Shown piece by piece: positions 1-64,000 of a stretch of 64,000 nucleotides of DNA. The notes under the pieces are model-generated. The model saw only the letters and a program-made list of their open reading frames with translations. It was not told where the DNA came from and did not search any database. Origin of the DNA: Thiobacillus sp. (GTDB lineage Bacteria > Pseudomonadota > Gammaproteobacteria > Burkholderiales > Thiobacillaceae); the NCBI GenBank assembly GCA_016124745.1, contig WGNC01000014.1, positions 1-64,000 of the forward strand. Direction: 5' to 3'. A program made the position numbers and the translations under genes. Each line of letters starts with the position of its first letter. Within the stretch, counting starts at the first letter, position 1.

Positions 1-246
1 AGCGGATTCCATCAGGGCCAGCAGGCTTGCCGCCTGCACCAACAGGCCGGATATAAGACTGCATCCTTACCTACTGCCGTATGCAAAATCTACTTGTACT
101 CCGGGGGGCGTCCATATAAGCATTTCCCTAGCCTCGCAGCGGCGGAACGGACCTGGGCTTTCCGTATCCAACCTGCAATGCGCCACTGACCTTCCCTGCG
201 GGCAGGGATCCGTGTTGCAATCATCCGCACCCACCGGGAGCACACG
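1..246. other. Non-coding edge region upstream of copA
   Basis: No convincing gene is visible. A weak promoter-like pair, TTGTAC at 94-99 and TATAAG at 115-120, points toward copA with a 15-base spacer. Short or distorted spacers are typical of MerR/CueR-activated copper promoters, but I do not see a clear CueR dyad. On the minus strand, positions 1-50 could encode a hydrophobic stretch belonging to a divergent gene that starts near here and continues outside the window; this cannot be decided from the edge. Confidence 0.3.
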
Positions 247-2634
<2,388 letters not shown>

Positions 2635-2675
2635 AAACGCCGCGGACCATCCGACCCTGGAGCATGTGCTTCGGG

Positions 2676-2841
2676 TAAAGGAGATCCTGAACAAGTTGGT
2701 TTGCTGTGTGGTTCGATAAGGCTCTGCTGAGCGAAGCCGAAGGGCTCACCACGATGGTTCGACAGGCTCACCATGAACGGAACCAATACGTTGCCGTTCG
2801 TCCAGAGCCTGTCGAAGGACTTGTTCAGGACTTCCTAAAGG
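2676..2841. repeat. Family A inverted-repeat element, copy 1
   Basis: A short non-coding element bounded by inverted ends. The right end reads, on the reverse strand, TAGGAAGTCCTGAACAAGT; the left end is GGAGATCCTGAACAAGT. The interior holds several palindromic units of the CTTCGACAGGCTCACC type. Copy 2 lies at 55304-55490 in reverse orientation and shares most of the interior. It has no transposase gene, so it looks like a MITE or REP-composite element. Confidence 0.75.
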
Positions 2842-2851
2842 GATCGCCGTT

Positions 2852-3637
2852 TCAGCGGCGGCGGCCTTCCCAGTCGTACACCACCTCGATCAGCACCAGC
2901 GCTCGCACCGGATGACCGTTCCTTTGCGCCGGCGCAAAACGCGCATCGCGAAACGCCTGCAGGGACGATTCCTCGAACAGGTCGGGCGGCGAAGCGCTGA
3001 CGACTTCGATGTCGCTGACGCGGCCGTCCGCTTCCAGCTTCAGCTTCAGCCGCACCTTGCCCGACAGCCGCTGACGGTCGGCCACGTGGGGATATTCCGG
3101 CACGATCTCGCGCAGCGCGCGCGGATGCACGTCGACATCGCGGGCGCTGTAATAGGTCAGATCGACCGAGCTGGTGATCGTCGCGAGCGGTGACGGCGCA
3201 GGCTCGGCCGGTGGTGCCGCAGCCGGTACGGGCGACGCGGACGCAGGCGTAGGGTCGGCAGGCCGGACGACCGGCGCGGGCAGCTCGGGCCGGACCGCTG
3301 GCGGGGCAGGCGGCGCATCCGGCTGCGGGACCGGTGGCGCAACCGGAAGCGGCTCGGCCGTCACGTTCGGGGCGAGCACGGGCACTTCCTTCGGCGGTCT
3401 AACCACCGTCTCCACTTCGGGTGCGGGCGGCGGGTCTGCCTCGGCAGGCGGGCTTTCCTGGCTCGGCACCAGCCGCGCTTCGATCACCGATTCTTCGCCA
3501 GGCATCGCGGCTGGCGGTGCAACCTGAACCAGCGCGATTACCGCCAGATGCACGCCCAGCGATATCCACAGGGCCGCAAGCAGGCGCCGCAGACGCGGGG
3601 AAATCGCCGGTGCGTCGGAAGAAGGGGTCACTGACAC
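2852..3637 (-). CDS. TonB-family energy-transducing protein
   Basis: A 261-residue protein with classic TonB architecture: a short cytoplasmic N-terminus, one membrane helix at about residues 19-40 (LLAALWISLGVHLAVIALVQ), a long Pro/Ala-rich periplasmic spacer (about 45-165), and a C-terminal TonB domain containing PEYP and VRLKLKLEADGRVSDIEVV. TonB couples the proton motive force to outer-membrane receptors through ExbB/ExbD. No exbB, exbD or TonB-dependent receptor is adjacent, so the partner system is unknown. The gene is divergent from the hydrolase gene at 3707, with about 70 bases between the two starts. It could equally be a TonB paralogue with a dedicated receptor. Confidence 0.85.
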   Translation of the reverse strand: MSVTPSSDAPAISPRLRRLLAALWISLGVHLAVIALVQVAPPAAMPGEESVIEARLVPSQESPPAEADPPPAPEVETVVRPPKEVPVLAPNVTAEPLPVAPPVPQPDAPPAPPAVRPELPAPVVRPADPTPASASPVPAAAPPAEPAPSPLATITSSVDLTYYSARDVDVHPRALREIVPEYPHVADRQRLSGKVRLKLKLEADGRVSDIEVVSASPPDLFEESSLQAFRDARFAPAQRNGHPVRALVLIEVVYDWEGRRR

Positions 3638-3706
3638 GTTTGGACCGTGCCGGAATGCGTCGCCGCTGGCCTAGAATGCAGCCAGCAGGATAACGAGGAG
3701 AAAAGC

Positions 3707-4501
3707 ATGAAAAGACACGTCATTGCGGGCGCAATCTTAGCATCGGTGCTGGGCGCGCCGGCCTGCGCCGGCGGCATCGAACTCAGCAAGATCACGCTCA
3801 AGGCCGCCGACGGCTCCGAGGTGCCGGCCGAAGTCGCCCGCCCTTCCGGAGACGGGCCCTTCCCGCCGCTGCTGTTCATCCACGCCAAGCGCGGCTACGA
3901 GGGCGACGAGCGTGCCCATGTGCGCGAACTGGCCGAACAGGGCTTTCTCGTCGTCGCCCCGGACTGGCAGAGCGGCCGCTTCATCGAACGCTGGCCTGCG
4001 GCGCACAACCCCGACACCGAGATGGATGTCGAGGCTGGATTGGATTACCTGAAGACGCTGCCCGACGCGTGCAAGCAGCCGGTCGGCATCGTCGGCCTGT
4101 CGCGCGGCCCGTATTACGCGATCCGGCTCGCCGCCAAGCGCGGCCCCGAGATTGCCGCCATCGTCAGCTACTACGGCCACATGCAGAACCCCAACGCGCC
4201 CGAACCGGACCAGTTGTTCCGCATCGCGCCCGAAATCATGCAGATCACCACCCCGGTGCTCTATCTGATCGGCGACGCCGATTACGAACTGCGCCGCATG
4301 AACGGCGGGCGCGCCTTCTATGCCCTGTGGGAGCGCGGCATCCCGGTGGAATGGCAGGAGTACCCGATGGCCCGGCGCGCGTTCGACTTCCGCCCCGACC
4401 AGACGCCGGAAGAAAAGATCGCCACCCGGCATGCGCGCGAACGGGCCAAGAACTGGCTGATCCGCTGGATGAACCTGACCCCGGAGATGAAGTGCAAGTA
4501 G
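3707..4501 (+). CDS. Exported dienelactone-hydrolase-like alpha/beta hydrolase
   Basis: A 264-residue alpha/beta hydrolase of the dienelactone hydrolase family with a Sec signal peptide (residues 1 to about 21). The start at 3707 is preceded by GAGGAG. An upstream in-frame start would bury the signal peptide, so it was not used. The nucleophile elbow is GLSRG (Ser132), whereas canonical DLH has Cys. An acidic residue follows in the GDAD segment (190-192). At the place where family members carry the catalytic His (a KHAFDF-like motif), this protein has Arg224 (ARRAFDF). It may therefore be inactive or use another His. Substrate unknown. It is followed by two DUF302 genes on the same strand, possibly one transcript. 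Confidence 0.75.
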   Translation: MKRHVIAGAILASVLGAPACAGGIELSKITLKAADGSEVPAEVARPSGDGPFPPLLFIHAKRGYEGDERAHVRELAEQGFLVVAPDWQSGRFIERWPAAHNPDTEMDVEAGLDYLKTLPDACKQPVGIVGLSRGPYYAIRLAAKRGPEIAAIVSYYGHMQNPNAPEPDQLFRIAPEIMQITTPVLYLIGDADYELRRMNGGRAFYALWERGIPVEWQEYPMARRAFDFRPDQTPEEKIATRHARERAKNWLIRWMNLTPEMKCK

Positions 4502-4565
4502 ACGCGGAGGCCCTGCCTGTCCGTCGCTTCATTGAATCCAGCCAAGTCTTCGAACGGGAAGCCGC

Positions 4566-5051
4566 ATGAACAAGACCAAGCCGCACCTGTTATGGGCCAT
4601 CTGTCTGTGGATCGGCCTGTCCATCAGCCTGCCCGTCCAGGCGCAGGAACCTGAGCAGGTGGAGCCGCCGATGCTGAACGCCCTGCTCAAGGGCGGCACC
4701 ATCGAGCAGGCGACCGAAGCGGTGATCCGCTCGATCAATAGCCACAACTACAGCTTCGTCCGCCAGCAGTCGATCGACAGCCGCCTGGTGCCCCAGGCAT
4801 GGGAGGCCAAATCGGTTCGCATCGTCTATTTCTGCAACTTCGACACCATGAGCAAAGCGCTGGCCCTCGATACGCGGGCATCGGAATTCCTCCCCTGCCG
4901 CATCACGCTGATCGAGACCCGGGACGGGGTCGAACTGATGGCGGTGAATCCCGCCTGGGTTTCCCTGCGCATGGGCAATTACCGCCTGCACGAATACTGT
5001 CTGAAGCTGAAGGTGGATTACCAGGCCATCATGGACGAGGCCACGCTATGA
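4566..5051 (+). CDS. Exported DUF302 family protein
   Basis: A 161-residue protein with a Sec signal peptide (residues 1-26, ending PVQAQ) and a DUF302-type domain: the segment from about residue 48 pairs a predicted helix (ATEAVIRSINSHNYSFVR) with strands VRIVYFCNF and CRITLIETRDGVELMAVNP. DUF302 proteins are small periplasmic alpha/beta proteins of unknown function, often found near redox or sulfur genes. It carries extra cysteines (in FCNF, LPCR and EYCLK) that the downstream paralogue lacks. Its stop overlaps the start of the next gene (ATGA), so the two are translationally coupled. Confidence 0.75.
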   Translation: MNKTKPHLLWAICLWIGLSISLPVQAQEPEQVEPPMLNALLKGGTIEQATEAVIRSINSHNYSFVRQQSIDSRLVPQAWEAKSVRIVYFCNFDTMSKALALDTRASEFLPCRITLIETRDGVELMAVNPAWVSLRMGNYRLHEYCLKLKVDYQAIMDEATL

Positions 5052-5488
5052 AGCGGCTGGCATGCGCCATGATGCTGCTGGCGGGCATCGCGCTCGCCCA
5101 CGCTGCACCGCAGTCGGCTTCGCGGACGGCGGACATGCGCGATGCGGTCGACCGCATCACCATCGCGGCGGAAAACAGCGACTATCACCTGGTCAAGGTG
5201 CAGGCGATCGACACCGCGCTGGTCAAACGGGGCTACGAGGACCCTGGCGTGCGCATCCTGTTCTTCGGCAAGGCCACTGCCGTGGAACAGGCGGAAAAGG
5301 AATACCCGCCGCTGCTGAGCATGCTGCCGATCAAGCTGGTGCTGGTCGTTCGCGGCACCGAGATCGTGGTGATCAGCGACGATCTGGATGCATGGAAGGC
5401 AATGTTTCCGGAACCGGCGGCGCATCGGCTGATCGAGCTTTGGCGGCAGGATATCGAGCAGATGCTGAAGGATTTCGCAGTACCCTGA
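5048..5488 (+). CDS. Exported DUF302 family protein, second copy
   Basis: A 146-residue protein with a signal peptide (MKRLACAMMLLAGIALAHA) and the same fold pattern as its upstream neighbour: a helix with DAVDRITIAAENSDYHLVK, then strands VRILFFGKA and KLVLVVRGTEIVVISDD. The ATG overlaps the preceding TGA by four bases. The two proteins are diverged tandem paralogues, and translational coupling suggests they may act together, perhaps as a heterodimer. No function is established for the family. Confidence 0.75.
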   Translation: MKRLACAMMLLAGIALAHAAPQSASRTADMRDAVDRITIAAENSDYHLVKVQAIDTALVKRGYEDPGVRILFFGKATAVEQAEKEYPPLLSMLPIKLVLVVRGTEIVVISDDLDAWKAMFPEPAAHRLIELWRQDIEQMLKDFAVP

Positions 5489-5542
5489 GCAGCAGAATCC
5501 GCGTTCGAAACGCCCCGTTTTGGACCCATTTCAAACCGTCAT

Positions 5543-5557
5543 GCACCACAATCGTTC
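5543..5557. promoter_or_regulatory. Imperfect NtrC-type site upstream of nasT
   Basis: GCAC-N7-GTTC, a perfect left half and one mismatch in the right half of the NtrC consensus dyad GCAC-N7-GTGC. It lies about 68 bp upstream of the -24 element of the nasT promoter, a usual enhancer distance. It is weaker than the four perfect dyads found elsewhere in this window. Confidence 0.4.
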
Positions 5558-5623
5558 AAACCAAACCACCGCTGTCAAACCCGCAGTCTTTATAAGCTTT
5601 TGATTATCAAAGGATCGGGAATC

Positions 5624-5639
5624 TGGCATGGTCCCTGCT
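5624..5639 (+). promoter_or_regulatory. Sigma-54 promoter of nasT
   Basis: TGGCATG-GTCC-CTGCT, with GG at 5625-5626 and GC at 5637-5638 separated by exactly ten bases, matching the RpoN consensus TGGCAYN-N4-YTGCW. Transcription should start near 5650, giving a leader of about 100 bases before nasT that contains an intrinsic terminator. Confidence 0.85.
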
Positions 5640-5700
5640 AAATGTGGGTTGAGTACCCAAACCGCAAGGCCAGGATGCTCAGGCAGTCTCCTCCGATCTA

Positions 5701-5728
5701 GCGGCCTCTCCGGAGGCCGCGTTTTTTT
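5701..5728 (+). terminator. Intrinsic terminator inside the nasT leader
   Basis: Perfect 8-bp stem GCGGCCTC/GAGGCCGC (5701-5708 with 5713-5720), loop TCCG, followed by G and seven T. It lies between the sigma-54 promoter at 5624 and the nasT start at 5753, so transcripts must read through it to express nasT. That placement is typical of leaders controlled by ANTAR antiterminators such as NasT or NasR. It could also end the DUF302 transcript from upstream; both roles are compatible. Confidence 0.85.
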
Positions 5729-5752
5729 GCGCCGTCCGGTTGACCGAAAACC

Positions 5753-6316
5753 ATGCGTGTCCTGATTGTCGAAAACCAGCCCGAGCGTCTTGCGATGCTG
5801 GTGCCCGCACTCGAAGCCGCAGGCTGCGTGGTGACGGCAACGCTCAATTCCGCGCGCAGCCTGGACGTCCAGATTCAGGCCTTGCGTCCCGATGTGGTGA
5901 TCATCGCGCAGGACTCGCCCGACCGCGACACGCTGGAAAACATCTGCGTGGTGAACCAGGACTGTCCGCGTCCGATCGTCATGTTCACGGGGGACGGCAG
6001 CCCCGATGCGATCCGCGCCGCGACCCAGGCCGGGGTGACCTCGTACGTGGTGGACGGGCTCGACCCGGCACGCCTTCGTCCGATTCTCGACGTGGCGATT
6101 TCGCGCTTCGAGGCCTACCAGGCGTTGCACGACCAGCTGGAGCAGACGCGCCTCGAACTCTCGGAACGCAAGCTCATCGACCAGGCCAAGGCCTTGCTCA
6201 TCAAGCAGACCGGTGCGGCGGAACCCGAGGTCTATCGCGAGATGCGGCGCGCAGCGATGGATCGCGGCCTGCGCCTGGTGGACATCGCCAGGCAGATCCT
6301 GCAGAAAACGCGGTGA
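5753..6316 (+). CDS. nasT: NasT-type ANTAR RNA-binding antiterminator
   Basis: A 187-residue response-regulator-like protein: a receiver-like domain (residues 1-120, starting MRVLIVENQPERL) and a C-terminal ANTAR domain (about 125-185, containing LIDQAKALLIKQTG and AMDRGLRLVDIARQIL). In known NasS-NasT systems the nitrate-free sensor NasS holds NasT. Nitrate or nitrite releases NasT, which binds paired hairpins in leader RNA and prevents termination of nitrate-assimilation transcripts. NasS is encoded 301 bases downstream, and two leaders in this window (nasT itself and nrtA) have a terminator in the right place. Phosphorylation is probably not needed in this subfamily. Confidence 0.92.
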   Translation: MRVLIVENQPERLAMLVPALEAAGCVVTATLNSARSLDVQIQALRPDVVIIAQDSPDRDTLENICVVNQDCPRPIVMFTGDGSPDAIRAATQAGVTSYVVDGLDPARLRPILDVAISRFEAYQALHDQLEQTRLELSERKLIDQAKALLIKQTGAAEPEVYREMRRAAMDRGLRLVDIARQILQKTR

Positions 6317-6425
6317 ATGCGATGCGTCCAACCACCTCCCGCCCTGCCCCGCATCCTTGCGCTGCTGCCGTCGCACCCCCCCGGCATGCCGCTGCACGCG
6401 CCGATGTTCCGGGTTCGGGCTCATC

Positions 6426-6441
6426 AGGCACCTGCATTGCT
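6426..6441 (+). promoter_or_regulatory. Possible sigma-54 promoter before nasS
   Basis: AGGCACC-TGCA-TTGCT has GG (6427-6428) and GC (6439-6440) at the correct ten-base spacing, with one mismatch in the -24 element (A for T). It lies in the otherwise featureless 301-base gap between nasT and nasS (6317-6617). It would give nasS its own nitrogen-regulated start near 6452. I see no terminator in this leader. Confidence 0.5.
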
Positions 6442-6617
6442 GGGTATCGGACCAGGCGCTGCAGCGGCGTGGCGTTGGACGTCCATGCGGACACCCCCTG
6501 GAACCCGAGGTGCTCATTTGCCGGACCGAGTCCATGTGTCGCTGCCTGCCACCCAAGCTGGGCAGGACGGGAACCCGGACCGAATTCCAACCACAACAAC
6601 CGAGCAGACAAGATTTC

Positions 6618-7838
6618 ATGAACGAGACCAAAGGCTTATCCGTTGCTGCCGCCCTCATGGAACTGGTGCCGCCGGGCGTTCGCCAGGGCGCCTGGGCGAC
6701 CGGGTCCGATGCGCCCGAAAAGACTGAAGTGAAGGTCGGGTTCATTCCGCTGACCGACTGTGCCAGCGTGGTGATCGCTGCCGCGAAAGGCTTCGACCGC
6801 AAGTACGGCATCCAGCTGGTCCCCTGCAAGGAGCCGTCCTGGGCTTCGGTGCGCGACAAGACGCTCAGTGGCGTGCTCGACGCAGCCCACGTGCTGTATG
6901 GGCTGGTGCTTGGCGTCAACCTGGGCATCGGCGGTCCGAAGCAGGACATGGCCGTGCTGATGACGCTCAACCGCAACGGCCAGGGCATCTCGCTCGCCCG
7001 GCATCTGCTGCAGAAAGGCGTGAAGGATGGCCCCTCGCTCGCTCGCCTCATCAAGGCTGAGCCGCGCGAATACACCTTCGCCCATACCTTCCCCACCGGC
7101 ACCCACGCGATGTGGCTGTATTACTGGCTGGCGAGCCACGGCATCGACCCGCTCACCGAGATCAGGACGATCACGGTGGCGCCCCCCGACATGGTGGAGA
7201 ACGCGCGCATCGGCAACATGGACGGCTTCTGCGTCGGCGAACCCTGGAATGCGCGCGGCATCCTTGACCAGGTGAGCTTCTCGGTCGCATCGTCGCAGGA
7301 TGTCTGGACCGACCACCCGGAGAAGGTGCTCGGCACGACGGCGGAATTCGTCAGGCGCCATCCCAATACCACGCGCGCCATGATGATGGCGATGCTTGAA
7401 GCCGCCCGCTACATCGACGATCCCGGCAACCGATCCGAAGTCGCCCGGCTGATTGCCACCGAGCCCTATGTCAATTCGCCGCTTGGTGCGATCGAGGGGC
7501 GTTTCCTCGGGCGCTACGAGGACGGGCTCGGCAGGCAATGGGACGACCCGCATGCCCTGCGCTTCTACGACGATGGCAAGGTCCCGTTCCCCTACCTGTC
7601 GGACGCCATGTGGTTCATGACCCAGCACAAGCGCTGGGGACTGTTGAAGGCGCATCCGGACTATCTCGCCGTCGCACGGCAGATCAACCAGATCGAGTTG
7701 TACCGGCAGGCGGCCACGCAAATCCGAACGCCACTGCCCGAATCGGATCTGCGCGCCTCCACGCTGATGGACGGCGCGGTGTGGGACGGCGGGGACCCCG
7801 CCCGCTATGCAGACAGTTTCAGCATTCAGGCCACATAG
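6618..7838 (+). CDS. nasS: NasS nitrate/nitrite sensor (cytoplasmic NrtA-like protein)
   Basis: A 406-residue protein homologous to the nitrate-binding NrtA/CmpA family (VKVGFIPLTDCASVVIAAAKGF near the start; GNMDGFCVGEPWNARG motif; DAMWFMTQHKRWG) but with no export signal. That is the hallmark of NasS, the cytoplasmic sensor that sequesters NasT until nitrate or nitrite binds. I chose ATG 6618 because upstream in-frame codons read as non-coding and the homology begins about 30 residues after this Met. The region before the start lacks a strong Shine-Dalgarno. It pairs with nasT upstream. The separate transporter protein at 17350 has an export signal, which supports the division of roles. Confidence 0.88.
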   Translation: MNETKGLSVAAALMELVPPGVRQGAWATGSDAPEKTEVKVGFIPLTDCASVVIAAAKGFDRKYGIQLVPCKEPSWASVRDKTLSGVLDAAHVLYGLVLGVNLGIGGPKQDMAVLMTLNRNGQGISLARHLLQKGVKDGPSLARLIKAEPREYTFAHTFPTGTHAMWLYYWLASHGIDPLTEIRTITVAPPDMVENARIGNMDGFCVGEPWNARGILDQVSFSVASSQDVWTDHPEKVLGTTAEFVRRHPNTTRAMMMAMLEAARYIDDPGNRSEVARLIATEPYVNSPLGAIEGRFLGRYEDGLGRQWDDPHALRFYDDGKVPFPYLSDAMWFMTQHKRWGLLKAHPDYLAVARQINQIELYRQAATQIRTPLPESDLRASTLMDGAVWDGGDPARYADSFSIQAT

Positions 7839-7994
7839 GCACCCCGTCTTCCGGCAGATTGCGAAACGGGCGATGTCACGCAGACCGCGGCATCCAGCCG
7901 GTCCGCTCAACCCCATCTGACGGCATGGCGGGGCTCGATTTCTCGTGTGACGGCAGCCACTGTCCAGGGCCGGCGCGCCGGAACGATCGCGCGG

Positions 7995-8023
7995 TTGCCC
8001 CGCAAGGCCGCTGCGGCTAGACT
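7995..8023 (+). promoter_or_regulatory. Sigma-70-type promoter for minCDE
   Basis: TTGCCC at 7995-8000 and TAGACT at 8018-8023 with a 17-base spacer, 55 bases before the minC start. The fit is good for this GC-rich genome. Confidence 0.5.
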
Positions 8024-8077
8024 CTCGGCGTTGCTTTCGAACTGCCCGTTTTGTGAATTCGCCCTGTCCTGCCCGCC

Positions 8078-8830
8078 ATGCCACGCCGACGTGAGCCCCG
8101 CCCCGCGCCTGCGCTGGAACTGAAGACCACGCGGCTCGCCGGGATCCAGGTCATCCTCAACAGCGCCGAGCATGCCGCGCTGAATACCCACCTGACCACG
8201 CTGTTTGCCGCGACGCCGGACTTTTTCGGCGGCGAGGCGGCGGTATTCGAATGCGGGCGTCTACCGGCCGATGCGGCGTCACCCGACTGGGCCTGGCTGG
8301 CGCAGGAACTGAAAAGCCGAGGCCTCAACCCTTTTGCCGTGCAGAATGCGTCGCCGGAACTGGCAGCAAGCGCGCTGCAGGCGGGCCTGCTGGTGCTGAA
8401 CGATGCCGCGCCTGCAGTGGCGACGGTCGCGCCCAGCCCCGAGCCTGAACCGGAAGCAGAAGCGCCTGTCGAGCCCCCAGCCGAACTCCCTGTCAGAACG
8501 CCTACGCGCGTCATCGACAAGCCGCTGCGCTCCGGCCAGCGGGTCTACGCGGCGGGCGGCGACATCGTGGTGCTGGCTGCGGTCAACCCGGGCGCCGAAG
8601 TGATCGCCGACGGCAGCATCCATGTGTATGCGCCGCTCAAGGGTCGTGCGCTCGCAGGCGCCCGCGGCGACACCACGGCACGAATTTTCACGACCCACCT
8701 GGAGGCCGAACTGGTCTCGATCGCGGGCGTGTACCGCACCTTTGATAACGCGCTCGATGCCGCTTTGGCGCGCAAACCCGCGCAAATCCGGCTGGCCGAT
8801 GCCAGCCAGATCATTATTGAACCCCTCTAA
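8078..8830 (+). CDS. minC: Septum site-determining protein MinC
   Basis: A 250-residue inhibitor of FtsZ polymerisation, recruited to the membrane by MinD. The N-terminal FtsZ-inhibiting domain (about residues 8-110, with LAGIQVILNSAEHAALNTHL) is joined by a Pro/Glu-rich linker (about 120-145, EPEPEAEAPVEPPAELP) to the C-terminal beta-helix dimer and MinD-binding domain. That domain has the signature RSGQRVYAAGGDIVVLA and VNPGAEVIADGSIHVY. It is the first gene of a minC-minD-minE operon; minD starts 22 bases downstream. No clear Shine-Dalgarno precedes this ATG. Confidence 0.95.
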   Translation: MPRRREPRPAPALELKTTRLAGIQVILNSAEHAALNTHLTTLFAATPDFFGGEAAVFECGRLPADAASPDWAWLAQELKSRGLNPFAVQNASPELAASALQAGLLVLNDAAPAVATVAPSPEPEPEAEAPVEPPAELPVRTPTRVIDKPLRSGQRVYAAGGDIVVLAAVNPGAEVIADGSIHVYAPLKGRALAGARGDTTARIFTTHLEAELVSIAGVYRTFDNALDAALARKPAQIRLADASQIIIEPL

Positions 8831-8852
8831 CCTCCAGCAAAAAGGAAGCTCC

Positions 8853-9668
8853 GTGGCCACCATCATCACTGTCACCTCCGGCAAGGGCGGCGTCGGCAAG
8901 ACCACCACCAGCGCCTCGATCGCCAGCGGCCTTGCCATGCGCGGCTACAAGACCGCGGTGATCGATTTCGACGTCGGCCTGCGCAACCTCGACCTCATCA
9001 TGGGATGCGAGCGCCGCGTGGTGTACGACTTCGTCAACGTGATCCAGGGCGATGCCAACCTGCATCAGGCGCTGATCAAGGACAAGCATGCAGACAACCT
9101 GTTCGTGCTGCCCGCCTCGCAGACGCGCGACAAGGACGCGCTCACCGAGGAAGGCGTCGAGAACGTGCTGAAGGAACTGGCGCACCAGGGCTTCGACTAC
9201 ATCGTCTGCGACTCGCCCGCCGGCATCGAGCACGGTGCGGTGATGGCGCTCACCTTCGCCGACGAGGCCATCGTCGTCACCAACCCGGAAGTGTCGTCGG
9301 TGCGCGACTCCGACCGCATCCTCGGCATCATCCAGTCGAAGAGCCGGCGCGCCATCGAGGGCCGCGAGCCGGTGAAGGAGCACCTGCTGGTCACGCGCTA
9401 TGCGCCCAAGCGCGCGCACGAAGGCGAAATGCTGACCTACACCGACATCCAGGAACTGTTGCGCATCCCGCTCCTGGGCGTCATCCCCGAATCCGATGCG
9501 GTGCTGCACGCGTCCAACCAGGGCGTTCCGGCGATCCATCAAAAAGGCACGCCGGTCGCCGACGCCTACCTGGATGCCATCGGCCGCTTTCTCGGCGAAG
9601 AACATCCGCTGCGTTTCGTCGATTACGAAAAACCCGGCCTGATCAAGCGTCTGTTCGGAGGCAAGTAA
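8853..9668 (+). CDS. minD: Septum site-determining ATPase MinD
   Basis: A 271-residue ParA/MinD-type ATPase that binds the membrane as an ATP dimer and drives pole-to-pole oscillation with MinE. The deviant Walker A motif [11 protein letters not shown] is at residues 10-20, and the switch and Walker B region includes [12 protein letters not shown] and YIVCDSPAG. The C-terminal amphipathic membrane-targeting helix is present ([10 protein letters not shown]). The start is a GTG at 8853, set by the spacing from AAAGGAAG and by the family N-terminus [12 protein letters not shown]; an ATG 231 bases upstream in the same frame lies inside minC. Confidence 0.96.
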
Positions 9669-9669
9669 C

Positions 9670-9924
9670 ATGTCCTGGCTCTCCCTCATATTCGGTGAAA
9701 AGAAATCCACCGCCTCGGTCGCCAAGGAGCGGCTGCAACTCATCATCGCGCACGAACGCGCATGCTCATCGGGCCCTGATTTCCTGCCCGAGCTGCAAAA
9801 GGATCTGGTCGCGGTGATCTCCAAATATTTCCCGGTCAATCCAGACGACATCAAGGTGGGGCTCGAGAAGCAGGGCAATTACGAAGTGCTCGAGGTCAAC
9901 ATCGTGCTGCCCGAGGGGCGCTGA
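9670..9924 (+). CDS. minE: Cell division topological specificity factor MinE
   Basis: An 84-residue protein that stimulates MinD ATPase activity and restricts MinCD to the poles. The N-terminal anti-MinCD helix and membrane-binding segment ([20 protein letters not shown]) and the C-terminal dimer domain ending EVNIVLPE are both present, and the length is normal. It starts one base after the minD stop, so it is translationally coupled. The 206 bases that follow (9925-10130) contain no clear terminator. Confidence 0.95.
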
Positions 9925-10130
9925 CCCCGGCGCGTCGATCGGGCGGATCACCGGAAACGTTCGCCCTGGACCAGGTACCGGATATGCATTCAGTTCCAAC
10001 GCTAATGGCTTGATCCTGCTGGCACAACGGCCAATGTCAGCGGCCGCATGACCGAACGCGCAGGCAGCGAGGCTTGAGTCCTGAACGAAATACAGGCAGG
10101 ATGGAGGCCAGAAATTCGAGTTTGCATGCC

Positions 10131-10913
10131 ATGACTTATTGCGTCGCCATCAAGACCGGCAGCGGATTGATTTTCGCTTCCGACTCGCTCACCAACGCTG
10201 GCATCGACCACGTCAGCACCTATTCCAAGATGCACACGTTCGTGCAGCCGGGCGAGCGCATGTTCGTGTTGCTGGCAGCGGGCAACCTCGCGACGACGCA
10301 AAGCGTGGTGAAACACATGCGGGATGATTGCCAGCAGGGCAAGATGCCCTGCCTGTCCAGTGTGCAGACGATGAGCGAGGCAGTCGATTACGTCGGCACC
10401 ATCTCTGCCGAGGTGCAGCGCACGCAACTGACGCGCGACACCGCCAATACCAATTTCGAGGCCACGTTCATCCTCGGCGGACAGATCGCCGGGCAGGCGC
10501 CCGAAATCTACATGATTTACCCTCAGGGCAACCATATCCACGAGTCGAGTACGCATCCGTTCCTGCAGATCGGCGAAGCCAAGTACGGCAAGCCCATCCT
10601 CGACCGCGTTATCCGCAATGACACCTCGCTGGAACAAGCGGCACGCTGCGCGCTGGTTTCGATCAACTCGACCATCCGTTCCAACCTCACGGTCGGCCCG
10701 CCGGTCGAGTTGCTGATCTATTCCGCCAATGCGCTGGATGGGGGTCGCCACCTGGTATTCGAGGAGGACGACCCCTACTACCACGCACTGGGCGATGCCT
10801 GGAACGAGGGTCTGCGCCAGGCGCTCAACAATCTGCCGCCGTTTGATTGGGAAGGCCAGTTGCAGCCGCTGCAAGTGGTCGCCATCGGCAGCAGCAACCA
10901 GATGCAGGGTTGA
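10131..10913 (+). CDS. anbu: Anbu-type proteasome homologue (Ntn hydrolase)
   Basis: A 260-residue predicted proteasome-type peptidase. The N-terminus MTYCVAIKTGSGLIFASDS matches the Anbu family, in which removal of Met exposes Thr2 as nucleophile; that is why ATG 10131 was chosen over the upstream ATG 10074. Conserved SDSLTNAG and a Lys in YSKMHTF fit the Thr/Asp/Lys arrangement of the fold. Anbu proteins assemble into open helical or ring structures and their substrates are unknown. Elsewhere, Anbu genes co-occur with transglutaminase, ATP-grasp and alpha-E genes, all found in this window at 11684-16929 and 22818-28969. No good sigma-54 promoter was found just upstream; a near-match has GG-N9-GC spacing. 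Confidence 0.88.
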   Translation: MTYCVAIKTGSGLIFASDSLTNAGIDHVSTYSKMHTFVQPGERMFVLLAAGNLATTQSVVKHMRDDCQQGKMPCLSSVQTMSEAVDYVGTISAEVQRTQLTRDTANTNFEATFILGGQIAGQAPEIYMIYPQGNHIHESSTHPFLQIGEAKYGKPILDRVIRNDTSLEQAARCALVSINSTIRSNLTVGPPVELLIYSANALDGGRHLVFEEDDPYYHALGDAWNEGLRQALNNLPPFDWEGQLQPLQVVAIGSSNQMQG

Positions 10914-10917
10914 GGCT

Positions 10918-11331
10918 TCAGGCAGGCGCGTAGGCCGCGTCTTTCATTACCTGCGACAGGACGCCATAGGCGGCCGCCCACGCAGCTCTCACCTCACCGG
11001 TAAATTTCGACCCCAGCCCCTGTTCCAGGGTCCACAGCAGCGCCGCGCCGACGGTGTCGTAATGCGCTGGCTGGACGCCATAGCCCACATGACGGCGCGC
11101 CATGTCCTGTGCTGCCGGCACCAGTTCGTCGAGCCGGGTCAGGCTGTTGACGATCAGCCCCAGCATTTTCATGAGTTTCAACCCCTGTTCGCGCATGTCG
11201 CCCTTGAACATGGGACGCACCGACGGATCGAGCGCGAACAGTCGCTGATAGAACAGCCCGGCAGCGGTTTCCGAAATGGGAACCACCTCGGTCCAGGAGT
11301 TCTGAATGAGCGTGATTTGCTGTGGTGTCAT
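10918..11331 (-). CDS. Single-domain globin
   Basis: A 137-residue three-on-three globin without a reductase domain, resembling the haem domain of flavohaemoglobins and Vitreoscilla-type haemoglobin. It starts MTPQQITLIQNSWTEV, carries the CD-region Phe in DPSVRPMFKGDM, and has the proximal His in ARRHVGYGVQPAHY. Likely roles are binding of O2 or NO, such as NO detoxification or O2 supply. The ATG at 11331 follows GAGGAAACC. It is transcribed from a sigma-54 promoter at 11445-11460, divergent from the transglutaminase gene. This suggests nitrogen control and links it with nitrate assimilation, where NO and nitrite stress can arise. Confidence 0.88.
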   Translation of the reverse strand: MTPQQITLIQNSWTEVVPISETAAGLFYQRLFALDPSVRPMFKGDMREQGLKLMKMLGLIVNSLTRLDELVPAAQDMARRHVGYGVQPAHYDTVGAALLWTLEQGLGSKFTGEVRAAWAAAYGVLSQVMKDAAYAPA

Positions 11332-11444
11332 GATGGTTTCCTCGTGGCATGAATGGTGGATGACCTGCAGGACTGCGGTGATGAAATCATCCGCAGCCGT
11401 GAACACGACGCCGGTGTGTTCGGGGCGTCGGGCAATCCGGCTTA

Positions 11445-11460
11445 CGCAGGGTCCATGCCA
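11445..11460 (-). promoter_or_regulatory. Sigma-54 promoter of the globin gene
   Basis: On the minus strand TGGCATG-GACC-CTGCG, with GG and GC ten bases apart. The predicted start near 11434 gives a leader of about 100 bases before the globin ATG. The leader contains a dyad with GATGA/TCATC arms at about 11382-11393, but I see no poly-T terminator in it. Confidence 0.75.
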
Positions 11461-11547
11461 GCCCTCGCGTCCGCGCCAAAAAGCGGCGCACCGGGAGCGA
11501 ACATCCCTCCGAATATGCATAGCCATGCCTGCTGACAGTGCACGCAC

Positions 11548-11562
11548 GCACCGCTGACGTGC
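11548..11562. promoter_or_regulatory. NtrC-type dyad between divergent sigma-54 promoters
   Basis: GCAC-CGCTGAC-GTGC, a perfect match to the GCAC-N7-GTGC core of NtrC enhancer sites. It lies about 75 bp upstream of the transglutaminase -24 element and about 90 bp upstream of the globin -24 element, so one site could serve both directions. Confidence 0.65.
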
Positions 11563-11635
11563 ATGGAACCCGCATGCCGGGACCATGACCGGCCCGTTCG
11601 ACGCCATGGCGCACGGAATCGGCCAAACCGCCCAC

Positions 11636-11651
11636 TGGCTCATCCCTTGCT
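11636..11651 (+). promoter_or_regulatory. Sigma-54 promoter of the DUF2126 transglutaminase gene
   Basis: TGGCTCA-TCCC-TTGCT has GG (11637-11638) and GC (11649-11650) with the correct ten-base spacing and one mismatch (T for A at the fifth position). The predicted start near 11662 leaves a leader of about 22 bases before ATG 11684. Confidence 0.7.
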
Positions 11652-11683
11652 TATTACAGGGAGTCCCAGTACCGTCAGCCGTC

Positions 11684-14600
11684 ATGAGCATCCACGTCGC
11701 AATTCGCCACACCACGCGTTACCAATTCGACCGTCGCGTGAGCCTGAGCCCGCATGTGATCCGGCTGCGTCCGGCGCCGCATTCGCGCACCCCCATCCTC
11801 GCCTACACGATGAAGGTCACGCCGGAGAAGCACTTCATCAACTGGCAGCAGGATCCGTTCGGCAACTACCTCGCGCGTCTGGTGTTCCCGGAGCAGACGC
11901 GTGAGTTCTCGGTCGACGTCGAAGTTATCGCCGACATGACGGTGATCAACCCCTTCGATTACTTCATCGAGGAAAGCGCGTTTCACTTCCCCTTCAACTA
12001 CGACCCGGCACTCAAGCGCGAACTCACGCCCTATCTGGAAACCGAGCCCGCGGGAAAACTGCTCGCGGCATGGCTGGCCGAGGTGTCGCTCAAACGGGTG
12101 CACACCAACGATTTTCTGGTGGGGCTCAACCAGCGCCTGCAGAAGGACATCGCCTACACCATCCGCATGGAGCCCGGCATCCAGAGTTGCGAGGAAACGC
12201 TGGGCAAGGCAATCGGCTCGTGCCGCGATACCGCCTGGCTGCTGGTGCAGATCCTGCGCCACCTGGGGCTGGCGGCGCGCTTCGTCTCGGGCTACCTGGT
12301 GCAACTGACGCCCGACGTGAAGTCGCTCGACGGCCCCTCCGGCCCCGAGCACGACTTCACCGACCTGCATGCCTGGGCCGAGGTCTACCTGCCCGGCGCC
12401 GGCTGGGTCGGACTCGACCCGACCTCGGGCCTGTTCGCCGACGAAGGCCACATCCCGCTGGCGGCAACGCCGCAGCCTTCTTCCGCCGCGCCGATCGAGG
12501 GCAGGACCGACAAGTGCGAGGTCGAGTTCAGTTTCAGCAACACGGTCACCCGCATCAAGGAAGACCCGCGCGTCACGCTGCCGTATGCGGATGACGCGTG
12601 GGCGGCGATTCTGGCGCTCGGTCACGCCGTCGACGAGAAGCTGGTGCAGCGAGATGTCCGCCTCACCCACGGCGGCGAACCGACCTTCGTCTCGATCGAC
12701 GACATGGAGGGCGCGCAGTGGAACACCGATGCGCTGGGCGCGCACAAGCGTGAACGCGCCGAAGTGCTGGTGCGGCGCCTGAAGGATCGCATGGCCCCCG
12801 GCTCGCTGCTACACACCGGACAGGGCAAGTGGTATCCGGGCGAGCCGCTGCCGCGCTGGGCGCTGGGAATCTACTGGCGGCGCGACGGTATCCCGGTGTG
12901 GAAAAACCCCGCGCTGCTCGCCGAGGCCTATGCGGACTACGGCCACAGCCACCACGACGCCCGGTTGTTTGCCGAAACGCTGGCGCTGCATCTGGGGCTG
13001 GCCCCGCGCTACGCGCAACCCGCGTATGAGGACGCGCTCGCCGCGCTGCTGCAGGAAGCCGAACTCCCGGCCAACGTCGATGTGCTGACGAAGGGCACAG
13101 ACCATGCCGCGCTGGAAAGCGCCAGCCTGCGCGGAGATCTTGCCAGCAAGCTGTCGCGCGGCCTCAACACGCCGACCGGCTACGTGATTCCGCTGGCCTG
13201 GAGCTGGGCGTCGCAGGACTGGATGAGCGCGCCATGGGAAACCCGGCGCGACCGCCTCTATCTCACGCCGGGCGACTCCCCGATGGGGCTGCGGCTGCCG
13301 CTCGCATCATTGCCCTGGGTAGCGGAAGACGAGCGCGAACCCTCGGTCGAGGTCGATCCTTTCGCGGTGCAGCCGCCGCTGGCCGATTTCCACGGTGAGA
13401 TCGCCGCGCGCTTTTCCAGCGTGGCACCACCCGAGCCGCAGACCCGGATCCAGCCGCAGCACGTCCCGCAAACCGCCATCGTTGAGGTGCCGCGCACCGC
13501 ACTGACGGTCGAGGTGCGCAAGGGTTGCCTCTACATCTTCATGCCGCCGGTGAAGACCCTGGAGCAGTACCTAGACCTGCTTGCCGCGATCGAGGCCACA
13601 GCCGAAAAACTCAAGCTGCCGGTCGCCATCGAAGGCTATACGCCGCCCTCCGATGCCCGCATCGAAAAGCTGATGGTGACGCCCGATCCCGGCGTCATCG
13701 AGGTCAACATCCACCCGGCCCATTCATGGGCGCAACTGGTCGAGACGACCACGACCATTTACGAAGAGGCGCGCCTGTCGCGCCTGGCGGCCGAGAAGTT
13801 CATGCTCGACGGCCGCCATGCCGGCACCGGCGGTGGCAACCACGTCACCCTCGGCGGGGCGACGCCGTCCGACAGTCCCTTCCTGCGCCGCCCCGACCTG
13901 CTGGCCAGCCTCATCACCTACTGGCAGCACCATCCGTCCCTCTCCTACCTGTTCTCCGGTCTCTTCATCGGCCCCACCAGCCAGGCGCCGCGCGTCGACG
14001 AGGGGCGCCCGGAACGGCTGTACGAACTCGAAATCGCCTTCCAGCAGATGCCCGTCGGCGAGACGCCGCAGCCCTGGCTGGTCGACCGCCTGCTGCGCAA
14101 CCTGCTGACCGACCTCACCGGCAACACCCACCGCTCCGAGTTCTGCATCGACAAGCTGTATTCGCCCGACTCGGCCTCGGGGCGGCTGGGGCTGGTCGAA
14201 TTCCGCGCCTACGAGATGCCGCCGCACGCGCGCATGAGCCTGGCGCAGATGCTGCTGCTGCGCGCGCTGGTCGCACGGTTCTGGGACCAGCCGTATCGCA
14301 AGCCGCTGGTGCGCTGGGGCACGCTGCTGCACGACCGCCACATGTTGCCGCATTACCTGTGGGCAGACTTGAAAGACGTGGTCGACGACCTCAACGCTGC
14401 CGGCTTCCCGTTCCAACTCGACTGGTACCGGCCCTTCCTGGAATTCCGCTTCCCACGCTACGGCACCCTGCAGATCGGCGACATCGCGATCGAACTGCGC
14501 ACCGCGATCGAACCCTGGCATGTGCTGGGCGAAGAGAGCACCAGCCAGGGCACGGCGCGTTATGTCGACTCCTCCATCGAACGGGTTCAGGTCAAGGTGA

Positions 14601-15058
14601 ATGGACTCACCGACAGCCGCTATGTGCTCGCCTGCAACGGCCGCCGCGTGCCGCTGCAGGCCACCGGCGTCCATGGCGAATATGTCGCCGGCGTGCGCTA
14701 CCGTGCCTGGCAGCCACCCTCGGCCCTGCATCCGACCATCGGCATCCACTCGCCGCTGGTATTCGATCTGATCGACACCTGGAACGGCCGCGCCATCGGT
14801 GGCTGCACCTACCGTGTCGTCCACCCCGGTGGACGACACGAGGAAGCCTTCCCGGTCAATGCGGTGGAAGCCGAGTCGCGCCGCCACACCCGCTTCCAGG
14901 AGTGGGGGCACACCGCCGGCAACATCACGCCGCCGCCCAGCCTGGCGTCGCTGGCGCTGTTCTACCCCAACGGCAGTCCGCCCGGCCCGATGGAACCGCC
15001 TGCCGAAGAAGCGCCTGGCGAATATCCGCACACGCTCGACTTGCGGCGGCGCGGCTGA
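11684..15058 (+). CDS. Transglutaminase-like / DUF2126 fusion protein
   Basis: A 1124-residue cytoplasmic protein. Residues 1-90 form a transglutaminase N-terminal domain (MSIHVAIRHTTRYQFDRRVS). The papain-like transglutaminase core has an intact triad: Cys180 (AIGSCRDTAW), His229 (DLHAWAEVYLPGAGW) and Asp245 (GLDPTSG). The rest, from about residue 300 to the end, is the DUF2126 region (LTHGGEPTFVSIDDMEG, HTGQGKWYPGEPLPRW, GGGNHVTLGG), whose activity is unknown. Comparative work places such proteins in predicted peptide or amide-bond systems with ATP-grasp, alpha-E and Anbu proteins. The ATG at 11684 was chosen because homology starts there and the sigma-54 promoter lies just upstream. It may hydrolyse or transfer amide bonds of the product made by the ATP-grasp enzymes. 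Confidence 0.9.
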   Translation: MSIHVAIRHTTRYQFDRRVSLSPHVIRLRPAPHSRTPILAYTMKVTPEKHFINWQQDPFGNYLARLVFPEQTREFSVDVEVIADMTVINPFDYFIEESAFHFPFNYDPALKRELTPYLETEPAGKLLAAWLAEVSLKRVHTNDFLVGLNQRLQKDIAYTIRMEPGIQSCEETLGKAIGSCRDTAWLLVQILRHLGLAARFVSGYLVQLTPDVKSLDGPSGPEHDFTDLHAWAEVYLPGAGWVGLDPTSGLFADEGHIPLAATPQPSSAAPIEGRTDKCEVEFSFSNTVTRIKEDPRVTLPYADDAWAAILALGHAVDEKLVQRDVRLTHGGEPTFVSIDDMEGAQWNTDALGAHKRERAEVLVRRLKDRMAPGSLLHTGQGKWYPGEPLPRWALGIYWRRDGIPVWKNPALLAEAYADYGHSHHDARLFAETLALHLGLAPRYAQPAYEDALAALLQEAELPANVDVLTKGTDHAALESASLRGDLASKLSRGLNTPTGYVIPLAWSWASQDWMSAPWETRRDRLYLTPGDSPMGLRLPLASLPWVAEDEREPSVEVDPFAVQPPLADFHGEIAARFSSVAPPEPQTRIQPQHVPQTAIVEVPRTALTVEVRKGCLYIFMPPVKTLEQYLDLLAAIEATAEKLKLPVAIEGYTPPSDARIEKLMVTPDPGVIEVNIHPAHSWAQLVETTTTIYEEARLSRLAAEKFMLDGRHAGTGGGNHVTLGGATPSDSPFLRRPDLLASLITYWQHHPSLSYLFSGLFIGPTSQAPRVDEGRPERLYELEIAFQQMPVGETPQPWLVDRLLRNLLTDLTGNTHRSEFCIDKLYSPDSASGRLGLVEFRAYEMPPHARMSLAQMLLLRALVARFWDQPYRKPLVRWGTLLHDRHMLPHYLWADLKDVVDDLNAAGFPFQLDWYRPFLEFRFPRYGTLQIGDIAIELRTAIEPWHVLGEESTSQGTARYVDSSIERVQVKVNGLTDSRYVLACNGRRVPLQATGVHGEYVAGVRYRAWQPPSALHPTIGIHSPLVFDLIDTWNGRAIGGCTYRVVHPGGRHEEAFPVNAVEAESRRHTRFQEWGHTAGNITPPPSLASLALFYPNGSPPGPMEPPAEEAPGEYPHTLDLRRRG

Positions 15059-15073
15059 GGGCGCTGCGGGATT

Positions 15074-15128
15074 TATGGCCGTTCGGGCCGAGCCCTTCGA
15101 CTTCGCTCAGCGCGAACGGCTGAAATAA
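15074..15128. repeat. REP-like palindromic unit
   Basis: GCCGTTCGGGCCGAGCCC, then the CTTCGACTTCGCTCAGCGC unit and GAACGGC, a single copy of the palindromic motif that recurs in families A-C. It lies in the gap between the DUF2126 and ParA-like genes and could form an RNA hairpin there. Confidence 0.6.
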
Positions 15129-15177
15129 TTCAACGGCCGACAGTTCATTCAACAACCCTTCATCCCAAGGAAAAACC

Positions 15178-15867
15178 ATGGCCCACATCCACTTCATCGG
15201 CGGCGAAAAAGGCGGCGTCGGCAAATCGCTGGTCGCCCGCATCCTCGCGCAATATCTGATCGACCACGAGCGGCCTTTCCTCGGCTTCGACACCGACAAG
15301 TCGCACGGTGCGCTGATGCGCTTCTACGCCGGCTACGCCTCGCCCGTCGTGGTGGACCGCTACGAAAGCCTCGATGCCATCGTCGAAGCCGCGGCCGCCG
15401 AGCCCGCCCGCAGCATCCTCGTCGATATGGCCGCACAGACGCAGGACGCGCTGACGCAATGGATGGACGAATCCGGCTTGATCGAACTGTCGAGCGAGAT
15501 GGGACTGGCGCTGACCTACTGGCATGTGATGGACTCGGGACGCGACTCGGTGGACCTGCTGAAGAAGCTGCTCGATCGGTTCGGCTCGCGCCTCAACTAC
15601 GTGCTGGTGCAGAATCACATCCGTGGCGACAACTTCGACATGCTCGAAACCTCCGGCGAAAAACAGCGCGCACTCGAACTGCACGCCCGCATCATCGAGA
15701 TCAAGCGCCTGCACGAAGCCTCGATGGTCAAGATCGATGCCCATAGCAGCAGCTTCTGGTCCGCCACCCAGCGCACTGACACGCATGCACTCGGCATCCT
15801 GGAACGGCAGCGCGTGAAGATGTGGCTGAAAAATGCCTACAGCGAGATCGACACCCTGCATGTCTGA
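15178..15867 (+). CDS. ParA/MinD-like P-loop ATPase of unknown role
   Basis: A 229-residue SIMIBI-class ATPase. The deviant Walker A motif GGEKGGVGKSLVA is at residues 8-20, switch I-like FDTDKSHGAL follows, and ILVDMAAQTQDAL corresponds to the Walker B strand. Similar proteins have been labelled mobilisation or ParA-like, but there is no ParB partner, no centromere-like repeat array and no conjugation gene nearby. It sits between two transglutaminase genes on the same strand and is probably co-transcribed with the upstream one. Its role in the Anbu/ATP-grasp system is unknown; it may position or regulate the assembly. It lacks the C-terminal amphipathic membrane helix seen in MinD. Confidence 0.75.
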   Translation: MAHIHFIGGEKGGVGKSLVARILAQYLIDHERPFLGFDTDKSHGALMRFYAGYASPVVVDRYESLDAIVEAAAAEPARSILVDMAAQTQDALTQWMDESGLIELSSEMGLALTYWHVMDSGRDSVDLLKKLLDRFGSRLNYVLVQNHIRGDNFDMLETSGEKQRALELHARIIEIKRLHEASMVKIDAHSSSFWSATQRTDTHALGILERQRVKMWLKNAYSEIDTLHV

Positions 15868-15908
15868 GCGCGCAGATCACCCGCCCTGACCCGACATGTG
15901 ACAGCAAC

Positions 15909-16067
15909 CCTTAGGGAGACGCTGATTTATCCGTTCGGGATGAGCCCTTCGACCATGCTCAGGAGAGCCTTGTCGAAGCCTGTCCTGAGCTTGGCGAAGG
16001 GGCCCATTCATCCTTCGACACGCTCAGGACGAACGGACTTCAAACTTCACTTGGCCGGATCAATGGA
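15909..16067. repeat. Composite repeat element with family B left end and family C right end
   Basis: It begins TTAGGGAGACGCTGATTTAT, the family B terminus, and ends with the complement of the family C terminus (CAAACTTCACTTGGCCGGAT). The interior carries two to three CTTCGACAAGCTCAGG-type palindromes. The mixed ends suggest one element inserted into, or recombined with, another. It occupies nearly all of the gap between the ParA-like and second transglutaminase genes. Confidence 0.65.
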
Positions 16068-16074
16068 ATGAACC

Positions 16075-16929
16075 ATGCGTCGCTTTAAAATCCTCCATCG
16101 CACCTATTACAATTTTTCAAGTGCAGTGCGGCTCGAACCCCACGTTTTACGCCTGCGCCCCAAAGAGGGCCACGAGCTGCGCATCGAGTCCTCGTCCCTG
16201 GAAATCGCCCCTGCGGCCACCCTGCGCTGGCACCGCGACGTCGAAGACAACTCGGTTGCCATCGCAAGCTTCGACACGCCCACCCAGCAGTTGGTGATCG
16301 AGAGCGAAGTCATCATTCAGCAATTCAACGAAGCGCCCCTCGATTTTCTGGTGGACGTTTACGCAACGAACTACCCGTTCTCCTATACGGCAGATGACCG
16401 GGTTGTATTGTCGCCCTATATGAACGCCGCCAGTCCGGCGGTCGGCGACCCGCTGGCCGAATGGGTAGCCCGTTTATGGAAGGCGGGCGAACCCGTTCAA
16501 ACCTATGCGCTGTTGGAACGCCTGTGCGTCCATATCAATCAGTCGTTGTCGTATCAGGTACGCGAGGAACCCGGCGTTCAAACGCCCGAAGACACCCTGG
16601 CGCGCGGCAGCGGCTCGTGCCGTGACTTTGCCACGCTGTTCATGCAAGCCGCGCGACACCTGGGGCTCGCCGCACGCTTTGTCAGCGGTTATCTCCACGC
16701 CGAGCCCTCATCGGCAAATTTCGGCTCAACCCATGCGTGGGCCGAAGTGTTCCTGCCTGGCGCGGGCTGGAAAGGCTTCGATCCCACCATAGGAAAAATC
16801 GTCGGAACCGATCACACGCCCGTTGCCGTCTCGCGTCTACCCGAATCCGTCCCACCCATTTCTGGCTCGTTCGTCGGCCCACCCGGCGCGACCCTCGATG
16901 TAGGGGTATGGGTCACCGCGCTGACGTAA
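16075..16929 (+). CDS. Transglutaminase-like cysteine protease
   Basis: A 284-residue protein with a transglutaminase N-terminal beta domain (residues 1-90, MRRFKILHRTYYNF) and core domain with Cys182 (GSGSCRDFATL), His220 (STHAWAEVFLPGAGW) and Asp236 (GFDPTIG). It resembles the first 250 residues of the 1124-residue protein upstream but lacks DUF2126. Such stand-alone proteins accompany alpha-E and ATP-grasp genes in many genomes and are predicted peptidases or amide transferases. The start at 16075 is just after the repeat element, so its promoter is either within that element or upstream of the ParA-like gene. Confidence 0.88.
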   Translation: MRRFKILHRTYYNFSSAVRLEPHVLRLRPKEGHELRIESSSLEIAPAATLRWHRDVEDNSVAIASFDTPTQQLVIESEVIIQQFNEAPLDFLVDVYATNYPFSYTADDRVVLSPYMNAASPAVGDPLAEWVARLWKAGEPVQTYALLERLCVHINQSLSYQVREEPGVQTPEDTLARGSGSCRDFATLFMQAARHLGLAARFVSGYLHAEPSSANFGSTHAWAEVFLPGAGWKGFDPTIGKIVGTDHTPVAVSRLPESVPPISGSFVGPPGATLDVGVWVTALT

Positions 16930-17060
16930 ACCTGGCCATCGACGTTGGCCGACTATCTCTGGTCGTGATTTCGATCAGCGGGATCGGCGTCGTCTCATCC
17001 ATCCGTAAAGCATTTCCGGCCTGACTTGCGAGCGGTTCAGGCGCGACCTCAGTGCGTGCC

Positions 17061-17075
17061 GCACCATGCTTGTGC
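17061..17075. promoter_or_regulatory. NtrC-type dyad upstream of nrtA
   Basis: GCAC-CATGCTT-GTGC, a perfect GCAC-N7-GTGC dyad 67 bp upstream of the -24 element of the nrtA promoter. This is the expected position for an NtrC enhancer. Confidence 0.7.
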
Positions 17076-17140
17076 GTGACAAGCCCCGAGAACGACAGGC
17101 AGGGTTCTACCAAACCCAGCAAATTCAACGATTCACCATC

Positions 17141-17156
17141 TGGCACGTTAGCTGCT
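17141..17156 (+). promoter_or_regulatory. Sigma-54 promoter of the nrtABD operon
   Basis: TGGCACG-TTAG-CTGCT, a full match to the RpoN consensus with GG (17142-17143) and GC (17154-17155) ten bases apart. The predicted start near 17167 gives a leader of about 180 bases before nrtA. The rest of the 420-base gap 16930-17349 holds the NtrC dyad and the leader terminator. Confidence 0.9.
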
Positions 17157-17224
17157 TATAGCTGCTTGTCACATCCGGCCATTCGGGTCGAAGTGAGAAA
17201 AAGCAAATGTAGTTCTGGACAACG

Positions 17225-17267
17225 GCGTCCTTTCCGCACGGCTTCACGCGCAGGAGGACGCTTTTTT
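17225..17267 (+). terminator. Intrinsic terminator inside the nrtA leader
   Basis: Stem GCGTCCT/AGGACGC (17225-17231 with 17255-17261), a 23-base GC-rich loop that may fold further, then TTTTTT (17262-17267). It lies between the sigma-54 promoter and nrtA, giving the same promoter-leader-terminator-gene order as at nasT. It is a probable target of NasT antitermination. Confidence 0.75.
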
Positions 17268-17349
17268 ATTGTTCCTGCTGCGAGGTGTTCCAGGCGAGAG
17301 GCCCGACAACGGGATTGCACGGATTGATCAACTTGCATGGAGAAACACG

Positions 17350-18732
17350 ATGAACAGAAGACAGGTCCTCAAGGGCCTTATGCTCACCCCCATGGCACTG
17401 GCGCTGACGCTGGCCGGCGGCATCAACGGAGCCAACGCCGCAGTCGGCCAGGCCGAAAAACCCGATCTGAAGTTCGGCTTCATCAAGCTCACCGACATGG
17501 CCCCGCTGGCCATCGCCTACGAGAAGCGCTTCTTCGAGGATGAAGGCCTGTACGTCACGCTGGAGGCGCAAGCCAACTGGAAGGTACTGCTCGATCGCGT
17601 CATCGACGGCCAGCTCGACGGCGCCCACATGCTGGCCGGCCAGCCGCTCGGCGCCACGATCGGCTTCGGCACCAAGGCCGACATCATTACCGCGTTCTCG
17701 ATGGACCTGAACGGCAACGGCATCACCGTCTCCAAGCAGGTCTGGGAGGAAATGAAGAAGAACATTCCCAAGGGCGCGGATGGCAAGCCCGTCCACCCGA
17801 TCAAGGCGGATGCATTGAAGCCGGTGGTCGAGTCCTACAAGAAGGAAGGCAAGCGCTTCAACATGGGCATGGTGTTCCCCGTCTCCACGCATAACTACGA
17901 GCTGCGCTACTGGCTGGCCGCGGGCGGCATCCACCCCGGCTATTACGCGCCGGACAAGGGCGATACCAGCGGCCAGATCAAGGCGGACGCCTTCCTCTCG
18001 GTGACCCCGCCGCCCCAGATGCCGGCCACCCTGGAAGCCGGCACCATCAACGGCTACTGCGTGGGCGAGCCGTGGAACCAGCAGGCGGTGTGCAAGGGCA
18101 TCGGCGTGCCGGTCATCACCGACTACGAGATCTGGAAGAACAACCCGGAGAAGGTGTTTGGCGTCAGCAAGGCGTGGGCGGACAAGTACCCCAACACGCA
18201 CATCCGTACCGTGAAGGCCCTGATCCGCGCCGCCAAGTGGCTGGACGAGAACAACAACGCCAACCGCGTCGCGGCATCGCGGATTCTCTCCAAGCCGAAC
18301 TACGTGGGCGCCGACGTGGATGTCATCGACAACTCCATGACCGGCACCTTCGAGTACGAAAAGGGTGACAAGCGCGCGGTGCCGGACTTCAACGTGTTCT
18401 TCCGTTACAACGCCACCTACCCCTATTACTCGGATGCCATCTGGTACCTGACCCAGATGCGTCGCTGGGGCCAGATCCCCGACGCCAAACCGGACAACTG
18501 GTACATGGATATCGCCAAGAAGGTATACCGTCCCGACATCTACGCCACGGCAGCCAGGGAACTGATCGCCGAAGGCAAGATGAAGGCCAGTGATTTCCCC
18601 GACTTCGCCAAGGAAAGTGGCTTCAAGCCGCCCCAGAAGGAGTTCATCGACGGCATCACCTATGACGGAACCAAGCCCAACGCCTATCTGAAGCAATTCA
18701 AGATCGGCCTGAAAGGCAACGAGAAGCCATAA
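17350..18732 (+). CDS. nrtA: Nitrate ABC transporter substrate-binding protein NrtA
   Basis: A 460-residue periplasmic nitrate/nitrite-binding protein of the NrtA/CmpA family. The N-terminus has a twin-arginine-like export signal ([12 protein letters not shown], then a hydrophobic stretch to about residue 30, GANAA). Family motifs include [33 protein letters not shown] and [13 protein letters not shown]. The ATG at 17350 follows GGAGAAACACG. It heads the nrtA-nrtB-nrtD operon for high-affinity uptake of nitrate, which is reduced by NasA and NirBD encoded at 29178-35939. Bicarbonate (CmpA-like) or cyanate specificity is less likely given the nas genes around it. Confidence 0.92.
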
Positions 18733-18809
18733 GGAACGCCCCCATCGCGACACCATCCCACATCGTCCCGATGCGGGGTGGGCGCAACGATGAAACAAAA
18801 GGAATGACC

Positions 18810-19799
18810 ATGAACGCCACCCTAGCCAGCATCCGCCAGAATCCCGCAAGCCTGGTCCCGAGCGCAGCCCAGGTCAGACAATTTGCCCTGGGCCTCAGTC
18901 TGCCGATCATCGGCATCGCCATGTTTCTGTTTATCTGGCATAACGTTGCCCAGCTTATCGATACCTCCCTGGGCAAGTTTCCCGGTCCCACGCAGGTGTG
19001 GGAACAAGCCAACAATCTCGTGGCCGAGCACAAGGAGGAACGCCAGCGAGCGGAGGAATTCTACGAGCGCCAGAAAGTGCGCAATGCAGAAATCCTGGCG
19101 GCCGATCCCAGCGCTGAAGTGAAGATCCGGCCCTACACCGGCAAACGCACCTTCCTCGACCAAATCGTCACCAGCCTGGCGACCGTGTTGTCCGGCTTCG
19201 TCCTGGCCTCCCTGATCGCCATCCCGCTGGGCATCCTGATCGGCTTGAACCAGGTGGTCTATGCCGCGTTCAATCCGCTGATCCAGCTGTTCAAGCCCAT
19301 CTCGCCCCTGGCCTGGCTGCCGCTGGTGACCATGGTGGTGAGTGCGGTGTATGTCACCAACGACCCCATGTTCTCCAAATCCTTCCTCAACTCCATGTTC
19401 ACCGTGCTGCTGTGCTGCCTGTGGCCCACGGTGGTGAACACGGCAGTGGGCGTGGCCAACGTCAGCAAGGACCTGCTGAACGTGAGCAAGGTGCTGAGCC
19501 TGCCACCCCTCACCCATGTGTTCAAGATCGTCCTGCCCGCCGCCCTGCCGCTCATGTTCACCGGCTTGCGCCTGTCCCTGGGCATCGCCTGGATGGTGCT
19601 CATCGCCGCCGAGATGCTGGCCCAGAACCCGGGCCTCGGCAAGTTCGTGTGGGACGAGTTCCAGAACGGCAGTTCCGATTCCTTGAGCCGCATCATGGTG
19701 GCGGTGCTGGCGATCGGCTTCATCGGCTTCCTGCTCGACCGCGCCATGCTGCTGCTGCAGCGCACGGCAAGCTGGGACAAGACCGCCATCCTGCGCTAA
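18810..19799 (+). CDS. nrtB: Nitrate ABC transporter permease NrtB
   Basis: A 329-residue inner-membrane permease with a BPD-transport domain and about six membrane helices. It has an unusually long charged insert after the first helix (about residues 70-115, rich in Glu/Arg), as seen in proteobacterial NrtB proteins. The cytoplasmic EAA-like loop reads SKVLSLPPLTHVFKIVLPAALP. The second of two close ATGs (18804 and 18810) is chosen for its spacing from AAAAGGA. It lies 77 bases after nrtA and 21 bases before the ATPase gene. Confidence 0.92.
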   Translation: MNATLASIRQNPASLVPSAAQVRQFALGLSLPIIGIAMFLFIWHNVAQLIDTSLGKFPGPTQVWEQANNLVAEHKEERQRAEEFYERQKVRNAEILAADPSAEVKIRPYTGKRTFLDQIVTSLATVLSGFVLASLIAIPLGILIGLNQVVYAAFNPLIQLFKPISPLAWLPLVTMVVSAVYVTNDPMFSKSFLNSMFTVLLCCLWPTVVNTAVGVANVSKDLLNVSKVLSLPPLTHVFKIVLPAALPLMFTGLRLSLGIAWMVLIAAEMLAQNPGLGKFVWDEFQNGSSDSLSRIMVAVLAIGFIGFLLDRAMLLLQRTASWDKTAILR

Positions 19800-19820
19800 C
19801 CGATCAACAGGGACCCACCC

Positions 19821-20678
19821 ATGAAAAGCTATCTGCAACTCTCCGAAGTCGGCATCGACTTCCCCACCCCCAAGGGACCCTTCCGCGCACTCGACAAGGT
19901 CAGCCTCGACATCGCGCAGGGCGAGTTCATCAGCCTGATCGGCCACTCCGGTTGCGGCAAGTCGACGGTGCTGAACATCGTCGCCGGCCTGCATCAGGCG
20001 ACCGAGGGCGGCGTGCTGCTGGAGGACAAGGAAGTGAACGCCCCCGGCCCCGAGCGCGCGGTAGTGTTCCAGAACCATTCGCTGTTGCCCTGGCTCACGG
20101 CCTACCAGAACGTTGAACTGGCCGTGAAGCGCGTGTTCAAGGGTAAGAAAAGCAAGGCCGAGATGCGCGAATGGATCACCCACAACCTCGAGCTGGTGCA
20201 CATGGACCACGCCATCGACAAGCGCCCTGACGAGATCTCCGGCGGTATGAAGCAGCGCGTGGGGATTGCCCGCGCCCTCGCCATGGAGCCGAAAGTCCTG
20301 CTGCTCGACGAGCCCTTCGGCGCCCTCGATGCCCTGACCCGCGCCCACCTGCAGGACTCGCTCATGGAGATCCACGCCGACCTCGGCAATACCGTCATCA
20401 TGATCACCCACGACGTCGACGAGGCGGTGCTGCTGTCGGACCGCATCGTCATGATGACCAACGGCCCATCGGCTACCATCGGCGAAATCCTGAGGATCGA
20501 CCTGGAACGGCCACGCAAACGCGTGGAGTTATCGGGCGACGCGCGCTACAACCACTATCGCCACGAAGTGCTGGCCTTCCTCTACGAACGCCAGCGCAAG
20601 GTGGAGGACATTGGCGCGCAAAAAAAGTCGCGTGAGGCCGCGTCAGCGAGCAAGGTGCGCCTCGCAAGCCAGGCCTGA
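19821..20678 (+). CDS. nrtD: Nitrate ABC transporter ATP-binding protein
   Basis: A 285-residue ABC ATPase with Walker A GHSGCGKST (about residues 42-50), Q-loop FQNHSLLPW, signature ISGGMKQR, Walker B VLLLDEPFGALD and H-loop MITHDVDEA. The size matches the single-domain NrtD type, without the NrtA-like C-terminal regulatory domain of cyanobacterial NrtC. That absence suggests control by NasST and NtrC rather than by a fused sensor. Last gene of the operon; a GC-rich hairpin follows. Confidence 0.92.
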   Translation: MKSYLQLSEVGIDFPTPKGPFRALDKVSLDIAQGEFISLIGHSGCGKSTVLNIVAGLHQATEGGVLLEDKEVNAPGPERAVVFQNHSLLPWLTAYQNVELAVKRVFKGKKSKAEMREWITHNLELVHMDHAIDKRPDEISGGMKQRVGIARALAMEPKVLLLDEPFGALDALTRAHLQDSLMEIHADLGNTVIMITHDVDEAVLLSDRIVMMTNGPSATIGEILRIDLERPRKRVELSGDARYNHYRHEVLAFLYERQRKVEDIGAQKKSREAASASKVRLASQA

Positions 20679-20688
20679 TCAGACGGGC

Positions 20689-20710
20689 GCGGGCGGGCTC
20701 TCCCGCCCGC
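20689..20710. terminator. GC-rich hairpin between nrtD and the truncated haemoglobin
   Basis: GCGGGCGGG (20689-20697), loop CTCT, then CCCGCCCGC (20702-20710), a 9-bp stem between two convergent genes. No T tract follows, so termination strength is uncertain. Confidence 0.45.
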
Positions 20711-20765
20711 CCGGGTCGGATGTCGTTTACGCCGCAACAATCACCCATTCCGGCTTCGCTGGGCG

Positions 20766-21128
20766 TCACACGCGGATGACTTGGCTTTTGAGTGAATAAA
20801 GAATGGCCAGCACATCCTTCTTCTCGGCCTCGCCCACATTGTTCTTGTCCATGGCGCCCATGATGTCGTCCACGACCGCCAGGAACTCCTGCTCGGAGAT
20901 ATTCATGCCCTGATGGGTGGCGAGCATGTCCCTGCCGCTGTAGGTCTCGGGCCCGCCGGATCCGGCGCAAAAGAACTCGACCGACATCCTCTTTGCATGC
21001 TCCAGATCCTTGACATTCGCGAATCGGGGCTGCACCAGCGGATTGTTCAGGTGTGCGTCGACCACATCGCTGACGATTCGTGTGATCCCTTCTATATTGC
21101 CCAGTCGTGCATAAAGTGTAGTGGTCAT
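20766..21128 (-). CDS. Group 1 truncated haemoglobin
   Basis: A 120-residue two-on-two globin (TrHbN type). It has the N-terminal LYARLGNIEGITRIVSDVV, the Phe-containing CD region NPLVQPRFANV, and His in MLATHQGMNISEQEF as the proximal ligand. Likely function is NO dioxygenation or O2/NO binding. The ATG at 21128 follows AGGAAACACG; an upstream ATG in the same frame at 21191 lies within a dyad and was rejected. It is the second globin in the nitrate region (the other is at 10918-11331), but it lacks a sigma-54 promoter and instead has a perfect inverted repeat at 21171-21193. Confidence 0.9.
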   Translation of the reverse strand: MTTTLYARLGNIEGITRIVSDVVDAHLNNPLVQPRFANVKDLEHAKRMSVEFFCAGSGGPETYSGRDMLATHQGMNISEQEFLAVVDDIMGAMDKNNVGEAEKKDVLAILYSLKSQVIRV

Positions 21129-21822
21129 ATCGTGTTTCCTTTCGTGTGAGAGCCGGATGATCGGACGCGGCATTGCCCAAATCGAGGGCAATGATTGCCT
21201 GCATTCAACATTGGGCGACCCATGTACGGCTCCGCATCCTTCAGCGGGCCGGCAGATCTGAAAATCCAGGGCCTAACCAGTCTGTTTTTCCCGGATGCGT
21301 GATGAATCGAGCGTGATCGCGCGCGAGATAAGGCCATTGCAAGTGGAAATGTCGTTTCCATCGAACGCGCACGATTTTCTGTGCGCTGAGCCTGAGTGTA
21401 GGACAAATCGTCGATTGCGCTTTTTGCAGGCGACAAGGCAGCACGGCCTTTCGGCCCAGGATCCTAGACCGACGATGGCGAAGCCTGGGCGCAACGGTGC
21501 GCTACAGGCCGAACCCCATGGCTGAACGGCTGCGTTCCGAAAGGCAGTGACCCCCAAACGTTCGACCGTAGCTGCAACCGCCCAAGCGGGCATCGAGAGG
21601 CGCGACCAATAGCAAAGCGGGGCCGTTCCTTTCCCGCCCCGCAGGCAGCAAGCGCTAGATAAGACCCCACCTCGCCGTCGAGCCGGCAGCGTCCCTCCGG
21701 GTTCTGCCAAGGCCAGGCATGAGCAATTTCAGTTGAAAAAGACTATATGTACAGTGTGGTCAACAGAGAATGGGCCGCATCGTGATTTATTTGTCCAACA
21801 ATCATTCAATCGGAGTGACATC
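21129..21822. other. Intergenic region of about 690 bases
   Basis: Holds the operator-like dyad at 21171-21193 near the haemoglobin gene. The rest contains open frames, but their translations are low-complexity and Cys/Arg-rich and do not resemble a protein, and composition is less GC-rich than neighbours. I find no RNA gene, transposase remnant or clear promoter. It could be a decayed insertion. Confidence 0.4.
21171..21193. promoter_or_regulatory. Inverted repeat upstream of the truncated haemoglobin gene
   Basis: CATTGCCC-AAATCGA-GGGCAATG, a perfect 8-bp inverted repeat with a 7-base spacer, 43 bases upstream of the haemoglobin start. It could be an operator for a nitrosative-stress or nitrogen regulator, or an RNA hairpin in the leader. 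It does not match the NtrC dyad or FNR boxes. Confidence 0.5.
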
Positions 21823-22572
21823 ATGAAACTGAACAAACTGCTGCTGGCCTTGGTGGCCGCCGTCGCCATGCCCGCCCTGGCCCAACAGGCCACCCCAGAA
21901 TCCGTGGTCGAGAAAATGACCGACCCGAGCAAGACCCCCGAGTTGATGCGGGATCCGAAGGCCGCCGTGCCGGCGATGCTGGCGACCATGGACCCGGCCT
22001 TCTACGCCGCCATGGCCAATGCGTCGATGGATCCCGCGACCTACACCCGCATGGTGGCCGGGATGATGAACCCGGCGCTGTACACGAACTGGATGAGCAT
22101 GATGGCCGACCCCAACGTGTACATGAAGTGGATGGCGGCGGGAATGGATCCCAACTTCTACACCGCCATGATGACGCCCTTCATGAATCCCAATTTGTAC
22201 ATGAAGTGGCTGATGTCGCCGATGGATCCGCGCGTGTTGAGCGCGGCCATGACACCGCTGAATCCCAATGCGTACATGAGGTGGATGACGGCACCGGTGG
22301 ATCCCCGCAACCTCAACCTGATGATGCAGCCGATGAATCCCAACCTGTATACCGGCTGGATGGGCGCCACCATGAATCCGCAGTCGTATGGCAGCATGGG
22401 CGCGTTCGTCAACCCGGCCACCTATGGCGCGATGGTTCCCCAGATGATGCCGCAGGGGGCTGTCCCGGCACCGTTCATCAATCCGTTCGACCCCAGCGTC
22501 TGGGGCCAGATGATGAACCCGGCCGCTGTGGCGCCGGCCGCGCCGGCCGCACCGGCGCCCGCCGCGAAGTAA
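21823..22572 (+). CDS. Exported Met-rich protein of twelve 13-residue repeats
   Basis: A 249-residue protein with a Sec signal peptide (residues 1-20, cut after ALA). A short acidic/Pro segment is followed from residue 56 to about 208 by twelve tandem repeats of 12-13 residues with consensus M-[D/N]-P-x-x-Y-x-x-[W/M]-M-x-x-P. Examples are MDPNFYTAMMTPF and MNPNLYTGWMGAT. The tail is Ala/Pro-rich. The high density of Met, with regular Asn/Asp-Pro and Tyr, suggests a repetitive periplasmic or surface structure, possibly binding Cu(I)/Ag(I) through thioethers or acting as a Met-based oxidant sink. I do not recognise a named family. ATG 21823 follows CGGAG. A strong terminator follows the gene. 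Confidence 0.8.
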   Translation: MKLNKLLLALVAAVAMPALAQQATPESVVEKMTDPSKTPELMRDPKAAVPAMLATMDPAFYAAMANASMDPATYTRMVAGMMNPALYTNWMSMMADPNVYMKWMAAGMDPNFYTAMMTPFMNPNLYMKWLMSPMDPRVLSAAMTPLNPNAYMRWMTAPVDPRNLNLMMQPMNPNLYTGWMGATMNPQSYGSMGAFVNPATYGAMVPQMMPQGAVPAPFINPFDPSVWGQMMNPAAVAPAAPAAPAPAAK

Positions 22573-22590
22573 GCGGAGGCGGAACAGGCG

Positions 22591-22621
22591 AACGGGGCAC
22601 TGCGCCGGCAGTGCCCCGTTT
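22591..22621 (+). terminator. Strong terminator after the Met-rich repeat gene
   Basis: Perfect 13-bp stem AACGGGGCACTGC/GCAGTGCCCCGTT (22591-22603 with 22608-22620), loop GCCG, ending in TTT. It lies 19 bases after the stop codon. Confidence 0.85.
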
Positions 22622-22757
22622 CGCGTTCCCGCCCGATTCCGGCCCGGCCATGACATCGAGGCCGTCAAGATCGATCAGGAAGCGCTTGCTTCCCCATTGA
22701 GTCCCAGCGCCAACCGGCACTGTCGAATCTGCCCTGGCAGCAAGTGGAAGCGGGCTA

Positions 22758-22773
22758 TGGCATGATCCCTGCC
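22758..22773 (+). promoter_or_regulatory. Sigma-54 promoter of the first ATP-grasp/alpha-E operon
   Basis: TGGCATG-ATCC-CTGCC with GG (22759-22760) and GC (22771-22772) ten bases apart. It is nearly identical to the nasT promoter. The predicted start is near 22784. A 7-bp dyad CCGTGCC/GGCACGG (22772-22778 with 22792-22798) overlaps the start region. No perfect NtrC dyad was found upstream; the best candidate, around 22706-22720 (GCGCC-AACC-GGCAC), is imperfect. Confidence 0.8.
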
Positions 22774-22817
22774 GTGCCACCCGCGCCATGAGGCACGGGT
22801 AAATCAGGAGACAATGC

Positions 22818-24272
22818 ATGGCGATTCGATGGTCGCAATATCGGAACAAAGGCTTTCGCGATGAGTTGATCGGCCCCCGGGGACGCCCCTGGCCGGCTGC
22901 AGATCACGTGGCCAGATACCTGCGCTCGCTCAAGGACAGCGAAATCGACGAGCGGCGGACCGCGGCAGACCTTGCCATCCGCGCCATGGGCGTCACCTTC
23001 ACGGTTTACAACCAGGATGGCGGCGCCATCGACCGGGCCTGGCCTTTCGACATCATTCCCCGCATCATCGAAAAGAAGGAATGGTCGCGGATCGAGGAAG
23101 GCCTCAAGCAGCGGGTTCAGGCGTTGAACCTGTTCATCGACGACATCTACAACGAGCAGCGCATCATCCGCGACGGCATCTTCCCCGCCGAACTGCTGGA
23201 AACCTCGACCAACTACCGTCCCCAGTGCCGCCACATCTCGCCCCGGTTCAAGGTTTGGGCGCACATCTGCGGCTCCGACCTCGTGCGCGACAAGGACGGC
23301 ACCCTGTACGTGCTGGAGGACAACCTGCGGGTGCCCTCCGGCGTGTCGTACATGATGGAAAATCGATTGGTCATGAAGCGGGTGTTTCCCGAGCTTTTCG
23401 AGCAGGTCAGCATCGAGCCGGTGGACAACTACCCTTCGCAGCTTTACGACATGTTGGCATCGCTGTCGCCGCGGCCCGGAGATTCTCCTGAAATCGTGGT
23501 GCTGACGCCGGGCATCTACAACTCGGCCTACTTCGAGCATGCCTACCTGGCCCAGCAGATGGGCGCGGAACTGGTGCAGGGCTCGGACCTGGTGGTAGGC
23601 GAGGGCGACAAGGTCTACATGCGGGCCGTCGAGGGCCTGCGTCAGGTGGACGTCATCTACCGGCGTGTCGACGATCTCTTCCTCGACCCGGAGGCCTTCA
23701 ATCCGGAATCCACGCTGGGCGTGCCCGGGCTCATGCGAGCCTGGAAGGCCGGCCATGTGGCGCTGGCCAACGCGCCGGGCGCCGGCATGGCCGACGACAA
23801 GGTGGTCTACGCCTTCGTGCCGAAGATGATCCGCTACTACCTCGATGCCGATCCCATTGTCGACAACGTGCCCACCTACCTGTGCATGAACCCCGATGAG
23901 CGCAGCTACGTGCTGGCAAACCTCGACCAGCTGGTGGTCAAGCCCGCCAACGAATCCGGCGGCTACGGCATGCTGGTGGGGCCGCATGCGAGCGTACAGG
24001 AGCGCGCGAAAATGGCCCGTCAGATCCGCCGCAATCCACGCAATTACGTCGCCCAGCCTACCTTGAGCCTGTCGACCACGCCGACCCTGGTCGGTCACGG
24101 CGTGGAGCCCCGCCATGTGGACCTGCGGCCGTTCATCCTGTCGGGAAAAACCATCCAGACCACGACCGGGGGGCTGACCCGGGTAGCCCTGAAGAAAGGC
24201 TCGCTGGTGGTGAATTCCTCCCAGGGGGGTGGCAGCAAGGACACCTGGATCGTCGACGCGGAGGAGAAATAA
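22818..24272 (+). CDS. Circularly permuted ATP-grasp protein (DUF404/DUF407), copy 1
   Basis: A 484-residue protein of the circularly permuted ATP-grasp family, predicted to form amide bonds between a carboxylate and an amine using ATP. Typical segments are VTFTVYNQDGGAIDRAWPFD, LNLFIDDIYNEQ, LYVLEDNLRVPSGVSYM, the ATP-grasp core VVKPANESGGYGMLVGP and the end motif LVVNSSQGGGSKDTW. It starts after AGGAG at ATG 22818 and is followed two bases later by an alpha-E gene, its constant partner. A second copy lies at 27521-28969 on the other strand. Amide ligation is inferred from the fold; no product of this family is known to me. Confidence 0.92.
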   Translation: MAIRWSQYRNKGFRDELIGPRGRPWPAADHVARYLRSLKDSEIDERRTAADLAIRAMGVTFTVYNQDGGAIDRAWPFDIIPRIIEKKEWSRIEEGLKQRVQALNLFIDDIYNEQRIIRDGIFPAELLETSTNYRPQCRHISPRFKVWAHICGSDLVRDKDGTLYVLEDNLRVPSGVSYMMENRLVMKRVFPELFEQVSIEPVDNYPSQLYDMLASLSPRPGDSPEIVVLTPGIYNSAYFEHAYLAQQMGAELVQGSDLVVGEGDKVYMRAVEGLRQVDVIYRRVDDLFLDPEAFNPESTLGVPGLMRAWKAGHVALANAPGAGMADDKVVYAFVPKMIRYYLDADPIVDNVPTYLCMNPDERSYVLANLDQLVVKPANESGGYGMLVGPHASVQERAKMARQIRRNPRNYVAQPTLSLSTTPTLVGHGVEPRHVDLRPFILSGKTIQTTTGGLTRVALKKGSLVVNSSQGGGSKDTWIVDAEEK

Positions 24273-24274
24273 TC

Positions 24275-25231
24275 ATGCTGTCACGCGTAGCCAATTCCGT
24301 TTACTGGATCGCCCGCTACCTCGAGCGGGCGGAGAACACGGCCCGCATCATCAACGTGAACACCAACCTGGTGCTGGACACGCCCAAGGGCATGTCGCCC
24401 GGCTGGGCGCCCCTGGTGATGATCACCGGCGGACAGACGCTGTTCGCCGAGCACTACCCGGAGCTCAACGAGCGCAACGTGATCCGGTTCCTGCTCACCG
24501 ATGCCACAAGCACCGTTTCGGTCCTGTATGCCCTGGCCCAGGCCCGTGAAAATGCCCGCACCGTGCGCGACGTGCTGCCCCGCGAAGTCTGGGAGGAGCT
24601 CAACAATCTCTATCAGTACGCCCGCGACAACGTGCAGCTGGGGCTATCGAAACGCGGGCGCTATGAGTACGTCATGAAGGTGATTCGTGGCGTGCAGCAA
24701 CTGACAGGCATGCTGGCCGGCACCATGAGCAACAACATGCCCTACGATTTCATGGTGCTGGGGCGCAACCTGGAACGGGCCGACATGACATTGCGCATCC
24801 TCGACGTGCGTTCTGCCAGCCTGCTGCCCCATGCAGGCGGGCTGCGTCCCTTCGAAAACATCCAGTGGATGAGCGTGCTGAAGTCGCTGAGCGCGTACCA
24901 GATGTATCTTCAGCACATGGGCGTGCGCGTGTATCGACAGGCCGTGCTGCAATTCCTGCTGCAGGACCGGCATTTCCCTCGTGCGATCCACCACTGCGTG
25001 CTGCGGGTGGAGACCGCATTGCGCGAATTGCCGCGTCACCAGCCGATACTGCCCTGTGTGGAAAAGATCAAGGCCAGTATCGCCAAGGCGGATGTCGCCA
25101 ATCTTGATCCCCAGGGCCTGCATGACTTCATCGACGTGCAGGAAGCCATGCTGGCGGAAGTGGACAAGGTCGTTGGCGACGTGTATTTCCATCCGGAGTC
25201 GCTTCCCGTGGCTTCGCAGGAGGCTGCCTAG
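24275..25231 (+). CDS. Alpha-E domain protein (DUF403), copy 1
   Basis: A 318-residue all-alpha protein of the alpha-E family: MLSRVANSVYWIARYLERAENTARIINV at the start, then RENARTVRDVLPREVWEELNNLY, and VLGRNLERADMTLRILDV in the middle. The recurring ER/EN and RNLERAD motifs give the family its name. It always accompanies circularly permuted ATP-grasp proteins and may bind their substrate or product. It starts two bases after the ATP-grasp stop, so it is translationally coupled. It converges on the minus-strand VOC gene with about 95 bases between the stops. Confidence 0.92.
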   Translation: MLSRVANSVYWIARYLERAENTARIINVNTNLVLDTPKGMSPGWAPLVMITGGQTLFAEHYPELNERNVIRFLLTDATSTVSVLYALAQARENARTVRDVLPREVWEELNNLYQYARDNVQLGLSKRGRYEYVMKVIRGVQQLTGMLAGTMSNNMPYDFMVLGRNLERADMTLRILDVRSASLLPHAGGLRPFENIQWMSVLKSLSAYQMYLQHMGVRVYRQAVLQFLLQDRHFPRAIHHCVLRVETALRELPRHQPILPCVEKIKASIAKADVANLDPQGLHDFIDVQEAMLAEVDKVVGDVYFHPESLPVASQEAA

Positions 25232-25325
25232 CAACCGGGCAGAGCAGCCTGCCGCAAACAGACGATGTTCCGATCCGGGCGGGCTGTATGCCGCGCTCGC
25301 CCTTCAGGACCCGTCCATCGCGCGT

Positions 25326-26558
25326 TTACGCCTGCGCCTCTTCCTGCAGCGCCCGCAGACTTTCCTCGACACCGGCAGCGTGCGTCAGTTCGGCGACGTT
25401 GTCCTTGGTGAAAAACCCCTCGAAGCCGCCGAAGCGCTGGACGTATTCGATGATGAGAGAGGAATACTCCGACGCGCTGGAGAAGATCTGCTTGAGCCCT
25501 TCCTCTTTCGAACCGATGACGTCGAGCAGGAAATTCTGGCCGCAGTCGCGCAGCGACCGCACGACGTAGTCGATGTTGGCGAGGTCGGCCGTTTCTCCGT
25601 CCTTGACCGCGACCGCGATGTGATGCAGGCGCGGGCCGAAGTTGCGCACGAAGGCTTCGGTCGGCGATTCGGTCAGCAGGTGGTTCATGAAATACGGATG
25701 GTTGGCCGCGGTGAACACCTTGGCCGGGCACACGAGTTCGTTGGCGTAGTGCACGCTCTTGGTGACATTGGTCGATGAGTTCTGGTCGGCGATATCGTAC
25801 GAGCCCCAATAGTAATAGCTCGACAGCGTCAGGTATTCGAGGATAGCGGCCTCGCGGTTCTGGCTGTAGATGCGTGTGGCGAGATGGTCGATCGGCAGCA
25901 GCATCTCGTCGATTCCGAGGTTTTTCTGTGTCGCCTTGGCGGCCTCGTAGGCCGCCTGCATGTCCTCGCGGATGCTGCTCCAGCCGAGCGCGTAGACACG
26001 GATGTCGGATTCCGGGCGTTCCCAGTAGGCGACGATGTTGTGCGTGTAGGGGCTGGGCTTGACCACGGCCATGTTGCCCGGCAACTCGAGCTTGCGGATC
26101 TGCTCCTGGTTGAAAAAGCGGATGTCGCGCGCCTTCTGCATGTCGACCACCGCGTGCGGGTCGGTCACACGCAGCACCTCCCCCATGTAGCGCGAGTTGG
26201 GCTTGACTGCGCCGATCGGGTAGACCTCGTTGAGGCTTCGGAAGATGCCACGCACGTTCGGATCCTTGACCTCGCGCACCAGGATGTCGGGCGCGCTCAT
26301 GTCGATGCGCAGGATGTGGGTGTAGTGCGATTCGGATTCGAGCGTGACCAGGTAATGGTAGGGCGTCATCACGCATAGTTCGGCGACATAGGCGACCGAG
26401 TGGCTGGGCTCGACCGTGATCATCAGCGCATCGATCTGGCGGATGCAGTCGGTGAGCCCGATGCGGTCGCGCTCCTCGAGCAGGCTGCCGAGGTAGTCGT
26501 CGAATTCCGGCGAGTTTTTCTTGTCGCCGGCGCGCGGGAAGCTGAGTGATTTCGTCAT
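25326..26558 (-). CDS. VOC-superfamily protein related to 4-hydroxyphenylpyruvate dioxygenase
   Basis: A 410-residue protein, last gene of the second ATP-grasp/alpha-E operon (6 bases after the alpha-E stop). The C-terminal half looks like two paired VOC modules. LPIDHLATRIYSQ (His225), LHHIAVAVKD (His312/313) and LIIEYVQRFGG (Glu371), followed by FEGFFTKDNVAEL, match the positions of the His-His-Glu iron ligands and the closing helix of HPPD-type enzymes. The N-terminal half (1-215) is less recognisable. I infer a non-haem Fe(II) oxygenase acting on a keto acid or on the product of the amide ligase. It is too diverged to call HPPD, and no tyrosine-catabolism genes are near. Confidence 0.6.
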   Translation of the reverse strand: MTKSLSFPRAGDKKNSPEFDDYLGSLLEERDRIGLTDCIRQIDALMITVEPSHSVAYVAELCVMTPYHYLVTLESESHYTHILRIDMSAPDILVREVKDPNVRGIFRSLNEVYPIGAVKPNSRYMGEVLRVTDPHAVVDMQKARDIRFFNQEQIRKLELPGNMAVVKPSPYTHNIVAYWERPESDIRVYALGWSSIREDMQAAYEAAKATQKNLGIDEMLLPIDHLATRIYSQNREAAILEYLTLSSYYYWGSYDIADQNSSTNVTKSVHYANELVCPAKVFTAANHPYFMNHLLTESPTEAFVRNFGPRLHHIAVAVKDGETADLANIDYVVRSLRDCGQNFLLDVIGSKEEGLKQIFSSASEYSSLIIEYVQRFGGFEGFFTKDNVAELTHAAGVEESLRALQEEAQA

Positions 26559-26564
26559 GGGAGG

Positions 26565-27521
26565 TCAGTTCAGGTTGAATTGGGCTTGCGACATTTTTTG
26601 CGGATGCACGGCGCGGAAAAAGGTCTGGGCGATGACCGCGTTGAGATCGGCCAGCCGCGCCTGGATGTCGTCGCAGAACTCGTGCAGGCCGCTCTCGGCG
26701 AGCTTGCGGTAGTCGGCCCGGTCCACCAGGTTCAGCATGCCTTGCAGCCGGCGCATCGGCTCGACACCCGGCAGCTCGCCCAACGCGAACTGGATCTCGT
26801 GCAGGCAGTGGCGAACGCTGCGCGGGAACAGCAGGTCGTTGAGCAGGAAGGCCAGCACCTTGTGGCCGCGCGCGTGCACGCCGACGTGGCGCCGGTACAT
26901 CTGGTGCGCCGACAGCGCGTGCAGCACGCTCATCCAGATGAGGTCGTAGTACTGGCTGTTCTGGTACGGCAGGTTGATGGCGTAGCTGACGTCGAGCACC
27001 CGTGTCGTCATGTCGGCGCGCTCGATGTTGCGGCCCAGCCGCATGAACTGGAAGCCCTCGTCGCGGCTCATGGTGCCGGAGAGCAGGCCGACCACGGCCT
27101 GGCGGCGACGGATGATTTCGGTCAGCACTTCGTAGCGCTTGCGGCGGTCGAGCGCGCTGGCCTGATGGGTGCTGGTGTACAGATACAGCTCATTGACCCA
27201 CTCCCACGATTCGCGCGGCAGCACTTCGCGGAAGGTGCGCGTGTTTTCACGGGCATGACGGACGCAGGCGAAGATGGAGGATGGATTGCGCTCATCCTGG
27301 ATCAGAAAGCTCATCACCGCCGTCTCGCTCGCTTCGTCGTAGTGCTTGTGGAAGGCCTCGTCCAGGCCCACCACCTTGAGCAGTCCTTCCCATCCGAAAC
27401 TGCCGCCGCGCGGCATGTCCATCAGCAGCATGGTGGTAGCGTTGATCAGACGGGCGGTGTCTTCGGCACGCTCGAGATAACGCGCCATCCAGTAGAGACT
27501 TTCCCCAACTCTGGCAAGCAT
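26565..27521 (-). CDS. Alpha-E domain protein (DUF403), copy 2
   Basis: A 318-residue alpha-E protein (MLARVGESLYWMARYLERAEDTARLI; GFQFMRLGRNIERADMTTRVLDV). It is a clear paralogue of the protein at 24275-25231, the same length but diverged. Its ATG at 27521 overlaps the TGA of the upstream ATP-grasp gene by one base. It is the middle gene of a three-gene operon, ATP-grasp, alpha-E, VOC enzyme. Confidence 0.92.
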   Translation of the reverse strand: MLARVGESLYWMARYLERAEDTARLINATTMLLMDMPRGGSFGWEGLLKVVGLDEAFHKHYDEASETAVMSFLIQDERNPSSIFACVRHARENTRTFREVLPRESWEWVNELYLYTSTHQASALDRRKRYEVLTEIIRRRQAVVGLLSGTMSRDEGFQFMRLGRNIERADMTTRVLDVSYAINLPYQNSQYYDLIWMSVLHALSAHQMYRRHVGVHARGHKVLAFLLNDLLFPRSVRHCLHEIQFALGELPGVEPMRRLQGMLNLVDRADYRKLAESGLHEFCDDIQARLADLNAVIAQTFFRAVHPQKMSQAQFNLN

Positions 27522-28969
27522 CAGAGTTCCCCCCTTATGATCCAGGTGTCCTTGCTGCCGCCGCCCTGCGAGGAATTGACCACCAGCGAGCCCCGCCGCA
27601 GCGCGACCCGGGTGAGACCGCCGTGCGTGACGTAGCAGTCTTTCGATTGCAGGATGAACGGGCGCAGGTCGACGTGACGCGGCTCGATCGCGTCTTCGCA
27701 CAGCGTTGGCACCGTCGACAGCGACAGCGTCGGTTGCGCCATGTAGTTGCGCGGATTTTCCAGGATCAGTTTGGCGAATTTCGCCTGATCTTCAGCGGTC
27801 GACTTGGGTCCCACCAGCATGCCGTAGCCGCCCGATTCGTTGGCCGGCTTGACCACGAGTTTGTCGAGGTTGGCCAGCACGTATTCGCGATCATCCTCGT
27901 GCATGCACAGGTAACTCGGCACGTTGGGCAGAATCGCATCCTCGCCGAGGTAGTAGCGGATCATGTCGGGCACGTAGGCATACACCACCTTGTCGTCGGC
28001 CACGCCCGAACCCGGCGCGTTGGCGATGCCGATGTTGCCCTTCTTCCAGGCACGCATCAGACCGGGCACGCCGAGCGCGGAATCTTCGCGGAACACTTCG
28101 GGATCGATGAAGTCGTCGTCGATGCGGCGGTAGATCACGTCGAGCCGGGTAAGCCCCTCGACCGTGTTCATGTAGACGCAGTCGTCGTCGAGCACCACGA
28201 GATCCGAGCCCTCGACCAGGTAGGCGCCCATCTGCTGCGCCAGGTAGGAATGTTCGAAATAGGCGGAATTGAAGATGCCGGGCGTCAGCACCGCGATTTC
28301 GGGTCGTTCGCCCGGCCGCGGCGACAGTGCCGCCAGCATGTCGTAGAGTTGCGCCGTATAGTCGTCGACCGGCAGCACGTCGTAGCGCGCGAACAGCTCC
28401 GGGAACAGGCGCTTCATGAGCTGGCGGTTTTCGAGCATGTAGGACACGCCCGACGGCACCCGCAGGTTGTCTTCCAGCACGTAGAAGGTGCCGTCGCCAT
28501 CGCGCACGAGGTCGGTTCCGCAGATGTGCGCCCACACGCCGAAGGGCGGATTCGCGCCGACACAGGCCGGGCGGAAATTCTTCGAATCGGCCAGCACCTC
28601 GGCCGGAAACACCCCGTCCTTGACGATCTTCTGCTCGTGGTAGATGTCGTCGATGAACAGGTTGAGCGCTCTCAGACGCTGCTCGAGTCCGGCCTGGATG
28701 CGGTCCCACTCGTCCTTCTGGATGATGCGCGGCACCACGTCGAACGGCCACGCGCGGTCGATGTTGCCGGCCTCGGAATACACGGTGAAGGTGATGCCCG
28801 CCGCCATGATCGCGGCGTCGACTGCGCGGTGTCGGGCATCGAGTTCGTCTCCGGCCAGGCCGGCAAAGAACTCGCACAGGCCTTCCGCGCCCGGTCGGGG
28901 TTTGCCGGGCGCTTCGAGCAATTCGTCGTAGCCCCCCATCAGCGGATACTGTCCGCAATCGATCTTCAT
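27521..28969 (-). CDS. Circularly permuted ATP-grasp protein (DUF404/DUF407), copy 2
   Basis: A 482-residue paralogue of the 22818-24272 protein with the same motif series: ITFTVYSEAGNIDRAWPFDV, LNLFIDDIYHEQ, FYVLEDNLRVPSGVSYM, VVKPANESGGYGMLVGP and LVVNSSQGGGSKDTW. The ATG at 28969 is preceded by GGAGACTGAC; an upstream in-frame ATG at 29020 is only about 15 bases past the -12 element of the sigma-54 promoter, so it is unlikely. Both copies keep the ATP-binding segment, so both are probably active, perhaps with different amine or carboxylate substrates. Only this copy is followed by the VOC enzyme. Confidence 0.92.
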   Translation of the reverse strand: MKIDCGQYPLMGGYDELLEAPGKPRPGAEGLCEFFAGLAGDELDARHRAVDAAIMAAGITFTVYSEAGNIDRAWPFDVVPRIIQKDEWDRIQAGLEQRLRALNLFIDDIYHEQKIVKDGVFPAEVLADSKNFRPACVGANPPFGVWAHICGTDLVRDGDGTFYVLEDNLRVPSGVSYMLENRQLMKRLFPELFARYDVLPVDDYTAQLYDMLAALSPRPGERPEIAVLTPGIFNSAYFEHSYLAQQMGAYLVEGSDLVVLDDDCVYMNTVEGLTRLDVIYRRIDDDFIDPEVFREDSALGVPGLMRAWKKGNIGIANAPGSGVADDKVVYAYVPDMIRYYLGEDAILPNVPSYLCMHEDDREYVLANLDKLVVKPANESGGYGMLVGPKSTAEDQAKFAKLILENPRNYMAQPTLSLSTVPTLCEDAIEPRHVDLRPFILQSKDCYVTHGGLTRVALRRGSLVVNSSQGGGSKDTWIIRGEL

Positions 28970-29029
28970 GTCAGTCTCCGTTCGGCGCCCCGCCCTCTGG
29001 CGGTTGTTTGAGGCGCACACCCTCTATAG

Positions 29030-29045
29030 AGCAGCCTCCGTGCCA
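29030..29045 (-). promoter_or_regulatory. Sigma-54 promoter of the second ATP-grasp operon
   Basis: On the minus strand TGGCACG-GAGG-CTGCT, a full RpoN consensus match with GG and GC ten bases apart. The predicted start near 29019 gives a leader of about 50 bases before ATG 28969. Confidence 0.85.
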
Positions 29046-29141
29046 GATCGGACAGACTCAATCAGATCAAGGACTTGCCTTCGGCGGCGTCATTCGTGGC
29101 GCATGGCGATGTCCCGTCATGGCGCACCCGCATTCTTCCGC

Positions 29142-29156
29142 GCACCGGCCTGGTGC
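29142..29156. promoter_or_regulatory. NtrC-type dyad upstream of the second ATP-grasp operon
   Basis: GCACC-GGCCT-GGTGC, a perfect 5+5 inverted repeat and the best NtrC-consensus match in the window. It lies about 98 bp upstream of the -24 element, in the gap just past the nirD stop. Confidence 0.7.
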
Positions 29157-29177
29157 GCATGCCTCCAGGCCACGGAT

Positions 29178-29510
29178 TCAGGCAGCGACACGGTCGACCG
29201 CGGCCAGGTCCAGCCACACCCGGCTGCCTTCGACCCTGACCGGAAATTCGCGCGCGCACCCCTGATCGGGGGCCACGGCACAGCCGGATTCGAGTTCGAT
29301 GTTCCAGTTGTGCAGCGGGCAGGTGACCTTTTTGCCGTGCACGATGCCCTGCGACAGCGGCCCGCCCTTGTGCGGACAGCGGTCCTCCAGCGCGAAGATT
29401 TCATCGTCGGCACTGCGGAACACGGCGATGTCGAGTTCGCCGTGGCGCACCACGCGCGCACCGAGCCTAGGGATGTCGTTCACATCCAGGATGTCAATCC
29501 AGTTGTTCAT
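29178..29510 (-). CDS. nirD: Nitrite reductase (NADH) small subunit NirD
   Basis: A 110-residue Rieske-type protein that pairs with NirB in assimilatory reduction of nitrite to ammonium. The [2Fe-2S] ligand motifs are CPHKGG (Cys45, His47) and CPLHNWNIEL (Cys64, His67). The ATG at 29510 gives MNNWIDILDV, which aligns with the family; an ATG five codons upstream is possible. It starts 11 bases after the nirB stop and is the last gene of the nirBD operon. Confidence 0.93.
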   Translation of the reverse strand: MNNWIDILDVNDIPRLGARVVRHGELDIAVFRSADDEIFALEDRCPHKGGPLSQGIVHGKKVTCPLHNWNIELESGCAVAPDQGCAREFPVRVEGSRVWLDLAAVDRVAA

Positions 29511-29521
29511 TGTGTCTTCCT

Positions 29522-32017
29522 TCATGCGGCGACGGTTTCGAATTCATGCTTCAGCTTGCCTTCCCTGGCGCGCTCGACCCACGGATCGCGTTCGACCGAC
29601 AGCGCGAACATCAGACGCTCGTACAGCGCGCGCCGCCCCTCGGCATCGTCGAGGATCTTCTTCTTCACATAGTCGAGGCCGACGCGCTCGATGTAGTGCA
29701 CGGTGCGGTCGAGGTAGCGCGCCTCCTCGCGATAGATCTGGAGGAAGGCGCCCGAGTATTCCAGCACTTCCTGCGGCGTCTTCACCTTGACCAGGAACTG
29801 CGCGACCTCGGTCTTGATGCCGCCATTGCCGCCGACGTAGATCTCCCAGCCGGAATCGACACCGATGATGCCGACGTCCTTGATCGCGACTTCGGCGCAG
29901 TTGCGCGGGCAACCGGACACGGCGAGCTTGACCTTGTGCGGCGCCCACATCTTGAAGAAGGCCTTCTCCAGGTCGATGCCCATCCGGGTCGAATCCTGGG
30001 TGCCGAAGCGGCACCACTCCGCGCCGACGCAGGTTTTGACCGTGCGCAGCGCCTTGCCGTAGGCATGGCCGGAAGGCATGTCGAGATCGGCCCACACCTT
30101 GGGCAGGTCTTCCTTCTTGACCCCGAGCAGGTCGATGCGCTGGCCGCCGGTGACGTGCACGGTGGGAATGTTGTATTTCTCGGCCACGGTGGCGATGCGG
30201 CGCAGCTCGGACGGCGTCGTGTTGCCGCCCCACATGCGCGGGATCACCGAGTAGGTGCCGTCCTTCTGGATGTTCGCGTGGGCGCGCTCGTTGATGAAGC
30301 GCGATTGCGGATCGTCCTCGGCCTCGCCCGGCCAGGCGGAGATCAGGTAATAATTGAGCGCCGGCCGGCAGCTGGCGCAGCCGTTTGGCGTACGCCATTC
30401 CATGAACTCCATTACCTGGGGAATCGTCAGCAGCTTGTTCTGTTTGATCGCCGCGCGCGCCTCCTCGTGCGTGTGGTCGGTGCAGCCGCACATCGACCTG
30501 GTCTTCGGCGTGGCAGAGTAGTCGCCGCCCGCGGTCACCGCCAGGATCTGCTCGACCAGCCCGGTACAGGAGCCGCACGACCCCGACGCCTTGGTGTGTT
30601 TCCTCACATCTTCCAGCGTGAACAGGCCCTTTTCACGGATCGCCTTGACGATGTCGCCCTTGCAGACGCCGTTGCAGCCGCACACTTCCATGTCGTCGGT
30701 CATCGACGCCGCCTTGTTGATGCCCTGGTGGCCGAGGTTGCCGCAGTGGTCCTGACCGAACATCAGGTGGTCACGCAATTCGCTGACGTTCTTGCCGTCG
30801 CGCAGCAGCGAGAAATACCAGGCGCCGTCGACCGTATCGCCGTACATCACGCCGCCTACGAGCTTGTTGTCCTTGATGACGAGCTTCTTGTAGACGCCGC
30901 CGATGGGATCGGAATAGAGGATCGCCTCGGTGCCTTCGCCGCCAGTGAAGTCGCCGGCGGAAAACAGGTCGATGCCGGTGACCTTGAGCTTGGTCGAAGT
31001 CACCGAACCTTCGTAGCGACCGATGCCGTAATGCGCCAGATGGTTGGCGCACACCTTGGCCTGTTCGAACAGCGGTGCAACCAGGCCGTAGGCGATGCCG
31101 CGATGTGCAGCGCATTCGCCGATCGAGTAGATGCGCGGGTCGAAGGTCTGCATGGTGTCGTTGACGACGATGCCGCGGTTGCAGTGCAGGCCGGCCGATT
31201 CGGCCAGCTCGGTGTTGGGGCGGATGCCGACCGCCATCACCACCAGATCGGCGGGGACCTCGTCGCCGTCCTTGAAACGGATGGCGGTGACGCGGTGCTC
31301 GCTCGCCCTCTCCCCAACCCCTCCCCCGCTCGCGGGGGAGGGGCTCGAAACCAGTTCGGCGGTCTGCTTCTGCAGCAGGAATTTCATGCCTTTTGCTTCC
31401 AGGTTTTGCTGCAGCAGGCGCGCAGCAGGCTCGTCGAGCTGGCGCTCCATCAGCCAGGGGGCCAGATGGACCACGGTCACGTCCATGCCGCGCTTCATCA
31501 GGCCGTTGGCGGCCTCCAGTCCGAGCAATCCGCCCCCGATCACGACTGCATGCCGGTACTTGCTGCAAGCGTGGATCATTGCATCGACGTCGGCGATGTC
31601 GCGAAAGCTGATGACGCCTTCGAGGTCGGCGCCGGGTACCGGCAGCATGAAGGGATTGGAACCGGTGGCAAGCAGCAGGCGATCGTATTCGGCGCGGGTG
31701 CCGTCTTCGGCCTCCACAAAGCGCGCGCTGCGGTCGATCTTCACGACCTTCTTGCCCGTATGAAGGGTGATGGCGTTTTCGCTGTACCAGTCGAGCGGGT
31801 TCAGCACGATGTCGTCAACCGTCTGCTCGCCGGCGAGCACCGGCGACAGCAGGATGCGGTTGTAGTTGGGGTAGGGCTCGGCACCGAACACGGTGATGTC
31901 GTAAAGGTCGGGCGCCAGCTTCAGCAGCTCTTCCAGCGTGCGCACCCCGGCCATGCCGTTGCCGACCATGACCAGCTTCATCCTGGGACCGCGTCCCATG
32001 GGCGTACTCATATCCAT
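29522..32017 (-). CDS. nirB: Nitrite reductase (NADH) large subunit NirB
   Basis: An 831-residue sirohaem nitrite reductase. In order: FAD domain (MKLVMVGNGMAGVRTLEELL), NAD(P)H-binding motif (VVIGGGLLGLEAANGL), a BFD-like [2Fe-2S] domain (VCGCNGVCKGDIV and SGSCGSCTGLV), the sirohaem domain with TCVGAEWCRFG, and the cluster/sirohaem motif SGCPRNC. It reduces nitrite to ammonium with NADH in the cytoplasm. ATG 32017 is chosen because GGAG lies seven bases upstream; the reading frame stays open through the leader to 32089. An extra segment (SPSPASGGGVGERAS) between the NAD and [2Fe-2S] regions is encoded by a palindromic repeat at 31306-31345, inserted in frame. It is likely tolerated in a surface loop. 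Confidence 0.95.
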   Translation of the reverse strand: MDMSTPMGRGPRMKLVMVGNGMAGVRTLEELLKLAPDLYDITVFGAEPYPNYNRILLSPVLAGEQTVDDIVLNPLDWYSENAITLHTGKKVVKIDRSARFVEAEDGTRAEYDRLLLATGSNPFMLPVPGADLEGVISFRDIADVDAMIHACSKYRHAVVIGGGLLGLEAANGLMKRGMDVTVVHLAPWLMERQLDEPAARLLQQNLEAKGMKFLLQKQTAELVSSPSPASGGGVGERASEHRVTAIRFKDGDEVPADLVVMAVGIRPNTELAESAGLHCNRGIVVNDTMQTFDPRIYSIGECAAHRGIAYGLVAPLFEQAKVCANHLAHYGIGRYEGSVTSTKLKVTGIDLFSAGDFTGGEGTEAILYSDPIGGVYKKLVIKDNKLVGGVMYGDTVDGAWYFSLLRDGKNVSELRDHLMFGQDHCGNLGHQGINKAASMTDDMEVCGCNGVCKGDIVKAIREKGLFTLEDVRKHTKASGSCGSCTGLVEQILAVTAGGDYSATPKTRSMCGCTDHTHEEARAAIKQNKLLTIPQVMEFMEWRTPNGCASCRPALNYYLISAWPGEAEDDPQSRFINERAHANIQKDGTYSVIPRMWGGNTTPSELRRIATVAEKYNIPTVHVTGGQRIDLLGVKKEDLPKVWADLDMPSGHAYGKALRTVKTCVGAEWCRFGTQDSTRMGIDLEKAFFKMWAPHKVKLAVSGCPRNCAEVAIKDVGIIGVDSGWEIYVGGNGGIKTEVAQFLVKVKTPQEVLEYSGAFLQIYREEARYLDRTVHYIERVGLDYVKKKILDDAEGRRALYERLMFALSVERDPWVERAREGKLKHEFETVAA
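31306..31345. repeat. Palindromic repeat inserted in frame within nirB
   Basis: CCCTCTCCCCAACCCCTCCC followed by the palindrome CTCCCCCG-CTCG-CGGGGGAG (31321-31340) and GGGG. The same element occurs in reverse at 52116-52153. It adds about 14 codons to nirB without breaking the frame. Confidence 0.75.
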
Positions 32018-32037
32018 CTCACCACTCCAGACACATG

Positions 32038-32075
32038 AAAAAAGTGATGACCGAGATACGCCGTTGCATTCGGTC
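32038..32075 (-). terminator. Possible attenuator hairpin in the nirB leader
   Basis: On the minus strand GACCGA and TCGGTC (32070-32075 with 32049-32054) form a 6-bp stem with a 15-base loop that may pair further, then ATCAC and six T (32043-32038). The five-base gap before the T run makes it a weaker terminator than those before nasT and nrtA, but the position between promoter and gene is the same. Confidence 0.45.
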
Positions 32076-32122
32076 CGTCTTGCCGGCATGGACGCGATAC
32101 GCCCAGGCCATGCGTAATGCTT

Positions 32123-32138
32123 AGCAAGCCATGTGCCA
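32123..32138 (-). promoter_or_regulatory. Sigma-54 promoter of nirBD
   Basis: On the minus strand TGGCACA-TGGC-TTGCT, a full consensus match with ten bases between GG and GC. The predicted start is near 32112, giving a leader of about 95 bases before nirB. Confidence 0.85.
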
Positions 32139-32212
32139 AGCCATGATTTGTGTGCCGCACCCGGTTTTCAAAGGCTTCCCGAGTCGCGTGCCTGTCTGTT
32201 CAGAGCACAGGC

Positions 32213-32227
32213 GCACCAGCGCAGTGC
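32213..32227. promoter_or_regulatory. NtrC-type dyad upstream of nirBD
   Basis: GCAC-CAGCGCA-GTGC, a perfect GCAC-N7-GTGC dyad about 77 bp upstream of the nirB -24 element. It lies just before the 3' end of the ybiB-like gene (stop at 32252). Confidence 0.65.
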
Positions 32228-32251
32228 CCCGGCTTTCGGTATGCACCGAAT

Positions 32252-33217
32252 TTATGCGGCCGCCCGGCCGAACCCGCTGATCGCGGTGATGGCCCGTGCC
32301 TGGTTGAGGTCTTCGGTATAGCCGGCGGCGTGCAGGCATACCGCCAGCTGGTTGCGGATCGGCAGCGGCAGCGGCAGGTGATCGCGCATGAGCGCGTCGA
32401 TCCAGGCACCGGTGCCCCGCGCATCCACTGCCGGCAGATTGACGGGGGCAGACACGGTCGACTGCGCCTCGTATACCTGCAGTGCCTGTCCGTCCTGCAC
32501 CAGCACCCTGTCCGGCCGCAGCAGCGGATCGGCAAACGCTTCGCCCTCGCAGCCCTGCAGCAGCAGGGCATGTCCGCCGAGCGCTTGCAGCACGGCCTGC
32601 GTCGACACTATTTCCTCCCTGGACAGCACCGGCGTCACCCGCACCGAGCGCTCGCCCAGCACGTCGGCCAGCGCCGCCAGCTGCGTCATGCAGCCATCGA
32701 TTCCCAGCCGCCCGCGCAGCGCCAGCAAGGAGGCCAGCCCGGGGCTCAACAGGGCCACGGGCGCAAACGCGATCCCGACGTCACGCAGACCGGCATTGAC
32801 CTGCGCCGTGGTGCCGCACGGCATGATGCCCAGCTCGCGCAGCACGTAGGCGGCCGCCGTCCCGCCGCCGCCTTCGAGCACGCCGTGAATGAGCACGGGA
32901 ATGCCGAAGCTTTTCAGCAGCAGGGCCAGCAGCGGGGTAAGGTGCGGATGGCTGCGTACCCCGTGATACGCGGGCAGCACCACCGTGCGGTAAAGGCCAG
33001 CCGGGGCGGAGAACTCAGGCAGGCGCTCGGCCAGCGCCGCGTGCAGGCCGAGCCAGGCATCGAGGCGCGGATCGTGCTGATTGAATGCGACCATGAAGGC
33101 GGCCGTTTCCAGTTCCGGCACGCCGCCGTCGAGCAATGCAGCGCCCAGTGCGCGCGCCTCGACAAAGCCCAGGACGTCGCCGGATTCGATCTGGCGGATT
33201 AGCGTTGCGTAGCTCAT
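32252..33217 (-). CDS. ybiB: YbiB/TrpD2-like protein
   Basis: A 321-residue protein related to anthranilate phosphoribosyltransferase (TrpD2/YbiB group): an N-terminal helical region (MSYATLIRQIESGDVLGFVEARALGAALL), then LIHGVLEGGGGTAAAYVLRELGI and ATL-like GIAFAPVALLSPGLASLLALR. YbiB proteins bind nucleic acids and lack the true TrpD active site; this subgroup often lies beside assimilatory nitrate reductase genes. It begins 31 bases after the nasA stop and is probably in the nasA transcript. Its role in nitrate assimilation is unknown. Confidence 0.8.
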   Translation of the reverse strand: MSYATLIRQIESGDVLGFVEARALGAALLDGGVPELETAAFMVAFNQHDPRLDAWLGLHAALAERLPEFSAPAGLYRTVVLPAYHGVRSHPHLTPLLALLLKSFGIPVLIHGVLEGGGGTAAAYVLRELGIMPCGTTAQVNAGLRDVGIAFAPVALLSPGLASLLALRGRLGIDGCMTQLAALADVLGERSVRVTPVLSREEIVSTQAVLQALGGHALLLQGCEGEAFADPLLRPDRVLVQDGQALQVYEAQSTVSAPVNLPAVDARGTGAWIDALMRDHLPLPLPIRNQLAVCLHAAGYTEDLNQARAITAISGFGRAAA

Positions 33218-33248
33218 GAAATGACGAAGCTCCTTGAAGTGGCGCAGC

Positions 33249-35939
33249 TCATGCCGCCGCCCGGTTCGCGGTGATCAGCCGCTTCAGTTCCGGCACGCAC
33301 GAACCGCAGTCGGTGCCGCATTTCAGCGTGGCCTTGAGTGCTGGAAGATCGGCGCCCGCGGCGATCGCGGCAACGATGTCGGGCTCGGCCACATTGAGGC
33401 AATTGCAGATGACGCGCCCTCGCCCCGCCTTGCCTTCCGGAGGCTGCTCGACCGGCGCCAGCAGCCAGTTCCGCACCTCCATGGCCGAGGCGCCTTCGGC
33501 AATCAGACCCTTGATCCATTCGCTCGCCGCCGTTTCACCCGAGAGCCGGGCGCCGGTGATTACGCCGTTGTCCACCCGTACCTTCTTCCAGATGCCACGA
33601 CGGGCGTCCTGGTAGTTCATGATCAGCAACGGGTCATCCAGCCCGAACGCAGCATCCATTTCCAGCACCAGCGACAGGGGCAGCGGTCCTTCGTTCGCCG
33701 TCTCGAAAACCAGCACGGTGTTGTCGCGCCCGGTAAGTCTTGCGGTGGCGTAATCGAAGCGGCCGATGAAGGCTTGCGCGCGCCGCAGCAAATCGGCGCC
33801 ATCTCCGCGCCGCATGATCGTCCGACGATAGGCAAGGTCCGTCTTTTCCACCTGCACCGCGGCATGCTTGAGTTCGGGTTGTCGCGAAACCGGGTCGACA
33901 GCATCCAGCGTCAGCGCATTGACGCCCATCCCGGCCATGAAGCGGCCGCCCCAGTGCATGGGCATGAAGATCTGGCCACCTCGCAATTCCTCGCTGGCCT
34001 GCACCTTGATGACGAGGCTGCCGCGGCGGCTCTTGACCCGTACCAGGTCGCCGTCGTGCAACTGTCGCCGCTGCATGTCCTGGCTGTTCATCGACAGCAG
34101 CGGCGCCTCGACGTGGGCATAGAGCCGTGGCACCAGCCCGGTGCGGCTCATGCCGTGCCACTGGTCGCGCAGCCGGCCGGTATTCAGATGCAGGGGGAAT
34201 TGCGCGTTGATCGGCTCCGCAGTCGGCCGATACGGCGCATTGTAAAAATGCGCACGGCCATCATGGGTCGGAAACACGCCGTTCTCATACAGGCGAGGCT
34301 TGCCGGTGCTGGCGCCCTCTGGCAACGGCCATTGCTGCGGGCCGGCATCGAGCCTAGCGTAGGTCAGTCCCGTGATGTCGAGGTCGCGGCCACGCGTGGA
34401 CTCGCGATGTTCGTTGAAAATGTCTTGGGGACAGGCATAGGGGAATAGTCCTCTGCCATCCCGCCCCAGCGCATCGCCCAGCTTCCACGCAAACTCGACC
34501 ACCGCTTGGTAGTCGGGGCGCGCCTCGCCCGGCGGCGGCACTGCAGTGCGCATCAGCGAAATACGTCGCTCGGAATTGGTCACGGTGCCGTCGCTCTCGC
34601 CCCAGGTGGCGGCGGGCAACAGCAGGTCGGCGAACTGCACCGTTTCGGTATCGGCGAAGGCTTCCTGCACCACGACGAACGCCGCGGCCCGCAGGGCTTC
34701 CTGCACCCCTTTCTGGTTGGGCAGCGATTGCGCCGGGTTGGTGCAGGAAATCCACAGCGCCTTGATTTCCCCCTTGCGCACCGCCTCGAACATTTCCAGC
34801 GCAGTCTTGCCGGGCTGGTCGGGCACGGCATCCACCCCCCACAGGCGGGCGACTTCGGCGCGGTGTTCCGGATTCTTCATGTCGCGATGCGCCGACAGCA
34901 GATTCGCCATACCGCCGACTTCGCGTCCGCCCATGGCATTGGGCTGCCCGGTGAGCGACAGCGGCGCCGCACCGGGTTTGCCGATATTGCCGGTGGCGAG
35001 ATGCAGGTTGATCAGCGTGGCGTTCTTGTCGACACCGCAGGTGGACTGGTTCAGCCCCTGGCAATACAGCGACAGCGTCGGCCCGGCGGCGAACCAGCGC
35101 GCGGCCAGGATAATATCGGCCGCCGCCACGCCGCAGATGGTGGCGACCTTTTCCGGCGTGTACTCACGCACGGTTTCGCGCAACGCTTCCCAGCCCTCGG
35201 TGTGGGCGGCGATGTAGTCGCGGTCGATGAGTTCCTCCCACAGCATCACGTTCAGCATGGCGTGAAACAGCGCCACGTCCGTGCCCGGCAGGATCGCCAG
35301 GTGCAGGTCGGCTTCCGCAGCGGTATCGGTGCGGCGCGGGTCGACCACGATCAGCTTCTGCTCGGGATTGGCCTTGCGTGCCGCCTCGATGCGGCGAAAC
35401 AGGATGGGATGCGCGAACGCCGTATTCGACCCGGCAACAAACAGCGTGCCCGCGTGGTCGATGTCGTCGTAACAGCCCGGCGGCGCGTCCGCGCCCAGCG
35501 TGGCCTTGTAGCCCGACACTGCGCTCGACATGCAGAGCCGCGAATTGGTGTCGACGTTGTTGGTGCCGATCAGGCCCTTGGCGAGCTTGTTGAATACGTA
35601 GTAATCCTCGGTCAGCAGCTGACCGGAAATGTAGAAGCCCACGGCGTCCGGCCCGTGCTCGCGAATGATCGCGGCAAAGCGCTCGGCCGCATGATCCAGC
35701 GCCGCCTCCCAACTCACCCGCTGACGCGGCAATGACTTGTCGGCTCGCAGCTCCGGATACAGGGCACGGCCGGACGCCTGCGCCGACAGCGCCAGCGTCG
35801 CCCCCTTGGTGCAGAGCTTGCCGAAGTTGGCCGGATGCGCAGGATCGCCTCGCACGCCGGTTATCTTTCCGGCGTCCGCCTCGATCAACACCCCGCAACC
35901 GGTTCCGCAATAACAACAGACAGATGAAACGACAGACAT
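33249..35939 (-). CDS. nasA: Assimilatory nitrate reductase catalytic subunit NasA
   Basis: An 896-residue cytoplasmic molybdopterin (bis-MGD) enzyme that reduces nitrate to nitrite. The N-terminal [4Fe-4S] ligands are Cys8, Cys11, Cys15 and Cys43 (CCYCGTGCG; FGKLCTKG). Then come the molybdopterin domains (VNQ-type GLNQSTCGVDKNATLINLHLATG; NTGRLRDQWHGMSRTG) and a C-terminal BFD-like [2Fe-2S] domain (VICNCLNVAEPD and CGTDCGSCVPEL). No separate NasB reductase gene is present; electrons probably come from ferredoxin/flavodoxin or an unlinked partner. ATG 35939 follows GAGGAG. The leader is only about 14 bases, so NasT attenuation cannot act here. Confidence 0.95.
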   Translation of the reverse strand: MSVVSSVCCYCGTGCGVLIEADAGKITGVRGDPAHPANFGKLCTKGATLALSAQASGRALYPELRADKSLPRQRVSWEAALDHAAERFAAIIREHGPDAVGFYISGQLLTEDYYVFNKLAKGLIGTNNVDTNSRLCMSSAVSGYKATLGADAPPGCYDDIDHAGTLFVAGSNTAFAHPILFRRIEAARKANPEQKLIVVDPRRTDTAAEADLHLAILPGTDVALFHAMLNVMLWEELIDRDYIAAHTEGWEALRETVREYTPEKVATICGVAAADIILAARWFAAGPTLSLYCQGLNQSTCGVDKNATLINLHLATGNIGKPGAAPLSLTGQPNAMGGREVGGMANLLSAHRDMKNPEHRAEVARLWGVDAVPDQPGKTALEMFEAVRKGEIKALWISCTNPAQSLPNQKGVQEALRAAAFVVVQEAFADTETVQFADLLLPAATWGESDGTVTNSERRISLMRTAVPPPGEARPDYQAVVEFAWKLGDALGRDGRGLFPYACPQDIFNEHRESTRGRDLDITGLTYARLDAGPQQWPLPEGASTGKPRLYENGVFPTHDGRAHFYNAPYRPTAEPINAQFPLHLNTGRLRDQWHGMSRTGLVPRLYAHVEAPLLSMNSQDMQRRQLHDGDLVRVKSRRGSLVIKVQASEELRGGQIFMPMHWGGRFMAGMGVNALTLDAVDPVSRQPELKHAAVQVEKTDLAYRRTIMRRGDGADLLRRAQAFIGRFDYATARLTGRDNTVLVFETANEGPLPLSLVLEMDAAFGLDDPLLIMNYQDARRGIWKKVRVDNGVITGARLSGETAASEWIKGLIAEGASAMEVRNWLLAPVEQPPEGKAGRGRVICNCLNVAEPDIVAAIAAGADLPALKATLKCGTDCGSCVPELKRLITANRAAA

Positions 35940-35963
35940 GATGACTCCTCGCTCCTGACCGAC

Positions 35964-35979
35964 AGCAGGGTCTGTGCCA
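35964..35979 (-). promoter_or_regulatory. Sigma-54 promoter of nasA
   Basis: On the minus strand TGGCACA-GACC-CTGCT with exact GG-N10-GC spacing, 25 bases upstream of the nasA ATG. An imperfect NtrC-type site GCACC-AATTT-GCAGC (minus strand) lies at 36076-36090, about 98 bp upstream of the -24 element. Confidence 0.85.
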
Positions 35980-36046
35980 GGACCTCACAACACAATCATT
36001 TCAAGGGTTTGGCTGATTCCAGCCGGGTGAACCACACGCCACAGGC

Positions 36047-36380
36047 TCATGCGCAGTGCATGAGCTGGATGGCATGCTGCAAATTGGTGCGCGGATCAAA
36101 GGGCCGGTCAATGAGGGTAGATTCCAGAAACAACAAGCGATCGGATGAACCTGTATGCGTGCAAACGGCCACACGCCGTCCCTCAGGCGTGACGCCCAAA
36201 CGGGGGGAGTCTGGCCAACGGAGACGTTGGCCGAGCGATCGCTCCCGAGCATTGTGCAACTGCGGATCCAACTGCCCGCAGGGTTGGAAAAGGGGATGCA
36301 GAATCTCGCCGTTTCGCTGCAGCAGTGGGCCGTTTTCCTTGACCCGTCGCGAGGCCGTCCGTATTCTCCAATCACGCTAG
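36047..36380 (-). pseudogene. Remnant of a protein-coding gene, 5' end cut by a repeat element
   Basis: An open frame of about 110 codons ends in TGA at 36047-36049. Its translation has normal composition (for example RVKENGPLLQRNGEILHPLF and SSDRLLFLESTLIDRPFDP), unlike other frames here. There is no good start codon. The coding-like sequence runs up to 36380, exactly where a family B element (36378-36462) begins. This suggests the 5' part was lost or separated by the element. Family not recognised. The fragment also contains the candidate NtrC site for nasA (36076-36090). Confidence 0.4.
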
Positions 36381-36462
36381 GGAGACGCTGATTAATTAGG
36401 TTCGTTCGCCCTGAGCTTGTCGAAGGGCTCACCACGAACGGAATAAATCGGCGTTTCCTTAA
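36378..36462. repeat. Family B inverted-repeat element, short copy
   Basis: About 85 bases. The left end is TAGGGAGACGCTGATTAATT; the right end on the reverse strand is TAAGGAAACGCCGATTTATT. The inside is a single CTGAGCTTGTCGAAGGG palindromic unit. A longer copy is at 39442-39674 and a left end is at 15909. Confidence 0.75.
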
Positions 36463-36566
36463 AGTCTGGGCATTCACGCGCCTGCTTCTACGCTTTAAAT
36501 CCAGCGTGAACGCGCCTTCTGCCGCCATTGCCGGCTCCCTCAATCCATCACGCTGGTAGCTAAGAC

Positions 36567-37733
36567 TTGGCCTTTGCTGTCGTTTTCATCACAGCCGCAT
36601 TATTCGAGACCGCCCTTGGTTTGCTGGGGGCCTTGATCTTTGCAAGACGTCTGCGGCCACCCCAGGTCCATCGTTCAGGTTTCGTGACCCTGATCCTGCC
36701 TTTGACAGGCAACGCGCCGGGGCTTGACCCCCTGCTGCGCGCACTCGATACGCAGACCCTCGTGCCTCGCAGGCTCATCATCAGCGTGGAAACTTCACTG
36801 GATCCAGCCTATCAACGCTCACTGCATTCGGCAGACGCTTGTTCATTCCCGATCGAAATCGTCATTGCCGGCGAGGCTACTCGATGCGCGCAGAAGTGCA
36901 GAAATCTGATCGCCGCATTGCAGCGGATCGACGACCGGGATGAGGCCATCGTATTGCTCGACGCGGACATATCCCCCCCCTCCTGGTGGTTGTCCGCGCT
37001 GGTCACGCCCCTCATTGACGGTAGCGCCGATCTCGTGAATGGCTATCGCTGGCCAACGATCGCGACACCGACAGCCGGCGCCCACCTGGTTGCGAGTATT
37101 GAACGCGCTATTGCCATGCTGCCCCGACCAGGCTGGCTCAATGTTGCCTGGGGCGGTTCCCTCGCAATGTCGCCGCGTGCCCTGGCGGCCCTGGGGCCGG
37201 AGCGCATCCTCGCAGACACCCTGTCAGACGATTGCACGATAGGCAAGCATGCCGGGGCACTTGGATTACGGGTCCTGACGCGGCGTGCCCTGCTGGTTCC
37301 GACTCCTACGCATGGTGGCCTGGTGTCGGTCTGGAATTTTGCGCGACGGCAGTACCAGATCTGCCGCATCTATGTGCCAAGCCTGTGGTGGCTGGCTCTC
37401 GGTACCCTGAGTACGAGGCTCGTCGGGTGGGGTTTGCTGCTCGCATACATCGACCGGGTGGAGGCGCGCCTGGCGATCGGCGCACTGGCAGCCATGGCTG
37501 TCACCGGCTGCATAACCCAGGCCCGGGTTGCGCTTCGTCTTGGTTTTCCAGACGCGCCTGTCGCACATTCTGTGCAGTGCCTGCTTGCGGCTCTCAAGCC
37601 CGTCGTTGATCTTTTCCACTGGACCGCGGTTGTGGCCGCATTCGCGTCAGGCGTAGTCCGTTGGAGCCATGTCACCTATCGGGTCTCGGGACCCACCGAT
37701 GTCACCGTCAGGACCCGCGACCCATGGATTTGA
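36567..37733 (+). CDS. Family 2/21 glycosyltransferase (ceramide glucosyltransferase/HpnI-like)
   Basis: A 388-residue membrane glycosyltransferase: an N-terminal helix (AVVFITAALFETALGLLGALIFA), a GT-A domain with DADISPP as the metal-binding DxD, DDCTIGKHAG as the acidic acceptor site, and RRQYQICR resembling the (Q/R)xxRW motif. Two or more C-terminal membrane helices follow. The arrangement resembles GT21 enzymes that glycosylate ceramide or hopanoids. The start appears to be TTG at 36567; no ATG is available before the homology begins, and no good Shine-Dalgarno is present. Its 3' end overlaps or abuts the P450 gene, so the two form an operon that may modify a membrane lipid. Confidence 0.75.
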   Translation: MAFAVVFITAALFETALGLLGALIFARRLRPPQVHRSGFVTLILPLTGNAPGLDPLLRALDTQTLVPRRLIISVETSLDPAYQRSLHSADACSFPIEIVIAGEATRCAQKCRNLIAALQRIDDRDEAIVLLDADISPPSWWLSALVTPLIDGSADLVNGYRWPTIATPTAGAHLVASIERAIAMLPRPGWLNVAWGGSLAMSPRALAALGPERILADTLSDDCTIGKHAGALGLRVLTRRALLVPTPTHGGLVSVWNFARRQYQICRIYVPSLWWLALGTLSTRLVGWGLLLAYIDRVEARLAIGALAAMAVTGCITQARVALRLGFPDAPVAHSVQCLLAALKPVVDLFHWTAVVAAFASGVVRWSHVTYRVSGPTDVTVRTRDPWI

Positions 37734-39142
37734 GCATGACCCTTGCAGGCTACCTGGCCAGGCTTTCGCCGCGTCTGGCAGGGATAGCGACGCGCCTGAT
37801 AGGCAGTCCCTTTCGCTATCTATCGGGCATGCCGATGGAAAGACAACTGCTGATCTTGAAGTTGCCCGTCGCAAGACTTGCAATCGTCAACGACCTCGCC
37901 GTGGTCAAGACCCTGCTGACGGATCAGGAGGGGGCGTTCCCCAAGAGCAGCGATCTCGAGATGCTCCTGCGACCGTTGATCGGTCGCGGCGTTTTTGGCC
38001 AACCGGGTGGAGATGCGGTCAAACAGATGCGCCGGGTGTACATTCGCGCACTGTCGCAAATCCCCGAAGCCGAAGTCGCACGGATCGCCCGCCACTTCAC
38101 CCGGCAATACATGGCTGCATGGCAGCAGGCACAGCGTCCTGTGCCGATACCGAGTGAACTCTCCCGTCTGGCCATCGACATCGTCACGCAGGCAACGCTG
38201 GGGAACTGTTTTAGCGTGCAGGAGAGCCTGCGTTTCGTCGATCTGTTCTTCAAATACCACAAACGTGCAAACCCGCTATTGCTTCTGCTCGCGCCTCGGG
38301 AACCCGCAAGCCGCCAGGCCCTGTTCGACAGCTTCGGCCTGGAGGCTATCGGTGCCGAGATGCGAGCGCTGATCCGGCATCGCTTCGTCGATCCCTTGCT
38401 GGATGAAAAGTCGGATGCTCGACGCGCCCCCTTCGCATCGGCCCTGCTGGCGTCCACCCTCCCCTCCGATGGCTGCGGGTTGCCGCTTGATCGCGACGAA
38501 ACCCGACAGACAGCCATGCTCGATGAAATCTCGGTCATGTTGCTAGCCGGCCACGAGACGACTGCGTCCGTATTGAGTTGGCTGCTCTGGGAACTCGCCG
38601 ACCTGCCCGACGAGCAGGACACCATCGGTCAGTTGATGCGAGAACCCGGCTTGGGGCAAAGTGAAACGGTCCCCGCTGATCCGGATAAGCGGAAAAACCT
38701 GGCGCAACGTCGACTCGACGCGCTGATCCACGAGTCGCTGCGCCTTTATCCACCCATTGCCTTTCTGCTGCGCGAAACGAGGCGGGATGTCGTGTTCCGG
38801 GAAAAGCCGATCCCGGCCAACAGCTTCATGCTTGTTTCGCCGTGGATCATTCATCGCCATCGGCATCTTTGGCAGAATCCGGACCTGTTCGATCCGGCAC
38901 GCTGGCTGGCCGCAGATCCGCCGCCGGCCATGGCCAATCGCACGGCCTTCATCCCCTTTGGACAGGGTCCGAGGGTGTGTCCGGGCAAGCGTTTTGCGGA
39001 TGTGGAAATGCAGGCCATCCTGTCCGAACTGCTGGCGGGCTGCCGCTTCTCGCGTATCCGTGGCCGGCGTCCGGAGCCATTGGGAAGCCTCACCTCGCGC
39101 CCGGATCGCGATTTCAAGCTCCGGGTCGCGATACCCCAATAG
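37724..39142 (+). CDS. Cytochrome P450
   Basis: A 472-residue haem-thiolate monooxygenase. Motifs are AGHETTAS (I-helix oxygen-binding), ESLRLYPP (K-helix ExxR), the PERF-like DPARW and the haem-binding loop FGQGPRVCPGKRFA with the axial Cys. It has no obvious membrane anchor, although the N-terminus is moderately hydrophobic. ATG 37724 overlaps the glycosyltransferase stop by ten bases; ATG 37736 is an alternative. No ferredoxin or reductase is adjacent. The pairing with a lipid-type glycosyltransferase suggests hydroxylation of a lipid or terpenoid substrate. The substrate is unknown. Confidence 0.92.
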   Translation: MDLSMTLAGYLARLSPRLAGIATRLIGSPFRYLSGMPMERQLLILKLPVARLAIVNDLAVVKTLLTDQEGAFPKSSDLEMLLRPLIGRGVFGQPGGDAVKQMRRVYIRALSQIPEAEVARIARHFTRQYMAAWQQAQRPVPIPSELSRLAIDIVTQATLGNCFSVQESLRFVDLFFKYHKRANPLLLLLAPREPASRQALFDSFGLEAIGAEMRALIRHRFVDPLLDEKSDARRAPFASALLASTLPSDGCGLPLDRDETRQTAMLDEISVMLLAGHETTASVLSWLLWELADLPDEQDTIGQLMREPGLGQSETVPADPDKRKNLAQRRLDALIHESLRLYPPIAFLLRETRRDVVFREKPIPANSFMLVSPWIIHRHRHLWQNPDLFDPARWLAADPPPAMANRTAFIPFGQGPRVCPGKRFADVEMQAILSELLAGCRFSRIRGRRPEPLGSLTSRPDRDFKLRVAIPQ

Positions 39143-39441
39143 CCTCACGGCCGACTGCGCCTTCCGCTTACGCCGCATCATCTGACATCCATGCAGGGCC
39201 GTATGCGTGATGTCCGCACGGCGTCGCCAAACGGAGTCATTGGCGACAGCCCGGGGGAACTTGTTCAACCAATCTCGGCGATCGGAATGCCGACCCGCCC
39301 TCAATGACCGCGCTGCCCATGAGGCCGGGCCATCTCACGCCAGCGCCAGCCCGGGACCCACCCGAGAACCTGGCTGATTGCCCGGCCGTCACAGTGCAGC
39401 CCCGCGCTTCGGTTATCATATTCAAGTTTGCTAATGAAACT
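39143..39441. other. Intergenic region after the P450 gene
   Basis: About 300 bases without a supported gene, RNA or terminator. Near its end an AT-rich stretch (39411-39440, with TTATCATATTCAAG) may carry a promoter toward the OmpA-like gene, but no clear -35/-10 pair is seen. Confidence 0.35.
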
Positions 39442-39674
39442 TGGGGAGAGGCTGATTAATTCGGTTCGTTCGCCCTGAGCCCTTCGCCAGGCTCAGGACA
39501 GGCTTCGGCAAGCCTGTCCTGAGCCTGGCGAAGGGAGGCATTTCATGCGATTGATTTTTTGTTTGATTTATTCCATTCATGCCCTTCGGCTACGCTCAGG
39601 AGGGCGTTCGACAGGGCTCTCCTGAGCATGGTCGAAGGGCTCACCACGAACGGAATAAATCAACGCTTACTTAG
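39442..39674. repeat. Family B inverted-repeat element, long copy
   Basis: Left end TGGGGAGAGGCTGATTAATT; right end on the reverse strand CCTAAGTAAGCGTTGATTTA. The interior has two large palindromes of the CCTTCGCCAGGCTCAGGACA type. The right edge overlaps the AGGAG that serves as ribosome binding site for the OmpA-like gene at 39684, so the insertion shaped that gene's 5' region. Confidence 0.75.
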
Positions 39675-39683
39675 GAGCCCATT

Positions 39684-40559
39684 ATGCGTTTTGCCATAGC
39701 TTTACCCCTCATCGTTCCCGTGCTTGCCCTGATGGGCGGCTGCGCCACCCAGAAGACGCTCGAAGAACAGGCCGATTCCGTCAGCCGGCAGCTCGATGCC
39801 CAGGCCACCACGGTGAGCCGGCAGCTTGCCGAGTTGAAACAGGCGCAATCCAGCATGGCCGAGGCGCAGAAGAACCTGGAAGCGCGCCTGGGCAAAGTGG
39901 AATCGCAGCAGGCCCTGATGGCGACCCGGCTGGATCAGGAAGGAACGACCCGCGCGGCCCTGCAGCGTGACGTCGACAGCCTGCGCGGCCAGGTCGACAG
40001 TCACGCCAGCACGCTCACGGAGACGCAGGCCAGTGCCAACGAGGCCCTCAAGATCGCCCGTGAGGTCCAGTCCGCCAGCAACGATGCCGCGCGCTTGGCC
40101 GAAGCGGCGGTCAACAAACAGAACAGCGCCATTGCCCAGGCGCAGGAGAGCGCGAGCGACGCGGTCAAGATCGCGCGCGACAGCCGCCTGGTCAGCGGCA
40201 AGGTCGTCGACTCCCTGCTGCTGACCGAAAGCATGGTGTCCTACAGCTACGAACAACCCGAGCTGACCCCCCAGGGCCGCGCGGCGCTCGACACGCTGAT
40301 CGGCTACGTGAAGCCCAAACTGCCGCACGTGTTCGTCGAGATCATCGGCTACACCGACAGCATGAGCCTCGACAGCCAGAACCGGCGCATCGCGCTGGAG
40401 CGCGCCGAATCGGTACGCCGCTATCTGCACGAAACCGGCGGCATCCCGCTCGACCGCATGTCGACCATTTCCTACGGCGACCTCAAGCCGGTTGCCAGCA
40501 ACACGTCGTACGAAGGGCGTGGCCAGAACCGGCGTGTGATGGTGCAGGTGCTGAAGTAA
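39684..40559 (+). CDS. OmpA-family lipoprotein with coiled-coil stalk
   Basis: A 291-residue outer-membrane lipoprotein. Lipobox ALMGGC (Cys20) is followed by a long coiled coil (about residues 26-170, rich in Gln/Ala/Glu with repeated SRQLDAQATTVSRQLAELK-type heptads). The C-terminus is an OmpA-like peptidoglycan-binding domain (about 190-290; VFVEIIGYTDSMSLDSQNRRIALERAESVRR and GRGQNRRVMVQV). It probably tethers the outer membrane to peptidoglycan. ATG 39684 is preceded by AGGAG at the edge of a repeat element. Confidence 0.85.
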   Translation: MRFAIALPLIVPVLALMGGCATQKTLEEQADSVSRQLDAQATTVSRQLAELKQAQSSMAEAQKNLEARLGKVESQQALMATRLDQEGTTRAALQRDVDSLRGQVDSHASTLTETQASANEALKIAREVQSASNDAARLAEAAVNKQNSAIAQAQESASDAVKIARDSRLVSGKVVDSLLLTESMVSYSYEQPELTPQGRAALDTLIGYVKPKLPHVFVEIIGYTDSMSLDSQNRRIALERAESVRRYLHETGGIPLDRMSTISYGDLKPVASNTSYEGRGQNRRVMVQVLK

Positions 40560-40632
40560 GGTCGCTGCCGGGCAGGGCCTGCAAGCCATCGATGGCTGCA
40601 GCCCGCTCGGCTGTTTCCGTTTTTCAAGACCG

Positions 40633-40664
40633 CCGACCTGCAGCCCGTCCGGGCTTCAGGTCGG
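40633..40664. terminator. Hairpin between convergent OmpA-like and YceI genes
   Basis: CCGACCTG-C-AGCCC, loop GTCC, GGGCT-T-CAGGTCGG forms a 13-bp stem with one mismatch. No T run follows on either strand, although CCGTTTTTC lies just before it. It may act as a bidirectional terminator. Confidence 0.45.
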
Positions 40665-40712
40665 GTCGGCCATGGGATCGCGGGAACGTCCTGAATCGCT
40701 GCGTCCGGGGGA

Positions 40713-41294
40713 TCACCGGTCGCGGGCTGCCCTCACCTTGATCCGCAATTTGACGTCGTCGCTGACCATGGGGATGAAAGCCGTCATGCCGTGGTCCGAT
40801 CGCTTGAAGCTGGCGACCGCATCGACATTGCAAACGAATTTTCCGCTGGCGGAATCCGGTCCGCACTGGTAGTGGGTGACGGTGAGCGAAATCGGCCGCG
40901 TAACGCCCAGCATGGTGAGCGTGCCGTCCACGCCAACCAGTTGATCGCTGTCGAACCTGAATTGTGAGGAGCGAAAAGTGAGCGTGGGGTACTGCGCCAC
41001 GTTCAGGAAATCCAGTTTGCGCAGGGCATCATCGAGCGGCCCGATGCCGGTGTCGATCGAGTTCGCGTCGATGGTGATGTCCACTTTCCCGCTTTTCTTC
41101 TGCTCGTCCATGACGACCGCCCCGCTCGTCCGGTTGAAGCGGCCGCTTTGCGTGGCGAACCCCATGTGGCCCACCTCGAAACTGGGGAAGGTGTTCGATT
41201 GATCGATGCTGAAGGATTCCTCGGCGGCCTGGGCGCTGACGGCCCCGGCGGCGAACATGATCGCGAGGAGGGTTCTGCGTCGGGTTGGGACCAT
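40713..41294 (-). CDS. YceI-family periplasmic lipid-binding protein
   Basis: A 193-residue exported protein (signal peptide 1-24, TRRRTLLAIMFAAGAVSAQA) with a YceI lipocalin-like beta barrel: SFSIDQSNTFPSFEVGHMGF near the start, then GVTRPISLTVTHYQCGPD and GMTAFIPMVSDDVKLRIKV at the end. Family members bind polyisoprenoids or similar lipids in the periplasm. ATG 41294 gives a clean signal peptide. Monocistronic. Confidence 0.9.
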   Translation of the reverse strand: MVPTRRRTLLAIMFAAGAVSAQAAEESFSIDQSNTFPSFEVGHMGFATQSGRFNRTSGAVVMDEQKKSGKVDITIDANSIDTGIGPLDDALRKLDFLNVAQYPTLTFRSSQFRFDSDQLVGVDGTLTMLGVTRPISLTVTHYQCGPDSASGKFVCNVDAVASFKRSDHGMTAFIPMVSDDVKLRIKVRAARDR

Positions 41295-41620
41295 GAGGAC
41301 ACCCCGTGCTGGTGAAGGACAGCCATCGTACCCCCGACGGGGTCCCTGCGAATGAATGCCAGGCAGTTTTTTGAATGCCAGCATTGCATGCAGTCCCTGG
41401 CTGCCGACGCTAAATTCCGGTCTGTGCAAACAGGCGAAATCGGAACACGCAGGGAAGACGCTTCCACGGGCTTGCTAAGACAGCCGGGCGTGGCTTCATT
41501 TCTTCATTTGAGACCCACCCGCGTCGAGGCCAGGGTCTTATAATTGCGGCCCGGATACTCAGACCAAACGGGTCGAATGTCCCGGGGACACCTTCATAAG
41601 CCCGATTCAACGAGATCACC
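41295..41620. other. Intergenic region between yceI-like and cytochrome c genes
   Basis: About 325 bases without a gene. TATAAT at 41539-41544 could be the -10 of the cytochrome c promoter, but no -35 is found at normal spacing. It contains no repeat element. Confidence 0.35.
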
Positions 41621-42007
41621 ATGAAAGTTCGTTTGTCACACCCGTGCGTGTCATTGTGCATGGCGGGGGCACTATCCGCCATGGGCATGTCAAGCGGCAT
41701 TGCCGCAGCTGACGGGGACGCCGCCGCGGGCGCCAGGAAATCCATCTATTGCGCCTATTGCCACGGTTCCGACGGCAATCCCCCGTACAAGGGCGCCCCC
41801 CGCCTGGCGGGTCAGGACGCCGACGCCCTGGTCAACAAGATGAAACTCCAGACTGAGGCGTTGGGCGCGCACGAACTCATGATCCAGGCATTCCTGACCG
41901 GCCGCGCCATGAACGACCAGGACATGAACGATCTGGCTGCCTACTTTTCGCGGCAACCCGTACGCGACCCCGTGCCACCCGCCGACACCAAGTCGCCGGA
42001 CAAATAG
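41621..42007 (+). CDS. Small periplasmic class I cytochrome c
   Basis: A 128-residue exported cytochrome c with a signal peptide ending near AAADG, one haem site CAYCH, and a Met ligand candidate in the C-terminal half (TGRAMNDQDMNDLAAYF). It resembles cytochrome c553/c4-type single domains that shuttle electrons to terminal oxidases or reductases. The downstream gene starts 32 bases later, possibly in the same transcript. Confidence 0.85.
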   Translation: MKVRLSHPCVSLCMAGALSAMGMSSGIAAADGDAAAGARKSIYCAYCHGSDGNPPYKGAPRLAGQDADALVNKMKLQTEALGAHELMIQAFLTGRAMNDQDMNDLAAYFSRQPVRDPVPPADTKSPDK

Positions 42008-42038
42008 GAATCCAGGCCTTGGTGCCTGGAGAACGCCG

Positions 42039-43100
42039 ATGAGATGTGCATTCGGATGGACAGGCATGTGTGTCCTCCTGCTGGCAGGTTGCGCCAGCGT
42101 CGGGCCACCGACCATCGCGCGCGACCGCTTCGACTACGTGGACACGATCCCGGATGGCGGAAAGCGGTAGAACTGCTCAACCTGCTGAAGGTCCGCTATG
42201 CCGATGCGCCCGTGTTCATGGACGTTTCGTCGGTGATCAGTTCGTACTCGCTGCAGGGCGAGGTCAGCCTCGGCGGCAAGTATGCGCCGATCGGGCGCGG
42301 CAACACGTTCGGCAGCGTGGGCGCCACTGGCCGCTACACGGGCAATCCGACCATTAGCTACCAGCCGCTCTCCGGCGACAAGTTCGCCAAGAGCCTGATG
42401 ACCCCGATCCCCGTCACCGGTTTCCTGTTCCTGATCCAGAGCGGTTACCCGGCCGACCTTGTGCTGCGGGTCTGCGTGAACTCGATCAACGGCCTGGAGA
42501 ACGCCTATGGCGGCGCCAGCAATCTGCGCGCGGGCAGCCCGGCGTTTCGCCGAGCTCATGACGGCCATGCGGGAATCGCAGGACTCGGGCGACACCGGAT
42601 TCCGGGTCAAGCCGAGCAAGGGAGAACCCGGCGTCGTGATGTTCTTGCGCCCCTCGGAAGAGAAGATCAGCGTACCGAGCAGCAGGATACGTGAGTTGCT
42701 CGGCCTCAATGGCACATCGCACGAATTCAGTGTCGTGTACGGCTCCTATCCCGGGCAGGATGCGAAGATCGCCGTGCTGACGCGGTCGATGTTGCAGGTC
42801 ATGATCGATTTCGCTTCCTGCATCGAGGTACCGGAAGCCGATATCGCCGAGGGGCGCGTCTACAGTGCGCAGCGTACTGCCGAGCAGATACGCAGTTTCC
42901 CGCCCCTGATCACCGTCCATCATGGCGCCGCGCCGCCCGACGACGCCGATGCATCCGTTCGTTACCGCAACCAGTGGTTCTGGATCGACGATCGTGACCC
43001 GCGCTCGAAACACCACATGGCCTTCCTGATGATCATGTTTTCGCTCACCGAGGGCGCGCCGACGCAGAACGCACCGGTGGTGACCGTCCCTGCCCGGTGA
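42039..43100 (+). pseudogene. Lipoprotein gene broken by two compensating frameshifts
   Basis: Starts MRCAFGWTGMCVLLLAGC (lipobox, Cys18) and continues ASVGPPTIARDRFDYVD before a frameshift near 42149-42166 and a stop at 42168. Coding continues in another frame (VELLNLLKVRYADAPVFMDV to NLRAGSPAF), then shifts back near 42546-42556 (ELMTAMRESQDSGDTGFRV onward) to a stop at 43098-43100. Segments one and three are in the same frame, so a lost and a gained base compensate except for the early stop. Joined, it would be a lipoprotein of about 350 residues of unknown function. Either a real pseudogene or two sequencing errors. Confidence 0.7.
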
Positions 43101-43153
43101 GGCGGACAGCAGGCAACCGAGGATCCGTTGAGGCCGCACGTTCACGCCCCGCT

Positions 43154-43172
43154 TCCCTGACGTGATCAGGGA
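43154..43172. terminator. Short hairpin between convergent genes
   Basis: TCCCTGA-CGTGA-TCAGGGA, a 7-bp perfect stem after the broken lipoprotein gene and before the oppositely oriented gene ending at 43206. It lacks a T tract. Confidence 0.35.
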
Positions 43173-43205
43173 GGGAATCTGGCGCGCGATTCACGGCCGT
43201 CCCGT

Positions 43206-43793
43206 TCAATTCCTGTGTCCAAGCGCGACGCGGAAGGCCTCAAGCCTGGCCTCGTAGTCCTCGGCGTCCCCATAGTCGAGAAAACGCGGGTAGTGGGAAT
43301 GGGTGCCGAGGATACGGCGCGCGTGCTTGATCGGGCAGAAGTATTCTTCGGTGCGGGCCACGATCTCGTGCACATAGGCGATCAGCCCGCTGGCATAGGC
43401 ACAATAGCTGCAGTGGAATTTCTCGATGAAATTCAGATATTCGAGCTGCTGCCGATCCATCACGATGTAGCTCGCCCGCTGAACCTTCGCGATTCCGTAA
43501 ATGGGGAAACAGACCGCCTGGTAGATCGTCACGAACAGGTCGAGGACAGCCAGCGGGACGATCATGCTGTAGATCACGGGTCCGGTCAGCAGGTTCTGTG
43601 GCCGGTAGGTGATCAGCCAGTGAAAGAACCGCGACCGCAGACGCCGGTGCGCCTGCCTGACGGAGTGTTCGAATTCGACGCGTTTGCCCTTGATCTCGAA
43701 CAGCATGCTGGTTTCCTGCTCATGCAGCGCTTCGCGCAGTTCGTCGTCGAGCGCCGTCATCCGAGACAGCAGTTGTTGGATTCGATCGTTCAT
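43206..43793 (-). CDS. Conserved membrane-associated protein with paired Cys and His motifs
   Basis: A 195-residue protein I cannot assign. Residues 1-55 are helical and charged, with likely coiled coil. Residues 68-102 form a hydrophobic hairpin (GPVIYSMIVPLAVLDLFVTIYQAVCFPIYG) suggesting one or two membrane passes. The C-terminal half has a possible metal site: FHCSYCAY (Cys128, Cys131), YFCPIKHARR (Cys153, His157) and THSHYPRF (His165, His167). ATG 43793 gives MNDRIQQLLSRM. Monocistronic, followed on the other side by a family C element. Confidence 0.55.
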   Translation of the reverse strand: MNDRIQQLLSRMTALDDELREALHEQETSMLFEIKGKRVEFEHSVRQAHRRLRSRFFHWLITYRPQNLLTGPVIYSMIVPLAVLDLFVTIYQAVCFPIYGIAKVQRASYIVMDRQQLEYLNFIEKFHCSYCAYASGLIAYVHEIVARTEEYFCPIKHARRILGTHSHYPRFLDYGDAEDYEARLEAFRVALGHRN

Positions 43794-43995
43794 GTGGCCT
43801 CTGGTCAGTATGCGTACAAAAATCCGGTCGCCGGCCCGGCACCGGCACCAAGGCTGGCTTACGCCTCCTCGGTATCGGGCTGACTCGAGCGTGCAGCTTA
43901 GCCGCAATGCTCGCCCGTACGGGAAACTATTCCCGCCAATCGACAGGATAGCGATGTCTTGAATAGTCCGGACACCGGTCCAGGATTGAGTTGCC

Positions 43996-44158
43996 CGGCG
44001 AAGCTTATCGATCCGGCCAAGTGAAGTTTGAAGTCCGTTCGTCCTGAGCTTGTCGGAGGATGAATGGGCCCCTTCGCCAAGCTCAGGACAGGCTTCGACG
44101 AGCTCGGCCCGAACGGTGTTGAGACTTCTATGCACCGCATCGATAGTTGCCAGCCAAC
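43996..44158. repeat. Family C inverted-repeat element, copy 1
   Basis: Left end TTATCGATCCGGCCAAGTGA; right end on the reverse strand ACTATCGATGCGGTGCATAG. The inside contains CCGTTCGTCCTGAGCTTGTC and two further palindromic units. A second copy is at 49676-49796 and a partial at 15909-16067. It fills most of the gap 43794-44178 between the Cys/His protein and the small heat-shock gene. Confidence 0.7.
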
Positions 44159-44178
44159 TAGGGAACGTAGAGAAGAGT

Positions 44179-44715
44179 ATGGCCGACATCAAACGTTACG
44201 ATCGTTTCAGCCTTGCCCGTTTCGAACCATTCGGGGACTTCGATGATTTGATGAAAGGCTTCTTTGTGCGTCCGGTGCTTTTCGAGAACCCGCCGCAGAT
44301 GCGGATCAGGATGGATCGGAAGGAGGACGCCAAGGCCTATACGGTGCATGCGGACATCCCTGGTGTGAAGAAGGAAGGCATCCCCGTCAACATCGAGGGC
44401 AAGCAGGTTTCGATCAGCACCGAAACGAAGCTTGAAAAGGAAGAGAAGGTGCTGCGCTCAGAACGCTACGTCGGCAAGGTCGCGCGCAGCCTTACGCTGC
44501 CTCATGAGGTCGACGAAGCCAAATCCCAGGCCAAGTACAGCGACGGCGTGCTGGAACTGACGCTGCCCAAGAAGGCGCCCAATACCGCCAGGAAGCTGAA
44601 GGTGCAGCAGGTCATCAAGACGCAGGCAATTGCGGTGCGGCGTGGGCGACAGCGCATTGTTTTGCCTGCGCGATCAGTCATTGATCTGCGTCGAGCCCTT
44701 ACTGAAGTGGCATGA
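44179..44715 (+). CDS. Hsp20-family small heat-shock protein with C-terminal extension
   Basis: A 178-residue alpha-crystallin-type chaperone. The core domain spans about residues 45-143 (YTVHADIPGVKKEGIPVNIEG; YSDGVLELTLPKKAP; ARKLKVQ). Relatives usually end at a KLxVQ-like motif. Here codon 144, right after KVQ, is CAG, and the frame runs on for 35 more basic residues to a TGA at 44713. A TAG-to-CAG change would explain the tail, but this is inference. ATG 44179 follows AGAAGAG. It may share a transcript with the CNNM/CorC-type gene that starts 38 bases after it. Confidence 0.85.
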   Translation: MADIKRYDRFSLARFEPFGDFDDLMKGFFVRPVLFENPPQMRIRMDRKEDAKAYTVHADIPGVKKEGIPVNIEGKQVSISTETKLEKEEKVLRSERYVGKVARSLTLPHEVDEAKSQAKYSDGVLELTLPKKAPNTARKLKVQQVIKTQAIAVRRGRQRIVLPARSVIDLRRALTEVA

Positions 44716-44752
44716 TTGCCTTTTCCGCGACTTCTACAAACGGGATCACTCG

Positions 44753-46075
44753 ATGGACATCCTTTTTCTGGCCGCTCTGATCGTGCTGAACGGTGCGTTC
44801 GCCATGTCCGAGATCGCACTGGTCACCTCGCGTCGTGCCCTCCTGACGCGGCTGGCCGATGATGGCGACCATGCGGCCGCGGTTGCCATCAGGCTACACG
44901 ACGATCCGACACGTTTCCTGTCGACGGTGCAGATCGGCATCACCTCGATCAGCATCCTCAACGGCATCGTCGGCGAGTCCGCGCTGGCCGGGCCGCTGGC
45001 GCAGTGGCTGCAGTCGTATGGAATGGAGGCGGACGCAAGCGGCCTCGCATCGACCGCACTGGTGGTGATCGTCGTCACGTATTTCTCGATCGTGATCGGT
45101 GAACTGGTGCCCAAGCGCATCGGCCAGTTGAACCCCGAGGGCATTGCCCGGCGGATAGCGGGGCCGATGAATTTTCTGGCGCTGCTCGCGCGGCCTTTCG
45201 AGCGTCTGCTGTCGGCCTCGACCGATGCCATCCTGCGGCTGCTGGGCAAACAGGCCTCCAGCCAGGAAGGCGTGATCGAGGAGGAAATCCACGCCCTGCT
45301 GGAGGAAGGCTCGGAAACCGGTGCGATCGAACAGCAGGAACGCGACATGGTGCGCAACGTGTTCCGGCTGGACGACCGCCCCATCAGCTCGCTGATGACA
45401 CCACGCTCCGATATCGTCTATCTCGATACCCGCCTGCCGCTCGAAGAAAACCTGAAGCGCGTTGCCGGGTCGGAGCATTCGCACTTCCCGGTCTGCCAGG
45501 GTGGCCTCGACGACGTGCTGGGCATCCTCAGCGCCAAGCAACTGCTCAACCAGTCCCTGGGGGGCGCAAGCGCCGACCTGACCGCCCGGCTCCTACCCGT
45601 GGTCTACATGCCGGAAAGCCTCAGCGGGATGGACCTGCTGGCACACTTCCGTGCCTCCGATGCCAAGATGGTGCTGATCATCGACGAATACGGCGAGATC
45701 GACGGTCTCGTCACCCTGCAGGATGTCATGGAAGCGGTGACCGGCGAATTCAGCCCGCGCAATCAGGAAGAGGCCTGGGCGGTTCAGCGCGAGGATGGTT
45801 CCTGGTTCCTCGACGGCCTGATTCCCATCCCCGAACTCCTGGACAGACTGGGGTTGAAGCACGTGCCGGAACAGGACAAGGGCCGCTATCACACCCTGGG
45901 CGGGCTGGTGATGTGGCTGTCCGGACAACTGCCGCACACCGGCGATGTGCTGACCTGGGAAGGCTGGCGGCTGGAAGTGGTCGACCTCGACGGCAAGCGC
46001 ATCGACAAGGTCCTCGCCACGCCGATCCCTCCGGCCGAGGTGGCGCATTCCGACACGGCGGCCGATCCGGATTGA
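44753..46075 (+). CDS. CNNM/CorC-type membrane protein (DUF21, CBS pair, CorC domain)
   Basis: A 440-residue protein: N-terminal DUF21 membrane domain with three to four helices (residues 1-170, including GAFAMSEIALVTSRRALL), a CBS-domain pair (about 195-325; MTPRSDIVYLD, HFPVCQGGLDDVLGILSAKQL, MVLIIDEYGEIDGLVTLQDVMEAV) and a C-terminal CorC/HlyC FAD-like domain (350-425). Relatives export or sense Mg2+/Co2+. Older annotations call it haemolysin-like; toxin activity is not implied. Confidence 0.88.
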   Translation: MDILFLAALIVLNGAFAMSEIALVTSRRALLTRLADDGDHAAAVAIRLHDDPTRFLSTVQIGITSISILNGIVGESALAGPLAQWLQSYGMEADASGLASTALVVIVVTYFSIVIGELVPKRIGQLNPEGIARRIAGPMNFLALLARPFERLLSASTDAILRLLGKQASSQEGVIEEEIHALLEEGSETGAIEQQERDMVRNVFRLDDRPISSLMTPRSDIVYLDTRLPLEENLKRVAGSEHSHFPVCQGGLDDVLGILSAKQLLNQSLGGASADLTARLLPVVYMPESLSGMDLLAHFRASDAKMVLIIDEYGEIDGLVTLQDVMEAVTGEFSPRNQEEAWAVQREDGSWFLDGLIPIPELLDRLGLKHVPEQDKGRYHTLGGLVMWLSGQLPHTGDVLTWEGWRLEVVDLDGKRIDKVLATPIPPAEVAHSDTAADPD

Positions 46076-46313
46076 CTGCAGCATGCGCGACCATGCCTCG
46101 CCCAGCTTGGGTCTCCCGTCAAGGATCCCGCACTGCGCCGACCGGCCCGGGTCTTGCAGCGCGCCCCCTGAACTGGGATACACTTCACCTAACCAGAACC
46201 ACCGCTGCCCCGGCAGCATCGGCGCCATCACTGACAACGCGGGAGATCGTTCCTTATATGGTTTTTCCTGATCCGGGGCGCGTCGCGCCCCTGTCGATGC
46301 GGGCTTGCATCCG

Positions 46314-47018
46314 ATGACGACGAATTGCACCAATGTGGAATGGCTCGGCCGCGCGAAATGCAGCACCTGCGAGGTCCGCAATTTCGTCCTGTTCTCCGGG
46401 CTGTCGGTCCGCGAACTCGACGCCATCCTGCAGCCCATCGACAATCTGCGGGTGCCACAGAACACGACCCTGTATGAGCAGGGCACTGATGCCCCCAGTC
46501 TCTACACCGTGCGCAGCGGCCTCCTCAAGCTCAAGGTCGACATGCCGAACGGCGGTCAACGTATCGTGCGCCTGCTGCGACAAGGCGATGTGGGGGGGAT
46601 GGAAACCCTGGTGGGCGAACCCTATCACCACACGGCCGTCGCCCTGCTCGATACCGATGTCTGCCGCATTCCGCGCGAGGTCGTGCTGCTGCTGGACAAG
46701 ACCAGTCCGAGCGTGCACGGGGCCTTGCTGCAGCGCTGGCAGCACCTCATCGACCAGGCCGACCATTTCATCGTGGCGCTCTCCACCGGTCCGGCGGAAG
46801 CGCGCATGGCCCGACTGCTGCTCACGCTCGGCTGTCACGGTTCCCATCCGGAAAGTCTGTTTCCGAGCCGCGAAGACATGGGGGCACTGCTCGGCATCAC
46901 TACCGAAACAGCCAGCCGCGTGATCGCCGAATTCAAGCGACGTGGCCTGATCCAGATCGAGAAGCGTGAATGCGTCGACTATGACCAGACCGGGCTGGCC
47001 CGACTGGCTGAAAGCTGA
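46314..47018 (+). CDS. Crp/Fnr-family transcriptional regulator
   Basis: A 234-residue regulator with a cyclic-nucleotide-type sensor domain (about 25-145) and a C-terminal helix-turn-helix (MGALLGITTETASRVIAEFKRRG). Cys5, Cys16 and Cys19 (AKCSTC) plus Cys117 recall the four Cys ligands of the oxygen-sensing [4Fe-4S] cluster in FNR. The spacing differs because no Cys follows Cys19 in the usual place. It could be an FNR-like redox sensor or a cluster-free homologue. The recognition-helix residues TTETASR resemble the E..SR of FNR/CRP proteins. ATG 46314 is used; a TTG three codons upstream is less likely. It is near the persulfide operon, but the link is only positional. Confidence 0.85.
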   Translation: MTTNCTNVEWLGRAKCSTCEVRNFVLFSGLSVRELDAILQPIDNLRVPQNTTLYEQGTDAPSLYTVRSGLLKLKVDMPNGGQRIVRLLRQGDVGGMETLVGEPYHHTAVALLDTDVCRIPREVVLLLDKTSPSVHGALLQRWQHLIDQADHFIVALSTGPAEARMARLLLTLGCHGSHPESLFPSREDMGALLGITTETASRVIAEFKRRGLIQIEKRECVDYDQTGLARLAES

Positions 47019-47134
47019 TCGCTTTCATCATTGCCGTATCCAGATATCAGCCTGACGGATGCGCCGCATGTGCGGGGCCCGGCCGGTCGATGCATCACAT
47101 GGGGATTTGAGTCGGCCTGCGCCGGCCTTGCCGT

Positions 47135-47590
47135 TCAGTGCCCGGCGGGTTGACTGGCCAGGGCGTGGGCGTCGAATCCACCCTTCTTCTTCCAGCCCTC
47201 GATGCCGTCCTGCAGCACCTTGACGTTGTCGTAGCCGAGCAGACGCAGGGCGAACACCGCCTGCGCCGACAGCGAACCGGAGTTGCAGTACATCACGACC
47301 ATGCGGTCCTTCGGCAACTCGCCGCGACGCGCCACGGCGCGGCGCCACTCGATGTTGATCGCGCCCGGGATGTGCTCCTTATCGTATTGCCCGGCGTCGC
47401 GGGCATCGACGATGAAGACCTTCTTCCAGTCGTCCGCAGGAATCTGCTCAGGCCAGATCAGGCTGCTGCCGTACTCGGCGAAGTCCATGTAGCCGGCCAG
47501 TGCATCGACCACGACGGGGTTTTCGTCTGCGTGAACCGGCGTGGCCAGCAAAGCGATACTGGCCATCAGCGCCAGCAGGGTTTTGTTCAT
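47135..47590 (-). CDS. Exported rhodanese-domain protein
   Basis: A 151-residue periplasmic sulfurtransferase: signal peptide 1-21 (LLALMASIALLATPVHA), one rhodanese domain with the active-site loop YCNSGSLSAQ (Cys about residue 99) and VFIVDARDAGQYDKEHIPGA before it. It may bind or transfer sulfane sulfur. It is the last gene of a minus-strand run with the MFS transporter, persulfide dioxygenase and ArsR-rhodanese genes. Confidence 0.88.
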   Translation of the reverse strand: MNKTLLALMASIALLATPVHADENPVVVDALAGYMDFAEYGSSLIWPEQIPADDWKKVFIVDARDAGQYDKEHIPGAINIEWRRAVARRGELPKDRMVVMYCNSGSLSAQAVFALRLLGYDNVKVLQDGIEGWKKKGGFDAHALASQPAGH

Positions 47591-47612
47591 GAAGATTCCT
47601 TTTTGATTGCGG

Positions 47613-48920
47613 TCAGTGCGCGGCCGGATTCAGCCTCGGGTGGGTTTCTTCGCAGGCCAGCAGGACGATGGCCCCCGAGACGAACATGGCAGCGGCGGTG
47701 AACCAGAAGCCTGCCTCGATGCCGCCGGCGAGCGCCGCCACTCCGCCCAGCAGCAGCGCGCCGATGCCGTAGCCGAGGTCGCGCCAGAAGCGGTAGATGC
47801 CAATGGCCGAGCCGCGCCAGTTGGGATGGGCGATGTCGGAGACGGCGGCGGACAGCGTGGGATACAGCAAGGCCATGCCGAAGCCCATGACGGCCGCGGC
47901 AGCCGACCACCACAGCTCGCCCTCGCCCAGCAGCACCAGGGCGACGCCGGCGCCGCACAGCCACATGCCCGCGACGATGGGCTTTTTTCTGCCCACGCGA
48001 TCCGACCAGTGGCCAGTGAGGAACTGTGACAGCCCCCAAACGAAACCATACACCCCCACCACCCAGCCGATGCCGGCGAGCGAGAGGCCGTGCCGATGCA
48101 GGTAGACCGGAAAGAACACCCAGATCAGCGCATCGACGAATTTTTCCACCATCCCGGCCTGACTGATCGATGCCAAGCGTGCATCGCGCCAGGACATCAA
48201 GGTGAAGACTTCCCATGTGCCGGGCTGCGCGGAAATGTTGGTGGGGTAACGGGGCTGGGGGCCAGGCATCTGGCCGGCAGCGTGTTTCCTGCCTTCTGCA
48301 TGCGCCCACGGCAGGGTGTCCTTGACCCACACCAGCGTCAACAGACCTGCCACAGCCACCACGACCAGCCCGAAGATCATCAGGCCCTCGCGCGGGCCAT
48401 AGGCGGTGGCCAGATAGCCGGTGATGATCCCCGCCACGGCCACACCGAAATAACCCGAGAACTCGTTGAAACCGATGGTGAGCCCGCGCTGGTCGGCCGT
48501 GGTGAGATCGAGCTTGGACGTCTGCGTCATCGACCAGGCAAGGCCTTGGTTCACCCCCAGCAGCACCGTCGCGGCGACGATCCAGCCCCACGACGGCGCA
48601 TACAGGATCATGAACGGGATCGGCACCGCTGCGAGCCAGCCGATGAACAGCACCTTCTTGCGACCGATGCGCTCGGAAAGCCGGCCCGCCACGAAATTAA
48701 GCGTGCCCTTGACGAAACCGAAGGCGGTGACGAAGGCCATCAGCATCATGAACGAACCCTTGGTCACGCCGAAATCGGATTCGGCGAGCGCCGGCACCAC
48801 GGTGCGGAACATGCCGATGGTGAGACCGACGAAGAACACCTGCACCAGTTGATGCGAGAACTGGGCAAGGTTGTGGCGGATGCCGTAGCGGTAATCCGCC
48901 ACCTGCTGGGCGACAGTCAC
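47613..48920 (-). CDS. MFS transporter in the persulfide operon
   Basis: A 435-residue major facilitator with about twelve membrane helices. Conserved loop motifs are GRLSERIGRKKVLF (loop 2-3) and GHWSDRVGRKKP (loop 8-9). Both follow the MFS pattern GxxxDRxGR. Substrate unknown; context suggests a sulfur compound such as sulfite, thiosulfate or an anion derived from persulfide oxidation. A GTG at 48920 is the most likely start, three bases after the persulfide dioxygenase stop, giving tight coupling. Confidence 0.82.
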   Translation of the reverse strand: MTVAQQVADYRYGIRHNLAQFSHQLVQVFFVGLTIGMFRTVVPALAESDFGVTKGSFMMLMAFVTAFGFVKGTLNFVAGRLSERIGRKKVLFIGWLAAVPIPFMILYAPSWGWIVAATVLLGVNQGLAWSMTQTSKLDLTTADQRGLTIGFNEFSGYFGVAVAGIITGYLATAYGPREGLMIFGLVVVAVAGLLTLVWVKDTLPWAHAEGRKHAAGQMPGPQPRYPTNISAQPGTWEVFTLMSWRDARLASISQAGMVEKFVDALIWVFFPVYLHRHGLSLAGIGWVVGVYGFVWGLSQFLTGHWSDRVGRKKPIVAGMWLCGAGVALVLLGEGELWWSAAAAVMGFGMALLYPTLSAAVSDIAHPNWRGSAIGIYRFWRDLGYGIGALLLGGVAALAGGIEAGFWFTAAAMFVSGAIVLLACEETHPRLNPAAH

Positions 48921-48922
48921 GC

Positions 48923-49654
48923 TCAGTTGCCGAGGTTGAAGGCGACCATGCGGTCCATTTCCGCGGGCCGCGGCGGGATCGTCTCGGTCAGCGCGGTGAC
49001 GAATGCGTCGCGGCTCATCGACAGCATGGGGTTCGACCGTTTCTCGAAGCCAAGGGTCGACATCGGCTTGCCCGACATGCCGGCGCCGCAGACGCTGCCG
49101 GAGGTATGGCCAGGGTACAGCTCGACCTCGGCCGGCAGCGTCATCAGGCGCTGGTGCAGGGTGTCGTAGATCTGCCCCGCCATCTCGGTTTCCTTGCCCG
49201 CGAGGTCCGGGCGGCCGGCGCTGCCGACAAACAGCGTGTCGCCGGTGAGCACGAACCAGGGGACTTCGGTGCGGCGCTTGTCGGTGACGACCAGGCAAAT
49301 CGAATCGGGAGTATGGCCCGGGGTGTGCAGCACGTCGACCAGGACATTGCCGACCTCGATGCGCTGGCCGTCCTGCAACGCCTCGAACGGGTAATTCACG
49401 CGCACACGGTCGGATTCATGCAGGCAGTAACGGGCGCCGGACAGTTCGGCCAGCTTACGGCCGCCGGAAAAATGGTCCGCATGCACGTGGGTGTCGATCA
49501 CATGGGTGATCTTCACGTCCTGTTTGGCGGCCTCGTCGATAAACCACTGCTCGTCGCCGAGCACCGGATCGACGGCGACGCCGACGTGGCAGGAACCGCA
49601 GCCGAAGAAGTAGGACAGAGTGGCGTCCTTGGCCAGCAATTGACGGAAAAACAT
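48923..49654 (-). CDS. Persulfide dioxygenase-like metallo-beta-lactamase-fold protein
   Basis: A 243-residue ETHE1/Blh-type enzyme predicted to oxidise glutathione persulfide to sulfite with one mononuclear Fe(II). Metal-binding motif THVHADHFSGG (His56, His58, Asp60, His61), then HTPGHTPDS and LYPGHTSGSV; the N-terminus FGCGSCHVGVAVDP fits the sulfur dioxygenase subgroup. ATG 49654 was chosen. The frame is open further upstream only because it reads through a family C repeat. It is in a run with an ArsR-rhodanese regulator upstream and a transporter and rhodanese downstream. Confidence 0.88.
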   Translation of the reverse strand: MFFRQLLAKDATLSYFFGCGSCHVGVAVDPVLGDEQWFIDEAAKQDVKITHVIDTHVHADHFSGGRKLAELSGARYCLHESDRVRVNYPFEALQDGQRIEVGNVLVDVLHTPGHTPDSICLVVTDKRRTEVPWFVLTGDTLFVGSAGRPDLAGKETEMAGQIYDTLHQRLMTLPAEVELYPGHTSGSVCGAGMSGKPMSTLGFEKRSNPMLSMSRDAFVTALTETIPPRPAEMDRMVAFNLGN

Positions 49655-49675
49655 GGGGGGTCTCCTTGCGAAGTT

Positions 49676-49796
49676 ATTGATCAGGCCAGGCGAAGTTTGA
49701 AGTCCGTTCGTCCTGAGCTTGTCGAAGGATGAACGGGCTTCGACAAGCTCAGCCCGAACGGTGTTGAGACTTCGATGTGCCGCATCAATAGTCGGA
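49676..49796. repeat. Family C inverted-repeat element, copy 2
   Basis: Left end TTATTGATCAGGCCAGGCGA; right end on the reverse strand ACTATTGATGCGGCACATCG. The interior has the CTGAGCTTGTCGAAGG palindrome pair. It separates the ArsR-rhodanese gene from the persulfide dioxygenase gene, overlapping the last codons of the former (stop at 49785). Confidence 0.72.
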
Positions 49797-50453
49797 TTCG
49801 GCCAGCGGCAAACCGGCCGCCTGCCATTCCGGCGTGCCATCGGCAATCTTCCTGGCGCGGTAGCCGTGTTCCTTCAGCAGCGCCACCGCCTCGGCGGACA
49901 TCATGCAGAACGGCCCGCGACAATACGCCACGATGTCCTTGTCGGCAGGCAGTTCCCTGATGCGCTGGCGGATCTCGTCGAGCGGCATCGAGCGCGCAAA
50001 CGGCAGATGGCCGTTGTCGTACTCGGCAGAGGGCCGCACGTCGATCACCACCACTTCGCCACGGCGCGCTTTGTCCATCAGCGAGCGCCGCGTCTCGGCG
50101 TCGAGCTTTTCCGGTGCGGCAAAGATCTGCTCCATCGCTACTTTCAGTTCGACCAGATGCTCCTCGGCCACTGTGCGCAGGTTGACCCACAGCGCGCTGA
50201 CATCCTCGCCGGACAGGCGATACGCGATGAAGCGGCCATCGCGCTCCGCCTCCACCAGTCGCGCCGTCTTCAACACCTTGAGGTGTGCGCTCGCCAGCTT
50301 GATGTCGATGCCGGCTTCGGCGGCCAGGGCTTCGACGGTTTTTTCGCCCTGCGCCAGTATTTCCAGCAATTCCAGCCGCTTGGGGCTGGAGACAGCCTTG
50401 CCAATGCGGGCCACTTCTTCGTAGAGCAGGTCCTTGGTTTTGCGTTTGTCCAT
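49785..50453 (-). CDS. ArsR-type regulator fused to a rhodanese domain
   Basis: A 222-residue protein: winged helix (residues 10-95; KRLELLEILAQGEKTVEALA and AHLKVLKTARLVEAERDG), then a rhodanese domain (115-220; VVVIDVRPSAEYDNGHLPFA, active-site loop YCRGPFCMMS with Cys about 182 and 187). Such fusions sense sulfane sulfur, likely through persulfide formation on the rhodanese Cys, and control sulfide-detoxification operons. The AT-rich segment upstream (ATTATTAGATTATT at 50472-50485) is a likely operator or -10 region. Its C-terminal codons run into a family C element. It heads the run to 47135. Confidence 0.88.
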   Translation of the reverse strand: MDKRKTKDLLYEEVARIGKAVSSPKRLELLEILAQGEKTVEALAAEAGIDIKLASAHLKVLKTARLVEAERDGRFIAYRLSGEDVSALWVNLRTVAEEHLVELKVAMEQIFAAPEKLDAETRRSLMDKARRGEVVVIDVRPSAEYDNGHLPFARSMPLDEIRQRIRELPADKDIVAYCRGPFCMMSAEAVALLKEHGYRARKIADGTPEWQAAGLPLAESDY

Positions 50454-50572
50454 AAGACGAACATTCGCACGATTATTAGATTATTGCAACTGAGATTTCC
50501 GCCAGCATGCGGCGACTCCTTCAGAACAACAGCGGATCAGCCCGGAACGCGCCCCCGGGCAGCAGCAGCCGC

Positions 50573-50932
50573 TTAACCCGGCCCGACGTAGACGCAGCCG
50601 GCGTCGCGCGTTTCCATCACCTTTACGCGCGACAAACCGGGCAGCGCGGGCCTGAGCTGCCGCCACACCCACACGGCCAGGTTTTCGCTCGTCGGGTTGT
50701 CCAGCCCGCCGATGTCGTTGAGGGTGCGATGATCGAGGGCAGCATGGATCGGCTGCCAGGCCGCATCGATGTCGGCGAAATCGATCACCCAGCCCAGTTC
50801 AGGATCGATCTCGCCGCTGACGGTGATTTCGACTTCGAACGAATGGCCGTGCAGGCGCGAGCAGGGATGGGAGGCGGGCAGCGCGGGCAGGCGCCGCGCG
50901 CACTGCAGGTGGAAGATGCGGAAGATGTCCAT
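50573..50932 (-). CDS. queD: QueD / 6-pyruvoyltetrahydropterin synthase-like protein
   Basis: A 119-residue T-fold protein. CSRLHGHSFEVE provides the catalytic Cys24 and zinc ligands His28 and His30; ALDHRTLNDI and METRDAG complete the active site. In canonical QueD the first zinc ligand is a His in an AAHRLP motif; here the aligned residue is Arg13 (CARRLP). Zinc binding and the usual 6-carboxytetrahydropterin reaction are therefore doubtful. It follows the rubredoxin reductase gene by 31 bases, in the same transcript. Confidence 0.8.
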   Translation of the reverse strand: MDIFRIFHLQCARRLPALPASHPCSRLHGHSFEVEITVSGEIDPELGWVIDFADIDAAWQPIHAALDHRTLNDIGGLDNPTSENLAVWVWRQLRPALPGLSRVKVMETRDAGCVYVGPG

Positions 50933-50963
50933 GCCGCATTTTCGCGCAAGTCCTCCCCGCTGG

Positions 50964-52160
50964 CTATGCGGCCAGTTCCTTCACGAGCGTGTTGCGGCGC
51001 CCGGTCTCGCTGCCGGTCAGTGCAAACCCCTGCATGCGGCCGGCTTCGTCCAGGTGCAGCGCGCAGATGCCGCTGTCGCTGCATTCGACTTTCCACGCGC
51101 CGACTGATCCAATTCCGGGCGGCAGCACCGCCACCGGGTGTGCCGGCGTTTTCACCATCACCGGCATCGGCGGATAGACCACGGGTGTCGGCGACCCGGC
51201 GAGCGTCGCGGCCAATGCGCGCGCCTGCACCATCAGCGGCTGCACGTAGGGCAGGTTGCGCCCCTCGACTTCGGCGCAGTCACCCAGCGCATAGACGCTC
51301 GGCGCGCCGGTCTCCAGCAGGCGATTGGTCTGGATGCCGGGCCCCACCGGGATGCCTGCCGCCTGCGCCAGCTGGATGCGCGGCCGCAAACCGATCGCCG
51401 ATAGCACGACATCGGTCGCGATGGTCTCACCGTCATCCAGCGTCACCTGATATCCGTCGAGGGTCGACTCGACACGCTTGGCTGTGTGTCCGAAATGCCA
51501 GTTCACGCCCAGGGTGCCCAGGCCGTCGGCCAGCCGCCGGCCGGCCTCGACCGGCAGCAGGCGCTCTAGCGACCAACCGCCCAGATGCACCACGTCTACC
51601 GCGTATCCGGCATGCGCCAGATCGTTGGCGAACTCACATCCGATCAGGCCGCCGCCCAGCACCGTGATGTGCTTTCTGCCGTCGATGGCATTGCGGAACG
51701 CCGCGTAATCGTCGAGGTCATTCACCGCCAGCACCGCCGCCGCGCCGTCTCCGCTCAAGCCGTGCGGAATCGGGTCGGCCCCCAAAGCGAGGACCAGGGC
51801 GCTGTAGTCCATTTCACCGCCTTCAACACGGATGCGCTTGGCTGCCGTATCGATCGCTGTGACCCGGGTGCGCACCAGCACGGCCGCATTGAGGGCGGCC
51901 GCCAGCTTTTCCGCACTGGCGCTCGCCAATGCCTCTGCCGTTCTGCCGGCAGCGAGTGCATTCGACAGGTTGGGTTTGGAGTAGAACGCGCCGCCGTCCG
52001 CGGTGATGAGTGTGATCGGCGTGAGGGTATCGCGTTTGCGGAATTCCTTCAGCAGCGTGTAGCCGGCAAGGCCGGAACCGACTATGACGATCGATCGGTC
52101 TGGGCTTGGCGTTTGCTCCCTCTCCCCTTGGGGGGAGAGGGTTGGGGAGAGGGTGTGCAT
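50964..52160 (-). CDS. Rubredoxin reductase-like FAD-dependent oxidoreductase
   Basis: A 398-residue pyridine nucleotide-disulfide-type reductase: FAD motif IVIVGSGLAGYTLLKEF (about residue 24), NAD motif ITVLGGGLIGCEFANDL, and the FAD-phosphate motif APSVYALGDCAEV. It probably passes electrons from NAD(P)H to the rubredoxin encoded next to it, which feeds rubrerythrin. The first 18 or so residues (MHTLSPTLSPQGEREQTP) are encoded by a palindromic repeat at 52116-52153, so the original start may have been nearer 52094. It carries no disulfide CxxxxC, in agreement with a rubredoxin reductase. Confidence 0.88.
   Translation of the reverse strand: MHTLSPTLSPQGEREQTPSPDRSIVIVGSGLAGYTLLKEFRKRDTLTPITLITADGGAFYSKPNLSNALAAGRTAEALASASAEKLAAALNAAVLVRTRVTAIDTAAKRIRVEGGEMDYSALVLALGADPIPHGLSGDGAAAVLAVNDLDDYAAFRNAIDGRKHITVLGGGLIGCEFANDLAHAGYAVDVVHLGGWSLERLLPVEAGRRLADGLGTLGVNWHFGHTAKRVESTLDGYQVTLDDGETIATDVVLSAIGLRPRIQLAQAAGIPVGPGIQTNRLLETGAPSVYALGDCAEVEGRNLPYVQPLMVQARALAATLAGSPTPVVYPPMPVMVKTPAHPVAVLPPGIGSVGAWKVECSDSGICALHLDEAGRMQGFALTGSETGRRNTLVKELAA
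52116..52153. repeat. Palindromic repeat at the start of the rubredoxin reductase gene
   Basis: GCTCCCTCTCCCCTTGGGGG then GAGAGGGTTGGGGAGAGG. This is the reverse complement of the family found inside nirB (31306-31345). Here it encodes the first residues of the reductase. Confidence 0.72.
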
Positions 52161-52221
52161 GACAGACTCCTTGATTCAGATTGCGGGAGGCGCACCAGGC
52201 GCCTCCCGATAAAGCTGACGT

Positions 52222-52395
52222 TCAGGCTGCGGCGACTTCAGCCATCTCGAAATCCATCTTGCTGACGCCGCAATCCGGACATTCCCACGTGTCGGGCACG
52301 TCCTCCCAGCGGGTGCCGGGAGCGATACCGTGTTCCGGGTCGCCCTTCGCTTCGTCGTAAACATAGCCGCAAACAATGCATTGCCAGGCTTTCAT
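52222..52395 (-). CDS. Rubredoxin
   Basis: A 57-residue rubredoxin that carries one electron on a Fe(Cys)4 centre. Both knuckles are present: [19 protein letters not shown] and [12 protein letters not shown]. It is missed by simple length filters. Located between rubrerythrin (upstream) and rubredoxin reductase (downstream), it forms the expected electron path from NAD(P)H through reductase and rubredoxin to rubrerythrin and peroxide. Confidence 0.94.
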
Positions 52396-52433
52396 GGTGT
52401 TTCCTTTCTCTTGATCAATGGTCGGTAATGGGT

Positions 52434-52907
52434 TCAGGCTGCAATCGCGTCCTTTTGCGCCTGGTAGTGCTTCGCGTGCTTCTCTTCCACCTTGGCCAGC
52501 GCGGCGAAGCGCTTGGCGGCCTTTTCGAGCACGCCGCTGAACATCTCGGCGTGCTCCTTCGATTCGGCGATCTGCTCGTCGATCTCGGCCACCGCGGCGT
52601 CATGGCCTTCCTGCATCGCTTCGTGGCGGAACTTGGGGTACATCTCGGTGTACTCGTGGGTTTCGCCCTCGATGGCGTACTGCAGGCATTTGGCCGGCGT
52701 CATCGTCTCGTCGGCGAACAGCAGCTCGGCGTGGCCGAAGGCGTGCAGCATTTCCTGCGCGGCGGTGTCCTCGAACACCCTGGCGGTCGCTTCGTCGCCG
52801 ACCTTGCGGCACTGGCGGGCGAACCACATGTACTTGATGTGGGCCATCGACTCGCCGGCAAAGGCGGCTTCGAGGTTCTGAATGGTGGGGGACTTCGTGT
52901 TCTGCAT
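52434..52907 (-). CDS. Rubrerythrin-like diiron protein
   Basis: A 157-residue protein with a ferritin-like diiron domain: [36 protein letters not shown] and later [14 protein letters not shown] with [15 protein letters not shown] carry the paired Glu and His ligands. The C-terminal segment ([19 protein letters not shown]) lacks the second rubredoxin domain of classic rubrerythrin; the separate rubredoxin gene downstream supplies that part. It reduces hydrogen peroxide in the cytoplasm under low-oxygen conditions. ATG 52907 follows AGGAGCGCATC. First gene of the four-gene run ending with the QueD-like gene. Confidence 0.92.
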
Positions 52908-53289
52908 GATGCGCTCCTGTTCGGTTGATTTGTGATGTCCATCAAGACATGAGCAATGATAGCTGCCATCAATGGCTCGATCCAACGGACAGTCTGGATG
53001 GTGTCGATTGATGATCTAGATCGATATGTGCCGCGTCATGGCAGCCCTGAACCGTCAAAACCATGGCTCCGAGATGAAAAGGATCGACGGTCGCATGTGT
53101 TGCGGCTGCATTGAGAAAGGCTGCGTCCGCTTGGGCCCATCGGCGCATTCGGCGGCACGCACCGCATGACGGCCATACCGGGAAGCGCGTTACAGCGTTG
53201 TCCGCCCCGGTCAGATCGGGTGCATCTGCACGACAAAGGAATGAAACGGACCGGGAATTGCCTTGTGGATCAGCGTGTTCGCCCGTGCC
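52908..53289. other. Regulatory gap upstream of the rubrerythrin operon
   Basis: About 380 bases with no supported gene. In the operon direction, TTGAT-GGAC-ATCAC at 52933-52946 resembles an FNR box (TTGAT-N4-ATCAA) with one mismatch, 26 bases upstream of the rubrerythrin ATG. A GATCTAGATC palindrome is at 53013-53022. An FNR-type regulator is encoded at 46314-47018. No clear -35/-10 pair was found. Confidence 0.35.
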
Positions 53290-55242
53290 TCAGTCGATGA
53301 GCCATTGACACGATAGCGCGGGCAGGACGAGCGCATCGTCGTCCGCCTCGACGCGGGCGCCGGTGCAGAGGTCCCTCATCGCGTCCGGCTGGAAGAAACC
53401 GTAGGCCCGCAAAGCCTCGACGGCAAGCGTCTGCGCCTTGTCGTTGAAGTTGACGACCACCAGCACCCGATTGCGGCTCTGCTGCGGAACGCTGCGCGAA
53501 AAGACCAGCACGTTGGGGTTATCGACCGACAGCAATTGGCGGTTGTCGAAATCCGCGAAAGCAGCCGTTTCCTTGCGCAGCGCAATCATCTTCTTCAGGG
53601 TGCTGAAGATCCGCTGTTCAACGGTTCCCGTCTCATGCCGCTTTTTGGCCTTTTCCCAGTCGAAAAATGAGCGATGCATCCAGCGGTTGTCGGCTGCCTC
53701 GTGGGGATCTGCGAGGTATTTCAGGCTGTTGAGCGTGCCGATCGCATCGCCATAGTAGAGCAAGGGAATGCCGCCGAAAGACATGATCACGCTGTGCAGC
53801 AGCACGATGGTCTTGATCGCGGCGTCGATCGCCGTTTCATCGCCGTTTTCGAGCGCGGACTCCAGCCCGACGAGTGAGGCGAGCGAGCCGGAGATGCGCG
53901 CGTCGCCGGTCTTCGGGTTCTCGCCAAACGGCAGGCCGCGGGCGGGCGAGCCTGGATACAGGCCGGTAAAGTAGTCGAGAATGAAGCGTCGATGCGGACC
54001 GGGTTCGTAGCCGGCCAGCCGGATATCGTTGTCGTCGAATCCCAGCCCGATGTCGTCGTGGCAACGCGCGTAGTTGAGCCAGGTCGCCCGTTCCAGCTTG
54101 GCCGGAAGGCTCTTGATTCCCTGGCTGAGCAAGACCGCGTTCTTCGTCGCCACCGCATCCCACAGCAACGCCATCAGCGTGGCGTTGTAGGCGATCTCGC
54201 ATTCCTTGGCATTGATCGCGTCCTCGCCGAAATACTTCGAAATTTCACTCGGGGCCACGATGGCTTCGGCGATGAACAGCACGCCCGGCGCCGTCACCTG
54301 GCAGCAATCCTTCATCAGTTGTAGCAGCAGGTGCGCCTCGCGTTCGTTCTGGCACGCACTGCCCATCTTCTTCCAGAGAAAAGCCACCGCGTCCAGGCGC
54401 AGGATGTCTGCGCCGCGGTTCGCCCAGAACAGGATGATGTCGATCATTTCGATCAGCACCGCCGGGTTACGATAGTTCAGGTCCCACTGATAGGTGTTGA
54501 ACACGGTCATCACCCACTTGCCCATTTCTTCGTCCCAGGTGAAGTTGCCGGGCGCGTTGACCGGAAAGATTTCCGGCATGGTCTCTTCGTAGATGTCGGG
54601 AATCTCGCGGTCGTCGAAGACGTAGTAGTAGTCCTGGTACTGCTTGTCGCCCTGGCGCGCCTGCTTGGCCCATTCGTGTTGGTTGGAGGTATGGTTGACC
54701 ACCACGTCGAGGACCAGCAGCATGTCGCGCTGCCTGAGGGTGGCCGCCAGCGCCTCGACATCCTGCGTGGTGCCGAAGCGGGGGTCGATGCGATAGAAGT
54801 CGCGCACCGCGTAGCCACCGTCGCTGGCGCCCGGCGGGCAGTCGAGCATGGGCATGACGTGCAGCAGGTTGATACCCAGTTCCTGCAGATAGGGCAGATT
54901 GTCCTGCAGGCCCTTCAGGTCGTCCGCGAAGCGGTTGCAGTACAAGGCCATACCGACCCACTTCTGGCTGAGGAACCAGTTGTAATCACGTTCGCGCGCC
55001 AGATCCGATTTCCGCAGAACCGGCGCGCGTTCGATGTAGCGGAAGGCGAGGGTCTCGACCAGGCTGACCATCTGCTCCTTGAAATCGGCTCGCGTGCCGT
55101 AGAGCAGGTGGAACAGGGAATGAATGGCATAGAAATTCGCCCCGAGCCGGGTATAGAAATGCCGCATCCGATGGTTCCCGATCTCGGGTTTCAACTGGAG
55201 CAGGATTTCGTTCAGCAGGGCGTGGGAAGCTTGTTCGTACAT
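53290..55242 (-). CDS. Amylosucrase-like GH13 glucosidase
   Basis: A 650-residue enzyme of glycoside hydrolase family 13, subfamily 4. It has an N-terminal helical domain (1-90), a (beta/alpha)8 barrel with the nucleophile Asp in DILRLDAVAFLWK, the acid/base Glu in FIAEAIVAP, the stabilising Asp in ARCHDDIG, and a C-terminal beta domain. Amylosucrase splits sucrose and adds glucose to an alpha-1,4-glucan, releasing fructose. That fits with the fructokinase in the same gene run, which would phosphorylate the fructose. ATG 55242 is chosen; the frame upstream reads through a repeat element. It is separated from the phosphatase gene by that element. Confidence 0.88.
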   Translation of the reverse strand: MYEQASHALLNEILLQLKPEIGNHRMRHFYTRLGANFYAIHSLFHLLYGTRADFKEQMVSLVETLAFRYIERAPVLRKSDLARERDYNWFLSQKWVGMALYCNRFADDLKGLQDNLPYLQELGINLLHVMPMLDCPPGASDGGYAVRDFYRIDPRFGTTQDVEALAATLRQRDMLLVLDVVVNHTSNQHEWAKQARQGDKQYQDYYYVFDDREIPDIYEETMPEIFPVNAPGNFTWDEEMGKWVMTVFNTYQWDLNYRNPAVLIEMIDIILFWANRGADILRLDAVAFLWKKMGSACQNEREAHLLLQLMKDCCQVTAPGVLFIAEAIVAPSEISKYFGEDAINAKECEIAYNATLMALLWDAVATKNAVLLSQGIKSLPAKLERATWLNYARCHDDIGLGFDDNDIRLAGYEPGPHRRFILDYFTGLYPGSPARGLPFGENPKTGDARISGSLASLVGLESALENGDETAIDAAIKTIVLLHSVIMSFGGIPLLYYGDAIGTLNSLKYLADPHEAADNRWMHRSFFDWEKAKKRHETGTVEQRIFSTLKKMIALRKETAAFADFDNRQLLSVDNPNVLVFSRSVPQQSRNRVLVVVNFNDKAQTLAVEALRAYGFFQPDAMRDLCTGARVEADDDALVLPALSCQWLID

Positions 55243-55303
55243 GAGACCTTTCTGTAGCCGATCAGAAGCGACCGGGAGAACTCGGAGTTGAAGCAGCGGC
55301 CGT

Positions 55304-55490
55304 TTAGGGAAGTCCCGAACAAGTCCTTCGACAGGCTCAGGACGAACGGCAAGGTATTGGCTCCGTTCATGGTGAGCCTGTCGAACCATCGTGGTGAGCC
55401 CTTCGACTGCGATCAGGAGAGCCTTGTCGAACGCTCTCCTGAGCGCAGTCGAAGGGCACACGGCAAGCCAACTTGTTCAGGTCTTCCTTA
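55304..55490. repeat. Family A inverted-repeat element, copy 2
   Basis: Left end TAGGGAAGTCCCGAACAAGT; right end on the reverse strand TAAGGAAGACCTGAACAAGT. It has the same interior as copy 1 (2676-2841) but reversed and slightly longer. The right-end TAA (minus-strand 55490-55488) is the stop codon of the upstream sucrose-phosphate phosphatase gene, so the element inserted at or created the end of that reading frame. Confidence 0.78.
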
Positions 55491-56324
55491 GTCTACCGGC
55501 GTCAACCAGTCGCGGGTTGCGGGAATGAAGTGGACCACGCCTTCCAGAATGCCGGCGCTGTAATTGCCGTTCATGCCGAGCAGACCGCCGTGGGCGAGAT
55601 ACAGGCTCGCGGCGTCTGCCTGTGACACGGCCTCGGCTCTCACCGATGGCTGGGCATTGGCGACCAGCACCGAAGGAATGCCGCTGACCAGAACCTCCAT
55701 GTCGTTACCGCTGTCGCCCGCAAAGACGGTGCGATTCAGCGGAATGCCGAGCCGCGTGCGCAGGAATTCCAGGGCATGGTGTTTGCTGGCGCAGGCAGGC
55801 AGCACGTCAAGCAGGCCGGTGGCCGTGGTTTCGTCGATGCTCCACACCAGATTGACGCGGGCGCCGCAGGCTTCGAGACGTTGCCGGACGGCACCCAGCA
55901 ATTCAGCCGGGTCGGTCAGCGCTGCGGCGTAATAACTCAGTTTGAAGGTACCCTGCTTGGCCGCCTCCTGCAGGCGCAGCCCGGAAACCTCCCCCACCAT
56001 TGCAGCCAGTTCCTCATGGCTGTGGCCGCCCCAGTCGCTCGCGATGGCCTGCTGCCATTCCGGAACCTGGCACCACTCGTCAGCATCGACCTCATACAGG
56101 CTGGTGCCCACATCAGCGATGACAAAGTCAGGTCTGGGCAGTTCGTACTCGGCCATCGCTGCTTCCACGAGTTCCTGGTGACGGCCTGTCACGTACACGA
56201 GCCGGACTTCCGGTCGCGCGACAAGATTGCGAAAGCGCTGCCGCGCCAGAGGCGATTCCGGCTGGTCGCCATTGGGCAGCAGGGTACGATCCAGATCGGT
56301 GGCGAGCAGGATGGGGGCGTCCAT
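55488..56324 (-). CDS. spp: Sucrose-phosphate phosphatase
   Basis: A 278-residue HAD-superfamily phosphatase: motif I LATDLDRTLLP, motif II VYVTGRH, motif III around KHHALEFL, motif IV FAGDSGNDMEVL. It removes phosphate from sucrose-6F-phosphate to release sucrose. It begins directly after the synthase stop (TGAATG). The stop codon is supplied by the terminal repeat of a family A element, so a longer original C-terminus is possible. Confidence 0.9.
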   Translation of the reverse strand: MDAPILLATDLDRTLLPNGDQPESPLARQRFRNLVARPEVRLVYVTGRHQELVEAAMAEYELPRPDFVIADVGTSLYEVDADEWCQVPEWQQAIASDWGGHSHEELAAMVGEVSGLRLQEAAKQGTFKLSYYAAALTDPAELLGAVRQRLEACGARVNLVWSIDETTATGLLDVLPACASKHHALEFLRTRLGIPLNRTVFAGDSGNDMEVLVSGIPSVLVANAQPSVRAEAVSQADAASLYLAHGGLLGMNGNYSAGILEGVVHFIPATRDWLTPVD

Positions 56325-58469
56325 TCAGGGAATTTCCCGGGGCGGCACCCGGCAGCTGCCGTAGAAATCATAGTGCTCGATGGCCTCGAGAATCCCCCGG
56401 GCATAACCGGCCTCTGCAAAGTAGATCCGTTCCACTTCGGCCAGCGCGCGCAGTTCGTCGTTGTGGCGATTGGCCACCACCACCGCCAGCGTGTTGCCGC
56501 GCATCATGTCCTCGTCGGAACCGGAGCCGCCGGCCACCAGGACGTGTTCCAGCGGCACCCCCCATTGATCGGCGAACCAGCGCACCGCAAAGCCCTTGGA
56601 GGCACGGATGGGCAGCACATCGAGGAACTGGCCGAAGGACAGCGTGACGTTCACGGTCTGGTCGCCCTGGTGCAGCAGGCGATTGATTTCCTCAAGGGAC
56701 GGCGCGACCTGGGGGTCGATGTAGTAGCTGATTTTGAAACGGCCCTGCTCGGACTTGGGCTGGCGCTGCAGCCCGGGCAGTTCGTCGAGGATGGCACGCA
56801 CTGATGCAGGCGTCCAGAGGTGGTCGATGTGGCGGGTCCAGGCCTGGTCCACTGCGTATTCCGGCGCATAGTGGATATCGGTGCCAAGACTGGTGATGAG
56901 GACGTCCGGCATGGGGATGCCGTACCGACGCATGACCTTGAGCGCCGATTCGAGCGATCGCCCGGTGGCGATGCCGAAGCTGGCGCATTTGCGGTGCTCC
57001 CTCACCACCCTGACGAATTCCGCCAGCGACTCCGGATCTCCCAGCAGGTTCTGGTCGAGGTCCGTGAACAATGCGCGATCGTGGTAAAGCATGGAGCGGC
57101 GCGCCGGCGGCTGGCGCGCGGGACGCTGATGTTCCAGCAGCGGTTGCACCGCAGCCAGATAGGTTCTGGCATGGGCCGACCAGGCGTAATGCTGCTGCAC
57201 GCCTCGCATGCCTTCGCGGGCCAGATGCGCCCAGTTGTCGGCGTCCTTCAGCGTCTTTAGCAGCGTCGCCGCTATGCCTTCCGGACTGAGCGGGTCGATC
57301 AGGTAGCCGTTGTGGCAGTTGCCAATGATGTCCCGGGGCCCCCCGTCCGAGGTGGCGACAATCGGCAGACCGCTCGCCGCCGCCTCGATCAGGGTCAGGC
57401 CAAAGGGTTCCGTCAATGCCGGGTTGATGAACACGCCGCCAGACGCCGCCGCCAGCCGGTACAGCACGGGCACCTCGTCTTGCCGGTGGTGCTTGGGGTA
57501 GGCGACCTTGCCGTACAGATCGTGGCGGTCGATATCCAGCAGCAGCTCGCCGAGTACGCTCTGGGCGCCACCGTCCAAGTCGCGAATGTCGTCGCGGTTG
57601 CCGGCCACCACGACCAGGTTGGCCCGCGCCTGGAGTTCCGGCGATTCGCCATAGGCGCGCACCAGCGTGGCGATGTTCTTGCGCTCATCCGGGCGGGACA
57701 GGGCCAGGATCATCGGCTTGGCCGGATCGTTGAGGAAGCGGGCCACCTCGGTGGCGATAGGCGCATGTTGTTCGCTGCCATCCGGCGGCATGAATCGTGT
57801 CAGGTCGGTGCCGGGCGGGATGACCCGCATCTGATCGGGTTGATAATGGTCGTACAGGCCGTACTGTTCCTCGATCTCGTTGGCCGTGGACGCGATCACC
57901 AGAGAGGCCGAACCCAGGGTCAATTCCTCCGCCTCAACCCGTCGCGCCATGTGATAGCGCGACTCGATCACATCCCGCTTGATGCCGGAGGCAATGAGGC
58001 GGCGACGCTTCACACGGCCAAGCGAATGTCCCGTATGCACCAGAGGCACGCCAAGCAGGTTGGCCAGGCGGGTGCCGACGTAACCGGCATCGGCGTAATG
58101 ACTGTGGACGATGTCCGGAGTGAGGCCTTCGCCACGCAGAAAGGCCAGGGCGTTGTCGGCGAAGGAATCGAGGTGATCCCACAACTCCTCCTTGCGGATG
58201 TAGCCATCGGGGCCTGCATCGATGCGGACGATGCGGGCCTTGTCGCCGAGCGGCTCGATGGGTTGAGCGTAATCGGAACTCACGTGCGGATCCACCACGC
58301 GCCGGGTCATCAGATCCACCCGGGCCACACCCGGCAAGTCCGCCAGTGCGCGCGCCAGTTCCACTGCATACAGGGTTTGGCCGCCGGTATCGGCATCGCG
58401 CCCGAGTTCCAGGTCACCGCTGCGAATCAGTCCATGCACGCTGACCATCAGGATATAGAGCGGATTCAT
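56325..58469 (-). CDS. sps: Sucrose-phosphate synthase with C-terminal phosphatase-like domain
   Basis: A 714-residue protein: GT4 glycosyltransferase domains (1-460; GRDADTGGQTLYAVELARAL, the RKNIATLVRAY motif, TEPFGLTLIEAAASGLP) joined to a HAD phosphatase-like domain (about 475-700; ALFTDLDQNLLGDPE). It makes sucrose-6-phosphate from UDP- or ADP-glucose and fructose-6-phosphate. The fused HAD domain has an altered motif I (DLDQNLL instead of DLDxTLL), so the separate phosphatase is probably needed. Its first four bases overlap the fructokinase stop. Sucrose may serve as osmoprotectant or carbon store. Confidence 0.9.
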   Translation of the reverse strand: MNPLYILMVSVHGLIRSGDLELGRDADTGGQTLYAVELARALADLPGVARVDLMTRRVVDPHVSSDYAQPIEPLGDKARIVRIDAGPDGYIRKEELWDHLDSFADNALAFLRGEGLTPDIVHSHYADAGYVGTRLANLLGVPLVHTGHSLGRVKRRRLIASGIKRDVIESRYHMARRVEAEELTLGSASLVIASTANEIEEQYGLYDHYQPDQMRVIPPGTDLTRFMPPDGSEQHAPIATEVARFLNDPAKPMILALSRPDERKNIATLVRAYGESPELQARANLVVVAGNRDDIRDLDGGAQSVLGELLLDIDRHDLYGKVAYPKHHRQDEVPVLYRLAAASGGVFINPALTEPFGLTLIEAAASGLPIVATSDGGPRDIIGNCHNGYLIDPLSPEGIAATLLKTLKDADNWAHLAREGMRGVQQHYAWSAHARTYLAAVQPLLEHQRPARQPPARRSMLYHDRALFTDLDQNLLGDPESLAEFVRVVREHRKCASFGIATGRSLESALKVMRRYGIPMPDVLITSLGTDIHYAPEYAVDQAWTRHIDHLWTPASVRAILDELPGLQRQPKSEQGRFKISYYIDPQVAPSLEEINRLLHQGDQTVNVTLSFGQFLDVLPIRASKGFAVRWFADQWGVPLEHVLVAGGSGSDEDMMRGNTLAVVVANRHNDELRALAEVERIYFAEAGYARGILEAIEHYDFYGSCRVPPREIP

Positions 58470-59476
58470 GGTGCCGGTCCCTCTGCGAGCTGCCATTCCT
58501 CGATGAACGGTCGGTAGAAATCATCGCTTTCCGGAATCGCGCCGCGCAGGCGGCAGATTTCACCGGCGAAGCGATGGGCGCGTTCCAGCCCCTCTTCCAC
58601 CGGCCAGCCCTGGGTCAGACCCAGCAGGAAAACAGCGGCGAATCCATCGCCGGCCCCCACGCTGTCGACCGGGTCGACGAGCGGCGCCGTCGGCCCGGTG
58701 TGGTGATACACACCATCGTCCTGCAACACCCAGGCGCCGTCCTTGCCCTCGGTTACCAGCAACTTCCGGATGCCGAAAGCATGCAGCAGGCGCTTGCCGA
58801 GCACGGCTTGCGCGGCGCTGCCCAGCCCCATCATGTGGGCGATGCGCAGCAACTCCTCCTCGTTCATCTTGACGATTTCCGCCTTCCCCAGCGACCAGCG
58901 GAGCACGTCCTTGCGCACCCAGGGGTCGCGCAGGTTGATGTCAAGGAAGGCCTTCGCGTGGGTGGCCTGCAGCAACGACCGCAAGGCCGGGTGCGCGGCG
59001 GGCCGAATGACCGGACGCGGGGCGGCACGTTGCGCGAGCGTTCCGAAATACAGCCACTGTGGCCGGATCGACAGGCCGACCAGCCGTGCCATGTCGGCAT
59101 GAATGAAATCCCAGGCCTGGTCGGGCGCGATCTCGAAGCGATGGCCGAGACCGTCGGCTTCCAGCTCGATTTGAACCGTGCCTGTGGGATGCAGGCAATC
59201 CTGCTGGACACCGTCGATCGGCAAGCCTGCGGTATGCATCGCCTCCAGCAGGCGGCGCCCCCGCTCGTCCTTGCCGAGGCGCGTGACCAGCACGGGTGAA
59301 AGGCCCATACCCCGCCCGAGTCCGCGCAAATGATGCGCAACGTTAAGGGGGGCGCCGCCTTGTACTTCCCGATCCGGAAAGCAGTCCATCAGCACTTCCC
59401 CGAACAGCAGGATACTGGTGGCGGGACGCGCCTCCGAAAAGGGATGAGGGGTTTGTGACGTCGTGGATTTAGTCAT
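58466..59476 (-). CDS. PfkB-family fructokinase
   Basis: A 336-residue sugar kinase with the N-terminal GGAPLNVAHHL and the C-terminal PfkB signature DSVGAGDGFAAVFL, in which Asp is the catalytic base. It is likely a fructokinase that produces fructose-6-phosphate for the synthase or recovers fructose released by amylosucrase. First gene of the sucrose run; it is divergent from a marR gene with a palindromic operator in the shared region. Confidence 0.88.
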   Translation of the reverse strand: MTKSTTSQTPHPFSEARPATSILLFGEVLMDCFPDREVQGGAPLNVAHHLRGLGRGMGLSPVLVTRLGKDERGRRLLEAMHTAGLPIDGVQQDCLHPTGTVQIELEADGLGHRFEIAPDQAWDFIHADMARLVGLSIRPQWLYFGTLAQRAAPRPVIRPAAHPALRSLLQATHAKAFLDINLRDPWVRKDVLRWSLGKAEIVKMNEEELLRIAHMMGLGSAAQAVLGKRLLHAFGIRKLLVTEGKDGAWVLQDDGVYHHTGPTAPLVDPVDSVGAGDGFAAVFLLGLTQGWPVEEGLERAHRFAGEICRLRGAIPESDDFYRPFIEEWQLAEGPAP

Positions 59477-59605
59477 GCCGGGCTGTTTGTCGCATCAGCG
59501 TCCCAGATATGAACCCAACATAGCACTCTGGGCGAATCGATATCAATGTCATGGAGGATTTACCGTGCAGCGGACCGCTGGAAAAGTGCGACAGCCATTC
59601 GCGCC

Positions 59606-59642
59606 TATAATATTTGACAATATGTTATTGCATAATAACATT
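59606..59642. promoter_or_regulatory. MarR-type operator overlapping the marR promoter
   Basis: A perfect inverted repeat ATGTTATT-GCAT-AATAACAT at 59622-59641 overlaps a promoter-like pair TTGACA (59614-59619) and TAACAT (59636-59641, 16-base spacer) facing the marR gene. A TATAAT is also present at 59606-59611. The arrangement suggests autorepression, with possible control of the divergent sucrose operon. Confidence 0.6.
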
Positions 59643-59728
59643 GGTCCGGGTCTAGCGCATACCGGTAAGACGACCGGGAATCGCCCGAGCGCCTTCGCCC
59701 ATTCTCCCGTCCCAGCCCGAGCCGTTTT

Positions 59729-60202
59729 ATGTCTTCGCAACGTGTTGATGGAACCGTGCAGAAACTCCGCCTCATCATCGGCGCAGTGCGGCAGCATTCG
59801 CGTGCGCTGGAGGAAGCCTGTGGAATCGGCAGTGCGCAGGTCTGGATGCTGGCGACCATAGCCGACGCCCCTGACATTACTGTGTCGCAATTAGGCAAAG
59901 CGCTATCCGTCCATGTTTCGACAGCCAGCAATCTTCTCGACAAACTCGCTCGGGCGGGCTTGGTGGAGCGTCTGCGGGGTGATGCGGACCGGCGCGTGGT
60001 GCGTCTCCGTTTGACCGACAAGGGCTGTGAAATCGTCGCGCGTGCCCCGCGGCCGCTAACCGATCTCGTGGTCGATGCGCTGGAAAAAATGCCCGAGGAT
60101 TCTCTGATCAGGCTGGACGAGGAACTGGCGAGACTGATCGAACAAATGAATCTGCTGGATCGAAACGCTGCCGACGAGGCTTTGTCCAGTCTGGTGCGAT
60201 GA
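59729..60202 (+). CDS. MarR-family transcriptional regulator
   Basis: A 157-residue winged-helix protein of the MarR family: ITVSQLGKALSVHVSTASNLLDKLARAGLVER is the recognition region, and DADRRVVRLRLTDKG is the wing with the family DxR motif. It probably binds the 20-bp palindrome at 59622-59641 in its own promoter. Its ligand and targets are unknown; candidates are the divergent sucrose operon and the RND pump at 60333. Confidence 0.88.
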   Translation: MSSQRVDGTVQKLRLIIGAVRQHSRALEEACGIGSAQVWMLATIADAPDITVSQLGKALSVHVSTASNLLDKLARAGLVERLRGDADRRVVRLRLTDKGCEIVARAPRPLTDLVVDALEKMPEDSLIRLDEELARLIEQMNLLDRNAADEALSSLVR

Positions 60203-60332
60203 CCGGTCGGGTGCATCGAAGCGGGACAGCCCGCACTTTACGCAGCCGATGCCTGACTGTGAATCCGACGCCTTGCACACGCGCGAAACCTTTATCCCAG
60301 GGAAATTGCACACCCGATAATGCAATCCTCCA

Positions 60333-63300
60333 TCATGAGAAGCGTGCACGCCATCCCTTGAGCATGGCTTCGAGCCGCGCCATGCTCACATAGAAGGTCG
60401 GCGTGATGTAGAGCGTGAGGAATTGCGAGAACAGCAAGCCGCCGACCACGGCGATGCCGAGCGGGCGCCGCGCCTCGCCCCCGGCGCCAAAGCCGATGGC
60501 GATCGGCAGGGTGGCGAAAATGGCGGCGAAGGTGGTCATCATGATCGGCCGCAGCCGCACCTGGCAGGCCTCGACGATGGCGTCTTCCGCGCTCGGGCCG
60601 GCCCGCTGCCGGGTCAGCGCGAAGTCGATCATCATGATCCCGTTCTTCTTCACCAGCCCTACCAGCAGGATGATGCCGACGAAGCTGAAGATGTTGAGTT
60701 CCTCGTCCATCAGCAGCAGCACCAGCAGCGCACCGAATCCCGCCAGCGGCAGTGCGGTGAGGATGGTGAGCGGATGGCCGAGATGCTCGTACAGCACTGC
60801 CAGCACCATGTAGATGACGACGACTGTGAACAGCAGCAGCAATGGCAGCTGTACGGTGGATTCCTTGAATTTCTGCGCGGCCCCGGTGAATTCCAGCGCC
60901 ACCTCGGGCGGCACCACTTCCTTCGCCGCGGCGTATGCGGCGGCCAGCGCCTGGTCGAGCGAGACGCCGGCAGCAAGGTTGAACGACAGGGTGACGGCGG
61001 GCTGCTGGCCGTAGTGGTTCACCGCAATGGGTCCCACCCCTGCCGCGACCCGGGCGACCGCGTCGAGCCGGGTGAGCCTGCCGTCCGCGGTCTGCAACGG
61101 CAACTGGCCGATGATGGACGGATTGAGCTGTGCCTCGGGCAAGGCCTTGATGCTGACGTCGTACTGGTCGCTGGCGCCGTAGATCTGGCTGATCCGCCGC
61201 CCGCCCAGTGCATCGTAGAGCGTCTGCTGCACCTGTTCGGCGGTGACGCCGAGTCGTGCCGCCTCGATCGGGTCGAGGCTGACGCGCAGCTCGGGGTTGC
61301 GCAGTTCCAGATCGCTGTTGACGTCCTCGATCTCCGCCACGCCTTCGAGCCGCTTCTCGACCGCGGCCGAAGCCGACTTCAGGGTTTCGAAATCGCCCGA
61401 TGTCAGCGTCAGCTGGTAGTCGCTGCTGGAGGCCAGCGCCCCGACGTTGATCGATGCCGGATTCTGCAGCGTGACGTTGACGCCGCTGATCTTGCGCGTG
61501 GCCGCCTTCAATTCGTCGATCACGGCGTCCGCACCCGGCCGCGTGTCGCGCGGCGCCAGTCGCATGACCAGGCGGCCTGCGTTGCTGCCGGACACGCCGC
61601 CGCCGCGCTGCCCCGCGCTTGACATCAGGCCTTCGACTGCCGGATTGCTCTGCACGATGGCCGCGACCCTTTCCTGGCGACGGCTCAGCTCCTCGAACGG
61701 GATGCCCTCTGGGTACTGGATGTTCGCGAAAATCATCCCGGAATCGACGCGCGGAATGAAACCCTGCTTGACCTGCCCGGCCAGCCACAGCATTGCACCC
61801 AGCACCGCCAGCGACAGCAGCAGCATCGCGCGGCGGTGGCGCATGCTGGCGCGCAGCGTGGTGCCGTAGAAGTCGCGAAAGCGGCTGAATCCGGCATCGA
61901 ACAGGCGCGACAACGGGTTGTCGAGCGGCTCGTTCACAAGCCCGCGCGCACACAGCATCGGCGTCAGCGTCAGCGACACCACGCCGGACAGCAGCACGGC
62001 CACGCCGATGCTGACGGCGAACTCCTGAAACAGCCGGCCGATCATGCCGCCGAGGAACAGGATCGGCAGGAACACGGCGGCGAGCGACAGCGTCATCGAC
62101 AGCACGGTGAAACCGATCTCCTGCGCGCCGTCGAGTGCGGCCTGCATGCGCGGCTTGCCCATTTCCAGATGGCGCGCGATGTTCTCGATCACCACCACGG
62201 CGTCGTCGACGACGAAGCCGATCGCCAGCGTGATCGCCATCAGCGAGAGGTTGTTGAGGCTGTAGCCGGCCAGATGCATGAAGGCGAAGGTACCGAGCAG
62301 CGAGCTCGGCAGCACCAGGGCGGCGATCAGCGTGGCGCGAACGTTGTGCAGGAAGGCGAAGATGACGAGGATCACCAGCAGCAGCGCGAGCATGAGGGTG
62401 ACGTTCACTTCGTGCAGCGATGCCTTGACGAAGAGCGAGCGGTCGAAATGCACCTGCAGGCGCACGCCGTCGGGCAGTTCCGACTCGATCTGGGGCAGCA
62501 TCGCGCGAATGCGGTCGGCGACCTCGACCGTGTTCGCGCCGGGCTGGCGCTGCACCGCCAGCACGATGGCGCGGGTGCCGTTGTACCAGGTCTTGCGCTT
62601 GTCGTCCTCGACGCCGTCCTCGGCGCGGCCGAGGTCCTTCACCCGCAGCGCCGTGCCGTCATGATAGGCCACGATGATGTCGCCGAAGCCGGCGGCGTTG
62701 GTCAGCGCCACCGGCGCCTTCACCGTATACGAGCGCGTCGCGCCGTCGAGCGTGCCGGACGGCAGGTTGGCGTTGGCGCCCTGCACCGCCGCGATCACTT
62801 CCGAGAAGGTCAGCCCGCGCTGCTGCAGTTTGGCGGGGTCGAGATACAGCCGCAGCGCGTATTTCTGCGACCCGTACACCAGCACCTGCGCCACCCCGGG
62901 CAGGCTCGACAGCCGCTGCGCCACACGCGAATCCGCGATGGCGTCGAGCTCGGTCAGCGGCAGGCGTTCGGCCGACATCGCCAGGTACAAAATGGGCGAA
63001 TCGGCCGGATTGATCTTGCGCAGCTGCGGCGGGTCCATGCCCTGCGGCAGATTGCGCGTCGCCTGCGCGATCGCGGTTTGCACGTCCTGTGCGGCGGCGT
63101 CGATGTCGCGCCCCAGATCGAATTGCAGGTTGATGTTGGTCGAGCCCTGGCCCGATGCCGAGCTCATCGATTCGATCCCGGCCACGGTCGACAGCTGCCG
63201 CTCGAGTGGCGTCGCCACGGTGTTGGCCATGGTTTCCGGATTGGCGCCGGGCAGGGACGCCGAGACGCGCAAGGTCGGGAAATCGACCTGCGGCAGGTCG

Positions 63301-63404
63301 TTCACCGGCATCTGCGAGTACGCGAGTACACCGAACAGTGCCATCGCCAGAACCAGCATCAGCGTGGCGACCGGACGCTCGATGAACACCCGCGACAGAT
63401 TCAT
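60333..63404 (-). CDS. RND-family efflux transporter permease
   Basis: A 1023-residue inner-membrane RND pump of the multidrug (HAE1) type. It starts MNLSRVFIERPVATLMLVLAM, has two sets of membrane helices and two large periplasmic domains, and carries the D/D pair region GFVVDDAVVVIENIARHLE in helix 4. The C-terminal helix 11-12 region is GLVKKNGIMMIDFAL. It resembles the MdtB/MdtC/MuxB-like branch. It exports hydrophobic or anionic compounds with a periplasmic adaptor and an outer-membrane channel. It starts within the adaptor's last codons (four-base overlap). The pump and the marR gene converge, with about 130 bases between their stops. Confidence 0.93.
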   Translation of the reverse strand: MNLSRVFIERPVATLMLVLAMALFGVLAYSQMPVNDLPQVDFPTLRVSASLPGANPETMANTVATPLERQLSTVAGIESMSSASGQGSTNINLQFDLGRDIDAAAQDVQTAIAQATRNLPQGMDPPQLRKINPADSPILYLAMSAERLPLTELDAIADSRVAQRLSSLPGVAQVLVYGSQKYALRLYLDPAKLQQRGLTFSEVIAAVQGANANLPSGTLDGATRSYTVKAPVALTNAAGFGDIIVAYHDGTALRVKDLGRAEDGVEDDKRKTWYNGTRAIVLAVQRQPGANTVEVADRIRAMLPQIESELPDGVRLQVHFDRSLFVKASLHEVNVTLMLALLLVILVIFAFLHNVRATLIAALVLPSSLLGTFAFMHLAGYSLNNLSLMAITLAIGFVVDDAVVVIENIARHLEMGKPRMQAALDGAQEIGFTVLSMTLSLAAVFLPILFLGGMIGRLFQEFAVSIGVAVLLSGVVSLTLTPMLCARGLVNEPLDNPLSRLFDAGFSRFRDFYGTTLRASMRHRRAMLLLSLAVLGAMLWLAGQVKQGFIPRVDSGMIFANIQYPEGIPFEELSRRQERVAAIVQSNPAVEGLMSSAGQRGGGVSGSNAGRLVMRLAPRDTRPGADAVIDELKAATRKISGVNVTLQNPASINVGALASSSDYQLTLTSGDFETLKSASAAVEKRLEGVAEIEDVNSDLELRNPELRVSLDPIEAARLGVTAEQVQQTLYDALGGRRISQIYGASDQYDVSIKALPEAQLNPSIIGQLPLQTADGRLTRLDAVARVAAGVGPIAVNHYGQQPAVTLSFNLAAGVSLDQALAAAYAAAKEVVPPEVALEFTGAAQKFKESTVQLPLLLLFTVVVIYMVLAVLYEHLGHPLTILTALPLAGFGALLVLLLMDEELNIFSFVGIILLVGLVKKNGIMMIDFALTRQRAGPSAEDAIVEACQVRLRPIMMTTFAAIFATLPIAIGFGAGGEARRPLGIAVVGGLLFSQFLTLYITPTFYVSMARLEAMLKGWRARFS

Positions 63405-64000
63405 GGCGCTTTGCCCACCCCGGCAGCTTGGTCAGCGTTCTTGTCGCCTTCGAGTTCGACCTTGCCGCCCGCCTTGAGGCGCTGCGGAATCTCGACCAGC
63501 ACCGGCTCGCCCGCGTGCAGCGCGCCTTCCACCACCTGATCGCCGTCCAGGCTGCGAATCTGCTCCACAGCTTGCACCACGGCCTTGCCGCCGCGCACCA
63601 CATAGACATAGGCGCCCTGCTGCGCATGCTGCAGTGCCGCTTCGGGCACCACCTTGGCGTTCGGCTCGCTACCGAGTTGCAAGCGCAGCTGCACGCCCTG
63701 TCCCGACAACAATGCCGGGGGCGTACCGATCAGGCGCACCTTGATCGGAACCGTGCCGGTGGTGGCGTCGATCTGTGCGTCGACGAACACCAGTTCCCCC
63801 TGCGCGCGCAGCGTGTGATCCGCATCGAAGAAGACGTCCGCCATCACCTTGCCCCGCTTTCGAGCCAGTGCCAGCTGCGGCCAGTCCTGCTGCGCCACAC
63901 TTGCCCGAACGTCGATTTCGTCCGTTGCCAGCAAGGTGGTGAGCGTCTCGCCGCCCGCCTGGACCAGGCTGCCCGGGCGCACCGCGATGCGGCCGACGCG
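63401..64000 (-). CDS. RND periplasmic adaptor subunit, 5' part outside the window
   Basis: The last 200 or so residues of a membrane-fusion protein that links the RND permease to an outer-membrane channel: lipoyl/beta-barrel portion (RIAVRPGSLVQAGGETLTTLLATDEIDV) and membrane-proximal domain (VPEAALQHAQQGAYVYVVRGGKAVVQAV). The start lies beyond 64000. Its stop overlaps the permease start by four bases, showing translational coupling. Confidence 0.9.
   Translation of the reverse strand, partial: RVGRIAVRPGSLVQAGGETLTTLLATDEIDVRASVAQQDWPQLALARKRGKVMADVFFDADHTLRAQGELVFVDAQIDATTGTVPIKVRLIGTPPALLSGQGVQLRLQLGSEPNAKVVPEAALQHAQQGAYVYVVRGGKAVVQAVEQIRSLDGDQVVEGALHAGEPVLVEIPQRLKAGGKVELEGDKNADQAAGVGKAP

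Follow-up and report, generated by a model that had tools for sequence, protein, structure and literature searches.

A probable NtrC/sigma-54 nitrogen-limitation regulon covering nitrate assimilation genes and an ATP-grasp ligation system in a Thiobacillus genome

A peptide-ligation system composed of Anbu, CP-ATP-grasp, Alpha-E, and transglutaminase proteins was reportedly described by Iyer et al. in 2009 (cited in PMC6376114 and PMC5666114). The locus analyzed in this study, which lies in a 64,000-nucleotide stretch of Thiobacillus DNA (hereafter the window), likewise encodes CP_ATPgrasp_2, Alpha-E, Bact_transglu_N plus Transglut_core, DUF2126, and Anbu proteins, but it differs from that system in carrying two ATP-grasp/Alpha-E pairs, in holding Anbu and the transglutaminases in separate units among nitrate genes, and in the presence of a ParA-like ATPase and of a protein resembling 4-hydroxyphenylpyruvate dioxygenase (HPPD). 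In Pseudomonas putida, PP_2685-PP_2688 are induced by nitrogen limitation according to passages of two reports (PMC7801951 and PMC8050072); in the former, control by NtrB/NtrC is called likely and the Anbu gene PP_2685 shows only a small change in two of the three strains (1.12 and 1.45), and in the latter PP_2685 and PP_2688 are higher on nitrate than on ammonium. The P. putida genes resemble the present locus in comprising Anbu-like, transglutaminase, and ATP-grasp genes, but they form one compact operon that, by locus numbers, lies away from nitrate genes, and those passages name no HPPD-like gene. In Burkholderia cenocepacia H111, I35_5080-5083 depend on NtrC and sigma-54, and the DUF404/407, DUF403, transglutaminase, and large transglutaminase transcripts were 6.0- to 9.4-fold lower in the ntrC mutant, as given in passages of PMC5491218; these genes share ATP-grasp, Alpha-E, and transglutaminases with our locus, and no HPPD-like member is named in the same passages. 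Judging from these passages on P. putida and B. cenocepacia, the regulatory link is therefore known rather than new. Operon expression was otherwise constant across various conditions (PMC5666114), and neither Anbu peptidase activity nor complexes among the operon proteins were found (PMC6376114). The ntrC papers on P. stutzeri and A. citrulli contained no mention of Anbu/ATP-grasp system terms. Caulobacter hvyA, a transglutaminase homologue whose transcript rises without NtrC in an NtrC paper, was not counted as this system.

We consider it probable (about 0.82) that the region carries a nitrogen-limitation regulon in which NtrB/NtrC and RpoN switch on nitrate and nitrite assimilation together with the ligation system. 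The regulatory part of this reading draws on sequence, on conservation, and on expression data published for other species, and we infer the enzyme steps and the purpose. Two CP_ATPgrasp and Alpha-E pairs are present, copy 1 on the forward strand (ATP-grasp, 22818-24272; Alpha-E, 24275-25231) and copy 2 on the reverse strand (ATP-grasp, 27521-28969; Alpha-E, 26565-27521). ATP-grasp copy 2 is 67% identical to copy 1, and the ATP-grasp genes of 7 of 8 congeners resemble copy 2. The same genome encodes, all on the forward strand, Anbu (10131-10913), a proteasome-like Ntn hydrolase with Thr1, Asp17, and Lys32 present; a transglutaminase plus DUF2126 protein (11684-15058, start read from the sequence), a putative amidoligase; and a small transglutaminase-like protein with Cys/His/Asp motifs (16075-16929). 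By strand and spacing, the system genes are spread over at least four units instead of the usual single four-gene operon. A 22-locus ORF cluster, interpreted through its representative as antisense to Alpha-E, was left uncounted.

The first-pass annotation had placed nine promoters with GG-N10-GC spacing before genes of the region, seven of them exact matches to TGGCAY-N5-YTGC, and both counts were confirmed. The nine sites, of the -24/-12 type, score 12.2-18.7 bits on a 16-position sigma-54 matrix with approximate weights, and they are the only matches of at least 12 bits within 5543-36090. The exact sites, detected by motif and matrix, precede nasT (5624-5639, forward, 16.6 bits), the globin gene (11445-11460, reverse), nrtA (17141-17156, forward), ATP-grasp copy 1 (22758-22773, forward), ATP-grasp copy 2 (29030-29045, reverse), nirB (32123-32138, reverse), and nasA (35964-35979, reverse). 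The matrix alone detected a sigma-54-like promoter of the transglutaminase/DUF2126 gene (11636-11651, forward; TGGCTC, 14.5 bits) and the weakest of the nine, a sigma-54-like site before nasS (6426-6441, forward; AGGCAC, 12.2 bits). Upstream of Anbu, no match of at least 10 bits was found, and a GG-N9-GC near miss was seen by eye only. The seven exact sites in the window compare with a mean of 1.19 and a maximum of 5 in 100 dinucleotide shuffles; the rest of the window holds four further matrix matches of at least 12 bits, and its reversed sequence gave five. Across the whole genome, the exact pattern occurs 88 times versus 35 times for the reversed pattern. Heuristic gene calls put 30 of the 88 matches upstream of genes and 54 within them, with 4 elsewhere; because the globin ORF was over-extended and its site was thus miscounted as inside, the corrected numbers are 31 upstream and 53 inside. 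The annotation had named an equal fall of matches inside genes as evidence against its proposal; the genome-wide majority lies inside genes, whereas in the window 7 of 7 exact matches stand at promoters.

Both RpoN and NtrC are encoded in the genome, the latter by one protein above the NtrC cut-off. A pattern search located the four perfect GCAC-N7-GTGC dyads of the annotation, at 11548-11562 (between two divergent promoters), 17061-17075, 29142-29156, and 32213-32227; they lie about 80-111 bp upstream, not the 65-100 bp originally given. These four dyads supply an exact NtrC-type dyad to five of the nine promoters, and none was found upstream of nasT, nasS, nasA, or ATP-grasp copy 1. The pattern occurs 8 times in the window versus 2.91 expected, a count reached in 1 of 100 shuffles, and four of the eight stand away from the nine promoters.

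Conservation was assessed as a sigma-54 matrix score of at least 12 within 300 bp upstream in a class sample, a named-loci sample, and a genus-plus-order sample. The results revealed such a site before 22/74, 39/81, and 15/20 ATP-grasp genes, respectively, compared with 11/754, 19/792, and 3/174 other genes of the same loci, and among 8 congeners, 7 have the motif before ATP-grasp. In the same three samples, no enrichment at 12 bits was detected for Anbu (1/43, 4/28, and 0/9), DUF2126 (1/28, 4/52, and 0/10), or the small transglutaminase (0/12, 1/16, and 0/6). The predicted conservation before orthologues thus holds for ATP-grasp but not for Anbu or DUF2126, and for the DUF2126 promoter of the window conservation is not demonstrated. 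Since 52 of the 74 ATP-grasp genes in the class sample lack a site of at least 12 bits, sigma-54 control appears to be common but not universal. An exact N7 dyad lies upstream of 4/22 (class), 3/39 (named), and 6/15 (genus plus order) ATP-grasp sites, and none of eight other dyad spacings exceeded a count of 1; when a single mismatch was permitted, the preference for N7 became modest (9 versus up to 7, 13 versus 7, and 12 versus 7). Upstream of ATP-grasp, the opposite strand scored as well in 3/74, 12/81, and 2/20 cases of the three samples, which we tentatively attribute to divergent genes. This conservation, together with the published expression in other species, gives good support to placing the ATP-grasp operons within the NtrC/sigma-54 regulon, and for these operons the annotation's assignment of the amide-ligase-like system to a nitrogen-limitation regulon is upheld on the same grounds.

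The nitrate genes comprise, on the forward strand, a nasT-like gene (5753-6316; receiver and ANTAR domains by Pfam), a nasS-like NMT1_2 protein (6500-7838, start uncertain), and an nrtA-nrtB-nrtD-type nitrate ABC transporter (17269-20678), and, on the reverse strand, a nirBD-like nitrite reductase (29178-32089; nirB 29522-32089, Rieske protein 29178-29525) and a nasA-like assimilatory nitrate reductase (33249-35939). A YbiB-like protein is encoded at 32252-33217, also on the reverse strand. NasT antitermination acts on terminator leaders. Among the nine leaders scanned, six of which were folded, only those of nasT and nrtA combine a hairpin with a T run: a candidate terminator with an 8-bp stem in the nasT leader (5701-5728, forward) and a terminator-like hairpin in the nrtA leader (17167-17270, forward), which weakly resembles Rfam P11 (22.3 bits, cut-off 70). 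Both leaders are likely NasT targets. An Rfam mir-26 match at 39481 was taken as a chance hit on a perfect hairpin.

Two other modes of control were weighed against NtrC and sigma-54. The ligase operons might be nitrate-induced members of the NasST circuit rather than general nitrogen-limitation genes, in keeping with their position between nasT/nrtA and nirB/nasA and with the nir/nas genes that also lie near the copy 2 operon in 3 of 8 congeners. The leader scan, however, found no terminator at either ATP-grasp operon or DUF2126, so these leaders appear to be controlled by nitrogen limitation and not by nitrate; moreover, among 154 class-sample and named loci, nir/nas linkage beyond the genus was nowhere convincing, and the B. 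cenocepacia orthologues are NtrC dependent under nitrogen limitation in the passages of PMC5491218. The P. putida data in the passages of PMC8050072 compare nitrate with ammonium and therefore fit either mode of control. We regard nitrate-specific control of the ligase operons as improbable. Accordingly, of the network that the annotation had drawn between the ligase system and nitrate assimilation, the common regulon stands and the specific nitrate link is weak; its nitrogen-storage or nitrogen-scavenging compound is a hypothesis. NifA in place of NtrC is less probable still: the genome does have nif genes, carried with exact sigma-54 motifs on contig C2, but on that contig a NifA-type site (TGT-N10-ACA) accompanies 6 of the 7 promoters whose exact motif was called upstream of a gene (L009 on both strands through one common site, and L012-L015, with none at L008; gene identities were assigned for the exact-motif loci except L012), whereas none of the nine promoters studied here has one within 250 bp upstream. 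NifA control of the nine promoters was rejected. These findings leave NtrC and sigma-54 as the preferred regulators. Under low nitrogen, phosphorylated NtrC would occupy the GCAC-N7-GTGC dyads and drive open complex formation at the -24/-12 sites, and the operons would then be transcribed. The extra terminator leaders suggest that nitrate gates nasT and nrtA, and that the ligase operons respond only to a lack of nitrogen.

The third gene of the copy 2 operon (25326-26558, reverse) encodes a 410-aa candidate VOC dioxygenase with His225, His313, and Glu371. The protein matched no Pfam (E 0.001) or NCBIfam model, Glyoxalase_4 appeared weakly in 4 of 6 family members (best E 0.022), and PF14696 had no match in this genome; since no significant HPPD family-model match was obtained, we name the protein HPPD-like only. 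Aligned with HPPD, a VOC-family enzyme, its profile scored 43.6 compared with a maximum of 25.3 over 60 column shuffles, and the three metal ligands coincided; hhalign gave 36.25, rising to 43.63 after one divergent homologue was added. The 2-His-1-Glu triad is common to both proteins, and the N-terminal half, unlike the C-terminal half, is unaligned.

Whether this protein belongs to the system and whether it is an oxygenase each admit another reading. It could be a chance neighbor brought in by shared habitat, genome size, or ancestry, given that its family lies more than about 1.5 kb from any system gene in 10 of the 19 class genomes other than the present one, that 52 of 72 ATP-grasp genomes lack it, and that a sigma-54 score of at least 10 precedes only 6/22 family genes (1/6 in a second set). 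That reading is unlikely, as all 20 class genomes with the family hold ATP-grasp against a base rate of 72/232 (19/19 with the own genome left out; hypergeometric 2.8e-11, ignoring shared ancestry), as do 7 of 7 genomes in a second sample, own included; the family also adjoins system genes in 9 of the 19 genomes, and of 8 congeners 7 have it as the third gene in the copy 2 operon, the contig of the eighth ending inside Alpha-E. A stronger competitor, though still the less likely one, is a VOC-fold protein other than an iron dioxygenase, such as a hydrolase or a binding protein. This would suit the lack of Pfam and NCBIfam matches, the weak Glyoxalase_4 signal, and a likeness to HPPD confined to the C-terminal half at an hhalign probability of 31-68%; a PDB sequence search gave no match at E 1, the family profile gave one at E 0.61, and the AlphaFold model (pLDDT 35 from six sequences) was unusable. 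Against it, the His, His, and Glu residues occur without exception in all 24 family members and fall on three alignment positions that never vary among the 11 HPPD-search sequences. Based on sequence, the unnamed family is a new lead; it is possibly an iron-dependent oxygenase and could hint at the product of the system.

The ATP-grasp protein, with Alpha-E, probably forms an acyl phosphate from a carboxylate and couples an amine to it; the transglutaminase-like proteins and Anbu would probably cleave or redirect the amide so formed, and in this lineage the candidate Fe(II) dioxygenase probably oxidizes a pathway substrate or product. The conserved nitrogen-limitation promoter before ATP-grasp narrows the role of the system to nitrogen economy, and a partner oxygenase of predictable chemistry type gives a concrete handle on the substrate. 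The likeliest purpose, though a doubtful one, is to release nitrogen through the tagging and turnover of peptides or proteins. Also tentative is the proposal that, in some of the Proteobacteria, the ATP-grasp/Alpha-E system induced under nitrogen limitation works oxidatively, with the HPPD-like family oxidizing an amide- or peptide-like ligase product and a ParA-like ATPase as a further partner, and that other lineages use Peptidase_Mx instead of the oxygenase. If so, the substrate of the oxygenase would reveal the role of the long-unexplained Anbu system. Peptidase_Mx recurs among the 154 loci and occurs together with the oxygenase family in none of them; it had no match in this genome in a search that matched no control genome either. 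At E 1e-25, the ParA/CbiA-like P-loop ATPase (15178-15867, forward) was found in 9 of the 232 genomes of the class, each of which holds ATP-grasp.

All nine sigma-54 promoters that the first-pass annotation had placed before nasT, nasS, the globin gene, the DUF2126 transglutaminase gene, nrtA, ATP-grasp copies 1 and 2, nirB, and nasA were found in the sequence. Seven of them matched TGGCAY-N5-YTGC exactly, whereas 100 shuffles yielded a mean of 1.19 matches and a maximum of 5. A 16-position sigma-54 matrix with approximate weights assigned the nine sites scores of 12.2-18.7, and scanning positions 5543-36090 with it revealed no further match of at least 12; the original observation is correct. 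The window (63.6% GC) comes from contig C39; the genome assembly totals 3.35 Mb over 48 contigs. Genome-wide, the exact motif occurred 88 times, compared with 35 times for the reversed motif. On heuristic gene calls, 30 of these 88 matches were placed upstream of genes, 54 inside genes, and 4 elsewhere. The globin site was counted among the 54 intragenic matches through an ORF artefact. The genome encodes one Sigma54_DBD protein and one NtrC protein above its curated cut-off.

Pfam and NCBIfam domains identified the nasT, nasS, nrtABD, nirB, Rieske protein, YbiB, and nasA types. These genes surround the transglutaminase/DUF2126 gene, a small transglutaminase gene, Anbu (10131-10913, +), and two CP_ATPgrasp_2/Alpha-E pairs, the ATP-grasp genes of which lie at 22818-24272 (+; copy 1) and 27521-28969 (-; copy 2). 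Reading by eye, we found Thr1/Asp17/Lys32 kept in Anbu and the Cys/His/Asp motifs kept in the small transglutaminase. Among the leaders scanned, those of nasT and nrtA contained hairpins with T runs, and those of ATP-grasp and DUF2126 contained none. The nrtA leader (17129-17262, +, promoter included) exhibited a weak likeness to Pseudomonas RNA P11 in Rfam (22.3 bits, E 0.64; cut-off 70 bits). A long near-perfect hairpin at 39481-39534, with a mir-26 match under the cut-off, is probably a terminator or a repeat.

The ATP-grasp protein was encoded in 72/232 genomes of a class-wide sample. We scored the 300 bp upstream in a class set of 74 near-full-length matches with at least 50% identity, from which our own copies, fragments, and the 850-aa fused type were dropped; four of the rows contain an in-frame stop. 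We also compared 80 named loci and 20 genus and order loci, the sets being partially overlapping. Sites of at least 12 bits were found upstream of ATP-grasp in 22/74 of the class set (11/754 for other genes at the same loci), 39/81 of the named set (19/792), and 15/20 of the genus and order set (3/174), with reverse-strand matches in 3/74, 12/81, and 2/20, respectively. Lack of conservation before orthologues had been set beforehand as a ground for refutation; at ATP-grasp, the motif was conserved. A 400-bp variant of the class set yielded 23/74; among its controls, the reverse strand yielded 3 matches, reversed sequence and downstream regions 1 each, and gene interiors none. The same test revealed no enrichment upstream of Anbu (1/43, 4/28, and 0/9 in the class, named, and genus and order sets), DUF2126 (1/28, 4/52, and 0/10), or the small transglutaminase (0/12, 1/16, and 0/6). 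The enrichment at ATP-grasp and its absence at the other system genes indicate that, within the system, the conserved promoter belongs to the ATP-grasp end. The 35 congener genomes inspected included several incomplete ones, and 8 carried the ATP-grasp gene; its upstream score was at least 13.8 in 7/8, the exception being a copy-1-like gene. Exact N7 dyads lay upstream of 4/22, 3/39, and 6/15 positive sites, and none of eight alternative spacings gave more than 1; when one mismatch was tolerated, the N7 preference was modest (9 vs up to 7, 13 vs 7, and 12 vs 7).

Both NtrC and NifA were considered as activators. The genome carries nif-type genes (NifH, a nitrogenase-type oxidoreductase, LRV_FeS, and a PAS kinase), and the NifA-type sequence TGT-N10-ACA accompanied 6/7 exact-motif promoters called upstream on contig C2 (locus L009 on both strands, with one common site, and L012-L015; L008 was without it). 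None of the nine promoters in the window had this sequence (0/9), and the exact GCAC-N7-GTGC dyad was present at 5/9. Four dyads account for these five promoters; one of the four is flanked by two divergent promoters. The occurrence of NifA-type sites at the C2 promoters but at none of the nine, together with the dyads at five of the nine, favors NtrC over NifA as the predicted activator of the nine promoters. The C2 loci with NifA-type sites are nif-type genes with sigma-54 promoters, and the organism is probably a nitrogen fixer.

In the fetched stretch around the copy 2 operon, nir/nas genes were present in 3/8 congeners (L269, L270, and L272). Beyond the genus, we found no convincing nir/nas genes among 154 class and named loci, with a reach of at most ~10 kb on each side; the two matches were a 25%-identical nirB (L091) and one in an apparent congener (L236). 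The common theme is nitrogen limitation, and the proximity to nitrate genes is local to the lineage. The proposed sigma-54/NtrC regulation is well supported for the ATP-grasp operons, where the promoter is conserved and regulation has been published elsewhere; a specific tie to nitrate is not supported.

In B. cenocepacia, I35_5080-83 are among the common NtrC and sigma-54 targets, and under nitrogen limitation, mutation of ntrC lowered their transcripts 6.0- to 9.4-fold (PMC5491218). In P. putida, PP_2686-2688 were induced by nitrogen limitation, the change in PP_2685 was small in two strains out of three, and NtrB/NtrC control of the operon was called likely (PMC7801951); PP_2685 and PP_2688 were higher on nitrate than on ammonium, and their upstream regions were used in nitrogen-sensor constructs (PMC8050072). 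In a Bradyrhizobium RpoN study, a promoter match was listed for a CP_ATPgrasp_1 gene (PMC13207237), and a marine metagenome study associated urea domains with DUF403/404/407 and Bact_transglu_N (PMC3597751). The regulatory link was therefore already known: for the ATP-grasp operons, the inference agrees with what was published earlier in other species.

The new lead is a predicted oxygenase-like partner, the 410-aa gene at 25326-26558 (-), third in the copy 2 operon and without a Pfam or NCBIfam match. It held the same position, at 89-93% identity, in 7/8 congeners; in the remaining one, the contig breaks off within Alpha-E. It lay near ATP-grasp in 13/154 class and named loci, one apparently a congener. 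In the 232-genome sample, 20 genomes carried it and 20/20 encoded ATP-grasp (sample rate 72/232); without our own genome, the figure was 19/19 (hypergeometric 2.8e-11, ancestry common to genomes ignored). In a phylum sample of 397, it occurred in 7 genomes, 7/7 with ATP-grasp (rate 232/397). A system gene lay within ~1.5 kb of it in 9/19 and 2/6 non-own genomes. Its own upstream region reached a sigma-54 matrix score of at least 10 in 6/22 cases and at least 12 in 4/22, with 0/22 for both the reverse strand and the reversed sequence at 10 or more; 1/6 further 410-aa genes had an upstream site, at 299 bp. Against 4-hydroxyphenylpyruvate dioxygenase (HPPD), the family profile yielded E 5.2e-4 (probability 31%), and adding one divergent member yielded E 4.9e-5 (probability 68%, score 43.6); controls scored at most 25.3 (60 column shuffles), 16.5 (reversed profile), and 18.7 (ATP-grasp). 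His225, His313, and Glu371, invariant in 24/24 family members, aligned with three positions invariant in 11 HPPD-search sequences. We term the protein HPPD-like rather than HPPD. No paper in the literature collection searched mentioned all three of HPPD, ATP-grasp, and transglutaminase.

ORF clustering of 173 loci recovered Alpha-E, Anbu, DUF2126, and the transglutaminases as recurrent neighbors, along with clusters of Peptidase_Mx (40), the 410-aa family (19), an ABC ATPase (13), and a short unknown (7). The Peptidase_Mx and zinc ribbon gene (L196:7953-9191 and 39 other loci) was a frequent neighbor of the ATP-grasp operon; Peptidase_Mx and the 410-aa gene occurred at 44 and 13 of 154 loci with an overlap of 0, on small numbers. 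A ParA/CbiA-like ATPase (15178-15867, +) lies between two transglutaminase genes. At E 1e-25, a cut-off of our choice, it was found in 9/232 genomes, all 9 with ATP-grasp (8/8 without our own genome, 6e-5), and a system gene lay within ~1.5 kb in 2/8 non-own genomes. The minD-minE genes (8622-9924, +) adjoin Anbu; min genes also occurred near ATP-grasp in L096, L118, L209, L211, L229, and L272, possibly by chance. Directly before ATP-grasp copy 1, 21733-22572 (+) encodes a 279-aa protein without a Pfam or NCBIfam match; one relative (33%) precedes an ATP-grasp gene in L264.
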